Source of the DNA: Pigmentiphaga humi
GTDB taxonomy: Bacteria; Pseudomonadota; Gammaproteobacteria; Burkholderiales; Burkholderiaceae_B
Direction of reading: 5' to 3'
Length of the DNA stretch: 64,000 nt
Assembly (NCBI RefSeq): GCF_900606115.1
Contig: NZ_UWPJ01000005.1
Span: 62,001 to 126,000, forward strand
Positions within the stretch are counted from its first letter, which is position 1; every line of letters begins with the position of its first letter. The notes under the pieces were generated by a model. It did no database searches. It saw nothing but the letters and a program-made list of their open reading frames with translations, and was not told where the DNA came from. Made by a program: the position numbers and the translations under genes. This document shows positions 1 through 64,000 of the stretch, in pieces.

Positions 1-849
1 CAGCTGCAGGACCTGTACGACGCCTTGAACGCGGGCCGCGCGGCACGGCCGTTCGAGTTCTCGCCCGCGCAATGCGCCGCGCCGCTGCCGCGCGCCTACC
101 AATGGGCCGACGGCTCGGCCTACGTCAACCACGTCGAGCTGGTGCGCAAGGCCCGCCGTGCCGAGATGCCGGAAACCTTCTGGACCGACCCGCTGATGTA
201 CCAGGGCGGCAGCGACGACTTCCTCGGCCCCACCGACGACATCGTCTGCGGCAGCGAAGCCTTCGGCATCGACTTCGAAGCCGAAGTCGCGGTCGTCACC
301 GGCGACGTGCCCATGGGCGCGACGCCGGCCGAGGCCGCCGACGGCATACGGCTGCTGATGCTGGCCAACGACGTGTCGCTGCGCAACCTGATCCCCAACG
401 AACTGGCCAAAGGCTTCGGCTTCTTCCAGAGCAAGCCCGCCACGGCCTTTTCGCCGGTGGCGATCACGCCCGACGAACTGGGCCCGGCCTGGCGCGACGG
501 CATGGTGCACCTGCCGCTGGTGATCACCTGGAACGGCCAGGTGGTGGGCCGCCCGCACGCCGGCACCGACATGGTGTTCAACTTCCCCCGCTTGATCTCG
601 CATCTCTGCAAGACGCGCAATTGCCGCGCCGGCAGCATCGTCGGCTCGGGCACCGTCTCCAACAAGGATGCCGGCGCGGGTTATGCCTGCATCGCCGAGA
701 AGCGCTGCCTGGAGACCATCGCCACGGGCTCGGCCAGCACCGGATTCATGAAATTCGGCGACACTATCCATATCGAAATGCTCGACGAATCCGGTGCCAG
801 CCTGTTCGGCGCCATCGACCAGGCCGTTGCCATTCCCACCAGCGTATAG
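1..849 (+). CDS. Fumarylacetoacetate hydrolase family protein (5' end outside window)
   Basis: The reading frame is open from base 1, so the start lies upstream; 282 residues are visible and the stop is TAG at 847-849. The FAH fold is recognisable from the acidic metal-site stretch FEAEVAVV (about residues 92-99), followed by LANDVSLR, FFQSKPATAFSP and a C-terminal GDTIHIEM. FAH-family enzymes are Mg/Mn-dependent C-C bond hydrolases of acylpyruvates or fumarylacetoacetate in aromatic degradation. Members of this size in beta-proteobacteria are about 325-330 residues, so some 45 residues are missing. A TTG at 25 is in frame but there is no reason to prefer it. The substrate cannot be told from this fragment; fumarylacetoacetate in tyrosine/homogentisate degradation is the commonest case. 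Confidence 0.85.
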   Translation, partial: QLQDLYDALNAGRAARPFEFSPAQCAAPLPRAYQWADGSAYVNHVELVRKARRAEMPETFWTDPLMYQGGSDDFLGPTDDIVCGSEAFGIDFEAEVAVVTGDVPMGATPAEAADGIRLLMLANDVSLRNLIPNELAKGFGFFQSKPATAFSPVAITPDELGPAWRDGMVHLPLVITWNGQVVGRPHAGTDMVFNFPRLISHLCKTRNCRAGSIVGSGTVSNKDAGAGYACIAEKRCLETIATGSASTGFMKFGDTIHIEMLDESGASLFGAIDQAVAIPTSV

Positions 850-867
850 CGTCCCAAGGAACCCGCC

Positions 868-1596
868 ATGGCATCCCAATCCGGCAATCCCTTCGCCTCC
901 GGCAACCCGTTCGGCATCCCGGGCCTGCAGCTTCCCGGCGATAGCGGCAACATCGCCAACCCCGTGCTGCAAAGCATGGAGATGATGCGGCAGGCCTGGA
1001 CCAGCCTGGGCGCGCTGTCGCATACCGTGCCGGCTTCCCCCGCCGCCGGCATCGACGAGCTGGATCGCCGCATCACCGACCTGCGTGCGGTGGAGAACTG
1101 GCTCAACCTGAACCTGACCATGCTGCGCGGAACCATCCAGGGGCTGGAAGTACAGCGCGCCACGATTTCCACGCTGCGCTCGTTCGCCCAGACCGCCAGC
1201 CAGGCCTACGGCGTCGGCGCGGGCAGCGACGCGGCGCCCTCGCCGCTGGAGGTCGTGCTGGGCCTGCGCCGCGCGCCGGCCGATGCCCAGCCGGCCCAGG
1301 CCGCCGCGGCGCCGTCGCCCGAACCCGCGCCCGAGGCTGGCGCCGCCTCCGGCGGCAGCGCCCCGGCAGGCGGCGAAGACGCCAAGACCAGCGATGCGCC
1401 GTCGGCCGCCTTGTGGTGGAACATGATGCAGGACCAGTTCAACCGCATGACCGCCGCCGCCTCGGCTTCGATGCCCAGCACCCCCGCTGCCGCCAAGCCG
1501 GCGGCAGCGGCCAAGCCTGCGCGCGCCCGCAAGGCCCCGGCCAAGCGCGCCGGCAAAACAGCTACTGCCGCGCGCAAGGGCAAGGCCCCGTCATGA
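868..1596 (+). CDS. phaM: PhaM-type polyhydroxyalkanoate granule regulatory protein
   Basis: 242 residues. The N-terminal half (about 30-115) matches the PhaM family of beta-proteobacteria: LDRRITDLRAVENWLNLNL followed by LRGTIQGLEVQRATI. A Pro/Ala-rich linker (about 125-175) follows, then a very basic Ala/Lys/Arg tail (about 205-242, with repeated AAKPA and KAPAKR units) that resembles a histone-H1 tail. Family knowledge: PhaM bridges PHA granules to the nucleoid and activates PHA synthase, and the basic tail binds DNA. The gene starts 18 bases after the FAH stop, and its TGA overlaps the ATG of the FIST gene (ATGA at 1593-1596), so the two are probably translationally coupled. The tail is low complexity, and its amino-acid bias follows the high GC. 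Confidence 0.8.
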   Translation: MASQSGNPFASGNPFGIPGLQLPGDSGNIANPVLQSMEMMRQAWTSLGALSHTVPASPAAGIDELDRRITDLRAVENWLNLNLTMLRGTIQGLEVQRATISTLRSFAQTASQAYGVGAGSDAAPSPLEVVLGLRRAPADAQPAQAAAAPSPEPAPEAGAASGGSAPAGGEDAKTSDAPSAALWWNMMQDQFNRMTAAASASMPSTPAAAKPAAAAKPARARKAPAKRAGKTATAARKGKAPS

Positions 1597-2777
1597 GCGG
1601 GCAGTTCCCCTGGGCCCACGCCACCCATCCGGACTGGCGCATGTCGGCATCCTTGTGCCTGGCCCAGATCGAGCAAGCCAGCCGCAGCGGCGCCGGCGCC
1701 GCCGCGACGCTGGGCTTTCTGTACCTGACCGACCACCATGCCGCCGAGGCCGGCGAAATCCTGGCTTTTCTGCGCGAGCGCACCGGCGTGACGCACTGGA
1801 CCGGCGCGATCGGCGTCGGCATCGCCGCCGGCATGGCCGAATACATCGACGAACCAGCCATGGCGCTGATGCTGGCGGACTTCGCGCCGGACGATTTCCA
1901 GGTCTTTTCCGGCGCGGCGCGGCCGCCCGGCCCGCAGGCGCGCACGCCCGACGGCCGGCGCGCGGCCTGGACCGCGCTGGTCCATGCCGACTCCGCCACG
2001 CCCGACCTGCCCGACCTGATCCAAGACATGTGCGGCAAGCTCGCCGGCGCGACCGTGTTCGGCGGCGTATCGAGCAGCCGCCATCCCCAGGCGATGATCG
2101 CCGACACGGTGCTGTCGGGCGGACTGTCCGGCGTGGTCTTCTCGGAAAACGTCGCCGTCGCCAGCCGGGTCAGCCAGAGCTGCCGACCCATCGGTCCGGC
2201 GCACCGCATTACCGAATCGTCCGGGCGCCGCTTGAACCGGCTCGACGGCGAACCGGCGCTGGACGTGCTGCTGCACGACATGGGCATGCCGGAGGGCCTG
2301 CCTCCGGCGCGCGCCGCCGCGCCGGGCCAGCCCTCGGCGGCGATCCAGATGCTGCAAGGCACGTTCGTCGGCATGGGCAGCGGCCAGGCTTTCGCGCATG
2401 GCGACTACCAGATCCGCCCGCTGATCGGCGTCGATCCGCGCGCCGGGGCGCTGGCCATCGGCACCGACCTCGAAGAGGCGGACCACGTGGTGTTCTGCCG
2501 CCGCGACCGCGGCGCGGCCCAGGCCGACCTGATCCGCGCGTGCACCGCGCTGCGCGAGACCATCGAATCCGCGCACGGCGGCATGGACCGGGTGCGCGGC
2601 GCGCTCTATATTTCTTGTCTGGGCCGTACCGGCACGCTGTTCGGCGGCCCATCGGCCGAGATGCATCTGGTCCAGCAGCAGCTCGGCGACTTGCCGCTGA
2701 TCGGCCTGTACGCCAACGGCGAGATCTTCAAGGACCGTTTATATTGGTACGCGGGCGTACTGGCCGTCTTTCTCTGA
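1593..2777 (+). CDS. FIST N- and C-domain sensory protein
   Basis: 394 residues from the ATG at 1593, which overlaps the phaM stop; a longer frame upstream exists but lies inside phaM. The N-terminal FIST domain contains GFLYLTDHHA and a GVSSSRHPQA segment, and the C-terminal FIST_C domain ends in ALYISCLGRTGTLFG and LIGLYANGEIF, the family's typical closing motif. FIST domains are predicted small-ligand (possibly amino-acid) sensing modules, usually attached to signalling domains. Here the protein is FIST only, with no kinase, methyl-accepting or GGDEF partner. Coupling to PhaM suggests, without proving, a role linked to carbon storage. Confidence 0.8.
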   Translation: MSGQFPWAHATHPDWRMSASLCLAQIEQASRSGAGAAATLGFLYLTDHHAAEAGEILAFLRERTGVTHWTGAIGVGIAAGMAEYIDEPAMALMLADFAPDDFQVFSGAARPPGPQARTPDGRRAAWTALVHADSATPDLPDLIQDMCGKLAGATVFGGVSSSRHPQAMIADTVLSGGLSGVVFSENVAVASRVSQSCRPIGPAHRITESSGRRLNRLDGEPALDVLLHDMGMPEGLPPARAAAPGQPSAAIQMLQGTFVGMGSGQAFAHGDYQIRPLIGVDPRAGALAIGTDLEEADHVVFCRRDRGAAQADLIRACTALRETIESAHGGMDRVRGALYISCLGRTGTLFGGPSAEMHLVQQQLGDLPLIGLYANGEIFKDRLYWYAGVLAVFL

Positions 2778-2802
2778 CGCCGCACCCGCCGGGAGCCGCA
2801 CC

Positions 2803-3429
2803 ATGAAGCATGCCAGCCGCCTGCAAGCCGTCCCGCATTCCATCGCGCTGCGCCGCGCCGCCCTCCTGGGCGCGGCCCTGGCCACCGCCGCCGCGCTCGG
2901 CTGGACGCGCCCCGCCGCTGCCGCCGGGCCGGATCGGCCGGCCGCGTCCGGCTGCCCCGCCATGCTGGACGTCAGCTTCCCGCGCCTGCAGGACGAGGCG
3001 CCGCAGAACCTGTGCCAGTATCGCGGCAAGGTCCTGCTGGTGGTCAATACCGCCAGCTATTGCGGCTACACCCGCCAGTACGAAGGACTCGAGCAGCTCT
3101 ACGCCAAGTACCGCGACCGCGGCCTGGTGGTGCTGGCCTTCCCCTCGAACGACTTCTCGCAGGAACCGGGCTCCAAGGAGCAGATCGCCGAGCTTTGCTT
3201 CAATACCTATGGGGTGAAGTTTCCGATCTTTTCCAAGACCGCGGTGTCGGGCAAGGACGCCAACCCGCTGTTCGCCACGCTGGCCCGCAGCACGGGGCAG
3301 CCGCCCAAGTGGAATTTCCACAAATACCTGGTCGGCCGCGACGGCAGTCCGGTGGCGGCCTTCCCCAGCGCGGTCGAGCCCAACGATGGCCGGCTGACGC
3401 GCGAAATCGAGAAGCTGCTCGCAGGCTGA
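2803..3429 (+). CDS. Glutathione peroxidase family protein, exported
   Basis: 208 residues. An N-terminal export signal (about 1-45, Arg-Arg followed by a long Ala/Leu stretch ending AAAAG) precedes a glutathione-peroxidase/thioredoxin fold. The peroxidatic cysteine is Cys87 in NTASYCGYTRQYEGL; the family motifs LAFPSNDF and KWNFHKYLVG (with the catalytic Trp/Asn) are present. The enzyme reduces hydroperoxides using thiol; bacterial Cys-type members often use thioredoxin rather than glutathione. The paired arginines near the N-terminus (LRRAALLGA) resemble but do not fully match a Tat motif, so Sec or Tat export is open. It starts 25 bases after the FIST gene. Confidence 0.88.
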   Translation: MKHASRLQAVPHSIALRRAALLGAALATAAALGWTRPAAAAGPDRPAASGCPAMLDVSFPRLQDEAPQNLCQYRGKVLLVVNTASYCGYTRQYEGLEQLYAKYRDRGLVVLAFPSNDFSQEPGSKEQIAELCFNTYGVKFPIFSKTAVSGKDANPLFATLARSTGQPPKWNFHKYLVGRDGSPVAAFPSAVEPNDGRLTREIEKLLAG

Positions 3430-3452
3430 GCCGCCAGCGCCGCCCTAGCTCG

Positions 3453-4382
3453 TCATTCGCCGGCCAGCATCGCGGCGGCCAGCGCCAGGCGCGCGCGCGC
3501 CGCCTCGTCGTTCGCCTGGCGCGCCGGCGCCTTGGCCGCCAGTTCCATGCAATCCCGCGCCAGGCCCTTGAGCCGGGCGCGCGCCTTGTCGCGCTGCGCG
3601 GGGCTGGCCATGTTGAACAGGTCAGCGGTCAGTTGGCTGCGCGCCTGTTCGTCCATGCGATGGCGCTCCAGCAACGCGGGAGCCGCGGGGGTTTCCAGGT
3701 CGGCGAAGAATGCCTTCAGGCGGGTGGCCGCCTGCGGCCCGGACCGGTTGCCGGCGGCCTGCTCCAGGATGCCGACGAAAGCCTGCTGGCGTGCCTGCCG
3801 GACGCCCAGCCGCCAGGACGCGTCGAGCGGACGCGCATCGACCCATTGCTCGATGCGCGCATGCTGGGCCTCGTCCAGCCGGCCCAGCCAGAATTCATAG
3901 CGTTCGGTGGTCTGGCCGATACGGCGCTTGCGCACCGCCGCCGGCCGAGCGTCCAGGAAATCCTCGCGGAAATCTTCGTTGCTCTCGGCGATACGCGCCA
4001 GCAGCCGCTTGCGCTGCTCCGGCCCGGCCTGCGCCAGCACGTCGGCGAACTCGTCCGCCACCTGCCCGCCCAGCACCAGCAGCCGTTGCGTGACGCGCCG
4101 CTGCAGGGCCAGCAGCTCGGCGGCCTGCAGCGGCGCCGGATCGGCAAGCCGGCGTTCCGCCTCGTTCAGGATGGCCGCATAGCGCGGCAGCTCTTCGCGC
4201 CGATGCCAGGCCAGCACCCGGTGCATGCGCTCATGGGCGGATGCGCGCAGCGGATCGGCCAGGTCGAACCAGTCGTCCATGCGCATCGCCAGCAGTTTGT
4301 CGGCATGGTCGTAGCCCAGCCTGATCGCGCTGCAAGCGCTCAACAGGCCCAGCACGACGACGATGAGTACACTTCGAATCAT
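3453..4382 (-). CDS. DUF6279-type lipoprotein
   Basis: 309 residues, starting at the ATG at 4382, where a classic lipoprotein signal begins: [18 protein letters not shown], with lipobox LSAC at about residue 16. An in-frame start 22 codons upstream exists but would put non-signal sequence before the lipobox. The mature protein is all-helical and rich in Arg, Glu and Leu, with paired segments such as [12 protein letters not shown] and [13 protein letters not shown]. It resembles the uncharacterised DUF6279 lipoproteins common in proteobacteria; no activity is known. It converges with the peroxidase gene and diverges from glmU with 65 bases between. Confidence 0.75.
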
Positions 4383-4447
4383 CTGTTTGCCTCGCAACTG
4401 CCTTAAACTGCCACGCTTTCCACACCACTCGACGGAGTAGTTCCGCA

Positions 4448-5827
4448 ATGCTCAACATCGTGATCCTGGCCGCGGGCTTGGGCAAACGCATGAAGTCCGA
4501 TCTTCCCAAGGTGCTGCACGGCCTGGCCGGACGCCCCATGCTGACCCATGTGCTGAACGCCGCCCGGACTCTGGATCCCGATCGGGTGGTCGTCGTGGTC
4601 GGCCATGGCGCCGAGACGGTCCGGCGCCACTATGCGGGCGATGCGGCGCTCAGCTTCGTTTTACAACAACCCCAGCTCGGCACGGGCCACGCTGTGCAAC
4701 AAGCCGTACCAGAGCTGGCCAGCGGCGGCGGGAACGACGTCACCCTGGTGCTGTACGGCGACGTGCCGCTGGTCGGCGGCGCCACGCTGGCGCGGCTGCT
4801 GGCGGCGCAGGCGTCCCAACCGGACGCCGTGGCGGTGCTCACCGTCGAATTGCCCGACGCCGCCGGCTACGGCCGCATCGTGCGCGAAGCCGGCGGTGCC
4901 ATTGTCCGCGTGGTCGAGCACAAAGACGCCAGCGCCGAAGAACTGGCCATCCGCGAGGTCAACACCGGCATCCTGGCCGTGCCCACGGCCTCGCTCAAGC
5001 GCTGGCTGGCGGCGCTGCGCAACGACAACGCCCAGGGCGAGTATTACCTGACCGACATCATCGCCATGGCGGTCGCGGACGGCGCGCCGGTGCTGTCCGC
5101 CGCGCCCGACCACGACTGGGAAACCCTTGGCGTCAACAGCCGCGTCCAGCAGGCGGAACTGGAACGCATCTACCAGCGCGCCCAGGCCGGGCTCCAGCTC
5201 GAAGCCGGCGTCACGCTGGCCGATCCGGCGCGCTTCGACGTGCGCGGCACGCTCGCCTGCGGCCGCGACGTTTTCATCGACGTCGGCTGCGTGTTCGAGG
5301 GAACGGTGGAACTGGCCGACGGCGTGAGCGTGGGCCCCCACTGCGTGCTGCGCGACGTGCGCATAGGCGCGGGCACGACGATCGCGGCTTTCAGCCACCT
5401 CGACGGCGCCAGCGTGGGCGCGGACGGCCGCATCGGCCCCTACGCGCGGCTGCGGCCCGGCACCACGCTGGCCGACGACGCTCACGTCGGCAACTTCGTC
5501 GAAATCAAGAACAGCAGCTTCGGCCCGGGCTCCAAGGCCAACCACCTGAGCTACGTGGGCGATGCCACCGTAGGCGCGCGCGTGAACATCGGCGCCGGCA
5601 CCATTACCTGCAACTACGATGGCGTGAACAAACACCGCACCATCATCGGCGACGACGTGTTCATCGGCTCGGACACGCAATTGGTCGCCCCGGTGACCGT
5701 GGGCGCGGGCGCCACGCTGGGCGCCGGCACCACCCTGACCAAGGATGCGCCGGGCGACAAGCTGACGCTGTCGCGCGCGCCGCAGAAGTCGCTCGACACC
5801 TGGCAGCGTCCGGCGAAAAAGACCTAG
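4448..5827 (+). CDS. glmU: Bifunctional UDP-N-acetylglucosamine pyrophosphorylase / glucosamine-1-phosphate N-acetyltransferase GlmU
   Basis: 459 residues, the usual GlmU length. The N-terminal uridylyltransferase domain begins with the nucleotide-binding motif [18 protein letters not shown] and includes VLYGDVPL and EYYLTDIIA. The C-terminal half (about 250-440) is a left-handed beta-helix of hexapeptide repeats with the acetyl-CoA and catalytic segments [23 protein letters not shown] and [13 protein letters not shown]. It makes UDP-GlcNAc from glucosamine-1-phosphate for peptidoglycan and lipid A, in the cytoplasm. GlmS, which supplies glucosamine-6-phosphate two steps earlier, lies 3.7 kb downstream on the same strand. 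Confidence 0.97.
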
Positions 5828-5949
5828 CTGCCGCAGACATCCGACGACAGGCCGCGTCCCCTGGTTCCGGGGGCCGGCGATCCGCACGGGAAGCTATGCG
5901 CCGCACCCGAACCCGTTGCACAATGTAACCGGATTTTTTCGGGAATCTG

Positions 5950-8835
5950 ATGATGCGGCAGCCCGCTGGTTCGACACGCGCATGGCCGATCCGGGTCGTT
6001 ATCGCGGGCATCACGGTAACGGCGATGATGTTCGTCGCGGTGACGCTGATCACGCTGAGCGGATACGGCTTCCGGACGGTATTGCTGGATACGGCGGCCG
6101 TGGTGGCGCGCGATACCGGCCAGATCGTCGCGGAGCGCATCCACAGAATGCTCGGACCGGGCACCGCCTCGCTGCGCATGCTCACTTTCGACCCGATAAC
6201 GGACGCCAGCCGGCTCGAAGACCGCCTGGCGCGACGCGGCGTCCTGATGACCGAGCTGGCCGACAATCCGCTGGTCTCGGCGATCCTCGTCGGCTACGAG
6301 AATGGCGACTACGTGCGAGTCAGCCCGCTCGATAGGCGGGACATCCGGCAGAGCGTGCAGGCGCCGCCTCAGGCCGACTACATGGTACAGACCGTCACCC
6401 ACGGGCCGGACGGCACGCGCACGGCAGACGCCTTTTTCTACGATGACGGGCACGAATTGGTGCTGCACCGGGCCGAGCCCGGCTACCTGATCGATCCTCG
6501 GCAGCGGCCCTGGTACGCCAAGGCCATCGATACGGTCAGTCCGGTCACGTCCGGACCGTATGTCTTCTTCTCGACCGGCGAGGTCGGCATCACCCTGTCC
6601 AGACTGGCCCAGGGCGGCCGCGCCGTAGTGGCGCTGGACGTCACCTTGAAGGACCTGGGAACCAGGCTGGACGAACTCCGGATGACGCCCAGCGCCGAAC
6701 TCGCCCTGGTGGACGCGCAAGGCGCGGTGGTCGGCTACCACGACATGGACGCGGTGCTGGTGCGCCAGCCCGGCTCCGGCGAACTCGGGGTGCGAACGCT
6801 GGAAACGCTGGCGATCGAACCGCTTTCGCGGCTGCTCGGCGTCGCCGAGGAAGGCAAGGCGGTGCCCTACCATGCCGCCGGCAGGGAATGGTTCGGGATC
6901 GTGCAGCCGATCGACGGCATCGCCGGCATGGACCTGCGGCTGCTGATGACGGCGCCCACCGGCGAGCTCCTGGGCGACCTGGAGCGCTTTCGCACGCGCA
7001 TGGTCCTGATCTCCATCGCCTTGATCCTGCTGTGCTTCCCGCTGGGCTGGCAAGTCGGCAGCGCGGTGGGCCAGGCGCTCGAACGCCTGACCGCGCAAGC
7101 CAAGCCGATGTCCCATTTCGATTTCCGCCGCAGCAAGGCGCCGGCGCCGTCCAGGCTGAGCGAAATCGACGCGCTCAACTGGGTAATGGACAACGTCGCC
7201 GGGGCGGTGGAGGCGTTCCTGTCGATCAGCCGCGTGCTGGGCGCCGAGCCGCGCATCGAAACCATGCTCACCCAGGTGCTCGAGCACCTGGTCAGCGCTA
7301 CGCGCAGCCTGGGCGGAGCCGTCTATCTGCGGCATCCGGGCGGCGACGCGCTGACACGGGTGGCTGCCGTCGGCGACCAGGAAACCCTGCCGGAGCTTCG
7401 GCAAGCGTCCGCCGATCCGGCGCGCGAAAGCGCCCGGGGCAGCCGGGACGACGCGCGCCACACCGAATTCGAGCTGCGCGGCCGCCGCGGCACCCTGGAA
7501 GGCGTGCTCGTACTGGCGCACCTGCCGGACCAGGAACACACCGCGCCGGAGTTCCTCGCATTCACGAACCGCTTGACCGGCATGCTCGCCGTGGCCATCG
7601 AAACCCGCCAGTTGATCGAGGCGCAGCAGAACCTGCTGGAAGCGATGATCCGCATCCTGGCCGACGCCATCGACGCCAAGAGTCCCTACACCGGCGGCCA
7701 CTGCGAACGCGTCCCGCGCCTGGCCACGATGCTGGTCGACCGCATGGCGGCGGAAAACAGCGGACCGTATGCCGGCTTCCATCTCGACGAAGACGGGCGC
7801 TATGCCTTCTACCTCGGTTCATGGCTGCATGACTGCGGCAAGGTCACCAGTCCCGAGCACATCGTGGACAAGGCGACCAAGCTGGAAGTCATCTACAACC
7901 GCATCCACGAGATCCGCATGCGCTTCGAAGTGCTGTGGCGCGATGCCGACATAGACTACCTGCAAGCGCGGCTGGCCGGCCAGGACGAACAGGCCGCGGC
8001 GGCGCGCCGCGATGCGCGGCGCGCCGAACTGCTGGACGATTTCCGCTTCGTCGCCGCGTCCAACATCGGCGGCGAGTTCCTGCCGGACGCGGCCATCGAG
8101 CGCCTGCACCGCATCGGTGCGCAAACCTGGCAGCGCCACTTCGACGACAGCCTCGGCCTGTCCGCGCAGGAAAGCAGCCGGCTGGCGCAGAGCCGGCCGA
8201 TGCCGCCGGAACTGCCTGCCTCCGAGCAGTTGCTGGCCGACAAGCCGGAACATAGGGTGCAGTGGGAAGAGGCGCGCCGGCCGCCCGTCGAGCGCGGCGA
8301 CCCGCGCAACGTGCATGGCTTCGACATGACGCTTCCGGCGCACCGACAGCACATGGGCGAACTGCACAATCTCGCCATCCGGCGCGGCACGCTGACCGAC
8401 GAGGACCGCTTCGCGGTCAACGACCATATCGTGCAGACGCTGATCATGCTCAAGGGAATGCCGTGGCCGCAGCACCTGGCGCGGGTCCCGGACATCGCCG
8501 CCAACCATCACGAGAAAATGGACGGCACCGGCTACCCGCGCCGGCTGCGCGGCGAAGACCTGCCGGTCACGGAGCGCGTCATGGCGCTGGTCGATGTCTT
8601 CGAAGCGCTGACGGCGGCGGACCGCCCCTACAAGCCGCCCAAGACCTTGTCCGAGTCGCTCGGCATCATGGCCGCCATGTGCCGCGGCCGCCACCTCGAT
8701 ACCGAGCTGTACCAGTACTTCCTGCGCAGCCGCGTCTGGCTGGACTATGCCCGGCAGTTCATCGATCCGGGCCAGATCGACGACGTCGACATCGAGGCGC
8801 TCGCCCGCGCCGCGCAGCCGGAGCCTGCGTCATGA
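5950..8835 (+). CDS. Membrane sensor with dCache-like and HD-GYP domains (putative c-di-GMP phosphodiesterase)
   Basis: 961 residues. A transmembrane segment (about 15-38) is followed by a periplasmic double-Cache-like sensor (about 40-340, with RQRPWYAKA typical of dCache), a second membrane segment (about 348-370), a GAF-like region (about 420-545) and a C-terminal HD-GYP domain. The HD pair is His627-Asp628 in LHDCGKVTSPEH, and the GYP signature HHEKMDGTGYPRRL starts at 853. HD-GYP proteins hydrolyse c-di-GMP. The distance between the HD pair and the HHE motif (about 226 residues) is far longer than usual because of a charged insert around 650-800. The first of two adjacent ATGs (5950, 5953) is used; no strong ribosome site is visible. 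It stands alone between glmU and the Lrp gene. Confidence 0.88.
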   Translation: MMRQPAGSTRAWPIRVVIAGITVTAMMFVAVTLITLSGYGFRTVLLDTAAVVARDTGQIVAERIHRMLGPGTASLRMLTFDPITDASRLEDRLARRGVLMTELADNPLVSAILVGYENGDYVRVSPLDRRDIRQSVQAPPQADYMVQTVTHGPDGTRTADAFFYDDGHELVLHRAEPGYLIDPRQRPWYAKAIDTVSPVTSGPYVFFSTGEVGITLSRLAQGGRAVVALDVTLKDLGTRLDELRMTPSAELALVDAQGAVVGYHDMDAVLVRQPGSGELGVRTLETLAIEPLSRLLGVAEEGKAVPYHAAGREWFGIVQPIDGIAGMDLRLLMTAPTGELLGDLERFRTRMVLISIALILLCFPLGWQVGSAVGQALERLTAQAKPMSHFDFRRSKAPAPSRLSEIDALNWVMDNVAGAVEAFLSISRVLGAEPRIETMLTQVLEHLVSATRSLGGAVYLRHPGGDALTRVAAVGDQETLPELRQASADPARESARGSRDDARHTEFELRGRRGTLEGVLVLAHLPDQEHTAPEFLAFTNRLTGMLAVAIETRQLIEAQQNLLEAMIRILADAIDAKSPYTGGHCERVPRLATMLVDRMAAENSGPYAGFHLDEDGRYAFYLGSWLHDCGKVTSPEHIVDKATKLEVIYNRIHEIRMRFEVLWRDADIDYLQARLAGQDEQAAAARRDARRAELLDDFRFVAASNIGGEFLPDAAIERLHRIGAQTWQRHFDDSLGLSAQESSRLAQSRPMPPELPASEQLLADKPEHRVQWEEARRPPVERGDPRNVHGFDMTLPAHRQHMGELHNLAIRRGTLTDEDRFAVNDHIVQTLIMLKGMPWPQHLARVPDIAANHHEKMDGTGYPRRLRGEDLPVTERVMALVDVFEALTAADRPYKPPKTLSESLGIMAAMCRGRHLDTELYQYFLRSRVWLDYARQFIDPGQIDDVDIEALARAAQPEPAS

Positions 8836-8871
8836 CCGCGCTCCCGGAGCCGCCATCCCGCCGGCGCGCCG

Positions 8872-9333
8872 TCAGAGCGCGACCCGGGTATCGAATTTGC
8901 TCCGGTGCACCGAGAAAAAAGTCCGCACGTTGCGCACGTTGCGCTGCGCCGTGAAAGCGCGGTGCACGAGCTCGTGATAGGCCGCCATGTCCGGCACCTG
9001 CACCACCAGCACGAAATCGGGTCCGGTCGAGACGCGATAGCACTGCGTAACGGCGCGCTCGCCCGCCATGGCGGCTTCGAAGTCGGCGAGCCGCTCGGCC
9101 GCCTGCACGTCGAGAGTGACTTCGACGATGCCAGTCAGCCCCGCGCCCACCTTCTCCGGCGAAACAATGGCCACCTGCTTCTCGATCACCCCGGCCTCGA
9201 CCAGGCGGCGCACCCGGCGCAGGCAGGTGGGCGCGGACACATGCACGCGGCCGGCCAGTTCCTGGTTGGTCAGCGTGGCATCGTTCTGAAGGATGGCCAG
9301 GATGCGCCGATCGATCTCATCCAGCTCTTCCAT
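8872..9333 (-). CDS. Lrp/AsnC family transcriptional regulator
   Basis: About 153 residues. The N-terminal winged helix reads LDEIDRRILAILQNDATLTNQ, with the recognition helix VSAPTCLRRVRRL; the C-terminal RAM/AsnC ligand-binding domain includes CYRVSTGPDFVLVVQVPDM. Such proteins are amino-acid-responsive octameric or dimeric regulators. The start could be the ATG at 9333 or a GTG two codons earlier (9339); neither has a clear ribosome site. It diverges from glmS across an unusually AT-rich gap that carries a long inverted repeat, where it may bind to control itself and possibly glmS. Confidence 0.9.
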   Translation of the reverse strand: MEELDEIDRRILAILQNDATLTNQELAGRVHVSAPTCLRRVRRLVEAGVIEKQVAIVSPEKVGAGLTGIVEVTLDVQAAERLADFEAAMAGERAVTQCYRVSTGPDFVLVVQVPDMAAYHELVHRAFTAQRNVRNVRTFFSVHRSKFDTRVAL

Positions 9334-9375
9334 ATTCACGCATCAGAAATTTGTGGAAATATATTCTCTATCTTT

Positions 9376-9416
9376 GTCATTTTATTTCATTACCGTTTTT
9401 TTATGAAATAAAAGAC
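9376..9416. promoter_or_regulatory. Inverted repeat in AT-rich lrp-glmS gap
   Basis: GTCATTTTATTTCAT (9376-9390) is answered by ATGAAATAAAAGAC (9403-9416). The arms are complementary over 14 bases apart from one bulged A, and a 12-base spacer contains seven T. The surrounding 100 bases are conspicuously AT-rich against a GC-rich background, as promoters and Lrp-family operators usually are. It could be the autoregulatory operator of the divergent Lrp-type gene. No experimental site is known to me, and a terminator reading is unlikely because no gene ends into it. Confidence 0.45.
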
Positions 9417-9558
9417 AAAAACATATCGAAAATAGATTCTACATTTCACGCTGAAAAGCCGAAAATTCGCGCATCTTCTTTACCGCCTGGCACCGCATCG
9501 CCAGGCAGCGAGCTTTGGGGGCGTTTCCCCCGTTCCTTTTCCATAGGGCAGACTCATC

Positions 9559-11391
9559 ATGTGTGGCATTGTTGGCGCCGTCGCCAAGCGCGACATCGTT
9601 CCGGTCCTGATCGAAGGCCTCAAGCGCCTGGAATACCGGGGCTATGACTCGTGCGGCGTGGCCGTGCACCTGGACGGCGAACTGCGCCGCACGCGCAGCA
9701 CCTCGCGCGTAGCCGAGCTGGAAGCGCAGATCGCCAGCGAGACACTGGGCGGCTACACCGGCATCGCCCACACCCGCTGGGCCACCCATGGCGTGCCGGC
9801 CACCAACAACGCCCACCCGCACTTCTCGCCCGACCGCAACGGCCGCGCGCACGTCGCGCTGGTACACAACGGCATCATCGAGAACCACGAGGAACTGCGC
9901 GCCGAACTGCAAGCCGCCGGCTACGAATTCGAGAGCCAGACCGACACCGAAGTCATCGCCCACCTGCTCAACCACCTCTACGACGGCGACCTGTTCGCCG
10001 CCATGCAACAGACCGTCAAGCGCCTGCAGGGCGCCTATGCCATCGCCGCCTTCTGCCGCGACGAACCGCATCGCGTGGTCGGCGCGCGCCACGGCTCGCC
10101 GCTGATCGTCGGCGTAGGCGAGAACGAGAACTTCCTCGCCTCGGACGCGATGGCGCTCACCGGCACAACCAGCAACATCATCTACCTGGAAGACGGCGAC
10201 GTCGTCGATCTCCAGATCGACCGCATCTGGATCGTCGACGTGGACGGCCAGCCGGCCGACCGGCCCGTGCGCTCCGTAGTGGCCCACACCACCGCGGCCG
10301 ATCTCGGACCCTATCGCCACTACATGCAGAAAGAGATCTTCGAACAGCCGCGCGCCATCGGCGACACGCTGCTCGACGTCGAAACGGTCGGTCCCGAGCT
10401 GTTCGGCGCAGAGGGCGCAGACGTCTTCGGCGACATCGACTCGGTGCTGATCCTCGCATGCGGCACCAGCTACTACGCCGGCCTGACCTCCAAATACTGG
10501 ATCGAAGCCATTGCGCAGGTTCCGGTCGCCGTCGAGATCGCCAGCGAGTACCGCTACCGTACCAGCGTACCCAACCCGCGCACGCTGGTGGTCACCATTT
10601 CGCAGTCGGGCGAGACCGCCGACACGCTGGCCGCGCTCAAGCACGCACAGAAACAGGGGATGAAGCAGACTCTGACGATCTGCAACGTCGCCACCAGCGC
10701 CATGGTGCGCGAATGCAAGCTCGCTTTCCTCACCCGAGCGGGCGTGGAAATCGGCGTCGCCTCGACCAAGGCCTTCACCACCCAGCTGGTGGGCCTGTTC
10801 CTGCTGGCCATGACCCTGGCCAAGACCAAGGGCCGGCTGCCCGAAGAACAGGAAGCCGACCTGATCCGCTCGCTGCGCCACCTGCCCGTGGCGATCCAGG
10901 CCGTGCTGGCGCTGGAGCCCCAGATCATTTCCTGGGCCGAGGAGTTCGTGCGCAAGGAAGACGCCCTGTTCCTGGGCCGCGGCATGCACTATCCGATCGC
11001 CCTGGAGGGCGCGCTCAAGCTCAAGGAAATCAGCTACATCCACGCCGAGGCCTACCCCGCCGGCGAACTCAAGCATGGCCCGCTGGCCCTGGTGACGGAC
11101 CAGATGCCCGTGATTACGGTGGCGCCCCAGGACGCGCTGCTCAAGAAGCTGCAGTCCAACATGCAGGAAGTTCGCGCGCGCGGCGGCCAGTTGTACGTAT
11201 TCGCCGATGCCGGCAGCAACATCCGCAGCGAACCGGGCGTCCACGTAATCCGCATGCCCGAGCACTACGGCTGGCTCTCGCCCATCCTGCACGTGGTGCC
11301 GATGCAGTTGCTGGCTTACCACACCGCATGCGCGCGCGGCACCGACGTGGACAAGCCGCGCAACCTGGCCAAGAGCGTGACGGTGGAGTAG
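9559..11391 (+). CDS. glmS: Glutamine-fructose-6-phosphate aminotransferase (isomerizing)
   Basis: 610 residues, full length. The N-terminal glutaminase domain starts MCGIVGAV, with Cys2 as the nucleophile after Met removal, and includes HTRWATHG and [12 protein letters not shown]. Two SIS sugar-isomerase domains follow (about 290-430 and 460-600, with [18 protein letters not shown] and the terminal [13 protein letters not shown]). It converts fructose-6-phosphate and glutamine to glucosamine-6-phosphate, the committed step toward UDP-GlcNAc. The 219-base upstream gap shows no glmS ribozyme-like elements, which are in any case confined to Gram-positives. GlmU of the same pathway is nearby. 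Confidence 0.97.
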
Positions 11392-11872
11392 CGCGAGCCG
11401 TTGCAGCACGGACATTCGCACCGATGGGCGGCCGCCGCCCCGGTGCAATCCGGCCCTGCGGCAAGGGCGTTGCAAATTGGCCCCAACCGGTTAGTGCATC
11501 GCACAAAACAGCTGGAAGTGGTAGAATAACGACAGTCGTCCTTATTGCGGACACACTATTTCCACAGCATCCAGCCATCCCACCCGTACCCGGGGCGCGT
11601 GCCTTTCCCGCCCCCACGGCGGCGCATCCTCCACGCTCCTCCGGCCTTCTGGGCCTCGCAAAGAGCGAGCTTGCGGAGCGCGCCACGAGACCAGGCTGGC
11701 CTCCATGCCGGCAGGCTCGGCTACGGGGGGATGTCCACGAACTGCCGCGCGGCAGTCCAGAAGGCGCCGCGCGCCTTCGCCGCTCCACATTGCCACCGTC
11801 CGGGCGCCGGCTTGGCGATACGCGTTCGCACCTGCCGTCCCGCTTTCCCACCGCGCCCAGGAGAATGGTCAC
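11392..11872. other. 481-base gap between glmS and infA
   Basis: No convincing gene is visible. A TAGAAT at 11522-11527 could be a -10 box for an infA promoter, but no good -35 box sits at the right distance. The remaining ~340 bases up to infA are GC-rich, and the frames there lack recognisable protein features. If transcription starts near 11535, infA would have an unusually long leader. Confidence 0.4.
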
Positions 11873-12142
11873 ATGGCCAAAGAAGAACTCATTGAAATGC
11901 ATGGCGTCGTCAACGAAGTCCTGCCGGATTCGCGCTTTCGCGTGAAGCTGGACAACGGCCACGAGCTGGTCGCCTACACCGGCGGCAAAATGCGCAAGCA
12001 CCACATCCGCATCCTGGCCGGCGACAATGTTTCGCTGGAAATGTCGCCCTACGACCTGAGCAAGGGCCGCATCACCTTCCGTCACCTGGACAAGCGCGGC
12101 GCGGGCACGCCGCCTCCCGGCGGGTATCGCTCGCGCCGCTGA
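11873..12142 (+). CDS. infA: Translation initiation factor IF-1
   Basis: 89 residues, starting at the ATG after CAGGAGAATGGTCAC; the AGGAG at about 11860 fits as ribosome site. The S1/OB fold is complete: [20 protein letters not shown], then [20 protein letters not shown] and the closing [19 protein letters not shown]. It binds the 30S A site during initiation. The usual IF-1 is 72 residues; this one carries a 15-residue Gly/Pro/Arg tail ([16 protein letters not shown]) seen in the second, stand-alone infA copies of beta-proteobacteria. It is not in a ribosomal-protein operon, supporting that it is the extra copy. Confidence 0.93.
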
Positions 12143-12172
12143 TCCGCGGCATGCCGTAGCCGGAACGCGCGC

Positions 12173-14719
12173 TCAGTGCACGCTCGCCGGCTGGAACGGT
12201 CCGCCCGCGGCCAGCCATGCGGTGGCATCCTGCGGCGTGAGCGGCCGCGAGAACAGATAACCCTGAATCACCGGGCAGCCCTGCCTGGCCAGCCACCGGC
12301 GCTGGTCTTCACGCTCCACACCCTCGGCCACCACGGTCAGGCCAAGGTTGCGTCCCATGCCGATCACCGTTGCCACCAGGGATTGATGGCGGCTTTCTTC
12401 CAGGCATTTGCGGATGAAGCTGCGATCGACCTTGAGTTCGGTCACCGGCAGATTGATCAGGTTGGCCAGGCTCGAGAATCCGGTGCCGAAATCGTCCACC
12501 GACAATCCCACCTCGAGCGCGCGCAGCGCATGGATGTTGCCCATCATCTCGGGCGTGAGCGCCACCATGGTGCTCTCGGTAAGCTCCAGGGTAAGGCTGT
12601 CGCCGCGCAGCGCGAACTCCTGCAGCAGTTCCTCGATGTACGCGGTCAGACTGCCGCTGCGAAAATTGACCGGCGACAGATTGACCGAGATCTTCGGCAC
12701 CTCCAGCCCCTCGGCGCGCCATTGCGCCAGTTGCCGGCACACCTCGCGCAATGCCCAGCGCCCGAGATCCTCGATCAACCCGAATTCCTCGGCCAGGCCG
12801 ATGAACTTGGCGGGCGAGACGACGCCGAATGTCTCGTCCTGCCAGCGCGCGAGCGCCTCCATGCCATGCAGCAGCCCATCGGCAACGCCGACTTGCGGCT
12901 GGTAGGCCAGCGTCAGCCTTTCCCCCGCAATGGCGCGCTTGAGCGCCGCCGTCAGCAATACCCGCTCTTGCACGGCGCCGTTCATCGCCGGATTGAAGAA
13001 CTGGTAACTGGCCCCGCCCGCCTCCTTGGCGCGGTGCATGGCCTGTTTGGCGTTGGCCAGCAGCGCATTGCCCTCGCGCCCGTTCTCGGGATAGAGACTG
13101 ATTCCCACGCTGGCGCTCAGGCTCAACGCGAGTCCGTCGATCTCGACCGCGCAGCTCACGCATTGCAGGAGGCGCTGCGCCACCACGGAGGCGCGGCGCG
13201 CGTTGCAGTCGCGCGCCACGAGCACGAACTGGTCGCCTTCGGTACGGCTCAGGAAATCTCCCGGTTCGAGCATCTCCTGCAGGCGGTTGGCCATGGTGAC
13301 CAGCACGGAATCCCCCGTGGCGTGCTCCAGGGCATCGTTGATGTCCTTGAAGCGGTCCAGCCCGAGTACGAAGCAGCCGATGGGACGGAGCGCCGCGGTC
13401 GCCAGCAGGTCATCGACGTAACGCGACAGGTTGTGGAGATTGGGCAGGCCGGTAAGCGAATCGAACTTCACCAGCCGTTCGGTGCTCAAGCGATGTTCTT
13501 CGCGCTCGATGGCCAGGGCGCACAGGTGCGCGCAGACTTCGATGATGCGCTCGTGCAGCGCCGTGGGCTCGCGCGGCTCGGTCGCATAGAAAGCGAACGT
13601 GCCCGCCACGCTGCCGTCGCGCCGTTTGATCGGGTACGACCAGCATGCCCGCAGGCCGTGCGCCAGGGCGACGTCGGCGTGGCGCGCCCATAGGGGGTCG
13701 TGCTCGATGTCCGCGGCGATCACCTGCGTGCCGCGCACGGCCGCGGTGCCGCAACTGCCCGCCCCCTCGTCGATGGGCAGGCCGTCGACCAGGACGTTGT
13801 AGCCGGCGGGCAGGTAGGCCACCGCCCAGGAGCGCAGCTTCCCTTCCTGGTCGACCCGCAGAATGGAGGGCAGCACGTCGCGGGCAGCCTCGCGGGCCTG
13901 CCGGCACAGGTACGCGCCCAATTGCGCGAACGGCAGGCTGCTGTTGAGCGCGGCCAGTACGTTGCGTTCCAGGTCGCGCACCACGCGTTCCTCGGTGATG
14001 TCGTAGAGCACGTCCACCGAATAGCCGTTCAGCCTGTCCTGCTCGCCGTCGGCGATGGGCGAACTGGAGATGCGCACCCATATCTCGTGCCCGTCCTTGC
14101 AGCGCGCGCGCTGTTCGGCGAGCACGCGCTCCCGCCCCCAGGGCAGGGCAACGAAACGCTCCAGCTCGTCTCGGTGCAGGATCGGCCCGCTGAGCAGCGG
14201 AATGGGTTCCTTGCCCAGCATTTCATGGGCTTCGTAGCCGAGCAGATCGGTAAAGGCGCGGTTGACGCGGACGATACGGCGCTGCGCATCGAGCACCAGA
14301 ATGGGGCGATCGGAACAATCGACCGCCATTTGCAGCAGGCGCTTTTCCTCGCGCTGGGCGATTTCCTCGGAAACGTCGCGGGCGAAGGCGATGCGGTAGT
14401 CCCGGCCCGCACACGAAACACGCCACATCGCCACGTTGGCCCAGGCGGGCTGGCCATCCTTGCGTTCGAGCCTGACGTCGCTGCCTACGCTGGCGGCATG
14501 CCGGCCGGCGGCTCCGATCTCGAGCAGCGGCATGTCGGCGGGAAACAGCGTGCCCGCCGGCTGCCCCAGCATCTCGCCGCGGCCACACCCCCACAGCCGC
14601 TCCGCGGCGTCATTGAAGAACAAGACCTCGCCGGCTTCTCCGACCAGCACCGAGGCGACGGTCGACTGTTCCAGCGCGGCTATCAACGTATCTCCGATCG
14701 CAACGCCCAACTTTTCCAT
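12173..14719 (-). CDS. DosP-like PAS-PAS-GAF-GGDEF-EAL c-di-GMP phosphodiesterase
   Basis: 848 residues. Start chosen at 14719 because AAAGGAGG lies just upstream; a 26-codon longer frame has no such site. Domains in order: PAS1 (about 10-125, ALEQSTVASVLVGEAGEVLFFN), PAS2 (about 130-255), GAF (about 270-420), GGDEF (about 430-590) and EAL (about 600-840). The order and sequence resemble E. coli DosP. The GGDEF motif is degenerate (RTEGDQF), as in DosP, so synthesis is unlikely. The EAL domain looks active: MEALARW, ELTES, DDFGTGFSS and VVAEGVE are all present. In PAS1 the haem-ligand His of DosP has no obvious counterpart. It converges with infA and lies 157 bases downstream of the MarR-type gene on the same strand. 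Confidence 0.88.
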   Translation of the reverse strand: MEKLGVAIGDTLIAALEQSTVASVLVGEAGEVLFFNDAAERLWGCGRGEMLGQPAGTLFPADMPLLEIGAAGRHAASVGSDVRLERKDGQPAWANVAMWRVSCAGRDYRIAFARDVSEEIAQREEKRLLQMAVDCSDRPILVLDAQRRIVRVNRAFTDLLGYEAHEMLGKEPIPLLSGPILHRDELERFVALPWGRERVLAEQRARCKDGHEIWVRISSSPIADGEQDRLNGYSVDVLYDITEERVVRDLERNVLAALNSSLPFAQLGAYLCRQAREAARDVLPSILRVDQEGKLRSWAVAYLPAGYNVLVDGLPIDEGAGSCGTAAVRGTQVIAADIEHDPLWARHADVALAHGLRACWSYPIKRRDGSVAGTFAFYATEPREPTALHERIIEVCAHLCALAIEREEHRLSTERLVKFDSLTGLPNLHNLSRYVDDLLATAALRPIGCFVLGLDRFKDINDALEHATGDSVLVTMANRLQEMLEPGDFLSRTEGDQFVLVARDCNARRASVVAQRLLQCVSCAVEIDGLALSLSASVGISLYPENGREGNALLANAKQAMHRAKEAGGASYQFFNPAMNGAVQERVLLTAALKRAIAGERLTLAYQPQVGVADGLLHGMEALARWQDETFGVVSPAKFIGLAEEFGLIEDLGRWALREVCRQLAQWRAEGLEVPKISVNLSPVNFRSGSLTAYIEELLQEFALRGDSLTLELTESTMVALTPEMMGNIHALRALEVGLSVDDFGTGFSSLANLINLPVTELKVDRSFIRKCLEESRHQSLVATVIGMGRNLGLTVVAEGVEREDQRRWLARQGCPVIQGYLFSRPLTPQDATAWLAAGGPFQPASVH

Positions 14720-14875
14720 GCCTGGCCTCCTTTGGTCCTGGTGGGGCGTTCGGCGGCAAACCCTGGCTCGTGCACATCGACCTGCTCTAGCATGCATTCT
14801 AATGCGATCGATCGTTACATTGCAGCAGCGACTGCGTCAGTAACGTCATAGACATGAAAGCAGCGCGATGGGCCG

Positions 14876-15472
14876 CTATTCCGGCACGGCCGTGCTCGCT
14901 ATCCGGCCCGGCGCGGCCTGCCTGGCCGCCCGCTCCGACACCCGCCGCGACAGTTCGCGGGTGGACGGGATGCGCAGGCTGCGCGCATCGGCGCGCGCCT
15001 CGTCCTGCGCCAGGTTGGCGATGATGCTGAGCAGCACCTTGCGCGCCACCTCGATCTCGCCGGCTGCAAGCCCTTGCACGCCGATGCCGTTCACCTCTTC
15101 CGCCAGCGGAATCAGCACGTTCTCGAGCTGGCGGCCTCGCTCGGTCAGGTAGACGTGGATGTTTTTCTTGTTGCCCGGCCGGTGGCGGCGCTCGACATAG
15201 CCCAGAGCCTCCATCGCCTTGAGCGCGCTGTAGGTAGTGGGCTCCATGACGCCGGCCTGGTCGCTCAGGTCGCGCTGAGTCAGGCCGTCCTGCACCCACA
15301 GAATGCGCAGGAACGCCCAGTGGCCGAACGAGACGTGGTGTTCGTTGAGCCGCATCTGCAAGGCGCGGATGAACGCCCGGGTGGCGTCCTTGACGAGATG
15401 CGCGAGCCGGTCGCCCGGCGCAGCGCTCTGCCAGTGCTCCAGGATCTTGCGGGTGTCTTCGGGGGAACTCAT
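14876..15472 (-). CDS. MarR family transcriptional regulator
   Basis: 198 residues. The winged-helix core is clear: VSFGHWAFLRILWVQDGLTQ, the recognition helix VMEPTTYSALKAMEALGYV and the wing RRHRPGNKKNIHVYLTERG. The C-terminal extension (about 150-198, Arg/Ala-rich) is longer than in typical MarR proteins of about 145-160 residues. MarR dimers usually repress neighbouring genes until a phenolic or carboxylate ligand binds. It is divergent from a Bug-Rieske-dehydrogenase cluster, and the 180-base gap holds a promoter and a palindrome, so control of that cluster is the natural inference. Confidence 0.9.
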   Translation of the reverse strand: MSSPEDTRKILEHWQSAAPGDRLAHLVKDATRAFIRALQMRLNEHHVSFGHWAFLRILWVQDGLTQRDLSDQAGVMEPTTYSALKAMEALGYVERRHRPGNKKNIHVYLTERGRQLENVLIPLAEEVNGIGVQGLAAGEIEVARKVLLSIIANLAQDEARADARSLRIPSTRELSRRVSERAARQAAPGRIASTAVPE

Positions 15473-15534
15473 GGTGTGGGGAAAGCCGGTGCAGAGACCA
15501 ATGATACCCGGGTAAGCCCGGATGGGACCGCCTC

Positions 15535-15563
15535 TTGAAAAATACTTAGCGCTTTAATATTCT
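15535..15563 (+). promoter_or_regulatory. Predicted sigma70 promoter of the Bug-Rieske cluster
   Basis: TTGAAA at 15535-15540 and TATTCT at 15558-15563 are separated by 17 bases, facing the Bug gene that starts at 15653. The region is AT-rich relative to its surroundings. Confidence 0.5.
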
Positions 15564-15569
15564 CTCATC

Positions 15570-15581
15570 TTAGAGATCTAA
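15570..15581. promoter_or_regulatory. Candidate MarR operator
   Basis: TTAGAGATCTAA is a 12-base palindrome (TTAGA, GA, TCTAA) just downstream of the predicted -10 box. It overlaps a second imperfect repeat, TCTCT (15561-15565) with AGAGA (15572-15576). A MarR dimer bound here would block transcription of the Bug-Rieske cluster. Confidence 0.4.
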
Positions 15582-15652
15582 TTAAATTGCCGGGCGATAT
15601 CCGCGACGGCGAGCACTGGCGCCGGGACAGGCGCACCGACCAAGGAGACGAC

Positions 15653-16654
15653 ATGAACTTTTGCATCCACGGCGGCCTGCGCCGCGCGCTCGCCTCGCTG
15701 GCCCCGGCGGCGGCGGCCGGCCTGCTGGCCTGTACATCGCTGCCCGCATCGGCCGAAGACCTGGCCGACTATCCTTCGCGCCCCGTGCGCTTCATCGTCC
15801 CCTACGCCACCGGCGGCCTGCCCGATACCGTGGCGCGCATCGTCGGCCAGCGGCTCACCGAAAGCACCGGCAAATCCTTCGTGGTCGAGAACAAGCCCGG
15901 CGCCAACGGCGTGGTCGCGGCGCAGGCCATGATGGGCAGCCCGCACGACGGCTACACCTTCCTGGTGACGGACGGCTCGATGATGTCGATCAACCCGTCC
16001 ATCTACAAAGACCTGTCCTACGAGCCCAACCGCGACTTCATGCCGGTATCGCTGGTCGCCACCTCGCCGCTGTTCATCGCTGCGCGGCCGGACTTCCCCG
16101 CCAATACGCTGCAGGAGTTCGTCGAGCTCGCCAAGAAGGACGGCTCGCGCATCACCTACGGCTCGTCGGGCGTGGGCAGCAGCCACCACCTGACCATGGA
16201 GGCGATGCGCAGCGCGCTCGACCTGCGCCTGGACCACGTGCCGTTCCGCGGCTCCGGCCAGGCCGTTCCGGCGCTGGTGGGCAAGCAGGTGGACCTGGTG
16301 GTGGCGGCGCTGCCCTCGCTCTCGGGTTTCGCCCAGAAGGGCCAGGCCAAGATCCTGGCCACCAATTCGCTCAAGCGTTCGGCGCTGGCCCCCGACGTGC
16401 CGGCCATCTCGGAAGTCATTCCCGATTTCAACTTCGCCGTCACGGTCGGCGTGCTCGCCCCCAGCGGCACGCCGCCGCAGATCGTGCAGAAGATCAGCGA
16501 CGCAGTCGCGAAGGCCGTCCGGCAGCCGGAGGTCGTCAAACAGTTGCAGGGCCTGGGCATAGAACCCGTGGGCGGTTCGCCGGCCGCCTACCGGCAGGCC
16601 ATCGACGAGGAAACGCGCCGCTACGTGGGTGCGATCAAGGCTGCGGGTATATAG
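15653..16654 (+). CDS. Bug family tripartite tricarboxylate transporter substrate-binding protein
   Basis: 333 residues, starting at the ATG 7 bases after AAGGAG (15641). An N-terminal export signal (about 1-38, ending LPASA) is followed by the Bug signature YPSRPVRFIVPYATGGLPDT and VVENKPGANGVVAAQAM. The periplasmic protein binds a carboxylate ligand; in this family the ligand is usually an aromatic, dicarboxylic or tricarboxylic acid. No TctA/TctB membrane genes are nearby, as is usual for the many orphan Bug proteins of Bordetella. The stop codon abuts a dispersed structured repeat. Position upstream of a Rieske oxygenase suggests its ligand is the aromatic acid that enzyme attacks. Confidence 0.92.
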   Translation: MNFCIHGGLRRALASLAPAAAAGLLACTSLPASAEDLADYPSRPVRFIVPYATGGLPDTVARIVGQRLTESTGKSFVVENKPGANGVVAAQAMMGSPHDGYTFLVTDGSMMSINPSIYKDLSYEPNRDFMPVSLVATSPLFIAARPDFPANTLQEFVELAKKDGSRITYGSSGVGSSHHLTMEAMRSALDLRLDHVPFRGSGQAVPALVGKQVDLVVAALPSLSGFAQKGQAKILATNSLKRSALAPDVPAISEVIPDFNFAVTVGVLAPSGTPPQIVQKISDAVAKAVRQPEVVKQLQGLGIEPVGGSPAAYRQAIDEETRRYVGAIKAAGI

Positions 16655-16735
16655 GGCCCCCCCTACGCGCTTACGCGCGCCCCCCGGGGGGCGGCACTGG
16701 CGGACCGGCGGAGCCGGATCCGCTGTGCCCTGGGG
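16655..16735 (+). repeat. Dispersed structured intergenic element, copy A
   Basis: About 80 bases, starting immediately after the Bug stop codon: a C-run, CTACGCGCTTACGCGCG, a C6/G6 hairpin, then a long stem-loop. The inner stem is GCGGACCGGC with GCCGGATCCGC (one bulged A), and the outer stem is GGCAC with GTGCC. Near-identical copies lie at 38045 and 42933, in the same orientation and always just 3' of a gene. No coding potential is seen. Likely a terminator, processing or REP-like element. Confidence 0.8.
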
Positions 16736-16816
16736 ACTCAACGCGCTTCGTGGGTTGATTCGATTGCTGGATTGGGAAGCAGGGAAAAGAAATGTGCTGT
16801 AGAGAAGGAGAGCAGT

Positions 16817-18139
16817 ATGTTGTCGCGCGAGAAGAATGAGCGGTTGTGCCGCGTGGAGGGCGAGGCGCCGATGGGGGCGTTGATGCGCCGGTTCTGGCTG
16901 CCGGTTTGCCTGGCCGAGGAAGTGGCCGAGCCGGACGGCGCGCCGGTTCATGCGCGCCTGCTCGGCCGGGATCTGGTGGTGTTCCGGGACAGCGAGGGCC
17001 GCGTCGGCGTGCTGGACGAGAAATGCCCGCACCGGCGCGTCTCGCTGGTCTACGGGCGCAACGAGGAAGGCGGCCTGCGCTGTCTCTACCACGGCTGGAA
17101 GATCGACGTGCAGGGCCGGGTGCTGGAGATGGCCTCCGAGCCCGCGGCCACGCCCATGCTGTCCAAGGTCCGCACCACGGCCTACCCGGTACAGGAATGG
17201 GGCGGCATGGTATGGACCTTCCTGGGCAAGGAAGAAGATGCTCCGGCGTTCACCCCTCCGCCATGGGCGCCGACGCGCGACACCAAGGTCGCCATCGCCA
17301 AGATCCTGCTGCCCTGCAACTGGGCCCAGATACTGGAAGGCGCGATCGACTCGGCGCACAGCTCCAGCCTGCATTCGTCGGACTTCGTGCCGGCCAAGGT
17401 CGCGGGCGCGGAGGCGACCGCGAAGAACTGGCTGCGCCCCAGTACCGACAAGGCGCCGCGCATGCAGGTGGACCGCACTTCCTACGGCTTCCGCTACGCG
17501 GCGATCCGCCGCCCCATCGAAGACGCCGACACCCAGGACTACGTGCGCTCGACCGTATTCGTCGCGCCCTTCACCGTGCTGGTGCCGCCCAACAACCTCT
17601 ACAACGTCGCCAACGTCAACGTGCCGATGGACGATACCTCCACGGCCTTCTATTTCCTGGCCTGGGGCCATCCGGCCAAGACGCCCGACACCGAGACCTG
17701 GCGCCGCTTCCTGGGCGCGCAGACCGGCGCCGACCTCGACGAACGCTATCGCCCGCGGCGCAACCACGAGAATCGCTTCTGGCAGGACCGCCAAGCGATG
17801 AAGGCGGGCAATTTCACCGGGATCACCGGCTTTCCCAACCAGGACATCGCCATGTGGGTGACCATGGGGCCGCTGGCCGACCGCTCGGAGGAACGGCTGG
17901 GCTCCAGCGACCTGGCCATCGTCGAGTTCCGGCGCCGCATGCTGTCGGCGCTGGACGAATTCGCGGCGGGCGCCGAACCGGTCGCGCTGGGCGGCAATAC
18001 GGTTTCGCCCGAAGTCTGTTCCTTCCAGGCCATCGTGCCCAAATCGATAGACTGGCGGGCGTACCGCGCCCGCTACGTTTGGGACGACCTGCCGGACGGC
18101 CGCCAGCTGGAAAGCAACTACCAGACGGGCATGCGCTGA
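16817..18139 (+). CDS. Rieske 2Fe-2S aromatic ring-hydroxylating oxygenase, phthalate 4,5-dioxygenase type
   Basis: 440 residues from the ATG at 16817, preceded by AAGGAG; an in-frame ATG at 16772 lacks a ribosome site. The Rieske cluster ligands are Cys70 and His72 (KCPHRRVS) and Cys89 and His92 (RCLYHGW). The mononuclear-iron region contains [13 protein letters not shown], the family's H-x4-H motif following an acidic residue. Such oxygenases use O2 and electrons from a reductase to hydroxylate an aromatic ring. The closest named type appears to be phthalate 4,5-dioxygenase or a related demethylase. No reductase gene is adjacent, so electrons must come from elsewhere. The Gfo/Idh/MocA dehydrogenase 61 bases downstream matches the next step of the phthalate pathway. 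Confidence 0.9.
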
Positions 18140-18200
18140 AACCGGCGCGTCCCGCCGCTGCGCCCTCCCCGGCGCACCTACTTTCCCAAGGAGATTCCGC

Positions 18201-19382
18201 ATGCCCCCACAGCTGCGACTGGGCATAGCCGGCCTGGGCCGCGCCTTTTCGCTGATGCTGCCCACCTTCCTGGCCGACGCCCGCGTCGCGTTGGCGGCCG
18301 CCTGCGACCCGCGCGCCACGGCGCGCGAGCAGTTCGCGCGCGACTTCGGCGCGCCGGTGCACGAAGACGTCGAGGCGCTGGCCGCCGACCCATCCATCGA
18401 CGCGATCTACATTGCCAGCCCGCACCAGTTCCATGCCCGCCACACCGAGATTGCCGCCGCCCACGGCAAGCACGTGCTGGTGGAAAAACCGATGGCGCTG
18501 AGCCTGGACGAATGCGACCGGATGATCGCCGCGTGCGAGCGCGCCGGCGTATGCCTGATCGTGGGCCACTGTCACAGCTTCGACCTGCCCTACCTCAAAA
18601 CGCGCGAGTTGATAGACCGCGGCGAGTTCGGCGCGGTGCGCATGATCCACGCGCTGAACTACACCGACTACCTGTACCGTCCACGCCGGCCCGAGGAACT
18701 CGATACGGCCGAGGGCGGCGGCGCGGTGTTCAGCCAGGCGGCCCACCAGGTGGACATCGTCAGGCTGCTGGCCGGCTCGCGCCCCACCGTGCTGCGCGCG
18801 GCGCTGGGCAGCTGGGATCCGCGCCGGCCGACCGAAGGCGCCTATTCGGCCATGCTGTGGTTCGAGTCCGGCGCCTATGCCTCGCTTTCCTATAGCGGCT
18901 ACGGGCATTTCGATTCCGACGAATGGATGGACTGGACCGGCGAGATGGGCAACCGCAGATCGCCCGAGGACTACGGCGGCGCGCGCCGCAAACTGGCCGC
19001 GGCCGCCTCGCCGGAGGAAGAGGCCCGGGCCAAGGCCGCCGCGACCTATGGCGGTCCGGCCTACCGGGCGCCCGCTGCCGACGAGGCGCGCCGGCGCTAC
19101 CAGCACTTCGGACCCATCATCGTGTCGTGCGAACGGGCCGATCTGCGGCCCATGGCGGACGGCATCCTGGTCTATGGCGACGAACAGCGCCGCCGCGTCC
19201 CGCTGTCGGCGCCGGCCGTGCCGCGGCACGAGGTGATCGACGAATGGGTGGACGCCATCCGCCTCGGCGTCGCGCCGCGCCACGATGGCCGGTGGGCCAA
19301 GGGCACGCTGGAGATCTGCCTGGCGATGCTGGATTCGGGCGCGCGCCGGGCCGATGTGGCGTTGCGCCATCAGCCTGCCTGA
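18201..19382 (+). CDS. Gfo/Idh/MocA family oxidoreductase, possible cis-dihydrodiol dehydrogenase
   Basis: 393 residues with a good ribosome site (AAGGAG at about 18188). The N-terminal Rossmann fold begins [19 protein letters not shown], and the family signature [14 protein letters not shown] is present at about 97-110. The C-terminal domain carries [21 protein letters not shown] with the catalytic His. It is an NAD(P)-dependent dehydrogenase. Relatives next to phthalate dioxygenases act as phthalate 4,5-cis-dihydrodiol dehydrogenases, and the position after the Rieske gene supports that, but ring-cleavage and decarboxylase genes are missing here. Confidence 0.85.
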
Positions 19383-19398
19383 CCCGTCCCCGCCGGTC

Positions 19399-19429
19399 TT
19401 GCCGCGGCATGGCAGGTTGTGCCTATAAT
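19399..19429 (+). promoter_or_regulatory. Predicted sigma70 promoter of the iron-uptake operon
   Basis: A perfect TATAAT (19424-19429) is preceded by TTGCCG (19399-19404) with a long 19-base spacer. A Fur box starts five bases after the -10, so iron repression would act at this promoter. Confidence 0.55.
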
Positions 19430-19433
19430 TGAG

Positions 19434-19448
19434 TGAGAATCATTTTCA
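19434..19448. promoter_or_regulatory. Fur box
   Basis: TGAGAATCATTTTCA fits the 7-1-7 Fur palindrome (TGATAAT, one base, ATTATCA) with one mismatch between its arms. It lies between the predicted -10 box and the ECF sigma start at 19464, the usual place for Fur control of FecI-type sigma genes. Confidence 0.75.
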
Positions 19449-19463
19449 TCAACACATAGGCCG

Positions 19464-19997
19464 ATGCCGCCGGCATCCATGACTCCCTCACAGCCCCATC
19501 CCCAGGACACCGTACATCGGCTATACCGTGAACACCATGCCTGGCTGGTGCAGCTGCTGCGCCGCAAGCTGGGCGACATGGAGCATGCCGCGGACCTGGC
19601 GCACGACACGTTCGAACGCATCATGCGGGCCGACCTGGGTCCGGTGGTGGCGGCGCCCCGTGCTTACCTCACCACGGTCGCCCAGCGCCTGGCGGCCAGC
19701 CATTTCCGCCGGGCCGCCGTGAGCCGGGCCTTCCAGGAAGCGCTCGCGGCCCGTCCGGAGGCCATCGCGCCGTCACCCGAACAGCAGCTGCAATTCCAGC
19801 AGTCGCTGCTGGCCGTCCTGGACGTTCTCGACGGACTGCCGCTGCGCACCCGCCGGATCTTCCTGCTCGCGCAGTTCGACGGCCTGCCGCACAACGAGAT
19901 CGCGCAACAGCTGGGCATCACGCCCAACGCCGTGCAAAAGGCGGTCGCGCGCGCCCTGGAGCACTGCTATCTCGCCATCTACCCGTCCGCCGCGTGA
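19464..19997 (+). CDS. FecI-type ECF sigma factor
   Basis: 177 residues. Sigma region 2 is visible as LYREHHAWLVQLLRRKLGDM and AADLAHDTFERIM (about 15-55), and region 4 as LPLRTRRIFLLAQFDGLPHN and IAQQLGITPNAVQKAVARAL (about 125-165). The iron-starvation group of ECF sigma factors directs transcription of an adjacent TonB receptor gene once the receptor signals ligand binding through FecR. A second in-frame ATG at 19479 is possible. The Fur box upstream indicates expression under iron limitation. FecR follows 13 bases after the stop. Confidence 0.92.
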   Translation: MPPASMTPSQPHPQDTVHRLYREHHAWLVQLLRRKLGDMEHAADLAHDTFERIMRADLGPVVAAPRAYLTTVAQRLAASHFRRAAVSRAFQEALAARPEAIAPSPEQQLQFQQSLLAVLDVLDGLPLRTRRIFLLAQFDGLPHNEIAQQLGITPNAVQKAVARALEHCYLAIYPSAA

Positions 19998-20010
19998 GCC
20001 CGCCTCGCCG

Positions 20011-20988
20011 ATGAACGACAGCACGGCGCCCGACGGCCAACCCGAACTGGCCGCCATCCGCCAAGCGGCGCGCTGGCTGGCGCGGCTGCAGGCGGATCGG
20101 TCGCCGGCCGCCCTCGAAGCCTGTCTGGACTGGCGTCGCGCGCGGCCGGAACACGAGCTCGCATGGCAACGCATGAACGCGCTTTCCAGCCAGTTCAGCG
20201 CGCGCGGCACGCCCATGGACCCGGCGGTGGCCAGCGACACCCTGCATCGCGCCACGGCTCGGGACGGCCGCCGGCGCAACCTGAAACGGCTGCTGGGCAT
20301 CACCGGCGCCAGCGCGCTGGCCTGGTCGCTCGGCGGCGAACGGGCGGTGCGCGTCCAACTCGCCGACTACCGCACCGCGACCGGAGAACGGTCGCACCAC
20401 GTCCTGCCCGACGGCACCCGGCTGGCGCTCAATACCGGCAGCGCCGTCGACATCCGCTTCGATGACGCGCAGCGTTCGGTCGTGCTGCGCGCCGGCGAGA
20501 TCCACGTCCAGACCGCCGCCGACCGCCTGGGCCGGCCGTTCCGGGTGCAGACGCGCGCAGGGACGCTGGCGCCGGTGGGCACGCGCTTCCTGGTCCGCGA
20601 ACTCGACGACGGCGGGGCGGTCCGGCTCGGCGTACTGGAAGGCGCCGTCGATATCCGGCCCGACCACGGCAGCGTCCGCATCGCGGCGGGCCGGCAGGCC
20701 GATTTTTCCGCGCGCGCCATCGATGCGTCCGTCGCGCTCGGCCGGTCGGCCGCCGCCTGGCTCAACGGCATGCTGGTGGCGGACCGCATGCCGCTGCGGG
20801 CGTTCCTGCACGAACTGGGCCGCTACCGTCCAGGCATCCTGGCCTGTGACGATGCCGTCGCGCAGCTGCCCGTCGTCGGCGCGTTCTCCATCGACGATAC
20901 CGACGCCTCGCTGGCCCTGCTGGCGCAGACGCTGCCGCTGCGCCTGGCGCGGCACACCCGCTATTGGGTGCGCGTGCTGCCCGCCTGA
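20011..20988 (+). CDS. FecR family anti-sigma / sigma regulator
   Basis: 325 residues. The N-terminal cytoplasmic anti-sigma part carries the DUF4880 motif ARWLARLQADRSPAALEACL and RARPEHELAWQRM (about 10-55). A short, weakly hydrophobic membrane segment (about 92-112) follows, then the periplasmic FecR domain with ATGERSHHVLPDGTRLALNTGS and LGVLEGAVDIRP (about 120-220). It relays the signal from the N-terminal extension of the TonB receptor to the ECF sigma factor, with which it forms an operon. Confidence 0.92.
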   Translation: MNDSTAPDGQPELAAIRQAARWLARLQADRSPAALEACLDWRRARPEHELAWQRMNALSSQFSARGTPMDPAVASDTLHRATARDGRRRNLKRLLGITGASALAWSLGGERAVRVQLADYRTATGERSHHVLPDGTRLALNTGSAVDIRFDDAQRSVVLRAGEIHVQTAADRLGRPFRVQTRAGTLAPVGTRFLVRELDDGGAVRLGVLEGAVDIRPDHGSVRIAAGRQADFSARAIDASVALGRSAAAWLNGMLVADRMPLRAFLHELGRYRPGILACDDAVAQLPVVGAFSIDDTDASLALLAQTLPLRLARHTRYWVRVLPA

Positions 20989-21033
20989 GCGGAATGCCGC
21001 GCCAAGGCGCGGACCGCCGGAAAACTTGTAACA

Positions 21034-21058
21034 GAAACGGCGGATCCCGCGGCCTCGT
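21034..21058 (+). promoter_or_regulatory. Candidate ECF-sigma promoter before the TonB receptor
   Basis: AACAGAAAC with GAAAC at 21034-21038, a 17-base spacer and CGT at 21056-21058 resemble the GAAAC/CGT pattern of ECF promoters. It sits in the gap after fecR, where FecI-type sigma factors normally act. The match is short and could be chance. Confidence 0.3.
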
Positions 21059-21127
21059 GCGTAAAGACAGGTAAGCGCCGTGCGCGGCGCATGCCCTTTC
21101 CACCTCCGATCCAGGAGCGCGTTCGAC

Positions 21128-23671
21128 ATGCCCCGCCTCGCCGGCCCTCTTTCCGCAGCCCTACACAGACGCCTGCGCCCCGCCGCTTTTGCCGCTCGCC
21201 TCGGCCTGGGCGCGCTGGTCCTTGCCCATGCGGCCGGCACGCCGACCTGGGCGCAGGCCGACGTCCAGGCCCGGCGCCATTATGCGATCGAAGCCGGCAG
21301 CCTGAACGAAGTGCTGGGCCGCTTCGGCGAACTGGCCGGCGTCATGATCGCCGCCGATCCGGCCTTGACCTTCGATGCGCGCAGCCCCGGCCTGCGCGGA
21401 AACTACACCGTTGCCGAAGGCCTGGAAAAGCTGCTGTCCGACCGCGGCCTCGAAGCCGTGCCCGCCGGAGGCGGCTATCGGCTGCAACGCAGGCCGCCTC
21501 CCCCCGTACCGGCGCCCGCGCCGCTGGCGCCGGTGCTGGTGGTGGGCCTGCGCGACAAGACCGAGGACGCCCACCATGCGGCGGCATCGGAGCACGTCAT
21601 CACGCGCGAACAGATGGATCGCGTCCAGGCCACGTCGGCGCGCGACATCTTTGCCGAGACCCCTGGCGTGTGGGTCATGAACGGACGCCAGAACCCGTCG
21701 CTGAACGTCAACATCCGCGGCCTGCAGGACTCCACCCGCATCAACATGATGGTCGACGGCGCGCGCCAGGGCTTGCAGATCGTCAGCGGCCACAGCGGCG
21801 TCAACCAGTTCGTGTTCGTCGACCCCGAACTGCTGGCCGACGTTTCGATCGCCAAGGGGCCGACTTCCGGCGCCCACGGGGCGGCCCAGATCGGCGGCGT
21901 GGTCGACCTGCGCACCCTCGAGGCCGACGACTTGCTGCGCGACGGCCAGACCCAGGCTTTCCGCGTACGCGGCACCGTCGGCAACAGCGGCTACGGCGCC
22001 TCCGGCAGCGCCGCCGCGGCGTTCCGGCTCGACGAGCGCTGGGATCTCGCCACCGCCGTCAGCCGGCGCCGTTCGGACGACTATAAAGCGGGCACCAGCG
22101 ACCCCGGCCTGTACAGCGTGGACGGCACGCTGGACCGCAGCCGCGTGCGGCCGGGCGACGAAGTCTACGGCACCTCGCAAGACCTGTGGTCGGGCCTGTT
22201 CAAGGCCGGCCTGCGGCTCGACGGCGGACACCAGATCAAGCTGGGCGCGACCTACTACGAGAATACCTATGGTCAGCAAGGCGCCAACCGCGCGCTCGCC
22301 AGCAACGACCCCGACCGCACGGGCACCGACGGCGGGCCGCCGCGCGGCCGCATGCAGACGCGCGGCCGCGACAACCAGGCCCGCGCGACCACCTACACCG
22401 CGAAGTACTCGTGGACGCCCGCCGGCAACCCGTGGATAGACCTGCGCGCCAACCTGTGGCGCTCGTCCACCCACGTGCGGCGCCCCGAGTACGACACCGC
22501 GTACAAGACGACGAGCTGGGGCATGGAGCTCTACAACACCAGCCGCTTCGACGTGCCCGTGCTGGGCAGCGCGCGCCTGACCTACGGGACCGAATACTTC
22601 GAGGACGACGGCGGCACCGAGTCGCTCAAGACCGACCTGACGCGCAATCCCGATGTCGCGATCAACGCATGGGCCGGCGAACTGACCGGTTCCGGCAAGC
22701 GCCGCGTGGGCAGCCTGTTCACCGAGCTTACGCTGATGCACGGCGACTGGCTGGAAGTGACCGGCGGCCTGCGCCGCGACATCTACAACATGCAGGGCGA
22801 CGGCTACTACATGAGCCCGGTATCCGGCCAGGGCAAGGCGTTCTTCACGCTGAAGAACCGCGAGACCCACGTCAGTCCGCGGCTGACGCTGGCGGTCATG
22901 CCCGCCTCGGGCGTGCAGCTTTATGCCGCCTACCACGAAGGATTCCGCCCGCCGGCCATTGCCGAGGCCATGCTCAGCGGCACGCACGGCAACGTGCTGC
23001 AGTTCAACCCCAATCCCAACCTCAAGCCCGAGTACGCGCGCAACCGCGAGCTGGGCGCCAGCTTCACCTTCGACGGCGTGCTGAGCGCCAGGGACAAGCT
23101 GCGGGCCAAGGCCGCGTACTTCGCCAACCGCGTGGACGGCTTCATCGACTACGGCGAAGTCAGCAACTACCTCGGCACCTACACCACTTTCGTCAACCTG
23201 GACCGCGCCTATTTCCAGGGAACGGAATGGTCGCTGTCCTACGACAACGGCAGCGCGTTCCTGCAGGCCAGCTACACCTACTTCAGCGTGCTGCGCTTCT
23301 GCACGGCGGGCGTATGCAGCGACAACGTCGGCGGCATCATGGGTTCGCCCTTCATCCCGTCGAAGGAAAAAATGGCGCTCACCGCGGGCGTCCGGCTGTT
23401 CGACCGCGCCGTCACGCTGGGCGCGCGCGTGCGGCGCGACGGCCGCCGCGCCGCCGCCAACGACGACTCCGCGGGCTTCGGCAACGTCCAGACCTTCTGG
23501 CCCGCCTACACCGTCTACGACCTGTTCGGCAGCGTGCAGTTGAACCGCTCCACCCAGCTCGGATTCAGCATCGAGAACCTGCGCGACACCTACTACATCG
23601 ACGCGCTCGGCTCCGATCTGGTGCCCGGGCCGGGCCGCGTGTTCAAAGCGCTGCTGACGATGAACTTCTAG
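21128..23671 (+). CDS. TonB-dependent outer-membrane receptor with STN signalling domain, haem-receptor type
   Basis: 847 residues from the ATG at 21128 (AGGAG about 10 bases upstream). The signal peptide (about 1-42, ending PTWAQA) is followed by a secretin/TonB short N-terminal (STN) domain (about 50-105, AIEAGSLNEVLGRFGELAGV), the plug (about 140-260) and a beta-barrel ending in phenylalanine (ALLTMNF). The barrel contains FRPPAIAEAML and, 18 residues on, NPNPNLKPEYARN. This resembles the FRAP/NPNL motifs of haem and haemoglobin receptors, so haem or a haem protein is the best guess. The STN domain and the FecI/FecR pair upstream show it is also the signal input of the system. No bhuSTUV-like transport genes follow, so it is not the bhu locus. 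Confidence 0.9.
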   Translation: MPRLAGPLSAALHRRLRPAAFAARLGLGALVLAHAAGTPTWAQADVQARRHYAIEAGSLNEVLGRFGELAGVMIAADPALTFDARSPGLRGNYTVAEGLEKLLSDRGLEAVPAGGGYRLQRRPPPPVPAPAPLAPVLVVGLRDKTEDAHHAAASEHVITREQMDRVQATSARDIFAETPGVWVMNGRQNPSLNVNIRGLQDSTRINMMVDGARQGLQIVSGHSGVNQFVFVDPELLADVSIAKGPTSGAHGAAQIGGVVDLRTLEADDLLRDGQTQAFRVRGTVGNSGYGASGSAAAAFRLDERWDLATAVSRRRSDDYKAGTSDPGLYSVDGTLDRSRVRPGDEVYGTSQDLWSGLFKAGLRLDGGHQIKLGATYYENTYGQQGANRALASNDPDRTGTDGGPPRGRMQTRGRDNQARATTYTAKYSWTPAGNPWIDLRANLWRSSTHVRRPEYDTAYKTTSWGMELYNTSRFDVPVLGSARLTYGTEYFEDDGGTESLKTDLTRNPDVAINAWAGELTGSGKRRVGSLFTELTLMHGDWLEVTGGLRRDIYNMQGDGYYMSPVSGQGKAFFTLKNRETHVSPRLTLAVMPASGVQLYAAYHEGFRPPAIAEAMLSGTHGNVLQFNPNPNLKPEYARNRELGASFTFDGVLSARDKLRAKAAYFANRVDGFIDYGEVSNYLGTYTTFVNLDRAYFQGTEWSLSYDNGSAFLQASYTYFSVLRFCTAGVCSDNVGGIMGSPFIPSKEKMALTAGVRLFDRAVTLGARVRRDGRRAAANDDSAGFGNVQTFWPAYTVYDLFGSVQLNRSTQLGFSIENLRDTYYIDALGSDLVPGPGRVFKALLTMNF

Positions 23672-23685
23672 CCCGGATCCGCCCC

Positions 23686-25581
23686 ATGCCCATCTTCACG
23701 ACCTTCGCTTCGCGCCGGCTCGGCGGCGCGCGCCATGCCGCCGCGGCCGCCCTCCTCGCCTTCGCCGCCAGCGGCACCGCGCATGCCGCGGCCACCAGCG
23801 TCGAAGCCATCCACGACTTCGCCGGCCAGGAACTGGGCGAGCGTCCCGCCATGCTCATCGCCGGACCGGACGGCAAGCTGTACGGCAGCACCGGCAGCCG
23901 CTCCAGCGGCAACGGCGCCAACTTCGGCACCGTGTTCCGCATCGACCGCGACGGCGGCAACTACCAGGTCCTGCATCAGTTCCAGCATGCCTACCGCAGC
24001 GCCTACAGCACGGCCATCGAGCTGGTGGCCGGCAGCGACGGCAATCTCTATGGCTATTCCTCGCTGACCGGAACCGAGACGGCCGCGACCGCCGTCAACA
24101 ACATGGGCATGCTGTTCAGGATCGCGCCCGCCAGCGGCGCGGTCAGTGTGCTGTACGCCTTCCCGGCCGCCGAGGCCGACCCTTATTTCAACAACAATGC
24201 CCCCAATGGCGCCGGCCTGAATCCCAGCGGCCTGGTCGAGCGAGACGGCGTGCTGTACGGGCTGGCGAGCCGGGGCGGCAGCAAGGGCGCCGGCACCGCG
24301 TTCAAGTTCGAGCTGGCCAGCGGCACATTCAGTCTGCTGCACACCTTCGGCGTGTCCGACGCCCTGTCGCGGCCGCGCCAATTGCACATCGATTCCCGCG
24401 GCCGCCTGATCGGCCTGGCCGGCACGACGCCGTTCGAGCTGTTCCCCACGGGCGGCATCCGCGCCATCGGCGTCGCGCCGCCCGCCGGCGGAACCGGCAT
24501 AGGCACGCCGTCCCTGCTGCCTCGCGCGGGCGGCGGTTTCTACGGCACGGCCAGCGGCGGCGCCCACCAGACGGGCGCGCTGCTCGCGCTCGATATCGAC
24601 GCGGCGCCCGCCTACACGGTGCTGCATTCGTTCGACCCCGAGATCAAGGTCAGCAGCAACGACGACGCGACCTACGCCAATCTCGAAGGCCGCAATCCCG
24701 ACGGGCTGGCCGACGCCGGCGACGGCACGCTGCTGGGCACCGCGACCCAGGGCGGGGCCGCGTCCAACGGCACGATCTTCCGCTTCGCGCCCGACAGCGG
24801 ACGCCTGGAAATCAAGTACGCCTTTCCCTATACGAAGCCGGTGCAGACCGGCGCGGCCGTGCCCGTCAACGACGTCACGCCCAACGCCACCGGCGCGTTT
24901 CCCAAGGGCGCGCTGGTGCGGGGCGACGGCAACGCATGGTTCGGCGTGGCCTCGCACGGCGGCGCGCAGGGATTGGGCACGGTCTACCGGGTCGTCCCGG
25001 GCGACGATGACGTGCGGGCGCCGCAGATCGCGCGCTGGGACGCCAACCTGATGTCCACGCACCTGTCGAATACCGGCGGACTGGTCTACCTGTACGCGGA
25101 AAGCTGGGACCAGCCCGCGGGAACCGTCTGGCTGGAATCGGGCTTCGTGGCGGCCGTGGACTGGAGCACGCTGGGCGTCACCCAGTGCACCGGAGAAACC
25201 ACCGTAGAACCGGACGCGGCAAGCGGCCTGGCCAGCGGCGACGGCAGCCGCTACGGCGCCCACCCCATCGAAACGCCCCAGACATGGAGCGGCCCCAAAC
25301 CCACCTCGGGCCGCTACATCTTCATTCTGCGCAACACCGGCGCGTATGCCTACACGCTGCGCTGCGTCGGCCCGCAGGGAGAAATCCAGCGCACGCTCAC
25401 CATCGAAGTCAAGCAGGTTCCCCAGGAAGGCGACGACGAGGTTCCCCGCTTCGGCAACGGCGGCGGCTCGGCCGGGCTGGCCACCCTCGCCGGCCTGGCA
25501 TTGCTGGCCTGGGCGCTGCGCGCCCGCCGCGCGCCGGCGCCGAGCACGCGCGCCGCCATGCGTTCCCGCTCACGAAACTAA
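23686..25581 (+). CDS. Surface-anchored tandem-repeat (GloVer-type) protein 1
   Basis: 631 residues, starting 14 bases after the receptor stop. A signal peptide (about 1-34, ending GTAHA) precedes about six repeats of roughly 60-70 residues built around L-Y-G ... GG ... GT-x-F-R (for example GKLYGSTGSRSS, VLYGLASRGGSKGAGTAFKF, LLGTATQGGAASNGTIFRF), a propeller-like pattern. A second domain (about 445-585) has two cysteines and looks Ig-like. The C-terminus is FGNGGGSAGLATLAGLALL followed by Arg-rich residues: Gly-Gly, membrane helix and basic tail, like sorting anchors of the GlyGly-CTERM kind. No activity is known. Its position in a Fur/ECF operon suggests a role in capturing an iron source at the surface. 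Confidence 0.75.
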   Translation: MPIFTTFASRRLGGARHAAAAALLAFAASGTAHAAATSVEAIHDFAGQELGERPAMLIAGPDGKLYGSTGSRSSGNGANFGTVFRIDRDGGNYQVLHQFQHAYRSAYSTAIELVAGSDGNLYGYSSLTGTETAATAVNNMGMLFRIAPASGAVSVLYAFPAAEADPYFNNNAPNGAGLNPSGLVERDGVLYGLASRGGSKGAGTAFKFELASGTFSLLHTFGVSDALSRPRQLHIDSRGRLIGLAGTTPFELFPTGGIRAIGVAPPAGGTGIGTPSLLPRAGGGFYGTASGGAHQTGALLALDIDAAPAYTVLHSFDPEIKVSSNDDATYANLEGRNPDGLADAGDGTLLGTATQGGAASNGTIFRFAPDSGRLEIKYAFPYTKPVQTGAAVPVNDVTPNATGAFPKGALVRGDGNAWFGVASHGGAQGLGTVYRVVPGDDDVRAPQIARWDANLMSTHLSNTGGLVYLYAESWDQPAGTVWLESGFVAAVDWSTLGVTQCTGETTVEPDAASGLASGDGSRYGAHPIETPQTWSGPKPTSGRYIFILRNTGAYAYTLRCVGPQGEIQRTLTIEVKQVPQEGDDEVPRFGNGGGSAGLATLAGLALLAWALRARRAPAPSTRAAMRSRSRN

Positions 25582-25589
25582 GCGCCCAA

Positions 25590-25607
25590 GTCGCCCTTCG
25601 GGGCGAC
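25590..25607 (+). other. UUCG-tetraloop hairpin between the two surface-protein genes
   Basis: GTCGCCC, TTCG, GGGCGAC forms a perfect 7-bp stem closed by a C(UUCG)G tetraloop, one of the most stable RNA hairpins. It starts nine bases after the upstream stop. No T-run follows directly, so it looks more like an mRNA-stabilising or attenuating structure than a terminator. Confidence 0.5.
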
Positions 25608-25655
25608 GGCCGGCGAGGCAGTGCCGTTTTTCCCCTTCTCCAAGGAAACCCGATC

Positions 25656-27281
25656 ATGATGCTCACCCGTCTTCACGCCAGCCTGCTTTGCGCCGGACTG
25701 CTGGCCGGCGCGAACGCCGCCGGCGCGGCCACCGTCGCGCCTGCCGTATTCACCCACCTGTTCGACACGCCGATACTGGAAAGCGGCCTGACCAGCCGTC
25801 CCATGCAGACGCCGGTCCTGATCGGCGGCGTGCTCTGGGGCAACTCGTACAACACCGGCGTCTACCGCTTCGACCCCGCGGCCGCCACGGGCAAGTACAC
25901 GATGGCTTATCCCGCCGTGGGCTTCGCCGGCACCAACTACCAGATCTCGCAAGGCTCCCAGCGCGGCCAGCTGCTGGCCGTCGGCAGCGTGGTCATCGGC
26001 AACAACGAACGCCAGAACAAGCTGTTCCGCTACAGCGCCACGCTGGCGCCAGAATACATCGCCGTCACCGAGAACAAAGGGCTGGCCCTGGCCGGCAACC
26101 TGCTGGCCGACGCCGCCGGCAACGTCTACGTGCTGAGCCGCAACGACGGCCAGGGCGCCACGGGCAACGGCTCGATCTGGAAACTGTCGGCCGACCTGAC
26201 GAGCTTCGCGCCAGTCTATGAATTCGCCTCCGGCGCCGCGCAGCCGCAAGGCGCGTCGCCGGCATGGTTCGCACTGGACGACACCGGCAACTGGTTCTAC
26301 GGCATCAGCAGCGCGGGCGGCACGGGCGACGCCCCGGCCGGCACCATCTGGCGCGTGCGTACCGATGGCACCGGGTTCGAAGTCCTGCACACCCTGTCTG
26401 CGGCCGACGACGGCGCCGGCACCGGCCTGCTGTTCCACGACGGCATGCTGTACGGCGTCAGCGCCAAGGGGCTGTTCCAGCTATCGCCCGCCGACAAGGC
26501 CTACACCCCGCTGCACACCTTCGGCGCCGGCGTCGCCGATGACGGCAGCCAGCCCGCGGGCCGGCTGACGCTGGGCGCCGACCACAGCCTGTACGGCGTC
26601 ACGTGGGCGGGCGGCGCCGCCAACCAGGGCACGGTATTCAGGCTCGTGCTCGATCCCGTGCGCGGCAGCCGGCCGGTCTACGAACAGGTCCACTCCTTCG
26701 ACCTGGCCACCCGCAACGAAGGCATCGAGCCCTGGGGCCTGATCGCGGACCCGGCCGGCACCACGCTGTACGGCGCGACTTTTCGCGGCGGCGAACGCGG
26801 CGAAATCTTCTACGATCCGCCGGAGATCGCCGGCAAGACCCAGGGCAGCCTCTTCAAGCTGACCGTCGCCGCGCCCGCCGCGCCGACCATCGCCCGCTTC
26901 CAGTTCAACGGCAGCGGCGCCGACTCCCTCACCGTCGTTCCCGGCGCGGCGCTGGCCGTGAGCTGGCAGGCGACCGACGCCGAACTGTGCAGCGCGGACG
27001 GCGCCAACGGCGGCCTCTGGGCCGGCGAAAAAGACGCCTCGGCCGGCACGCACGACGAGACGCTGTCGGCGCCGGCCACGGAAGGCCGGCTCGACTTCAC
27101 CCTGACGTGCACCGGGCGGGGCGGCTCCGTCAGCGCCTCGCGCACCGTGCTGGTCCAGAAGCCGGTCGAACCGGACAACGGCTCCCAGGGCGGGGGCGGA
27201 GGCGGCGGCGCCTTGCAGGCTTGGCTGCTGCTGGCACTGGGGCTGCTTGCGCTTCCTTTCCGGCGCCGCGCCAGGGGATAA
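25656..27281 (+). CDS. Surface-anchored tandem-repeat (GloVer-type) protein 2
   Basis: 541 residues, starting MMLTRLHASLLCAGLLAG after AAGGAA (25642). A signal peptide (about 1-25) is followed by repeats of the same L-Y-G/GT-x-F type as in protein 1 (WFYGISSAGG, LYGVTWAGGAANQGTVFRL, LYGATFRGGERG), then an Ig-like domain with two cysteines (about 415-500). The tail has eight consecutive glycines (one interruption-free run), a Leu/Ala membrane helix and RRRARG, an even clearer glycine-rich sorting anchor than that of protein 1. The two are diverged paralogues, and tandem arrangement behind a TonB receptor suggests joint function. Confidence 0.75.
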   Translation: MMLTRLHASLLCAGLLAGANAAGAATVAPAVFTHLFDTPILESGLTSRPMQTPVLIGGVLWGNSYNTGVYRFDPAAATGKYTMAYPAVGFAGTNYQISQGSQRGQLLAVGSVVIGNNERQNKLFRYSATLAPEYIAVTENKGLALAGNLLADAAGNVYVLSRNDGQGATGNGSIWKLSADLTSFAPVYEFASGAAQPQGASPAWFALDDTGNWFYGISSAGGTGDAPAGTIWRVRTDGTGFEVLHTLSAADDGAGTGLLFHDGMLYGVSAKGLFQLSPADKAYTPLHTFGAGVADDGSQPAGRLTLGADHSLYGVTWAGGAANQGTVFRLVLDPVRGSRPVYEQVHSFDLATRNEGIEPWGLIADPAGTTLYGATFRGGERGEIFYDPPEIAGKTQGSLFKLTVAAPAAPTIARFQFNGSGADSLTVVPGAALAVSWQATDAELCSADGANGGLWAGEKDASAGTHDETLSAPATEGRLDFTLTCTGRGGSVSASRTVLVQKPVEPDNGSQGGGGGGGALQAWLLLALGLLALPFRRRARG

Positions 27282-27308
27282 AAAAGCCGGCGGTCAGTAG
27301 TCGCCGGC
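27280..27308 (-). terminator. Rho-independent terminator of the tetrapyrrole methylase gene
   Basis: Read on the minus strand: GCCGGCG, a 9-base loop, CGCCGGC and then six T. The hairpin overlaps the 3' end of the methylase gene itself and abuts the stop of the converging surface-protein gene. Confidence 0.75.
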
Positions 27309-28058
27309 CGGCCCCGCCAGGAAATCGCCGACGTAGACCAGGTGTTCGAACGGCAAAGCCTGGCGGGCCGCCACGTCCACCAGCGTGTCCAGCGTGGCGT
27401 GCAGGACCTGCTGGCGCGCCGCGTCGCCGGCATGGCAGACGATGGCGGCCGGCGTCCCGCCGGGATAGGCCGCGCGCAGTTCGTCCGCCACGCGCGCCAG
27501 ATCGGTCTTCATCGTGAACAGCACCAGCGCGCTGCGGCTTTGCGCCAGCACCGGCAGGCGGTCGCTGCCCGCATAGCCGGCATTGGCGTTCTTGCCCAGG
27601 CTCAGAATTACCGACTGGCTGGCGCCGCCGCCCGTCACGGCGCAGCCCAGCGCCGCATTGGCCGCGGCGAAGCTCGACACGCCCGGCACCACTTCGGGGG
27701 CCAGGTCGCGGAACGCCTCCAGGTAGCCGATCTGCGGACCGTACAGCGTCGGGTCGCCGTAGCTGAGCACCGCCACGCTGCCCCCGGCGGCAATGCAGGC
27801 GCGTATGGCCTGGCTGCGCGCGTCCTCTTCCGCCCGGACCTCGGCATCGGCTGCGCGCCGGCGCGCCATCGGGGTATACAGGCCATGGCCCGCTTCCATG
27901 AACGCCTTGCCGGCCAATTGGGCGGGATACCGCGCCGGCGCGCCCGCCGGCCCCAGGACCAGTTCCGCCTCGCGCATGACGCGGTCCGCGCGCAAGGTCA
28001 GGTGGTCGGCATCGCCTACGCCCAGGCTGACCAGATAGAGCTTGCCGTGTGTCGCCAT
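27294..28058 (-). CDS. Stand-alone tetrapyrrole (corrin/porphyrin) methylase
   Basis: 254 residues. The SAM-dependent tetrapyrrole methylase fold is clear: KLYLVSLGVGDADHLTLRA at the N-terminus, then VAVLSYGDPTLYGPQ and VPGVSSFAAANAALGCA, and ALVLFTMKTDLARVADEL. The last two are closest to precorrin-4 C11-methyltransferase (CobM/CbiF), but substrate position cannot be assigned from motifs alone. No other cobalamin or sirohaem gene is in the window. It converges with an iron/haem acquisition module, and a link to haem or another tetrapyrrole is possible but unproven. Its terminator overlaps its final codons. Confidence 0.8.
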   Translation of the reverse strand: MATHGKLYLVSLGVGDADHLTLRADRVMREAELVLGPAGAPARYPAQLAGKAFMEAGHGLYTPMARRRAADAEVRAEEDARSQAIRACIAAGGSVAVLSYGDPTLYGPQIGYLEAFRDLAPEVVPGVSSFAAANAALGCAVTGGGASQSVILSLGKNANAGYAGSDRLPVLAQSRSALVLFTMKTDLARVADELRAAYPGGTPAAIVCHAGDAARQQVLHATLDTLVDVAARQALPFEHLVYVGDFLAGPAGDY

Positions 28059-28127
28059 TGCCGTTCCATCGCTTGAAGTGGGGCAAGTGTATCGCCCGGC
28101 TCGCCCCGGACGGACGCGGGCGCCGCC

Positions 28128-28745
28128 CTACTGCGGATCGAACTGGACGGTGCGGCGGAACGATTCGCGCTCGCCGATCTCGTCGGCCCAGCGGCTCAAG
28201 CGTGGACGGGTGGCGCGCCAGGCGAGGTCGCCGAAGCGGAAATCCGCGTGGCCGAGCGCCACGCCGACGCCGATGTGGCCGATGTCGAAAGACCGCTGCG
28301 CCAGGACGTCCACGCCGGCCTCCAGCGCGTCCAGCGCCGCCTCGCTCTTGGCGCGGAATGCGGCCAGGTGCGGCTCGGACTGCAGCGCGGGCCCGCGCCG
28401 GCGCTCGTTGTTCCACAGGATCAGGATGTCGGTCAGGCCGTTGCCCAGCGCGTGCCAGCGCATGGCCTCCAGGCGCTCGGGGAAATCCTGGGGGATCAGC
28501 CGCGCCTTGCGGCTGTGGTGGTCGAGATACTCGCAAATGACCAGCGAGTCGTAGAGGCAGCGGCCGTCGTCGGCCACCAGCGCGGGGATCTTGCCCAGGG
28601 GATTGTCGCGCAGCACGTCCGGATTGACGGCGGTCTGGGAAACGATCGACAGCGTCGGCTCGATCGAACCGTCCAGGCCGGTCTCGATGGCGCTGATCAT
28701 GACTTTGCGCACGTAGGGCGAACGCGTGGACCAATGCAGTTTCAT
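28128..28745 (-). CDS. Glutathione S-transferase family protein
   Basis: 205 residues. The N-terminal thioredoxin-like domain starts MKLHWSTRSPYVRKVMISAI and contains NPLGKIPALVADDGRCLYDS, with the cis-proline and the glutathione-contacting Asp-Ser pair. The C-terminal helical domain runs from about 85 to 200. It resembles the small YibF-type GSTs. A Ser in STRSPYVRK takes the usual catalytic position. The substrate is unknown. It lies 69 bases upstream of the methylase gene in the same direction. Confidence 0.88.
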   Translation of the reverse strand: MKLHWSTRSPYVRKVMISAIETGLDGSIEPTLSIVSQTAVNPDVLRDNPLGKIPALVADDGRCLYDSLVICEYLDHHSRKARLIPQDFPERLEAMRWHALGNGLTDILILWNNERRRGPALQSEPHLAAFRAKSEAALDALEAGVDVLAQRSFDIGHIGVGVALGHADFRFGDLAWRATRPRLSRWADEIGERESFRRTVQFDPQ

Positions 28746-28847
28746 GCTTTTTCCATCAGTGGATAGCGCGGGGCAAGCCCCAGTATATCGGCGCCCCCGC
28801 GCCGGCAGGCAAAGCTGGCATGTGCGCAGGGACGAGCGCTCATGGCG

Positions 28848-28875
28848 AAAAAAAACGCGCTCGTGCGAGCGCGTT
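28848..28875 (-). terminator. Rho-independent terminator of icd
   Basis: On the minus strand AACGCGCTC, loop GCAC, GAGCGCGTT is a perfect 9-bp stem leading into a run of T. It lies about 60 bases beyond the icd stop. Confidence 0.85.
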
Positions 28876-28894
28876 CCGGTATTTCGGACAGAAC

Positions 28895-28927
28895 GAACCG
28901 GGCCCGCCGCTGCGGCGCGCCCGGTTC
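28895..28927 (-). other. Second hairpin just downstream of icd
   Basis: GAACCGGGC (28895-28903) pairs perfectly with GCCCGGTTC (28919-28927), with further GC pairing possible in the 15-base interior. It lies between the icd stop and its terminator and has no T-run; probably a 3'-end stabilising structure. Confidence 0.55.
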
Positions 28928-28936
28928 ATCCTTGCC

Positions 28937-31933
<2,997 letters not shown>

Positions 31934-31953
<20 letters not shown>

Positions 31954-32554
31954 CGGACAGTTCCTTCAGCACATTGCTCAACACCTCCTGCGTCACTTGC
32001 CTGATGGCGGCGTCCGCGCTGGCCGCCTTGACCGCACCAGCAGGGGCCGACGCGTTGCCGATCGTAGCGTGGAGCGCATGCCGGGCCGTCTTGACCACGG
32101 GAGCCGATTGTCCCGGTGCGAGGTAGCTGGCGGTGCAGATATATCCGTCAGTCACGGCGCTGCCTGCCAGCCCGAAGGTCAGACCGGTCACGAAGCCCTG
32201 CGCCGCTGCGTCCTTCGTCACCTCGACATTGTCGATCGTCACGGTAAGCATCGCCAGGTCCGGCCGCGCAACCGACTCCACCGATGAGAACAGGCCGCTA
32301 TCCTCCACCTGTTTGGCGATCTGGGTCTTCAGATATTCCGTCGCGGCCTTGTTGGGCGCGCCTTTGGTCTGGAATTCGAAGACCAATTGGACAGGCTTGG
32401 GAGTTTCCACCCGCTTGAACGCCGTCACCGGCACCTCCTTGGTTGCCGTATCGACGTAGAAGCTCGTGCACCCCGACAATAGCGCCGCAGCCGCCAACAT
32501 CGGGGCAATAATGGACTTGCCGAACCAGCTACGGATATTCCGACTGTTTTTCAT
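31934..32554 (-). CDS. Lipoprotein of unknown function, partner of the downstream lipoprotein
   Basis: 206 residues. The signal MLAAAALLSGCTSF gives a lipobox at LLSGC (Cys at about 29). The mature protein has a central FEFQTKGAPNKAATEYLKTQ and a glycine-rich segment, GFVTGLTFGLAGSAVTDGY, that could be membrane-associating. Both proteins of the pair contain a 'KAAGLF/EDSGLF' stretch after a helix, so they may share a fold. The pair resembles accessory lipoproteins of envelope transport systems, but no partner genes are nearby. Confidence 0.7.
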
Positions 32555-32689
32555 ATTTGATGAGCGTCACCGAACTGCGCCATTGCACCGGAGCAGCATT
32601 CCCCATGAATGCCATTGGTTCCCCAATGCGGCGCGCCACGCATGCTAGCTCATCCGTAGAATATGGGCGCAGCGAATTAATTGGCCTGC

Positions 32690-33244
32690 TTATTCGCCCC
32701 AGCTGCGCACCGCCACCCGCCATAGCGCCGATGCCTGGCGCGGCCCCAGCGTCCGGTCGCCGAGCGACAGCAGTTGCAGTCCGCCGGCGGCGGCGGGCAG
32801 CAGCACGCCGTCCTGCTCGACCGCGACCACCGCGCCGGCGCCCAGCGCGGTGTTGTAGAGCTCGTGCCAGCTGAACAGGCAGACGTAGCCATCGCGCGCC
32901 TCGGCCGCCACGACCAGTTGCTTGGACCGCGAACGCGGCAGCGCAGCCATGCCGGCCAGGTCCAGCAGCTTGGCGAGCGGCACGCCGCGCAGCCGGCCGA
33001 TTTCGCGGATCGGCCGGCCCGAGAAACAGCACACTTGCACCGGGCCGGTCTGGAAATCCGCCAGGCGGACCAGTTCGGCGGCGTCCAGCCGCAGCGTGGA
33101 CCCCGGCCCCTCGACCACCAGGGAATCCGAGAAATGCCCGCCCCGCAGCCCTCGCTCCCCGGCGCCGCCGTCCGCGGAAGGGGCGCTCTCCGTCGCCCGG
33201 CCGCCCCAAGATGGAGAATCCCTGCTCACCAGCCAATCGGACAT
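32690..33244 (-). CDS. Molybdopterin-binding-type small protein, divergent from fdnG
   Basis: 184 residues with no signal peptide. The segment LRLDAAELVRLADFQTGPVQ and VCCFSGRPIREIGRLRGVPL, then YVCLFSWHELYNTALGAG and a closing ALWRVAVRSWG, resemble the sulfite-oxidase-type molybdopterin-binding fold, but a full catalytic domain is too large for this length. It is divergent from the formate dehydrogenase operon and shares its control region, including a ModE-like palindrome. A role in handling or sensing the molybdenum cofactor for FdnG is a reasonable guess and no more. Confidence 0.6.
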   Translation of the reverse strand: MSDWLVSRDSPSWGGRATESAPSADGGAGERGLRGGHFSDSLVVEGPGSTLRLDAAELVRLADFQTGPVQVCCFSGRPIREIGRLRGVPLAKLLDLAGMAALPRSRSKQLVVAAEARDGYVCLFSWHELYNTALGAGAVVAVEQDGVLLPAAAGGLQLLSLGDRTLGPRQASALWRVAVRSWGE

Positions 33245-33287
33245 TCGGGTTCCTTGCGCCGACTGCGCCTAACGTGCAGCCAACTTT

Positions 33288-33311
33288 CGTTATGTTCTAT
33301 TAAATATAACG
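33288..33311. promoter_or_regulatory. ModE-like operator
   Basis: CGTTATGTT (33288-33296), six bases, AATATAACG (33303-33311): a 9-6-9 palindrome with one mismatch, matching the CGTTATAT...ATATAACG pattern of ModE (molybdate-responsive regulator) sites from memory. It lies between the two divergent genes, about 20 bases before the fdnG promoter. Confidence 0.6.
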
Positions 33312-33322
33312 CAGAAATTCCC

Positions 33323-33337
33323 GCACAAAGTTTGTGC
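33323..33337. promoter_or_regulatory. Perfect palindrome overlapping the fdnG -35 box
   Basis: GCACAAA, G, TTTGTGC is a perfect 7-1-7 inverted repeat whose right arm contains the predicted -35 hexamer TTGTGC. It is well placed as an operator. The binding protein is unknown. Confidence 0.45.
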
Positions 33338-33360
33338 CTATTGATTTCGGGTCCTATACT
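33332..33360 (+). promoter_or_regulatory. Predicted sigma70 promoter of the fdn operon
   Basis: TTGTGC (33332-33337), a 17-base spacer and TATACT (33355-33360) point toward fdnG, whose start is at 33452. Confidence 0.6.
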
Positions 33361-33451
33361 CATCCCTAGTAATCGACAACCCGCCCGCATTGCCCTCGCC
33401 CCCCGGGCGGCAGGCGGACGGGATCTCCACCAACGGGAAAGGAGTGCTTTC

Positions 33452-36400
33452 ATGGTCAGCATGAACCGGCGCCAATTCTTCAAGGTGACAGGAGCCACGC
33501 TGGCAGGATCGAGCCTCGCGCTGTTGGGGGTCGCCCCCGACATCGCCCTGGCGGAAGTCCGTCAGTACAAGCTGGCGCGGATGACCGAAACGCGCAATAC
33601 CTGTCCGTACTGTTCGGTCGCCTGCGGGATTCTGATGTACGGCCTCGGCGACGGGGCCAAGAATGCCGAGGCGAGCATCGTCCACATCGAAGGCGACCCC
33701 GACCACCCGGTCAATCGCGGCACCCTCTGTCCGAAGGGGGCTGCGCTGATCGATTTCATCCACAGCCCCAACCGCCTGAAGTTCCCGGAATATCGCGCAG
33801 CCGGCTCCGACAAGTGGCAGCGCATTTCCTGGGACGAAGCCCTGACGCGCATCACCGCGCTGATGAAGCAGGACCGCGACGCCAACTTCGTGGCCAAGAC
33901 GGCCGACGGCAAGACCGTCAACCGCTGGCTGACCACCGGCATGCTGGCCGCGTCGGCCAGCAGCAACGAGGTCGGCTACATCACCCACAAGGTCGTCCGC
34001 AGCTTCGGCATTCTCGCATTCGACAACCAGGCGCGTGTCTGACACGGCCCGACGGTGGCAGGTCTTGCCCCGACGTTTGGCCGTGGAGCGATGACGAACC
34101 ATTGGGTCGACATCAAGAACGCGGATCTGGTCCTGATCATGGGCGGCAATGCCGCCGAGGCGCACCCCTGCGGCTTCAAGTGGGTCACGGAGGCGAAGGC
34201 GCACAACAAGGCGAAGCTGATCGTCGTGGATCCGCGCTTCACGCGCTCGGCATCCGTGGCGGACTACTACGCGCCCATACGCACCGGGACGGACATCATC
34301 TTCCTGGGCGGCGTGATCCGCTACCTGCTGGAGAACGACAAGATCCAGCACGAGTACGTGAAGAACTACACGGACTTCTCGTTCATCGTGCGCGAAGACT
34401 TCTCGTTCGACGAAGGCCTGTACTCGGGGTACAACGCCGAGAAGCGCAGCTATGACAAATCGAGCTGGGACTACGAGCGCGGCGAGGACGGCTACGTCCG
34501 CACCGACCCCACGCTGGAGAACCCGCGCACTGTCTACCAGCTGCTGAAGAAGCACTATTCGCGCTACACGCCCGAGACCGTCGAACGCATCTGCGGCACG
34601 CCCAAGGACAAGTTCCTGCGCGTGTGCGAAATGATGGCCTCCACCGCCGGCACCGACCGCGCGATGACGATCCTCTACGCCCTGGGCTGGACCCAGCATT
34701 CGATCGGCTCGCAGATCATCCGCACCGGCGCGATGCTGCAGCTGCTGCTGGGCAACATCGGCGTGGCCGGCGGCGGCATGAACGCGCTGCGCGGCCACTC
34801 CAACATCCAGGGCCTGACCGATCTGGGGCTGATGTCCAACCTGCTGCCGGGCTACCTGACGTTGCCCAACGAGCCGGAACAGGACTTCGACGCCTACATC
34901 GCGGCGCGCACGCAAAAGCCGCTTCGCCCCAACCAGCTCAGCTATTGGCAGAACTACAAGAAGTTCCACGTCAGCCTGATGAAGGCCTGGTGGGGCGATG
35001 CCGTCTCGGCCGAGAACAACTGGGGCTACGACTACCTGCCCAAGCTCGACAAGCTGTACGACATGCTGCAGGCCTACGACCTGATGCAGCAGGGCAAGAT
35101 GAACGGCTACATCTGCCAGGGCTTCAACCCGCTGGCCGCGGCGCCGAACAAGGCCAAGCTGACCGAGGCGTTCTCCAAGCTCAAGTTCCTCGTCATCATG
35201 GACCCGCTGGCCACCGAGACCTCGGAATTCTGGCGCAACTACGGCGAGCACAACGACGTCGATCCCGCCAAGATCCAGACGGAAGTCTTCCGCCTGCCCA
35301 CCACCTGCTTCGCCGAGGAAGAAGGCGCGCTGGTCAACTCCGGGCGCTGGCTGCAATGGCACTGGAAGGGCGCCGAGCCCCCGGGCGAGGCCCTCAGCGA
35401 CATCGAAATCATGTCGCGGCTCTTCCTGCGCCTGCGCGAGCAGTACCGCAAGGAAGGCGGCGCCTATCCCGATCCCGTCGTGAACCTGTCCTGGCCCTAC
35501 GCCACGCCGGCCAGCCCGACCGCGGCCGAACTGGCCAAGGAATATTCGGGCAGGGCGCTCCAGGACCTGGCCGACCCCAACGACCCGACCAAGATGCTGC
35601 GCAAGGCGGGCGCGCCGCTCGCCGGCTTCGGCGAGCTGCGCGACGACGGCTCCACCATCAGCGGCTGCTGGATCTACGCCGGCGCCTGGGGCCCGACCGG
35701 CAACCTGATGGCGCGCCGCGACAACGCGGATCCGACCGGCATCGGCCAGACGCTGAACTGGGCCTGGGCCTGGCCGGCCAACCGCCGGGTGCTGTACAAC
35801 CGCGCCTCCTGCGACCTCGAAGGCAAGCCTTACGACCCCAGGCGCAGGCTGGTCTGGTGGAACGGCAAGGCCTGGGCCGGCGCCGACGTGCCCGACTACA
35901 AGGCCGACGAGGATCCCGCCAAGGGCATGGGCCCCTTCATCATGAACCCCGAGGGCGTGGCGCGCTTCTTCGCGCGCGGCGGCATGACCGAAGGCCCCTT
36001 CCCCGAACACTACGAACCCTTCGAGAACCCGCTGGGCTACAACCCGCTCTACCCGAAGGCCCAAGGCGTCACCAGCAACCCGGCGGCGCGCGTGTTCAAG
36101 GGCGACCTGGCAGCCATGGGCAAGGTGCAGGATTTCCCGTACGTGGCCACCACGTACCGCCTGACCGAGCACTTCCACTACTGGACCAAGAACGTGCGGC
36201 TCAACGCCATCCTGCAGCCGGAACAGTTCGTCGAGATCGGCGAATCGCTGGCCAGGGAGCTGGGCATCGCCAACGGGTCCCAGGTCAAGGTCTCGTCCAA
36301 CCGCGGCTACATCAAGGCCGTCGCGCTGGTCACCAAGCGGATCAAGGCCCTCACGGTCGAAGGCAAGACCGTGCACCAGGTCGGCATTCCCATCCACTGG

Positions 36401-36520
36401 GGTTTCGTGGGCATTGCCAAGCCAGGCTTCCTGACCAACACCCTGACCCCCTTCGTGGGCGACGGCAACAGCCAGACACCGGAATTCAAGTCGTTCCTGG
36501 TGAAGGTGGAAAAGGTATAG
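33452..36520 (+). CDS. fdnG: Formate dehydrogenase (N/O type) alpha subunit, selenoprotein
   Basis: 1022 residues when the in-frame TGA at 34040-34042 is read as selenocysteine (Sec197); the frame is the same on both sides. The sequence around it, DNQARV[13 protein letters not shown], is the conserved Sec-His site of E. coli FdnG/FdoG (Sec196). A Tat signal ([10 protein letters not shown]) at the N-terminus directs export. The 4Fe-4S ligands begin at Cys51 (CPYCSVAC...GTLCPKGAA), and the bis-MGD molybdopterin domains follow ([44 protein letters not shown]). It oxidises formate to CO2 in the periplasm. The start is fixed by AAAGGAG at 33438-33444. The beta gene follows after 10 bases. Confidence 0.96.
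34040..34085 (+). promoter_or_regulatory. UGA selenocysteine codon with SECIS hairpin
   Basis: Directly after the TGA, CACGGCC (34043-34049) pairs perfectly with GGCCGTG (34079-34085). At the tip GGCA (34057-34060) and TGCC (34066-34069) enclose the loop GGTCT. This is the bacterial SECIS design; the GGUCU apical loop equals that contacted by SelB in E. coli formate dehydrogenase mRNAs (from memory). Confidence 0.93.
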
Positions 36521-36530
36521 GAGCAAGGCC

Positions 36531-37430
36531 ATGTCACTGCAATCCCTGGACATCAAACGCCGCTCGGCCACCACCACGCCGCCGCCCGGCGTGCGCGAGC
36601 CGTCCGTCGGCGGCGTCGCCAAGCTGATCGACGTCTCCAAGTGCATAGGCTGCAAGGCCTGCCAGACGGCCTGTATGGAGTGGAACGACCTGCGCGACGA
36701 AGTCGGCACCAACGTGGGCGTCTACGACAACCCCGCCGACCTGACCGAGCACTCGTGGACGGTCATGCGCTTCTCGGAGTACGAGAACGACAAGGGCGAC
36801 CTGGAGTGGCTGATCCGCAAGGACGGCTGCATGCACTGCGAAGACCCCGGCTGCCTGAAGGCCTGTCCGGCGCCGGGCGCCATCGTCCAATACAACAACG
36901 GCATCGTCGACTTCCACGAAGAGCACTGCATCGGCTGCGGCTACTGCATCACCGGGTGCCCGTTCAACATCCCGCGCATTTCCCAGAAGGACCACAAGGC
37001 CTACAAATGCACGCTCTGTTCCGACCGCGTCGCGGTCGGGCAGGAGCCCGCCTGCGTCAAGACCTGTCCCACCGGCGCCATCGTGTTCGGCACCAAGGAA
37101 GACATGAAACAGCACGCGGCCGAACGCATCGACGACCTGAAATCGCGCGGCTTCGACAACGCCGGGCTGTACGACCCGGCCGGGGTCGGCGGCACCCACG
37201 TCATGTACGTGCTGCACCATGCCGACAAGCCGACGCTGTACAACGGCCTGCCGGAAAACCCGCAGATCAGCCCGATGGTCGCGCTGTGGAAGGGGCTGGC
37301 CAAGCCCCTGGGCGTGGCGGTGATGGCCTTCACCGCGCTGGCAGGCTTCTTCCACTACATCCGCATCGGCCCGAACGAAACGGACGAGGAAGACGAACGC
37401 AGGGCCCGAGAGGAGATGCGCCATGAATGA
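36531..37430 (+). CDS. fdnH: Formate dehydrogenase beta subunit (4 x 4Fe-4S)
   Basis: 299 residues. Four cysteine clusters of ferredoxin type are visible: [38 protein letters not shown] and CTLCSDR...CVKTCP. A C-terminal membrane helix (about 253-275, [18 protein letters not shown]) anchors the subunit on the periplasmic side, as in E. coli FdnH. It passes electrons from FdnG to the cytochrome b subunit. Its end overlaps the fdnI start by eight bases. Confidence 0.95.
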
Positions 37431-38061
37431 ACATGACCGCAAATACGGCTGGATCCAGCGCTACACCGCCAACGAGCGGACCAACCACTGGATCACCGCC
37501 ATCACCTTCGTGTTGCTGGCCCTGTCGGGGCTGGCCCTGTTCCACCCGGCCTTCTACTGGTTGACCAACCTGTTCGGCGGCGGCCCGTGGACGCGCATCC
37601 TGCACCCCTTCGTCGGCGTGGTGATGTTCGTCAGCTTCGCGATCTTCGCGATGCACATGTTCCGCGACAACTTGCTGACCCGGAACGACCGCCAGTGGCT
37701 CAGGCAGATGCCCGACGTGCTCAACAACCGCGAAGACAGGCTGCCCGAAGTCGGCAAGTACAACGCCGGCCAGAAGCTGCTGTTTTACGTGCTGATCCTG
37801 AGCATGATCGGCCTGCTGCTCACCGGCATCGTGATGTGGCGCGCCTACTTCTCCTTCATGTTCCCGATCTGGCTGATCCGCCTGGCCTCGGTGCTCCATG
37901 CGCTGTGCGGCCTGGTCCTGATCTGCTCCATCATCGTGCACATCTACGCCGCCATCTGGGTCAAGGGCTCGATGCGCGCCATGACCCGCGGCACGGTGTC
38001 GCCCGGCTGGGCATGGAAGCACCACCGGGCCTGGTTTAGGAGGCTCCCCCCTACGCGCTGA
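37423..38061 (+). CDS. fdnI: Formate dehydrogenase gamma subunit, cytochrome b556
   Basis: 212 residues with four membrane segments (about 20-40, 60-80, 117-138, 152-175). Haem-ligand histidines are expected in NHWITAITF and in the last helix ([12 protein letters not shown]). It takes electrons from FdnH to the quinone pool in the inner membrane. The final codons (LPPTR and stop) lie inside copy B of the dispersed repeat, so the natural C-terminus has probably been altered by that element. Confidence 0.94.
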
Positions 38062-38130
38062 CGCGCGCCCCCCAAGGGGGCGAAGCGGGTGGACCGGCAG
38101 AGCCGGATCCACCGCTTCCTGGATCTGGGG
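38045..38130 (+). repeat. Dispersed structured intergenic element, copy B
   Basis: Same element as at 16655 and 42933, but with a rewritten stem: inner GTGGACCGGC with GCCGGATCCAC (bulged A) and outer GAAGCG with CGCTTC. Both differ from copies A and C yet remain paired. It begins inside the last five codons of fdnI and supplies its stop. Confidence 0.8.
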
Positions 38131-38539
38131 ACCGACATTGCCGACTTGGGCGGTGTCAGTCAAGGTGGGCGTGATGCTCACACCCCACACTACCGTGGCA
38201 GTGTTCATGCGCTATGTTCATACCGATGATGATCGGGTGCGCCAAGCTGCCAGTTGGTGAGAGTCGAAGCAGAACCTGCAGCAGATGCGGGCGTTCTTTC
38301 TGACCTGGTCAATTCGCCAGACAGTGTCTGGCGAATCTTCGTCATTGTCCGTGACGCAAGCGTATCCCCCGACTGCGGTTTCCCAGACGATATCTTTTCC
38401 GCTCCGAGTTGCCGCCGGCCCGGCTGCGACCGGTCTTAAGAACCCGGTACGCCCCCCGCCTGGGGTATCCTTTCCCCATATAGATACAAGACACACCCCG
38501 CCCCGAACGAACAGTCGAGGGCGCACCCGGAGCCAAGCC
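38062..38539. other. 478-base gap between fdnI and fdhE
   Basis: Holds most of repeat copy B and a perfect 12-bp palindrome at 38312-38336. The in-frame extension upstream of fdhE has no FdhE homology and no start with a ribosome site. No clear promoter is seen; base composition around 38170-38400 is less GC-rich than the flanking genes. Confidence 0.5.
38312..38336. promoter_or_regulatory. Perfect 12-1-12 palindrome upstream of fdhE
   Basis: ATTCGCCAGACA, G, TGTCTGGCGAAT. All twelve pairs match. It could be an operator, a recombination target or a cruciform; there is no T-run after it. Confidence 0.6.
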
Positions 38540-39469
38540 TTGCAGCGCATCCTCTCCAAGGGCGAAATCGAATCGCTGGACCACACCGCCATTCCCCGGG
38601 TCCGCATGCCCGGCCGCGAAACCGTGTTCGCCACCCGCGCAACGCGGCTGCGCCAGCTCGCTCAAGGCCACCCCGTAGGCGGCTACCTCACCCTCATGGC
38701 CGAACTGGTCGACGCCCAGCACGCCGTGCTCGCCCGCTGCGACATGCCCGGCGCCGTCCCCGAGCTCATCGAACGCGCCCAGGCCCACGGCATGCCGCCC
38801 CTGCAAGCCGCCGGCTGGCCGCGCGACCCCTCCTGGACCGGCCTGCTGCGCGAACTCCTGCAGCACCTCGACCATAACGACAAAGTGCCCGAAGAGGCCC
38901 GCCGCATCGCCGCCGACCTGCTGCGCCGGCTCGACCAGGAGACCGGCGCCATCGAAAGCCTGGCCGACGCCGTCCTGGGCGCCGGCGGGGACATCGACGG
39001 CGCCGCCGCCCCCTTCGTCATGGGCGCGCTGCAGGTCTACTGGACCGATCTCGCCATCCGCTTCCCGCCCGGGCATCTGCCCGTCGTCAGCCCCTTCGGC
39101 CTGTGCCCGCTGTGCGGCAGCCTGCCGGTCGCCAGCGTCGTGCGCGTCGGCGGCCAATATGCCGGCTACCGCTACCTGTGCTGCGAACTGTGCTCCACCG
39201 AATGGCACATGGTGCGCGTCACCTGTTCCCACTGCGAAGATACCAAGACCGTGGCCTACCACAACGTCGACGGCGGACCGGAGGGCATCAAGGCCGAATC
39301 CTGCGACAACTGCCACACCTACCGGAAAATTTTCTACCAGGAAAAAGACCTGTACGTCGAGCCCGTGGCCGACGACCTCGCCAGCCTCACGCTGGACGTG
39401 CTGATGGGCGAAGCGGGCTATGCGCGCGCCAGCGGCAACCCCCTGCTCTGGCAAGGCGGCGATGACTGA
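38540..39469 (+). CDS. fdhE: Formate dehydrogenase accessory protein FdhE
   Basis: 309 residues from a TTG at 38540 preceded by GGAG seven bases upstream. This gives exactly the E. coli FdhE length, whereas the open frame further upstream lacks homology. The zinc-finger-like C-terminal half has [30 protein letters not shown] and [16 protein letters not shown] (four CxxC pairs), then [13 protein letters not shown]. FdhE is needed for maturation of exported formate dehydrogenases, interacting with the alpha subunit in the cytoplasm. Its stop overlaps the selA start by eight bases. Confidence 0.94.
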
Positions 39470-40880
39470 GTCCGCGGTACCGGCGCCTGCCGCGCCGGGC
39501 GACATCCCCTCCCTGGACCGGCTGCTCGGCTCCCCCGACATGCAGCCCGCCCTGGATGCCTACGGCCGCACCCGCGTCGTCGCCACGCTGCGCGCCCACC
39601 TCGACGATCTGCGCGCCCAGGCGCGCGCCGGCACCCTGGCCGCCGGCGAAGTGACCGCATCCGCCATCGCGCAGGCCTCCCGGCGCATTCTCGACCAGGC
39701 CTCCCGGCCGCGGCTGCGGACGGTCTACAACCTCACCGGCACCATTTTGCACACCAACCTCGGCCGCGCGCTGCTGCCCGACGCCGCGGTGGAATCCGTC
39801 ATGCGCGCGCTGCGCGCGCCGGCCAACCTGGAATTCGACCTCGACACCGGTGCGCGCGGCGACCGCGACGACCTCGTCGAAGACCTGCTGCGCGAACTGA
39901 CCGGCGCCGAAGCCGCCACCGTCGTCAACAACAACGCCGCCGCCGTCCTGCTCATGCTCAACGCGCTGGCGGACCGTCGCGAAGCCATCGTCTCGCGCGG
40001 CGAACTGGTCGAGATCGGCGGCGCCTTCCGCATTCCCGACATCATGAAGCGCGCCGGGGCGCGTCTGGTCGAGGTGGGCACCACCAACCGCACCCACCCC
40101 TTGGACTACGAACAGGCCATCACGCCGCGCACCGCCATGCTGATGAAAGTCCACTGCAGCAACTATGCGGTCACCGGCTTCACCAAAAGCGTCGCCGCCA
40201 GAGACGTTGCGGCCATCGCCCACGCGCACGGCCTGCCCCTGACCGTAGACCTGGGCAGCGGCACGCTGCTGGACCTGACCCAGTGGGGACTGCCGCGCGA
40301 AGAAACCGTGCGCGAAACCATCGAGGCAGGCGCGGACCTCGTCACCTTCAGCGGCGACAAACTGCTGGGCGGGCCGCAAGCCGGACTGCTTGTGGGCCGC
40401 GCCGACCTAATCCGCAAGATCAAGAAGAATCCCCTCAAACGCGCGCTGCGCGTGGGCAAGCTCACCCTGGCCGCGCTCGAACCGGTGCTGGCGCTGTATC
40501 GCAGCCCGGAATTCCTGCCCGAGCGGCTGACCACGCTGCGCTTGTTCACCCGCCCGACGGCGCGCATCCAGGCGGCCGCCGAACGCCTGTGTCCGGTCGT
40601 GCAACAGGCGGCGGGTGCGGACTACGACGTCCAGGCCGCTCCCATGTCCAGCCAGATCGGCAGCGGCGCCATGCCCACCGACCAGTTGCCCAGCTACGGC
40701 CTGCGCATCCGCCACGCCGGCAAGGGCCGCCCCGGCCGCCACCTCGCCCGGCTCGAGCAACGGCTGCGCGAACTGCCCCGCCCCGTCATCGGACGGCAGG
40801 GCGACGACGCCCTGTGGCTGGACCTGCGCTGCCTGGAAGAACACGACGAAGCCGAGTTCACCACGCAATTCCAGACATGA
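39462..40880 (+). CDS. selA: L-seryl-tRNA(Sec) selenium transferase
   Basis: 472 residues from the ATG at 39462 inside the last codons of fdhE. The PLP-dependent fold shows [17 protein letters not shown] at the N-terminus, [19 protein letters not shown], the [11 protein letters not shown] block and the PLP lysine in [14 protein letters not shown]. It converts Ser-tRNA(Sec) to Sec-tRNA(Sec) using selenophosphate from SelD. The stop overlaps the selB start (ATGA), indicating translational coupling. Confidence 0.96.
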
Positions 40881-42766
40881 TCATCGGCACTGCGGGCCAC
40901 ATCGACCATGGCAAGACGACGCTGGTCAAGGCGCTGACCGGCGTGGATACCGACCGCCTCAAGGAAGAGAAGGTGCGCGGGATATCCATCGAGCTGGGCT
41001 ACGCCTATACGCCGCTGGCCAGCGGCGACGTACTGGGCTTCATCGACGTGCCCGGCCACGAGAAGCTGGTGCACACCATGGCCGCGGGCGCGAGCGGGGT
41101 GGATTTCGGGCTGCTGGTCGTGGCCGCCGACGACGGCGTGATGCCGCAGACGCGCGAGCACCTGGCCATCCTGCAGTTGCTGGGCGTCGCGCGCGGCGCG
41201 ATCGCGCTGACCAAGGCCGATCGCTGTGACGCCGGCCGCCTGCGCGCGGTCGAGCAAGAGATCGCCGGCCTCGTGGCAGGCACCTTCCTGCAGGATGCCC
41301 CCATCCATGCCACCCGCGCCACCGAACCCGGCGACCCCGGCACCGCCCGCCTGAAGGCGTATCTGGACGAGGCCGCCGCGGCCATGCCGGCGCGCCGCGC
41401 GGAGGGCTTGTTCAGGCTGGCGGTGGACCGGGTGTTCTCGCTGGCCGGCCACGGCACCGTGGCCACGGGCACCGTGCATGCCGGCCGCGTGCGGGTCGGC
41501 GACGAACTGCGGCTCATGCCTGCCGGCACGCCCGTCCGCGTGCGCGGCATCCATGCGCAGAACCGTCCCAGCCAGGAAGGCGTGGCCGGACAGCGCTGCG
41601 CACTCAACCTGGCCGGCGTCGGCAAGGACGACCTCGCGCGCGGCGACTGGATCGCCGATGCGCGCTGCTTTCTGCCCACCACCCGCGTGGACGTGGACCT
41701 GTCCTGGCTGGAAAGCGCAGACGGCCCTTTGCGCGGCTGGGCGCCGCTACACGTGCACCTGGGCGCGGCCCACCACGTCGTCCACGCGGTACCGCTGGCG
41801 CCCGACACGCTCGCGCCCGGCCAGCGCGGCCGGGTACAACTGGTGTTCGAACGGCCGGTATGCGCCGTGCCGGGCGATCGCTTCATCGTCCGCAATGCCC
41901 AGGCCAGCCGCACCGTGGGCGGCGGCCGGGTGCTGGACCCCGGCGCGCCCGACCGCAAACGGCGTTCGCCCCAGCGGCTCGCCTGGCTGGACGCCATGGA
42001 AGACTGGCTGGCCGGACGCGGCATCGGCCCCTTGCTGGCGCAGGCGCGCGGGGGCCTGGGCCAACAGGCGCTGGAACGCCTGACCGGCCTGCCGGCGCAG
42101 GCCGTCTCCCTGCCCGAGGATGCGCGATGGGTGGCCCCCGCCGCGCAGGCGCAATCGCGCACGCTCATCGATGCGCGCCTGTGGCGGGAGCTGGGCGAAC
42201 ACGTGCTCGGCCGGCTCGACGCCTACCACGCGCAGACCCCCGACGAACCGGGCCTGGAGGCGGGCCGGCTGCGCCGCATGTGCGCGCCCGCCATGAACGA
42301 GGCGCTATGGCAGGCGCTCGTGGAGAGCCTGCTGGCGCAAGGCCTGGCGGTCCGCAACGGCCCCTGGCTGCATCGGCCGCAGCACGCTGTCGGCCTGGAC
42401 GCGGGAGAGGAAGACCTGGCCGCGCGGCTGCTGCCGCTGCTGGCCGAAGGGCGCTACGATCCGCCCTGGGTGCGCGACCTGGCGCACCTCACCGGTACGT
42501 CCGAAGAACGCGTGCGCCACGTATTGCGCAAGCTGCTGCGCCAAGGGCGCGTGGTCCAAGTGGTGCAAGACCTGTTCTATCACCCGGAACGCATGGCCGA
42601 ACTGGCGGCGCAGGCCGCCCGCCTGGCCCGGGAACACGGCGGCGCCCATGCCACGCATTTTCGCGACGCCACCGGCCTGGGCCGCAAGCGCGCGATCCAG
42701 ATCCTGGAATATTTCGACCGCACCGGCTATACGCGCCGACAAGGGGACCTGCACCTCATGAGGTGA
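40877..42766 (+). CDS. selB: Selenocysteine-specific elongation factor SelB
   Basis: 629 residues from the ATG at 40877. The G domain starts [20 protein letters not shown] and contains [18 protein letters not shown] and the ALTKADR box. EF-Tu-like domains II and III follow (about 170-370), then C-terminal winged helices (about 400-625, ending [20 protein letters not shown] and [11 protein letters not shown]) that bind the SECIS hairpin. It delivers Sec-tRNA to the ribosome at SECIS-marked UGA codons. The only SECIS seen in the window is in fdnG, 6.8 kb upstream on the same strand. Confidence 0.96.
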
Positions 42767-42830
42767 CCTGTCCATGAAACCGGCATGCGCCATCCGGCGG
42801 GTCCGGCTATCATAGGCGCCTCTCTCGAGA

Positions 42831-42925
42831 GGAAGGCATGCGTGCCCGGTGGCACGGCTGGGCTTCAAACCCAGTTGGGGGCGTCAGACGTTCCCAGGTA
42901 GGTTCGACTCCTGCTGTCTTCCGCC
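42831..42925 (+). tRNA. selC: Selenocysteine tRNA, anticodon TCA
   Basis: The gene is 95 nt to the CC (93 nt to the discriminator); the terminal A is not encoded (GCCG). The 8-bp acceptor stem pairs GGAAGGCA with TGTCTTCC. There is a 6-bp D stem (CGTGCC with GGCACG), an anticodon stem CTGGG/CCCAG with loop CTTCAAA (anticodon TCA), a long variable arm and a T arm with loop TTCGACT. The long acceptor stem, long extra arm and TCA anticodon are diagnostic. It lies 64 bases after selB and 8 bases before repeat copy C. Confidence 0.96.
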
Positions 42926-42932
42926 GTATTGT

Positions 42933-43010
42933 CCCCCCCTACGCGCTTACGCGCGCCCCCCAGGGGGCGGCACTGGCGGACTGGCAGAGCCAGATCCGCT
43001 GTGCCCTGGG
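42933..43010 (+). repeat. Dispersed structured intergenic element, copy C
   Basis: Same element as at 16655 and 38045. Inner stem GCGGACTGGC with GCCAGATCCGC (bulged A), outer GGCAC with GTGCC. It follows the tRNA-Sec gene by eight bases, so may end or process the selC transcript. Confidence 0.8.
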
Positions 43011-43054
43011 TCGGGCGGTGGCATTCCTCCTCGGTACTGCATACAGTAGACGCC

Positions 43055-44113
43055 ATGACACACACCTCATCCGAACAAACTCCGCGCCTGACTTCGCTCT
43101 CGCATGGCGGCGGCTGTGGGTGCAAGATCGCGCCCGGCGTGCTGTCGGCGCTGCTGGCGCGCCACGCGCCGGCGGCGCCTTACGCCAATCTGCTGGTCGG
43201 CACGGAAACCGCCGACGATGCCGCGGTCTATCGCCTGAACGACGAACAGGCGCTGATCGCCACCACCGATTTCTTCATGCCCATCGTCGACGATCCCTAC
43301 GATTTCGGGCGCATCGCGGCGACCAACGCGCTGTCCGACGTCTATGCCATGGGCGGCACGCCCATCATGGCGCTGGCCATCGTCGGCATGCCGATCAACG
43401 TGCTGCCGCACGAGACCATCGCCGCGATCCTGCGCGGCGGCGAATCGGTTTGCGCCGAAGCCGGGATCCCGGTGGCCGGCGGCCACTCCATCGACTCGGT
43501 CGAGCCCATCTACGGCCTGGCCGCCATGGGCCTGGTCCATCCCGGCCGCATCAAGCGCAACGCCGATGCCAAGGCGGGCGACGTGCTCATCCTGGGCAAG
43601 CCGCTGGGCGTGGGCGTGCTGTCCGCGGCACTCAAGAAGAACCTGCTCGACGCCGACGGCTACGCTGCCATGCTGGCCGCCACCACGCTCCTGAACCGGC
43701 CGGGCGCGGCGCTGGCGAAGCTGGACGGCGTCCATGCGATGACCGACGTCACGGGCTTCGGCCTGCTGGGCCACGCGCTGGAAATGGCGCGCGGCGCCGG
43801 CCTGGCCGCGCGCCTGGACCTGGACGCGCTGCCCTGGCTCGCGCAGGTTCGGGAGTTCGCGCGCCAGGGCGTCGTCACCGGCGCGTCCGGACGCAACTGG
43901 GCCTCGTACGGCGAGGGAGTCGAACTGGGCGCGCGGGTGGACGACGCCAGCCGCGCGCTGCTCACCGATCCGCAGACCTCCGGCGGCCTGCTGGTGGCCT
44001 GCGCGCCCGACACCGCGCGCCAGGTCCTGGATATTTTCCGTGAACAAGGCTTCGACCGGGCCTGCATCGTCGGCGAAATGGCGCAAGGCGCGCCGCAAGT
44101 CCGCGTGGAATGA
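43055..44113 (+). CDS. selD: Selenide, water dikinase
   Basis: 352 residues from the ATG at 43055. The active-site motif is [16 protein letters not shown] with Cys21 and Lys24; it uses cysteine, not selenocysteine, in the catalytic position. The AIRS/PurM-type ATP-binding blocks [31 protein letters not shown] and [15 protein letters not shown] follow. It makes selenophosphate from selenide and ATP, the selenium donor for SelA. It completes the Sec set. Confidence 0.96.
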
Positions 44114-44117
44114 GAGC

Positions 44118-44152
44118 GGCGGGCGGCGTTCCTTCCGCAGGAACATGCCGCC
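44118..44152 (+). terminator. Hairpin after selD
   Basis: GGCGGC, GTTCCT and then AGGAAC, AT, GCCGCC form a long stem around a 5-base loop, a few bases after the selD stop. No T-run follows, so if it ends transcription it may need Rho. Confidence 0.4.
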
Positions 44153-44213
44153 CGAAAGCCGATTTGCGCGACAATGCGGACTGTCGCCCCTCCAGCCTTT
44201 CCCTTCCCGCCCG

Positions 44214-45413
44214 ATGACCCCGCCTAGCAGCGACCCTCCCTTTCTTCTCCGAACGATCGCCATTCCGGCCTACGGTCCCGCGGTGCTCTATGGCGTGGCC
44301 AACGGCGCCATCCTCCCCGTCATCGCGCTGAGCGCGCGCGAACTGGGCGCTTCGGTGGCGATGGCCGGCTTCATCGTCTCGCTGATCGGCATCGGCTCCA
44401 TGGTCAGCAACATTCCGGCGGCGCTGCTCACTTCGCGCTACGGCGAGCGGCGCTCCATGGTGGGCGCGGCGCTGTTCAGCGTGCTCTCGCTGCTGCTCTG
44501 CATCTTCTCGATCCACACCTGGATGCTCGCGCTGGGCGTGTTCCTGGTCGGCATGGCGGCGTCGGTGTTCCTGCTCGCCCGGCAGACCTACCTGATCGAC
44601 GCCGTGCCCTCGCACCTGCGCGCGCGGGCCCTGTCCACGCTGGGCGGCACCAACCGCATCGGCACGTTCATCGGTCCGTTCGCGGGGGCCGCGATGATCC
44701 ACTACTCCGGGCTGGACGGCGGCTACTGGGTGGCCGTGGCCGCCATGATGGGCGCCGGCTGGATCGCCCATCGCGCGCCCGACTTCGGCGAGGCGAACCG
44801 CTCCGCGCAGCCGCAGGCCAAGCCGCGCGTGGTGGACATCGCGCGCAGCCATGGCAAGGTTTTCCTGACGCTCGGGCTGGGCATCCTGCTGGTGAGCGCG
44901 CTGCGCGCATCGCGCCAGGTCGTGGTGCCGCTGTGGGCGGACCACCTGGGCATGACCGCCGCGGCCACCTCCATCGTGTACGGACTGGTGGCCGCCGTCG
45001 ACATGTCGGTGTTCTACCCGGCAGGCACGGTAATGGACCGCCACGGCCGGTTCTGGGTGGCGCTGCCTTCGGTGCTGCTGATGGGCCTGGCGCTGGTGGC
45101 CATCTCGCTGACCCATGACCTGACCGCCTTCCTGGTCTTCTCGCTGGTGCTGGGCTTTGCCAACGGCATCAGTTCCGGCATCGTGATGACGCTGGGGGCC
45201 GATGCCTCGCCCAAGCAGGGCCGCACCGAATTCCTCGGTATATGGCGCCTGATCGCCGACGTAGGCAACAGTCTGGGGCCGGTCATTCTTTCCGCCATCA
45301 CCGCCGTGGCCTCGCTGGCTGCCGGCGTGGCCGCCGTCGGATCGCTGGGCTTGGCCGCCGCGGCGGTTTTCTGGCGCTGGCTGCCGCGCAAGCCCATTCG
45401 CCAACGCAGTTGA
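44214..45413 (+). CDS. MFS transporter
   Basis: 399 residues with about twelve hydrophobic segments. The cytoplasmic loop between helices 2 and 3 has the MFS motif TSRYGERRSMVGAAL (about 63-77), and the C-terminal half repeats it as AGTVMDRHGRFWVALPS. This is a proton-driven exporter or importer of a small molecule. The substrate is unknown; the sequence looks most like drug or metabolite exporters. Start at 44214 is chosen because frame upstream runs into selD. No link to the Sec genes is implied beyond proximity. Confidence 0.88.
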   Translation: MTPPSSDPPFLLRTIAIPAYGPAVLYGVANGAILPVIALSARELGASVAMAGFIVSLIGIGSMVSNIPAALLTSRYGERRSMVGAALFSVLSLLLCIFSIHTWMLALGVFLVGMAASVFLLARQTYLIDAVPSHLRARALSTLGGTNRIGTFIGPFAGAAMIHYSGLDGGYWVAVAAMMGAGWIAHRAPDFGEANRSAQPQAKPRVVDIARSHGKVFLTLGLGILLVSALRASRQVVVPLWADHLGMTAAATSIVYGLVAAVDMSVFYPAGTVMDRHGRFWVALPSVLLMGLALVAISLTHDLTAFLVFSLVLGFANGISSGIVMTLGADASPKQGRTEFLGIWRLIADVGNSLGPVILSAITAVASLAAGVAAVGSLGLAAAAVFWRWLPRKPIRQRS

Positions 45414-45522
45414 ACACGCAGGCGGCAACGGCGCACAACCCGACGCCGCTGGTTACAACAAGCATCAACAGGCTTGGATAGACTCGAGCCTGGATCCTTT
45501 CCACCTTTGCCCAGAGCGTCCC

Positions 45523-47112
45523 ATGGACGTAAGAAAGCGCGTCGAAGAGCCCGATGCGGGCGCGCCTTCCGCGCCCGGCGCCGCTCCCACCATAGACTTC
45601 CGGCTGCTGGTCAACAGCATCGAGGACTATGCCATTTTCATGCTGGATCCAGGCGGGTACGTCACCACCTGGAATGCCGGCGCACGCAAGATCAAAGGCT
45701 ACGCGCCGGATGAAATCCTGGGCCGGCACTTCTCCGTGTTCTATCCGGAAGACGCCATCGCCCGCAACTGGCCGCAGCAGGAACTCGAGCAGGCCGCCGC
45801 CCGCGGCCGCCTGGAGGACGAGGGCTGGCGCGTGCGCAAGGACGGCAGCACCTTCTGGGCCAACGTCGTCATTACCGCGCTCTACGACGATGCGGGCGTC
45901 TTGCAGGGGTACGCCAAGGTCACGCGCGACATGAGCGAGCGCAAGCGCCTGGAAGAATTGGAACTGACCAACCGGCGCATGAGCGAATTCCTGGCCACGC
46001 TGGGCCACGAACTGCGCAACCCCCTGGCGCCGGTGCGCAACGCCATCGGCATCCTGCGCCTGCAGCCGGCCCCGACGCCCATCGTGGCGCATTGCCGCGA
46101 CATGATCGACCGCCAGGTCGGCCACCTCGCGCGCCTGGTGGACGACCTGCTGGACATCGGCCGCATCACTTCCGGCAAAATCGAACTACGGCTGGAAACG
46201 GTCGATCTGCGCGACGCGATCGAGCGCAGCATCGAGGGAGTGCGCTTCCACACCGACGCCCGCGGACAGCGCCTGGTTGCCCACATGGGCACCGCGCCGA
46301 CCCATGTGCGGGGAGATCTGACGCGGCTGGTACAGGTCGTGCAGAACGTGCTGCACAATGCCTCGAAGTTTTCCTCCGCAGGCAGCCTCATCCACGTCAC
46401 GCTGGTCCAGCGCCGCCGCTCCGCCGTGATAACGGTGCGCGACCAGGGGCGCGGCATCCCCGCGCATGCGCTGGAAACCATTTTCCAGCCGTTCACCCAG
46501 GAAAGCCCCCAGCTCAACCCGACGGAAAGCGGGCTGGGCATCGGATTGACCCTGTGCCGCTCGCTGGTGCGTATGCACGGCGGCGCGATTTCCGCCGCGA
46601 GCGGCGGACCCGGCCTGGGCAGCACGTTCACGATCCACCTGCCCCTGGCCGAACCCGAGCGCCTGTCCGCCCCCAGTGCTCCGACTGCCGCCGTGCAACG
46701 GATACCCCTGCGCGTGCTGGTGCTGGACGACAACCGCGATTCGGCCGACAGCCTGGCCATGCTGCTGGAGATCCAGGGCCACGACGCCCGGCCCCTCTAC
46801 GATGCCGAAGCGGCGCTGCAACTGGCGCCCGAGTTCCTGCCGCAGCTCGTCTTCATCGACCTGGCCATGCCGGTCATGGACGGCTTCGCCGCCCTGCGGG
46901 CGTTCAAGGCCCTGCCGCAGCTCGCCGGAACGATGTTCGTGGCGCTGACCGGCTATGGTCAACAGGACGACCGGGCACGCACCGCAGAGGCCGGCTTCGA
47001 CAGGCATCTGGTCAAGCCGCTGGACATCTCCCTGCTCGACGAGATGCTCGATGCCGCCGCGGCCCAGCCGTGCCAGGAATCCGCTCGGCACGCCGGCGCG
47101 GCGCCGGGTTAG
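45523..47112 (+). CDS. PAS-domain hybrid histidine kinase with C-terminal receiver
   Basis: 529 residues, no membrane helix, so cytoplasmic. A PAS domain (about 24-145, IEDYAIFMLDPGGYVTTWN and KVTRDMSERKRLEEL) precedes the HisKA domain with phospho-acceptor His162 (LATLGHELRNPLAPVRN). The ATPase domain follows (NVLHNASKFS, VRDQGRGIPAH, GLGIGLTLCRSLVRMHGG). A receiver domain (about 395-515) has LVLDDNRDSADSLAMLL and the phospho-aspartate in FIDLAMPVMDG. The stimulus is unknown. No partner response regulator is next door. Confidence 0.92.
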   Translation: MDVRKRVEEPDAGAPSAPGAAPTIDFRLLVNSIEDYAIFMLDPGGYVTTWNAGARKIKGYAPDEILGRHFSVFYPEDAIARNWPQQELEQAAARGRLEDEGWRVRKDGSTFWANVVITALYDDAGVLQGYAKVTRDMSERKRLEELELTNRRMSEFLATLGHELRNPLAPVRNAIGILRLQPAPTPIVAHCRDMIDRQVGHLARLVDDLLDIGRITSGKIELRLETVDLRDAIERSIEGVRFHTDARGQRLVAHMGTAPTHVRGDLTRLVQVVQNVLHNASKFSSAGSLIHVTLVQRRRSAVITVRDQGRGIPAHALETIFQPFTQESPQLNPTESGLGIGLTLCRSLVRMHGGAISAASGGPGLGSTFTIHLPLAEPERLSAPSAPTAAVQRIPLRVLVLDDNRDSADSLAMLLEIQGHDARPLYDAEAALQLAPEFLPQLVFIDLAMPVMDGFAALRAFKALPQLAGTMFVALTGYGQQDDRARTAEAGFDRHLVKPLDISLLDEMLDAAAAQPCQESARHAGAAPG

Positions 47113-47157
47113 ACGCCGCCGCTCACCGGCGCACGGCGGGCGCGCCCGCCCTCCACG

Positions 47158-49107
47158 TCAGCCGACCACGTGCAGGTAGTGCCGGTGGCGCTCGTACTGG
47201 TCGAGCATGTCGCTGATCACGGCCTCCCGGCTCCAGCCCATGATGTCGTAGTCCTGTCCGCCTTCGCGCAGGTGGACTTCGGCGCGGAAGTACTTGCGGC
47301 GCTCGGTATCGTTGGCTTCGTCGGCGGTCAGGCTGGGCCGCTCGTACGAGTGCGGCCGCACGCCATAGGAAAAATCGAGCGCGTCGGGGTGCGTCACCTC
47401 CAGGATCATGCCGCCCTCCTCCTCGTCGCGCACCTCCGCGGTATAGCCGAGCCGGCGCATTTCTTCGCATACCGCGTCCATGGCCGGCCGCACCACGTCG
47501 GCGATATAGCGCGCCACGTGGGCGCGGCGCGGCATCATCACCATATTGCGCAGCCGCGATTGCCAGGAATCGCCGCGGCCCTGCGGTGCCGACAGCGCCA
47601 GCGCCTGGTAGCGGATGCGGCGCTTGGTCGCGTCCAGCTTGAGCGCCTTGAACATACCCCACAACGCCACCAGCAGGATCGCCGAAAACGGCAGCGCGCT
47701 GGCGATGGTGGCGGTCTGCAGCGCCTGCAGGCCATCGGCCAGCAGCAGCGCCACCGCGACCACGCCGGTCAGCACCGACCAGAAGATGCGCTGCCAGACA
47801 GGCGACGCCTCCGCGCCGCCGGAGGCCAGCAAATCCATGACGAGCGCCCCGGAATCGGCCGAGGTGACGAAGAACACCAGCACCATGGCCACCGCGAACA
47901 GGGAAATGATGGCGCCGCCCGGGTAATGCTCCAGGAAGGCGAACAGCGCCAGCGAACTGTCGCCGCGCACCGCTTCGGCCAGGCTGTCCAGGTGATCGAA
48001 CAGCACCAGGTGGATGGCGGAGCCGCCGAACACGGTCATCCACATCAGCGTGAAGCCCGCAGGCACCAGCAGCACGCCCATCACGAATTCGCGCAGCGTG
48101 CGGCCGCGCGAAATGCGCGCGATGAACAGCCCGACGAATGGCGACCACGCGATCCACCAGCCCCAGTAGAACAGCGTCCAGCCGCCGATCCAGTCGGTGG
48201 GCTGGTAGGCGTAGAGATTGAAGGTCTTGGCCACGATGTCCGACAGGTAGCCGCCGACGTTCTGCAGGAAGCTCTGCAGCAGGAAGATGGTCGGCCCCAC
48301 CGCGAACACGAAGGCCATCAGCAGCACGGCCAGGTAGAGGTTGGCCTCGGACAGAATGCGGATGCCGCGGTCCAGGCCGCTGGCCACCGACAGCGTGGCC
48401 AGCCCGCAGGCGATCGCGATCAGGATGATCTGCGGCACCGTGCCCACCGGAATGCCGAACAGGTGGTTCAGCCCGCTGTTGATCTGGGCCACGCCCAGGC
48501 CGAGCGAGGTCGCCACCCCGAACACCGTGCTGATGATCGCAAAGATGTCGACGGCGGCGCCTATCGGCCCGTGGATGCGCTCGCCGATCAGCGGATAGAG
48601 CGCCGAGCGCAAGGTCAGCGGCAGGCCGTGCCGATAGCTGAAATACGCCAGGATCATGCCCACCACGGCATAGATGGACCAGGCGTGCAGCCCCCAGTGG
48701 AAGAAGGTGATCTTCATGGCTTCGCGCGCCGCCACTACCGAGCCCGGCTCGCCCACCGGCGGCGCGATCAGGTGCATGACCGGCTCGGCCACGCCGAAGA
48801 ACATCAGCCCGATGCCCATGCCGGCGGCGAACAGCATGGCGAACCAGGTGAAGTTGCGGTAGTCCGGTTCGCTGTGGTCCGGTCCCAGGCGGATGTCGCC
48901 ATAGCGGCTCACGGCCACGAACACCACCGCCAGCAGGATGATGGCGACCGTCAGGATGTAGAACCAGCTCACGTTGACGAGGATCCAGCGCTGGACCGCG
49001 TCGAAGACGGCCTGCACGGCCGTCGGCACGGCGATCGCGCATCCGACCAGCGCCAGGATGAACGCCGCCGACGTGAAGAAGACCGGGCGGTCTATGGTTG
49101 TTCTCAT
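47158..49107 (-). CDS. BCCT family betaine/choline/carnitine transporter
   Basis: 649 residues with twelve membrane segments. The BCCT core shows FAAGMGIGLMFFGVAEPVMH, FHWGLHAWSIYAVVGMILA and the signature GWWIAWSPFVGLFIARISRG. A long hydrophilic C-terminal tail (about 515-649) is typical of BetT-type choline transporters and can serve osmosensing. It imports a quaternary ammonium compound with Na+ or H+. No choline-oxidation genes are near. The start has AGGAGAA about 7 bases upstream. Confidence 0.92.
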   Translation of the reverse strand: MRTTIDRPVFFTSAAFILALVGCAIAVPTAVQAVFDAVQRWILVNVSWFYILTVAIILLAVVFVAVSRYGDIRLGPDHSEPDYRNFTWFAMLFAAGMGIGLMFFGVAEPVMHLIAPPVGEPGSVVAAREAMKITFFHWGLHAWSIYAVVGMILAYFSYRHGLPLTLRSALYPLIGERIHGPIGAAVDIFAIISTVFGVATSLGLGVAQINSGLNHLFGIPVGTVPQIILIAIACGLATLSVASGLDRGIRILSEANLYLAVLLMAFVFAVGPTIFLLQSFLQNVGGYLSDIVAKTFNLYAYQPTDWIGGWTLFYWGWWIAWSPFVGLFIARISRGRTLREFVMGVLLVPAGFTLMWMTVFGGSAIHLVLFDHLDSLAEAVRGDSSLALFAFLEHYPGGAIISLFAVAMVLVFFVTSADSGALVMDLLASGGAEASPVWQRIFWSVLTGVVAVALLLADGLQALQTATIASALPFSAILLVALWGMFKALKLDATKRRIRYQALALSAPQGRGDSWQSRLRNMVMMPRRAHVARYIADVVRPAMDAVCEEMRRLGYTAEVRDEEEGGMILEVTHPDALDFSYGVRPHSYERPSLTADEANDTERRKYFRAEVHLREGGQDYDIMGWSREAVISDMLDQYERHRHYLHVVG

Positions 49108-49220
49108 ATTGTTCTCCTATGCGTGATCCCGCCAGCGTACCGCGGGCCGGACAACCGTATTGTTCCATTCGCATAGGGCCTGGATCAAACGCACGGGCGC
49201 GCGCCCCGCCCCACGGCGTC

Positions 49221-49961
49221 CTAGATCTTCAAGAACATGAACGCGCTCATCAGGATTCCCACCAGCACCACCACGGCGCGCATCGCCGCGACAGGTACGC
49301 GCCGCGCCAGCCGCGCCCCGAGAAAACCGCCTGCCGTCGCGCCGATGGCCATGACGCCCGCCTCGCGCCACTCGACCAGTCCGCCCGCCACGTATACCGC
49401 GGCCGCCACGACGGTCAGCACCCCGGAAAGCAGATTCTTGAGCCCATTGATGGCGCTGAAATCGCTGCGTTTCGACATGCCGAACAAGGCCAGCAGCATG
49501 ATGCCCATGCCGCCGTTGAAATAGCCGCCGTACAGGCTCACGACAAACAGGCCCGCCGACGCGGCGCCGGGAGACAGCACCCGCCCGCGCGCCATCCGCA
49601 GCATGGCGGGCGCGCACAGGAACAGGGCAGTGGCGAACAGCAGCAACCAGGGTGCCACGAACCGGAAAGCGCCTCCGGACGTCCACAGCAACAGCAGCGC
49701 CCCCGCGCCCCCGCCCGCCAGCGCGATGCCCGACAGGACCGCGAGCGAGCCGGGCTCGGACTGCGCGATGTCGCGCCGCAAGGCCCAGGCGCCCGTCAGG
49801 TATCCGGGCAGCAGCGCCAGGGTGCCGGTGGCATTGGCCACCGCCGCGGGCATGCCCACGCCGACCAGGGCTGGCAGCGTGAGAAAACTCCCGCCGCCCG
49901 CGGCGGCGTTGAGCATGCCCGCGCCGAAGGCGGCCGCCACCAACAACAATACGTCCAACAT
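49221..49961 (-). CDS. TauE/SafE family sulfite exporter-like permease
   Basis: 246 residues with about eight hydrophobic segments. The family motif is at the N-terminus: AFGAGMLNAAAGGGSFLTLP and NATGTLALLPGYLTGAW. The second half repeats the fold (GGYFNGGMGIMLLALFGMS). Members move sulfite, sulfoacetate or other organic anions. It is the last gene of a five-gene run of enzymes behind a LysR gene, nine bases after the oxidoreductase, so it may export a product of that pathway. Confidence 0.85.
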   Translation of the reverse strand: MLDVLLLVAAAFGAGMLNAAAGGGSFLTLPALVGVGMPAAVANATGTLALLPGYLTGAWALRRDIAQSEPGSLAVLSGIALAGGGAGALLLLWTSGGAFRFVAPWLLLFATALFLCAPAMLRMARGRVLSPGAASAGLFVVSLYGGYFNGGMGIMLLALFGMSKRSDFSAINGLKNLLSGVLTVVAAAVYVAGGLVEWREAGVMAIGATAGGFLGARLARRVPVAAMRAVVVLVGILMSAFMFLKI

Positions 49962-49970
49962 ATCTTTCCG

Positions 49971-51257
49971 TTATCTGAGCCGCGAGTTCCACAGCGGCGC
50001 AACGGCGCGCATGTCTATGCGCGGATCGCGGCCGCTCGCCACGTCGGCGATGACACTTCCCGTCAACGCCGCCAGGCTGAGCCCCAGGTGGCCGTGCCCG
50101 TAGGCGAGCAGAACATGGGGCGCGCCCGGCGCCTGGCCCAGAATGGGCCGGCTGTCGGGCACCGACGGTCGCGGGCCGACCCACTCCGACACCGGCTTGG
50201 CGTCCAGGCCCTGGACGAACCGCTCCAGTCCGCGGAAGACCGGCGCCGCCCGCGCATGGTCGGCCCTGGCGTCCGCCGTCGTGAATTCCGCGACGCTGGC
50301 CATTCTGAGCCCCGCCGCCATCGGCGTCGCGGCGACCTTGCGCTCCACCATCAGCACCGGCGTGCGCAGCGGGCTGCTGCCCGGCGCAAGCATGACGTGA
50401 TAGCCGCGCTCGGCCACGAGTGGGATGTCCACGCCCAACCCGCGCGCCAGCCGATGCGACCATGCCCCGGCCGCCAGCACCACGCGGTCGGCGGGCAGCC
50501 GCCCCTCCTTCGTCTGCACGCCCCGGGCGTCTATCCCGGTCGCCTCGGCGCGAAGGATGCGGCCGCCGCGCGCCTCGATGCGGCCGGCCAGGCGCCGCGC
50601 CAGCGCCAGCGTGTCGGTGACGTAGCCCATGCTGGGTATCCAGACGGCGCCGCCGACGTGCTTGGTCAGCGCGGGCTCCATGGCTCGCGCCTGCTCGAGC
50701 TCCAGGGTCTCGCACGCCACGCCCAGGCTGCGGCGCAGCGCGTAGGCCGCCTCGGCGGCCCGCAACGCCGCCGCCGAACCGAAGATGTGCAGCGCGCCGG
50801 ACTGGCGCGCCAGGTCCTCGCCCCCGATGTCGGCCAGCACGGGCCGCCAGGCGTCCCAGGCCTGGGCCATCATCGCCGCCATGGCGAGCGTGCCCACGTG
50901 GGCGCGCTCGCCGGTGCCCTGCGCGATGAAGCGGGCGAACCAGGGCAGGTGCCGGAGGACGTATCCGGACCGCACGATCAGCGGACCCTGAGGATCCCGC
51001 AGCAGCCGGATCGTCTGCCGAAGAATGCCCGGCGTCGACTGCGGAATGATGGAAGCCGTGGCGATATGGGCGGCGTTGCCGAAGCTCGCGCCTTTCCCGG
51101 GTTCGCCGCGATCGATCACCGTCACGTCGTACCCGTCGCGCTGCAGGGCATGGGCACAGGCCAGGCCGACCAAGCCCGCGCCGAGCACCACGACCGAACC
51201 GCGCAAAGGGCTGCCCGCTTGCCGCGGCGCGGCGGCGCTTTCCGGCACGGCGTTCAC
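49971..51257 (-). CDS. FAD-dependent D-amino-acid dehydrogenase-type oxidoreductase
   Basis: 428 residues from a GTG at 51257 that overlaps the preceding stop (GTGA). The N-terminal dinucleotide-binding motif is SVVVLGAGLVGLACAHALQ, followed by the DadA/DAO family stretches GEPGKGASFGNAAHIATAS and GRLPADRVVLAAGAWSHRLA and a C-terminal LLAYGHGHLGLSLAALTG. Members oxidise D-amino acids or secondary amines with FAD and pass electrons to quinone. Coupling to an aminopeptidase-like gene suggests that a peptide or amino-acid derivative is the route's substrate. Confidence 0.87.
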   Translation of the reverse strand: MNAVPESAAAPRQAGSPLRGSVVVLGAGLVGLACAHALQRDGYDVTVIDRGEPGKGASFGNAAHIATASIIPQSTPGILRQTIRLLRDPQGPLIVRSGYVLRHLPWFARFIAQGTGERAHVGTLAMAAMMAQAWDAWRPVLADIGGEDLARQSGALHIFGSAAALRAAEAAYALRRSLGVACETLELEQARAMEPALTKHVGGAVWIPSMGYVTDTLALARRLAGRIEARGGRILRAEATGIDARGVQTKEGRLPADRVVLAAGAWSHRLARGLGVDIPLVAERGYHVMLAPGSSPLRTPVLMVERKVAATPMAAGLRMASVAEFTTADARADHARAAPVFRGLERFVQGLDAKPVSEWVGPRPSVPDSRPILGQAPGAPHVLLAYGHGHLGLSLAALTGSVIADVASGRDPRIDMRAVAPLWNSRLR

Positions 51258-52564
51258 GCGGCCTCCGCGGCGCGATCGCGCAACTCGGCCAGGCTGTCGG
51301 CGCGCAAGGCCTGCCACAGCACCCCCGCGGCCACGACGGCCGCATTGCGCAATTGGCCTTCGTCCACCAGCGCTCGGGTGTCGGCGGGCGTCAGCAGCAG
51401 GCGCAGGGCGCTGCCGGGCTCGTCGAATCCGGCGATCAGGCGCATCGCGGGAATGCCGCAAGCGGCGAAGTTCGCATGGTCGCTGTTCGCCATCAGCGGC
51501 AGGTGGATGCCGACGTCGTTGCCGGCCAGCCCCGCGCCCGCCCGGGCGAACTCTCCCAGGCGTTCGAATCCCGAGGTCAGCGCGGTCAGGCGCGGAGACC
51601 CCGCCAGCGAATCGAGGTTGACGTTCAGCGCCATCGCCGCGCGGCGCGGCTCGGGCATGGCCGCCAGCCACTCGCGCGAGCCGTTCAGCGCCCACTCCTC
51701 CGCGCTGAACAGGCACACCGTCAGCCCGCGGCGCATGGCATGCATCCGCGGGGCGAAAGCGCGCGCCAGCGCGATCGCCGCCGCCGCGCCCGTGGCGTTG
51801 TCCAGCGCGCTTTCGGCCAGCGGGTGTCCGTCGATGTGCGCCGACAGCACCACGCGCTCTTCGGCCCGCTCGGCCTGCCCGCCCGGCAGATCGAGCACCA
51901 GGGTGTCGGTGCGGGCCTGCGGCAGGTCTTCCCCCCTGATCGTCAGGCGGACGCGCGCGCCGGCCTTTTGCAAGGCCTGCGCGGCTTCGGCGGAAATGCC
52001 CATGGCGGGGATGCCCGGACCGCCCGCGCGGCCCGAGGAGCCCGATACCGGGCCGACGCCGGCCTCGGGCTGGACCACCAGAAAAGCGGCGGCGCCCGCC
52101 CGATGCGCGGCGCCGAGCTTGACGCGGCGATGGACCGTCTGGGTGGAAAAAGGATATTCATGCCGGACCATCACCGCGTGGCCGCGGACGGCCTCGCCCG
52201 CCGCGGCGATCATGTCCGGCGTACCGCGCCCCAGGTCGAGCACGGGCAGATCGACGCCCGCTTCCGGCGTAAAGGCCGTTCCCAGCAGGGGCACGGCTTC
52301 CAGCTGCCTGCCGTCGGGCAGGCTCGTCAGAGAAGCATGGTCGCACCGCCATCCGGCGTAGGCCGTCGGTTCGCGCGACACCGGACCGAACGCCGCCAAT
52401 TGGCGCTCGCACCACTCCTGGGCGGCGCGCTCGCTCGCGGTACCCGCCATGCGTCCGCCGTGCCGGCACAAGGCCTCGAAATCCGTCCACAGTTCCCGGT
52501 CGTTCCGCAGGCGCCGGCCGAGCTCGTCGAACGCCGCGCGCTCCGCGGCAGCGTCCCGCGTCAT
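51254..52564 (-). CDS. M28 family metallopeptidase
   Basis: 436 residues, starting at the ATG at 52564 that overlaps the stop of the hydrolase gene (ATGA). A PA-type insert lies around 130-205, followed by the peptidase core. All five di-zinc ligands of the M28 family can be placed: His in SAHIDGHPL, Asp in SALDNATGA, Glu-Glu in FSAEEWALNGS, Asp in NVNLDSL and His in NSDHANFAA. No signal peptide is evident, so it is likely cytoplasmic. Members are aminopeptidases or carboxypeptidases, and some deacylate amides. Confidence 0.87.
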   Translation of the reverse strand: MTRDAAAERAAFDELGRRLRNDRELWTDFEALCRHGGRMAGTASERAAQEWCERQLAAFGPVSREPTAYAGWRCDHASLTSLPDGRQLEAVPLLGTAFTPEAGVDLPVLDLGRGTPDMIAAAGEAVRGHAVMVRHEYPFSTQTVHRRVKLGAAHRAGAAAFLVVQPEAGVGPVSGSSGRAGGPGIPAMGISAEAAQALQKAGARVRLTIRGEDLPQARTDTLVLDLPGGQAERAEERVVLSAHIDGHPLAESALDNATGAAAAIALARAFAPRMHAMRRGLTVCLFSAEEWALNGSREWLAAMPEPRRAAMALNVNLDSLAGSPRLTALTSGFERLGEFARAGAGLAGNDVGIHLPLMANSDHANFAACGIPAMRLIAGFDEPGSALRLLLTPADTRALVDEGQLRNAAVVAAGVLWQALRADSLAELRDRAAEAA

Positions 52565-53232
52565 GCCAGGTGCTCGTCGAGGAAAGCCAGCGTGCGCTGC
52601 TGGGCCAGGGCGGCCGATTCCGCATGGTAGAGATCGCGCTGGTCGCAATTGAAACCGTGTCCGGTGGCATAGAAGTGGACGATGGTCGCGGGCGCGACGC
52701 GGGCGGGCTCCAGCATTTTCTCCTTGGACACCAAATGGTCGCGCTCGCCCCAATGCAGCATCATGGGAATGCGCGGCGTCGGCTCGAGCACGGTGGGAAT
52801 GGCGTTGCCGTAGTAAGAGACCGCGCACGCGAATCCCTTTCCGCGCGCCGCCGTCACCCAGGCGGCGGTGCCGCCCCAGCAAAAGCCGACGATGCCCACC
52901 TTGCCGGCCTCGGCCACGGCGCGTCCGGCGGCCTCGATGTCCAGGACCGCGCCGTCCCAATCGATCAGCTTCATCAAGGCCTGCCCCTTGCGCACGTCGT
53001 CGTCGCCATACCCCAGGTCCAGCCCCGGCTCGACGCGATCGAAGACGCTGGGCGCGATGGCCAGATAGCCCCATTCGGCATACCGGTCGGCCACGCTGCG
53101 CATATGGCTGTTCACGCCGAAGATCTCGGGCAGGATGACCACGCCCGCCCGGGACTTGCCCTGCGGCCTGGCCACATAGCCGTCGAATTCGAAACCGTCC
53201 GCCGCTGTCAGGCGCATCCGTTCACCGCTCAT
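52561..53232 (-). CDS. Dienelactone hydrolase family protein
   Basis: 223 residues. The start at 53232 is set by GGAGG nine bases upstream; a ten-codon longer form is possible. The alpha/beta-hydrolase fold has GVVILPEIFGVNSHMRSVAD and the nucleophile Cys in VGIVGFCWGGTAAW, as in true dienelactone hydrolases, with the His in YATGHGFNC. It hydrolyses esters or lactones. It is cotranscribed with the M28 peptidase and oxidoreductase. Confidence 0.88.
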   Translation of the reverse strand: MSGERMRLTAADGFEFDGYVARPQGKSRAGVVILPEIFGVNSHMRSVADRYAEWGYLAIAPSVFDRVEPGLDLGYGDDDVRKGQALMKLIDWDGAVLDIEAAGRAVAEAGKVGIVGFCWGGTAAWVTAARGKGFACAVSYYGNAIPTVLEPTPRIPMMLHWGERDHLVSKEKMLEPARVAPATIVHFYATGHGFNCDQRDLYHAESAALAQQRTLAFLDEHLA

Positions 53233-53278
53233 CTTGCATATCCTCCTTGTTCGAACGAGCACCCGCAGGTGCCGTTCA

Positions 53279-54253
53279 TCAATCCACTTTGATACCGGCT
53301 TTCGCGGCCACGTCGCGCCAGGCGGCGAATTCTTTGCTCATCAGGCCGGCGAAGGCCGCCGCGTCGCGCGTCGAGGGCGAGATGCCCAGCGCCGCGAAGC
53401 GCTCCACGATGGCAGGATCGCGCATGGCGGCCGTCACCGCCTTCGCGATGCGGGCCGAGATATCGGCGGGCAGCCCCGCCGGCGCGATCACGCCCCACCA
53501 GTTCAGGACGTGCACGCCCTGCACTCCCAGGCGGTCGAAGGTGGGAATCTCGGGAAAGTCCTTCAGCGGCTCGGGCGACGCGACGGCCAGCGGCCGCAGG
53601 CGGCCGTTCTTGACCAGGGGCATGCCCGACGCGGTGCTGGTGAAGATGGCATCCACCTGCCCGGCGATGGTCTCGTTCATGGCGGGTCCCGAACCACGGT
53701 ACGGCACGCTGACCAGCGTGGTCTTGGTGCGCAGCTGGAGCAGTTCGGCGGCCAGGTGGCCCAGCGAGCCGGGGCCGGCATTGGCGATATTCACGGGACG
53801 ATCGTGCGCCTGCTTGAGGAACGACGGCAGGTCGGCCGCGCCCGAGGCCGGCACGAACAGCACCAGCGGCGCGGATCCCACCTGGGCGATGGTGGAGAAA
53901 TCCTTGGCCACGTCGTAGCCGGGCGACGCATGGCGCACCGCGGCGTTGAGCACCAGGGCCACGTCGGCCAGCATGATGGTGTAGCCGTCGGGCGCGGAGC
54001 GCGCCAGCTGCGTGGCGGCGATCGCCGTATTCGCGCCGGCGCGGTTGATGACGACGACCGATACGCCGAGCTGTTTTTGCAGCGCCGGAGCCAGCGCCCT
54101 GACGACGATGTCGGAGGCGCCGCCAGGCGCGTACGGCACGACGAACTCGATGGGGCGCGAAGGATAGGGGGAGTCCGCGCGGGCGGGAGCGGAAGCCGCC
54201 GCGGCGCAGGCGGCTCCCGCCAGGAAAAGGCGGAGAAGGGAGGAGGCACGCAT
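53279..54253 (-). CDS. Bug family substrate-binding protein
   Basis: 324 residues, using the ATG at 54253, where the signal peptide MRASSLLRLFLAGAACAAAA begins. The mature protein opens YPSRPIEFVVPYAPGGASDI and contains NRAGANTAIAATQLA. It is a periplasmic binder of a carboxylate. It heads the operon of enzymes that follows (46 bases to the hydrolase) and likely delivers or senses their substrate. The LysR gene lies 78 bases upstream. Confidence 0.92.
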   Translation of the reverse strand: MRASSLLRLFLAGAACAAAASAPARADSPYPSRPIEFVVPYAPGGASDIVVRALAPALQKQLGVSVVVINRAGANTAIAATQLARSAPDGYTIMLADVALVLNAAVRHASPGYDVAKDFSTIAQVGSAPLVLFVPASGAADLPSFLKQAHDRPVNIANAGPGSLGHLAAELLQLRTKTTLVSVPYRGSGPAMNETIAGQVDAIFTSTASGMPLVKNGRLRPLAVASPEPLKDFPEIPTFDRLGVQGVHVLNWWGVIAPAGLPADISARIAKAVTAAMRDPAIVERFAALGISPSTRDAAAFAGLMSKEFAAWRDVAAKAGIKVD

Positions 54254-54331
54254 GTCTTGGACGCCCGAAAGAATAGGAAGCGCCACATTAAGTTCGGGCC
54301 CCGGGAGGGTCAAACGAAAACTGGCGGACCC

Positions 54332-55273
54332 TCATTCCGTCATGGAATGCCACGAATCCAGGTGTTTTTGTATACGCATCTGCGTCGTTTCGGCTTCCGC
54401 CAGCATCCAGTCCAGGAACCGGTCGCGCGGCCCGCCGTGGCTGGTGCCGGTGGGCAGCACCGCATGGTAGGCATACCGGGTGCGCACGCATTCGCCCAGC
54501 GGCCGCACCAGCCGGCCGTTTTCCAGGTGGTCCAGCACGAGGAACAGCGGGCATATCGCCAGGCCCAGTCCGGCGACCACCGCCGGGATCAGCACGGAGA
54601 AACCCTCGAACAGCAGCCCGCTGCCGGCGCGGGGGTTCCACCCCGGCGCGGCGCTCGTGCTCCATTCCCGCCAGTCATAGCCGCGCTGCGCGCGATGCAG
54701 CACGGGCAGGCCCTGGAGCTGGCGCAGCGTGGCGCGCGTATCGCCCAACAAGCCGGGGCTGGCCACCAGCGCCATCTCCCGCCCCAACAGGCGCATGGCG
54801 CGGGCGTCGGGCCAGCGCCCCGCGCCGACGCGGACTTCGAGGTCGAAGCGTTCGCTCACGGGAGAGAAATCCGGCAGCCGCGGGCGGAGGATCAAGCGCG
54901 TTCCCGGCGCGCGCTCGCGAAAGCCCGGCAGGCGCGGGATCAGCCAATACGAGGCGAAGGCCGGCGACGCGGAAATCTCGACCGCGGCGGCGGGGACTTT
55001 CTCTCCCGCCACCTCCTGGGCGATGGCCCGGCCCTCCTGGAGCATGGCCATCGCATCGCTCGCGTGCGCGAGATACGCATGGCCCGCGGGCGTGAGCGCC
55101 AGCGTTTTTCCCGACCGCACGAACAGCCGGCAGCCGAGCTGCTCCTCCAGCGCCTGGACCTGTTTGCTGACGGCGCTCTGCGTCAGGCACAGCGTATCGG
55201 CCGCCCGGGTAAAGCTGTTGCAGCGGGCCACCTCGATGAAGGCGCGCAGGACGGGAATGGAAGGAATGGTCAT
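54332..55273 (-). CDS. LysR family transcriptional regulator (head of Bug-hydrolase-peptidase operon)
   Basis: 313 residues. The N-terminal helix-turn-helix is LRAFIEVARCNSFTRAADTL and LTQSAVSKQVQALEEQLGCR; the effector domain fills the rest. It lies just upstream of the five-gene operon in the same orientation and diverges from the glutamate-cyclase gene across 149 bases, so it could control either or both. Confidence 0.92.
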   Translation of the reverse strand: MTIPSIPVLRAFIEVARCNSFTRAADTLCLTQSAVSKQVQALEEQLGCRLFVRSGKTLALTPAGHAYLAHASDAMAMLQEGRAIAQEVAGEKVPAAAVEISASPAFASYWLIPRLPGFRERAPGTRLILRPRLPDFSPVSERFDLEVRVGAGRWPDARAMRLLGREMALVASPGLLGDTRATLRQLQGLPVLHRAQRGYDWREWSTSAAPGWNPRAGSGLLFEGFSVLIPAVVAGLGLAICPLFLVLDHLENGRLVRPLGECVRTRYAYHAVLPTGTSHGGPRDRFLDWMLAEAETTQMRIQKHLDSWHSMTE

Positions 55274-55318
55274 GGGAACCGGGGGCCGCAGGCAGGCGAG
55301 CGGGATGCGCCGCTCTTC

Positions 55319-55333
55319 ATAATATTTGCTTAT
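55319..55333. promoter_or_regulatory. Candidate LysR box
   Basis: ATAATATTTGCTTAT is an inverted repeat (ATAA...TTAT) that contains the T-N11-A motif of LysR regulators. It lies 46 bases before the LysR start, in the gap with the divergent operon. Confidence 0.4.
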
Positions 55334-55422
55334 CGGTAGCGCCGAGAATTCGATTATGCGATCGAGTCCGGCGCGATCCAGAATCGCTCCCAGTCTAATC
55401 CAGAGCCACAGCGGAGCATCCG

Positions 55423-56460
55423 ATGCCGGACATCATCGGCGAGTACGTCGACCGACTCGTCACCGTTGAAATGCGCAATCGCGCAATGAACCACAACATC
55501 ATCGGCGGGATCTACGAGCAGGCGCGCGCGGAGGGCGGCGGCAGGCCGATCAGCGCACGCGCCGCGCAAGCCCTGGTCGATGCCGTGCGGCCCGGCGACC
55601 GCGTCCTGATCGTGACCGGCGCGGGCTACGCGCCCGAGGCGCCGAACGGCGAAAGCGACGGACCGCCCGGCGCCGCGGCGCTGGCCCATGCGCTGTTCTG
55701 GGGATTGCGGGCCGTGCCGGTCTTCGTGACCGAACCCTGCCATGCCCCGCCGGTAGTGGCCAGCAGCCAGGCCGCCGGCATCATGGTGCGCGACTACGCG
55801 CTGTGCCACGACCGCAGGATGGGCGCGGCGCTCGCGGTCTCGCCCGAACGGCAGGAGGAAGTGGCGGCCTGGGCCGCCGGCCTGCTCGACGCCTACCGGC
55901 CGAGCGCCATCGTCGCCATCGAGCGGCTGGGACCCAACGAGCACGGGGTGATCCATTACTCCACCGGCGTGCGCCCCGAGGCCTGCATCGACCTCGCGCC
56001 GCTTTTCGAGCTGGCCGCGCGGCGCCGCATCCTGTCGATCGGCATCGGCGACAACGGCAACGAGATCGGCTTCGGACGCATCTTCCCGTTCATGAAGGAT
56101 TTCCATCCCTATGGTCGGCGCTGCCAGTACGAGGGCGGCGTCGGCGTGCCGACCACGGTCGCCACGGACATCTTCTTCCCGGCATCGATATCCAACTGGG
56201 GCGCCTACGGCCTGAGCGCCATGCTCGCCTTCCTGTGCGGCCGGCTCGACGTGCTGCATACGCCCGCCGTCGAACGCGAGGTGATCCGGGCCTGCCTGGA
56301 CGCCGGCGGCTGGGAAATGCGCTATTGCACCTCGCGCTTCATCGTGGACGGCACCGAAGGCGAAAGCTCGATGGCGATCGTCCAGCTCTTGCGCGACATG
56401 GTGCGCGTCAACATCGCTTCACCCGACCGTGGGCTGTCCCACGGCGACCTCGACCACTAG
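55423..56460 (+). CDS. D-glutamate cyclase-like (DUF4392) protein
   Basis: 345 residues. The signature resembles the DUF4392/D-glutamate cyclase C-terminal family: VLIVTGAGYAPEAPNGESDGPPG, VAIERLGPNEHGVIHYS and SIGIGDNGNEIGFGRIFPFM with the acidic, metal-binding GDNGNE. The enzyme characterised in mitochondria converts D-glutamate to 5-oxoproline. Here it is followed by a Bug protein, a maleate-isomerase-like protein and a LysR gene, an acid-catabolic setting. The exact substrate is unproven. Confidence 0.75.
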   Translation: MPDIIGEYVDRLVTVEMRNRAMNHNIIGGIYEQARAEGGGRPISARAAQALVDAVRPGDRVLIVTGAGYAPEAPNGESDGPPGAAALAHALFWGLRAVPVFVTEPCHAPPVVASSQAAGIMVRDYALCHDRRMGAALAVSPERQEEVAAWAAGLLDAYRPSAIVAIERLGPNEHGVIHYSTGVRPEACIDLAPLFELAARRRILSIGIGDNGNEIGFGRIFPFMKDFHPYGRRCQYEGGVGVPTTVATDIFFPASISNWGAYGLSAMLAFLCGRLDVLHTPAVEREVIRACLDAGGWEMRYCTSRFIVDGTEGESSMAIVQLLRDMVRVNIASPDRGLSHGDLDH

Positions 56461-56487
56461 ATTTTTCTTACCTCAGGAGAGTCCGAC

Positions 56488-57462
56488 ATGTCTGCATCGC
56501 TCAGACGCATATTTGCCTGCCTGTTCGTTTCGCTCGGCGCCGTCGGCGCGGCCCACGCCCAGGCGCCGGCGTCTTCCGGCCGGCCGCTGCGCATCATCGT
56601 TCCCTACGCCTCCGGCGGCCTGGCCGACATCACCGCCCGCCTGCTGTCCGAGCACCTGACCGCGCGGCTGCACCAGCCCGTGGTGGTGGAAAACAAGCCG
56701 GGCGCCAACGGCGCGATCGGCACGGCCCAGGTCGCCAAGGCCGCGCCCGACGGCAATACGCTGGTCTACGTCGTCAGCTCCCACGTCTTCGGGCGCGCGC
56801 TCATCCCCGACCTGCCGTTCGACCCCATCAAGGACTTCGCGCCCGTCACGCTGGCGACGCGCACGGCGATGGTGCTGGTGGCCTCGCCTTCGCTGCCGGT
56901 GAACAACGTGCCGGAACTGGTGGCCTACGTGCGCGCGCGGCCGAACCAGCTCGCCTTCGCCTCGGCGGGCAACGGCAGCAACGTCCACGTCTTCGGCCAA
57001 TGGTTCGCCGACCTGGCCGGGCTCAAGATGACCCACGTTCCCTACAAGGGCAGCGCGGCCGCCCACATGGACCTCATCGCCGGCCGCACGCAGATCGTGT
57101 TCGATACGCTGGGCGCCGTGCAGCCGCACGTGGCCGCGGGCAATCTCAAGATACTGGCCGCGGGCGCGGAAAGGCTCCCGCAATACCCCGACATCCCCAC
57201 GGTCGCCGAGGCCGGTTACCCCGGATTCCGCGCCGAATCGTGGGGCGCCGTGCTGGCTCCCGCCGGCACGCCGGCCGCGCGCATCGACCAGCTCAATCGC
57301 GAGATCGTCGCGGCGCTGAAGCTGCCCGAGGTCCGCAAGCGCCTCGAGGACGCCGGCGCGCAAGTGGTCGGCAGCACGCCCGCCGAGCTGGGCGAAATCC
57401 TGGTGACCGAAGAAAAGAAATACGGCGAGCTGATCCGCCGCATGGGGATCCGGCTCGAATGA
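56488..57462 (+). CDS. Bug family substrate-binding protein
   Basis: 324 residues with a signal peptide (about 1-24, ending AAHAQ). The Bug signature is RPLRIIVPYASGGLADITAR and VVENKPGANGAIGTAQVAKA. A ribosome site (CAGGAGAG) precedes the start. It lies 27 bases after the cyclase-like gene and 26 before the isomerase, so it probably binds the acid they process. Confidence 0.93.
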   Translation: MSASLRRIFACLFVSLGAVGAAHAQAPASSGRPLRIIVPYASGGLADITARLLSEHLTARLHQPVVVENKPGANGAIGTAQVAKAAPDGNTLVYVVSSHVFGRALIPDLPFDPIKDFAPVTLATRTAMVLVASPSLPVNNVPELVAYVRARPNQLAFASAGNGSNVHVFGQWFADLAGLKMTHVPYKGSAAAHMDLIAGRTQIVFDTLGAVQPHVAAGNLKILAAGAERLPQYPDIPTVAEAGYPGFRAESWGAVLAPAGTPAARIDQLNREIVAALKLPEVRKRLEDAGAQVVGSTPAELGEILVTEEKKYGELIRRMGIRLE

Positions 57463-57488
57463 TCCAGGAACCAGGAAGGAGCATGTCC

Positions 57489-58265
57489 ATGAAAGCCGTT
57501 TCCCTCTACGCGCCCTACGGCTGGAAGGCGAAGATCGGCCTGATCGTCCCGTCCACCAACACCATCAACGAGCCGGAGTTCTGGCGCATGGCGCCCGATG
57601 GAGTCGGCGTGTTCGCGGCCCGCGCCATGCTGTTGGGCAGCATGACGCAGGAATCCTACGTCGCCATGGCCGAGGCGACCCGCTCGGCCGCCGAACAACT
57701 GGGCACCGCCGAGGTCGACATCGTCGCCTACGGCTGCACGTCCGGCTCGTTCATGTGCCCGATGTCCGAGCTCGTGGCGGACCTGCGGACGCGCGCCGGC
57801 GTGCCGGCGCTCGCCGCCTCGGGCGCGGTCGTCGCGGCGCTGCGGGCGCTGGGCGTACGCAAGGTGGCGGTCGCGACGCCCTATGTGGAGCTCGTCAACC
57901 GGCGCGAGCGGGAATTCCTGGAGGAGTACGGCTTCGGCGTAACGTCGCTGCACGGCCTGCAAATGGGAGAAACGCAGGAAGAACGCCGCGGCATCGGACG
58001 GGTTCCCCCCGAGGCCATCTACCGGCTGGCCCGCATGGCCGACCGGCCCGAGGCGGACGCCGTCTTCATTTCGTGCACCAATCTGGCCTCGCTCGGCGTA
58101 ATCGCGGCGCTGGAGCGCGACCTCGGCAAGCCCGTCATCGCCAGCAACCAGGCCTGCTTCTGGGCATGCATGAGGCGCCTCGGCCTGAACGACGCGGTGC
58201 CGGGCTACGGCAGCCTGCTCGAGAACTGCCTGGCGCCTATCGACGACTCCGCCTTCGAAGTATGA
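57489..58265 (+). CDS. Maleate isomerase / Asp-Glu racemase superfamily protein
   Basis: 258 residues. Two ATGs compete: 57483 has AAGGAG only one base away, while 57489 has it at seven, so 57489 is chosen. The fold starts WKAKIGLIVPSTNTINEPEF; the two catalytic cysteines of this superfamily are in AYGCTSGSFM and SCTNLASLG. Presence of both cysteines argues for isomerase or racemase activity and against the one-Cys arylmalonate decarboxylases. Maleate cis-trans isomerase is the closest type. Confidence 0.82.
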   Translation: MKAVSLYAPYGWKAKIGLIVPSTNTINEPEFWRMAPDGVGVFAARAMLLGSMTQESYVAMAEATRSAAEQLGTAEVDIVAYGCTSGSFMCPMSELVADLRTRAGVPALAASGAVVAALRALGVRKVAVATPYVELVNRREREFLEEYGFGVTSLHGLQMGETQEERRGIGRVPPEAIYRLARMADRPEADAVFISCTNLASLGVIAALERDLGKPVIASNQACFWACMRRLGLNDAVPGYGSLLENCLAPIDDSAFEV

Positions 58266-58302
58266 TCGGCGGCATCCGAGCATCGATAATCGCATCGCCA
58301 CC

Positions 58303-59259
58303 TTGGCACGTCCGCTGAACTTCCGCCAGCTCGAAGCATTCCGCGCCGTCATGCTGACCGGCAGCATGACGGGCGCCGGACATGCCATGTCCATTTCTCA
58401 GCCCGCGGTTTCGCGCCTGATCCACGACCTCGAGCACGAATTGAAGCTGGTGCTGTTCCAGCGCCAGGGCGTGCAAATCATCGCGACCGAGGCGGCGGTG
58501 CAGCTATACCGGGAAGTGGAGCGGCACTTCTCGGGTGCCGACCGGATCCGCGAGGCGGCGCGCGCGATCCGGCTGTCGACGACGGGCTACCTGCACGTGG
58601 GGACGATGCCGAACCTGGCCTCGCACTGCCTGCCGGAAGCCATCGGCCTGCTGTTGCAGCGCCATCCCGACGTCGTCGTTTCCGTCCATCCCGACAGTTC
58701 GATCAACCTCGTTTCCATGCTGCTGCACGCGCAGCTGGACATCGTGTTCGGCGCGCTTCCGCCCGACCCGAACGGACTGGAGCACGACCCCTTTCCCTCT
58801 ACCCAGGCGGTCTGCGTCATGCCGGCCTCCCACCCGCTCGCGCGCAAGAAGCGGGTCGCGGTCAACGACCTGGACGGACAGGATCTCGTCGCGCTCGGCC
58901 AGGCCAGCCGCCAGCGCATCCAGCTCAACAACGCGATGCTGGCGGCCGGGGTGCGGCCCAACATCCGCGTCGAGACCATGCATTCCTCCTCGGTAATCGG
59001 CTACGTGAGCCGCGCGATCGGGATCGCGGTCATCGATCCCATCGCCATCATCGGCCACCGGACGCCCAAGGTCGCCATCCGGCCCTTCACGCCCACGATA
59101 TCGCTGGATTTCTCGGCCGTTTACCGGCGCAACGTGCCCAGGTCGGACGCCGCCACCACACTCACCCGCGTGCTCAAGCAGGTGGTCGCGGACAAACTGG
59201 GGGAGATGGAAACCCGGATCCCCCAGGCGGCGGGCCGCCGCCGGACGGGCAAGGTTTAA
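58303..59259 (+). CDS. LysR family transcriptional regulator (end of cyclase-Bug-isomerase operon)
   Basis: 318 residues from a TTG start at 58303, the only start directly before LNFRQLEAFRAVMLTGSMTG, where the helix-turn-helix begins; SISQPAVSRLIHDLEHELKL follows. It is 37 bases downstream of the isomerase gene in the same direction, so it is probably the regulator of that operon encoded at its end. Confidence 0.9.
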   Translation: MARPLNFRQLEAFRAVMLTGSMTGAGHAMSISQPAVSRLIHDLEHELKLVLFQRQGVQIIATEAAVQLYREVERHFSGADRIREAARAIRLSTTGYLHVGTMPNLASHCLPEAIGLLLQRHPDVVVSVHPDSSINLVSMLLHAQLDIVFGALPPDPNGLEHDPFPSTQAVCVMPASHPLARKKRVAVNDLDGQDLVALGQASRQRIQLNNAMLAAGVRPNIRVETMHSSSVIGYVSRAIGIAVIDPIAIIGHRTPKVAIRPFTPTISLDFSAVYRRNVPRSDAATTLTRVLKQVVADKLGEMETRIPQAAGRRRTGKV

Positions 59260-59299
59260 AATGGGGGCCACTCTTCTTCGATAGACCCCAGTCCAGATC

Positions 59300-60532
59300 A
59301 TGTCCGAAGGCTTCACCACCCGTATCCTGCACAGCGACCGCCGCGGCTCGGTCGAGCACGGCGCCCTGCACAAGCCCATGCACACCGCGTCCGCCTTCGG
59401 CTACGAAGACGCGCAAACCCTGGTCGACGTGTTCCAGGGCCGCAACCCGGGATATTCGTACGGCCGCCAGGGCAATCCCACCACTGCCGCGCTCGAGACC
59501 AAGCTCACCGAGATGGAAGACGGCATCGGCACCGTGTCCTTCTCGACCGGCATGGCCGCCATCGCCGCGGTGCTGACCACGCTGCTGCGCGAGGGCGACC
59601 ACGTCGTCTCCAGCGGCTTCCTGTTCGGCAATACCAACAGCCTGTTCGCCACCATGAACGGCCTGGGCGTGGACGTGGACTTCGTCGACGCCACCGACGC
59701 CGCCAACGTCGAACGGGCGCTGCGGCCCAACACCCGCCTGGTGTTCGTCGAGACCATCGCCAACCCCCGCACCCAGGTGGCCGCGCTGGCCGAGATCGGC
59801 GCGCTGTGCAAGGCCCGCGGCGTGCTGTACGTGGTCGACAACACCATGACCTCGCCCTACCTGTTCCGCCCCAAGGCGGTGCAGGCCGACCTGAGCATCA
59901 ATTCGCTCACCAAGTACATCTGCGGCCACGGCAACGCGCTGGGCGGCGCGGTCACGGACACCGGCCTGTTCGACTGGACCGCCTATCCCAATATCAGCCC
60001 GTCGTACCGCGGCATCAAGCCGGCCATGCAGGGCCTGCAGCAGATCAAGAAGAAGGGCCTGCGCGACATGGGCGCGACCCTGGGATCCGAAGCCGCCCAT
60101 CGCATCGCGGCCGGCGCCGAGACCCTCAGCCTGCGCATGGACCGCGCGTGCGCGACGGCCGACGCGCTGGCCGCGCAGCTCGCCGCCCATCCCAAGGTCA
60201 AGCGCGTCTATCACCCGAGCCTGCCTGACCATCCGCAGCACGAACGCGCCCGCGCCCTGTTCAAGCGCGGCGGCGCGCTGCTCAGCTTCGAGCTGCAGGA
60301 CGGGCTGGATCCGGTGCGTTTCCAGAACCAGTTGCGTGTCGTCATTTCCGCCACCCACCTGGGCGACAACCGCACGCTGGCCATTCCGGTGGCGCAGACC
60401 ATCTACTGGGAAATGGGCCCGGAACGCCGCCGCGAGATGGACATCGCCGATTCGCTGATCCGCGTCTCGGTCGGCATCGAGGAGCCCGAAGACCTGCTGG
60501 CCGACTTCGCCCGGGCCTGCGACGCGGTCTAG
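59300..60532 (+). CDS. Cystathionine gamma-synthase / O-succinylhomoserine sulfhydrylase family PLP enzyme
   Basis: 410 residues. The Cys/Met metabolism PLP signature is clear: YSYGRQGNPTTAALETKLTE, SFSTGMAAIAAVLTTLL, VVDNTMTSPYLFRP and the PLP lysine in INSLTKYICGHGNALGG. The enzyme acts in methionine or cysteine metabolism by gamma-replacement or gamma-elimination; exact substrate cannot be read from motifs. Its last four bases overlap the end of the converging kinase gene. Confidence 0.92.
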   Translation: MSEGFTTRILHSDRRGSVEHGALHKPMHTASAFGYEDAQTLVDVFQGRNPGYSYGRQGNPTTAALETKLTEMEDGIGTVSFSTGMAAIAAVLTTLLREGDHVVSSGFLFGNTNSLFATMNGLGVDVDFVDATDAANVERALRPNTRLVFVETIANPRTQVAALAEIGALCKARGVLYVVDNTMTSPYLFRPKAVQADLSINSLTKYICGHGNALGGAVTDTGLFDWTAYPNISPSYRGIKPAMQGLQQIKKKGLRDMGATLGSEAAHRIAAGAETLSLRMDRACATADALAAQLAAHPKVKRVYHPSLPDHPQHERARALFKRGGALLSFELQDGLDPVRFQNQLRVVISATHLGDNRTLAIPVAQTIYWEMGPERRREMDIADSLIRVSVGIEEPEDLLADFARACDAV

Positions 60533-62205
60533 CTTCCCGTCCCGGATGCCGGTACGGGCTGGCCGGCAACGCCTTGCCAGCCGCGTATCGCGGCAATGAG
60601 CGCGACCGGCCGGTAAGGCTTGCTCACGTGCGCCTGGAAGCCGCTTTCCAACGCGCGGCGCCGATCGTCGTCGCGCGCCAGGGCCGTCACCGCCACGGCG
60701 CGCAGCGCCTGCGCATCCAGGCCCATGTCGCGGCGCACCGTCTCCATCAACTGGTAGCCGTCCATGTCCGGCATGCCGACGTCGGCCACCATCACCGCAT
60801 AGCGGCCCGGCTGCGCCCGCGCCAGTTCTTCGAGCGCGGCATGGGCCGAGGTCACGCCGGTCACCTCGGCGCCATACTCCTGCAGCAGCCGCACCAGGTG
60901 TTCGAGCATGTCCGGCTGGTCTTCCACCGCCAGGATGCCGAGTTCCGCCAGGCAGCCGGCGTGCTGCGGTTCGCCCCAGGCTTCGTCGTGCAGGGGTATG
61001 TCGCCGACGGCATGTTCATGAACGGGCAGGCTCACCGTAAAGCAGGCGCCCAGCCCTTCGCCCTCGCTTTCGGCCCAGACCTCGCCGCCATGCATCGCCA
61101 CCAGTTGCTGGACGATCGACAGCCCCAGGCCCAGCCCGCCGTGGCGGCGCGAGATCGAGCCGTCGGCCTGGCGGAAGCGCTCGAACAGATAGGGCAGGAA
61201 CTCAGGATCGATGCCCACGCCGGTGTCGGCAACCTCGATCTCGAAACGCGCGCCCACGCGGCGCGCGGACACGCCGATACGTCCGCCCGAGGGCGTGAAC
61301 TTGATCGCGTTGGACAGCAGGTTCCACAGGATCTGCTCCAGCCGCGAGGAGTCGGCCCGCACCAGGCAAACCTCGAAACTGGGCTGGAAAGCCAGGCTGA
61401 TGCCCTTGCCCTGCATGGACGGGCCGGCCGACTGCACGACCTGGGCGACGTAGGCGAAACCATTGACCGGCGCCAGGTCGAGCTTGACCTTGCCCAGGAA
61501 GATCGCGCTCATGTCCAGCATGTCGGAGATCAGCGTGGCCTGGGTATGCGCGCTTTGCAGAATGGTGGACAGCCCCTTGCGCAGCGCCTCGTTGTCCGGG
61601 TCGGCGCGTTTGAGCAGCAACTGGCCCCAGCCGACGATTACCGACAGCGGCGTGCGCAGTTCATGGGACAGCGTCGCCAGGAATTCGTCCTTCAGGCGCG
61701 TGGCCGTTTCCGCCGCCTGGCGCGCGGCGCGTTCGGCCTCGAGCAGCTGCTCGCGCTGGGCCTCCATGGCATGGCGCGCCGTCACGTCGCTGAAAAGAAT
61801 GGCCACCGTGGCGTCGCGTGGATCGCCGCAGCGGCAGGCATACACGTCGAACCAACGGCCCATGGCCTGGGCGCAATGGTCGAAGCGCACCGGCTCGCCG
61901 GTCAGCGCGACCTGGCCGTAGATCTGGAACCAGTACCGCTCGTGATCGGGCACCAGTTCGCGTATGCGCTTGCCCAGCGCATCGTGCAAGCCCGCCTGCA
62001 CCACGAAGGCGGGATTGATTTCGAGGAATCGGTAATCGACCGGCTCGCCGTGCTCGAACAGCATCTGCACGACGCAGAAACCCTGGTCGGTGGACTCGAA
62101 CAACAAGCGGTAGCGGTCCTCGCTGCGCTGCAGGATCCGGGCCGCGGAAGCATCGTCGGCCATCAGGCATTCGGTCCGCGGGGCCGCCGGCTCGCTGGGC
62201 TGCAT
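60529..62205 (-). CDS. PAS-domain hybrid histidine kinase with C-terminal receiver (second)
   Basis: 558 residues from the ATG at 62205, set by GGAGGAG eight bases upstream. A PAS domain (about 30-150, YRLLFESTDQGFCVVQ and FSDVTARHAMEAQ) leads into HisKA (LATLSHELRTPLSVIVG, the His about residue 177) and the ATPase domain (NLLSNAIKFT, ADTGVGIDPEF, GLGLSIVQQLVAMHGG). The receiver (about 430-545) has ILAVEDQPDMLEHLVRLL and the phospho-aspartate in MVADVGMPDMDG. No membrane segment. Same architecture as the kinase at 45523. Confidence 0.92.
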   Translation of the reverse strand: MQPSEPAAPRTECLMADDASAARILQRSEDRYRLLFESTDQGFCVVQMLFEHGEPVDYRFLEINPAFVVQAGLHDALGKRIRELVPDHERYWFQIYGQVALTGEPVRFDHCAQAMGRWFDVYACRCGDPRDATVAILFSDVTARHAMEAQREQLLEAERAARQAAETATRLKDEFLATLSHELRTPLSVIVGWGQLLLKRADPDNEALRKGLSTILQSAHTQATLISDMLDMSAIFLGKVKLDLAPVNGFAYVAQVVQSAGPSMQGKGISLAFQPSFEVCLVRADSSRLEQILWNLLSNAIKFTPSGGRIGVSARRVGARFEIEVADTGVGIDPEFLPYLFERFRQADGSISRRHGGLGLGLSIVQQLVAMHGGEVWAESEGEGLGACFTVSLPVHEHAVGDIPLHDEAWGEPQHAGCLAELGILAVEDQPDMLEHLVRLLQEYGAEVTGVTSAHAALEELARAQPGRYAVMVADVGMPDMDGYQLMETVRRDMGLDAQALRAVAVTALARDDDRRRALESGFQAHVSKPYRPVALIAAIRGWQGVAGQPVPASGTGS

Positions 62206-62357
62206 AGCGGATGCTCCTCCTGCGGATCGACGTTGGAAGCGGCAGTGTACCGAGAGCATTCCCGCCTAGTTGTATCAAGGCATGTCGAGCCGGCGGCGCA
62301 GGAGATGCTAGGATCGCATCCGCGGCGCGCCGCCCCGCTTTCCGTACCCACCTTGCC

Positions 62358-62681
62358 TTGACCGATTCCGCCTCCCCCGCCGCGATCCATGCGGTCACGC
62401 TGCTGCCGCAGCAATGGACCTTCACCGCAGGCGACCAGGAAAGCCTGGTCGCGGCCGCGCGCCGCGCCGGCATACGCCTGCCCACCATTTGCCGCAACGG
62501 CACCTGCCGCACCTGCTTCTCGCGCCTGGAAAGCGGCAGCGTGCGCTACCTGGTGGAGCGGCCCGGACTGAGCGCGCAGGAAAAGGCGGAAGGCTTCATC
62601 CTGCCCTGCGTGGCGGTAGCGACGGCGCCCATCGTCATGGTCAATCCGCACGCCGAGCGGCTGGACGGCGCGGCCGGCTGA
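62358..62681 (+). CDS. Plant-type 2Fe-2S ferredoxin
   Basis: 107 residues from a TTG at 62358 (the open frame upstream lacks homology). The cluster motif is CRNGTCRTC, with the fourth ligand at about 31 residues on in GFILPCVAVA. It is a one-electron carrier in the cytoplasm. No reductase or oxygenase is adjacent; the Rieske oxygenase at 16.8 kb and many others in such genomes are possible clients. Its 3' end overlaps the converging LysR gene by 41 bases. Confidence 0.82.
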   Translation: MTDSASPAAIHAVTLLPQQWTFTAGDQESLVAAARRAGIRLPTICRNGTCRTCFSRLESGSVRYLVERPGLSAQEKAEGFILPCVAVATAPIVMVNPHAERLDGAAG

Positions 62682-63594
62682 CCGCCGCCGCGGCCGGCGC
62701 GCCGCCCTGCAGGAACAGCTCGGCCAGCATCTGGCGCAGCCAGGCATGGCCGGGGTCGCGATGCCAGCGCGCGTGCCAGTACTGGTTGACCGCGTAGCGC
62801 TCGATGGCGATCGGCGGCGCATACAGCGCCAGACCTTCCTGCCGCGCGCAGATCTCGCCCAGCAGCCCGGGCACCGTGGCGACCAGGTCGGTCTGCGCGA
62901 GCACCGCCGCCAGCCCCAGGTAGCTGGGCAGGCGCAGCACCACCTCGCGCGCCAGCCCGGCCCGGCGGATGGCCTGTTCGACGATCAATTGGCTGGTGGT
63001 GGACGGCGATACGTCGATATGTCCCTCGCGCGCGAAATCCTCGGCGGTGAGGACCTTGCCGATGCGCGGATGGCGCAGCGCGGCCACGCACACGAAATCC
63101 TGCTCGAACAGGCGCTGGCGATAGAAACCGGCGTCGAGCTGCGGCATGAAACCGATGGAAAGATCGGCCTCGCCTTCCTCCATGCGCGCCGGCGTGTCGG
63201 GGCCGATGCGCTGGACCTCGATGCGCGCCGCCGGCGCCGCCTCGCGCAGCCGGTTGACGATGCGCGGCAGCAGCACGATGTGGCTGATGTCCGTCATGCA
63301 CAGGCGGAACACGCGCGCGGAGGTTGCGGGATCGAAGACAGTGGGCGCCATCAGCGCCTGCATGGCCGCGAGCGCGGCGGCCACCGGCGGCTCCAGTTCC
63401 CTGGCGCGGGCCGTGGGCTCCATGCCCGCGCTCGTGCGCACGAACAGCGGATCGTCGAACAGTGCGCGCAGCCTGGCCAGGAAGAAGCTCATGGTGGACT
63501 GGCTCATGCCCATGCGCTCGGCCGCCGCCGAGACGCTGCCGGTGCGGCGGATCTCGTCGAACACCCGCAACAGTTTGGTATCGATGTTCTGCAA
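62641..63594 (-). CDS. LysR family transcriptional regulator (divergent from hydroxybenzoate monooxygenase)
   Basis: 317 residues from a TTG at 63594. The helix-turn-helix is LLRVFDEIRRTGSVSAAAER and MGMSQSTMSFFLARLRALFD. It is divergent from a gene for an aromatic monooxygenase, 114 bases away, with a good palindrome between. A gentisate-pathway regulator is likely. The C-terminal tail is Ala/Arg/Pro-rich. Confidence 0.9.
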   Translation of the reverse strand: MQNIDTKLLRVFDEIRRTGSVSAAAERMGMSQSTMSFFLARLRALFDDPLFVRTSAGMEPTARARELEPPVAAALAAMQALMAPTVFDPATSARVFRLCMTDISHIVLLPRIVNRLREAAPAARIEVQRIGPDTPARMEEGEADLSIGFMPQLDAGFYRQRLFEQDFVCVAALRHPRIGKVLTAEDFAREGHIDVSPSTTSQLIVEQAIRRAGLAREVVLRLPSYLGLAAVLAQTDLVATVPGLLGEICARQEGLALYAPPIAIERYAVNQYWHARWHRDPGHAWLRQMLAELFLQGGAPAAAAVSRPRRPAARRAD

Positions 63595-63608
63595 TTTCCT
63601 GGCGGCCC

Positions 63609-63627
63609 GAATCGAAAATATCGATTC
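63609..63627. promoter_or_regulatory. LysR-type operator
   Basis: GAATCGA, AAATA, TCGATTC: a perfect 7-5-7 palindrome containing T-N11-A, the LysR consensus. It lies between the LysR gene and the monooxygenase gene. Confidence 0.6.
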
Positions 63628-63708
63628 AGGCTATCGATGCCGTTCCATGGAGTCAAGCGCGCGGGCTCACTAAGATGGCCGCCATCCCGCTTCAGGAGGA
63701 GACATACC

Positions 63709-64000
63709 ATGACGACACCAACCCACCCCACCGCCATCGTGGTCGGCGGCGGCATCGGCGGCCTGGCGGCCGCGCTCGCGCTGGCCCGGGAAGGCGTGGC
63801 CGTCGAACTGCTGGAGCAGAGCCCCACCATAGGCGAGATCGGCGCGGGCATCCAGCTCGGCCCCAACGCCTTCGCCGCGCTCGACGCGCTGGGCGCGGGC
63901 GAGGCGGCGCGCCGCCGCGCCGTTTTCACCGAACGCCTGATCATGATGGATGCGGTCGATGCCACCGAAATCGGCGGCTTCGAGGTCGGCGAGGCGTTTC
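63709..64000 (+). CDS. FAD-dependent monooxygenase, 3-hydroxybenzoate 6-hydroxylase type (3' end outside window)
   Basis: 97 residues visible. The start has AGGAGGA eight bases upstream. The FAD-binding motif IVVGGGIGGLAAALALAREG is followed by IGEIGAGIQLGPNAFAALDAL, closely matching 3-hydroxybenzoate 6-monooxygenases and their salicylate-hydroxylase relatives. It would convert 3-hydroxybenzoate to gentisate with NADH and O2. Gentisate dioxygenase and a fumarylpyruvate hydrolase would be expected past the window end. Confidence 0.82.
   Translation, partial: MTTPTHPTAIVVGGGIGGLAAALALAREGVAVELLEQSPTIGEIGAGIQLGPNAFAALDALGAGEAARRRAVFTERLIMMDAVDATEIGGFEVGEAF

Follow-up and report, generated by a model that had tools for sequence, protein, structure and literature searches.

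The window analysed here, 64,000 nucleotides of the Pigmentiphaga humi draft genome, contains three copies (A, B and C) of a structured repeat of about 80 bp (Table 1). Copy A follows a TctC/Bug receptor gene (Pfam), copy B lies at the end of a frame for an FdnI-like cytochrome b, which has Pfam Ni_hydr_CYTB support, and copy C follows selC. The initial annotation had reported three copies at these sites in the same orientation. All three are real and lie on the + strand, and the stems that it named and the paired exchanges among the copies are present as described, but the genome as a whole has about 200 matches to the pattern. Its statement that the copies stand directly 3′ of a gene holds for copies A (Bug) and C (selC), but not for copy B, which overlaps fdnI and contains its stop codon. 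Because the FdnI frame stops at the TGA within the first-hairpin loop of copy B, the C-terminus of the protein reads ...RRLPPTR.

Copies B and C belong to a region (34037-34095, 34055-44113) with the features of a formate dehydrogenase/selenocysteine locus: SECIS_3, the FdnI-like cytochrome, FdhE, SelA, SelB, selC and AIRS (SelD-like). When this fdn-sel region was sought in five congeners of P. humi, the SelD-like part alone was recovered, in four of them, among the best 40 candidates per genome, which were mostly repeat copies. ARAGORN called a tRNA-Arg (22134-22219) and a tRNA-Pro (42057-42152) within long ORFs of the window; both are absent from the Rfam listing and are probably spurious.

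Table 1. Repeat copies in the window and their parts
Feature	Position	Strand	Remark
Copy A of the three-hairpin repeat	16657..16735	+	starts 2 nt past the TAG (16652-16654) of the Bug/TctC receptor gene
Copy A, hairpin P1 (CGCGC-TTAC-GCGCG)	16666..16679	+	5 pairs in the fold; inner 4 in the covariation count
Copy A, hairpin P2 (C-run/G-run)	16679..16692	+	consensus structure
Copy A, long hairpin P3, outer stem GGCAC/GTGCC	16693..16729	+	fold, covariation, consensus
Copy B of the three-hairpin repeat	38046..38125	+	provides the FdnI stop codon
Stop codon (TGA) of the FdnI frame 37423-38061, within the first-hairpin loop of copy B	38059..38061	+	
Copy B, long hairpin P3, outer stem GAAGC/GCTTC	38082..38118	+	fold and covariation
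Copy C of the three-hairpin repeat	42933..43012	+	C-run 7 nt past the ARAGORN end of selC (tRNA-Sec)
Copy C, long hairpin P3, inner stem CTGGC/GCCAG	42969..43005	+	fold and covariation

The annotation had recognised no named family in the repeat. In agreement with this, a search of the whole window against Rfam 15 gave no family over copies A, B and C at the gathering score, and copy A had no match even at E values up to 10. None of the open-licence papers listed in our literature searches names the three-hairpin repeat.

Copy number and conserved fold

The 21-base core of the repeat, with up to two mismatches, has 207 matches in the 5.1 Mb P. humi draft genome (109 forward, 98 reverse). The reversed pattern, used as control, has a single match in the same genome, which excludes a chance origin of the repeat. 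We extracted 112 copies from 30 loci, 60 further stretches and the window, leaving out two listed places; the sample is biased towards exact cores because all 100 listed places were exact. The long hairpin is present in 93 of the 112 copies; the other 19 are either truncated or composite, or run off the end of a contig. A covariance model built from the 93 copies yielded at least 150 matches in the P. humi genome, where the copies score 76 to 109 bits.

At least ten P. humi contig ends (on C4, C7, C11, C15, C23, C24, C28, C40, C44 and C53) are no more than about 260 nt away from a copy, as though the assembly had broken at the repeat. Some copies (L004, L008, L023, L041, L048, L061, L081) are dimer-like: in these, the left arm of the long hairpin is followed by a second unit made up of a C-rich lead, a hairpin and a CCCCTCAAGGGG-type hairpin. 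Behind subsets of copies the 3′ flanks show a few kinds of short similar extensions, which are GGGTGTCTTGGATTG-like, AACCCAACGCGCTTCGTGGG-like or AACATTCGCTTGCGTGAGG-like (e.g. L047, L081, L084, L086 and L037, L019, L087).

Each copy consists of a C-run, a small hairpin (P1), a C/G hairpin (P2) and a long hairpin (P3). P1 is a GC hairpin of 4-5 bp with the loop TTAC or TGAC, whose variable base is T in 59, G in 50, C in 2 and A in 1 of the 112 copies; P3 is built around CCGGC-RRA-GCCGG. RNAalifold, without being given the structure, returned the same three hairpins with 22 pairs, lacking 42-79, 48-74 and 49-73 of the 25 pairs that we had named. The single copies of the window fold more stably than shuffled sequences, with z values of -2.2, -3.9 and -3.7. 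In the single-sequence fold of copy A the G-run pairs with the first C-run and not with the C-run of P2. In the single folds of copies B and C the first C-run pairs with a 3′ GGG to form an outer closing stem, which we rejected: its outermost pair is missing in 27 of 93 copies.

The annotation had argued that paired positions change together. In the 93 full-length P. humi copies 97.2% of the cells are paired, compared to 91.8% in the shuffles and no more than 47.2% with the partners slid. Changes on both sides occur in 7 of the 25 pairs and amount to 147 double-change cells, against 43.9 in the shuffles. The number of double-changed pairs itself does not exceed the shuffles (mean 6.2; 7 was reached by 116 of 500), and the 14 further pair types fall short of the 18.0 in the shuffles, because a few stem types dominate. 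The weakest pair in this set is 48-74, unpaired in 35 of the 93 copies.

Covariation was also found across genera. The set comprised 63 matches, 53 of them distinct, taken from 49 loci in other genera. Here 18 of the 25 pairs are double-changed, with 96 such cells against 25.8 in the shuffles, 94.1% of the cells are paired, and none of 500 shuffles reached any of five covariation measures, in an alignment that leans to the model because it was fitted to it. Weak pairs are one at the P2 foot (unpaired in 22 of 53) and two pairs within P3 (29 and 15 unpaired). The covariance model and genome search that the annotation had proposed as a check were run; they gave matches in Achromobacter denitrificans and Bordetella genomosp. 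13.

We also asked whether wobble pairs favour one strand, which would have argued for selection on RNA. This proof was rejected because there is no bias within the P. humi genome, where, read in the sense direction, 9 cells are G-U and 10 C-A. Across genera 32 cells are G-U and 3 C-A, in the model-fitted alignment, which may favour G-U. Covariation alone cannot separate selection on RNA from selection on single-stranded DNA.

Position relative to genes

Gene context was derived with a home-made six-frame coding model for 106 P. humi copies lying away from locus ends. There were 52 sense copies between co-directional genes, 21 behind a gene facing another and 15 antisense copies between co-directional genes; of the rest, 3 lay in divergent gaps, 11 were within called ORFs and 4 remained unplaced. 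A start between -15 and 22 nt from a co-oriented stop codon was found for 67 of the 91 classified copies (67 of the 73 downstream of a sense gene), with a median spacing between stop and repeat of 5 nt. If copies were placed at random in the same non-coding space, 5.7% would be sense copies no more than 22 nt from a stop and 18% would fall in divergent gaps, where 3 of 91 were observed. The 3′-end preference in the sense orientation that the annotation had noticed at three genes is supported by the larger set, with 52 sense against 15 antisense copies in co-directional gaps. Core-bearing copies less than 450 nt apart are tail to tail in 11 of 11 pairs, a count that excludes head-to-tail dimers whose second unit has no core.

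Of all 112 copies, 78 lie downstream of a sense gene and are free of overlapping ORF calls. The stop codon lies inside the repeat in 13 of these, at about 0-15 nt in 54, at 16-22 nt in 5 and farther away in 6; the REP-type position, with an upstream stop within about 15 nt, is thus taken by 67 of the 78, the 13 internal stops included. The first-loop TGA is the stop codon at 13 of the 112 P. humi copies, that of fdnI included, so thirteen proteins end in PPTR. This explains a recurring C-terminus that annotation would read as ordinary protein sequence.

The same placement was seen in six other genomes, where contexts were assigned for 97 of 104 loci (120 copies): 61 copies were co-directional sense, 29 lay between facing genes, 12 were antisense, 5 divergent, 12 in an ORF call and 1 unplaced. 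The start fell between -15 and 22 nt from the stop in 85 of the 90 sense copies.

Distribution, probable mobility and possible roles

In a survey of 19 genomes the repeat was matched in 15, and no match was found in G135, G001, G015 and G053. Pigmentiphaga kullae, Pigmentiphaga sp. NML030171, Alcaligenaceae bacterium SAGV5 and the metagenome-assembled genome Burkholderiales bacterium 67-32 have at least 150 copies each. Fewer were found in Verticiella sediminum (58), Roseateles saccharophilus (45) and Achromobacter denitrificans (32), and counts were low in Ideonella azotifigens (20) and Bordetella genomosp. 13 (nine). The five congeners of P. humi have 0 (G135), 37, 43, at least 150 and at least 150 copies. 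At least 25 of 151 genomes of the family and at least 14 of 399 of the order were matched; these are lower bounds because the best candidates alone were scored (29 and 11 per genome, respectively), and members of the G008 family without a match in this candidate-limited survey may still carry copies. The matches of the order-wide survey came from family f1 and, within the order, from f49, f3 and f19. Of 15 genomes in the same genus as Bordetella genomosp. 13, 5 carry copies.

Related copies stand in tandem at L196 (G045) and L211 (G005). The stretch G045:C15:34931-35521 (L196/L210/L222) holds five related elements in tandem with a spacing of about 124 bp, possibly a VNTR. A 4.1 Mb genome from the genus that includes Bordetella genomosp. 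13 has a divergent single copy (L264, 1501-1593), lying in what by eye is an rpoA/rplQ gap.

Orthologous gene ends were compared by matching the upstream flanks of 109 P. humi copies to the relatives' loci. Orthologs were found for 29 of them, in 42 pairs, of which 25 had the repeat at the same place, 2 had a variant and 15 were scored as having none. On reading, 7 of these 15 had an antisense or variant repeat nearby, and 8 (6 sites) had nothing in the 150 nt shown. Presence is over-counted here because the loci had been chosen for containing a copy; in the pairs where another copy explains the choice of locus, the figures are 8 repeat, 2 variant and 15 none. The flanking genes are 73-96% identical, and the intergenic gaps are too diverged for insertion junctions to be read at the nucleotide level.

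The stem types also differ between genomes. In P. humi GGCAC/GTGCC was found in 43 of 100 copies and GATGC/GCATC in 7 of 100, the latter accounting for 65 of 135 in the others; at one gene end (L010) three other genomes have GATGC and P. humi has GAAGC. Ten copies, seven in P. humi (L012, L014, L022, L042, L053, L057, L065) and three in P. kullae (L105, L175, L191), carry an insert of about 80 bp of BRE type at the loop of P2; the insert is preceded by the left portion of the host copy and followed by the start of the host P3. This composite is itself multi-copy. The copy-free congener, the differing orthologous ends and the ten BRE-nested copies indicate that the family is probably mobile or gene-converting.

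We estimate the probability that the three-hairpin family is a REP-like mobile structured repeat at about 0.9. Its copies would spread in trans or by gene conversion through some enzyme, and a copy would be transcribed as the first bases past the stop codon. Since the hairpins would be transcribed right after the stop codon, they may act on the message tail, as stop-proximal E. coli REPs and 3′ REPs are reported to do. We give roughly even odds to the hairpins affecting the message in a way on which selection acts. Such an effect appears to be the most likely reading, with purely selfish DNA as its main rival; stabilisation or processing of the RNA is a possible candidate role.

A purely selfish repeat would have its hairpins as the single-stranded DNA substrate of a transposase, without benefit to the cell, and its stop-proximal position would reflect target choice together with the loss of harmful insertions. 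The failure to find the repeat in congener G135, its patchy occurrence elsewhere, the nested and composite copies and the wobble pairs without strand asymmetry within the P. humi genome fit this explanation, and a DNA hairpin substrate equally predicts compensatory change. It is harder to reconcile with the tight spacing from the stop, although targeted insertion would fit this as well, and with the distribution of Y1_Tnp (PF01797), the best-known REP enzyme. No match to this family was found at E values up to 0.001 in the P. humi draft genome, which is 98.85% complete, whereas the same search, as control, gave matches in 5 of 14 other genomes; in the family sample Y1_Tnp was present in 2 of 25 scored carriers against 30 of 126 others, carriers being taken from the best 29 candidates per genome. 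On balance we consider pure selfishness a serious but less probable explanation.

The annotation had also suggested a terminator. A terminator or Rho-linked end signal, acting through Rho loading at the C-rich 5′ part or through strong hairpins that stop the polymerase behind the gene, would be in line with the location behind genes and a tRNA (selC), the rarity of copies in divergent gaps, the tail-to-tail close pairs and a slight T-enrichment of the 25 nt behind the repeat (22%, compared to 15% behind control stops and 17% in control gaps overall). Yet no T-tract is conserved among the copies behind P2 or P3, and there is no terminator-like site at copies A, B and C; one lies about 150 nt behind copy B (38275-38291). 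A crude detector found canonical terminators at 13 of 73 repeat-bearing gene ends and at 14 of 83 controls; being equally common at both, they are neither replaced nor attracted by the repeat. By eye, an ordinary terminator follows some copies (L003, L028, L032), and congener G135 scored no copies. The repeat does not look like a conventional intrinsic terminator, and in that sense the suggestion was not supported; an end signal of the wider kind is improbable.

Returning to the message-tail reading, a broader and more tentative proposal is that of an order-wide family which spreads by targeting stop codons and, without a known REP transposase, gives hundreds of unrelated genes a standard structured tail, tuning the termination of translation or the decay of mRNA. 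We consider this doubtful in its full form. If true, the installed tail would sometimes bring the stop codon and the last residues (PPTR) with it. The family offers a testable case, in environmental strains, of REP-like spread with no RAYT found, and a testable case of gene regulation by stop-proximal copies. Both questions can be approached because there are several genomes with at least 150 copies, a sharp anchor at the stop codon, strong compensatory change and a copy-free congener.

Comparison with BRE, Bor and REP repeats

BRE repeats, described by Hot et al. (2011, PMC3110155), number 1 to 29 per genome and are mostly intergenic elements of betaproteobacteria; according to that paper, locus 3 of B. 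pertussis, behind lexA, has a tandem BRE pair. The three-hairpin repeat has the same traits (about 90 bp, mostly intergenic, sometimes in tandem, several betaproteobacterial families). Both are GC-rich elements of about 80-90 bp in which a C-run, a GC hairpin, a C6/G6 hairpin and a third hairpin follow one another, but they differ in sequence, and in number, with up to 207 pattern matches against the 1 to 29 of BRE. A lexA search of 23 genomes gave one weak match for R1 (31 bits, L225) and no tandem repeat of 80-90 bp. Among ten further genomes, a 4.0 Mb genome had two 82-bp repeats in tandem behind lexA (L303), which we infer from Table 3, locus 3, of Hot et al. (PMC3110155) to be BRE. Both lexA-site copies have T5-T6 behind the C/G hairpin; the three-hairpin repeat has no conserved T-tract.

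That the three-hairpin repeat might be a BRE copy or close relative is suggested by the equal size, the common order of parts, the betaproteobacterial intergenic location and weak scores of our covariance model on both L303 copies (10 to 14 bits, E 0.007 to 0.065 in 3.6 kb). However, the same model gives 76 to 109 bits for the P. humi copies, and alignment of copy A with the L303 BRE is barely above shuffles (z 1.6). Moreover, P. humi has a separate BRE-like repeat: the lone repeat at L085 aligns with the L303 BRE at z 29, and the insert nested in L012 at z 8.6. BRE identity is contradicted at the sequence level, and we regard it as very improbable. A remote common origin of the two is possible because the order of parts is the same.

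Bor repeats of Bordetella (Petrillo et al. 2006, PMC1590033) are also stem-loop repeats near coding regions, in a related genus. They differ in length, being 26-30 bp long compared to about 80 bp here.

The annotation's proposal of a mobile or REP-like element was upheld as regards signs of mobility and REP-like habit, but neither Y1_Tnp in the P. humi draft genome nor a conserved end tag was found. No conserved GTAG or CGTC end tag was found across the relatives examined; CTAC precedes P1 in P. humi and part of the relatives, and others have e.g. CGAA (L198) or CGGA (L201). E. coli REPs within 15 nt of a stop codon are described as causing ribosome stalling and reduced translation (PMC12306157). 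Removal of 3′ REPs reportedly shortens the mRNA half-life. The three-hairpin repeat is larger, with three hairpins over 80 bp against the single 20-40 bp palindrome of E. coli REP/BIME, and shares with it a high copy number, a palindromic build, an extragenic location and a share of copies within 15 nt of the stop codon.
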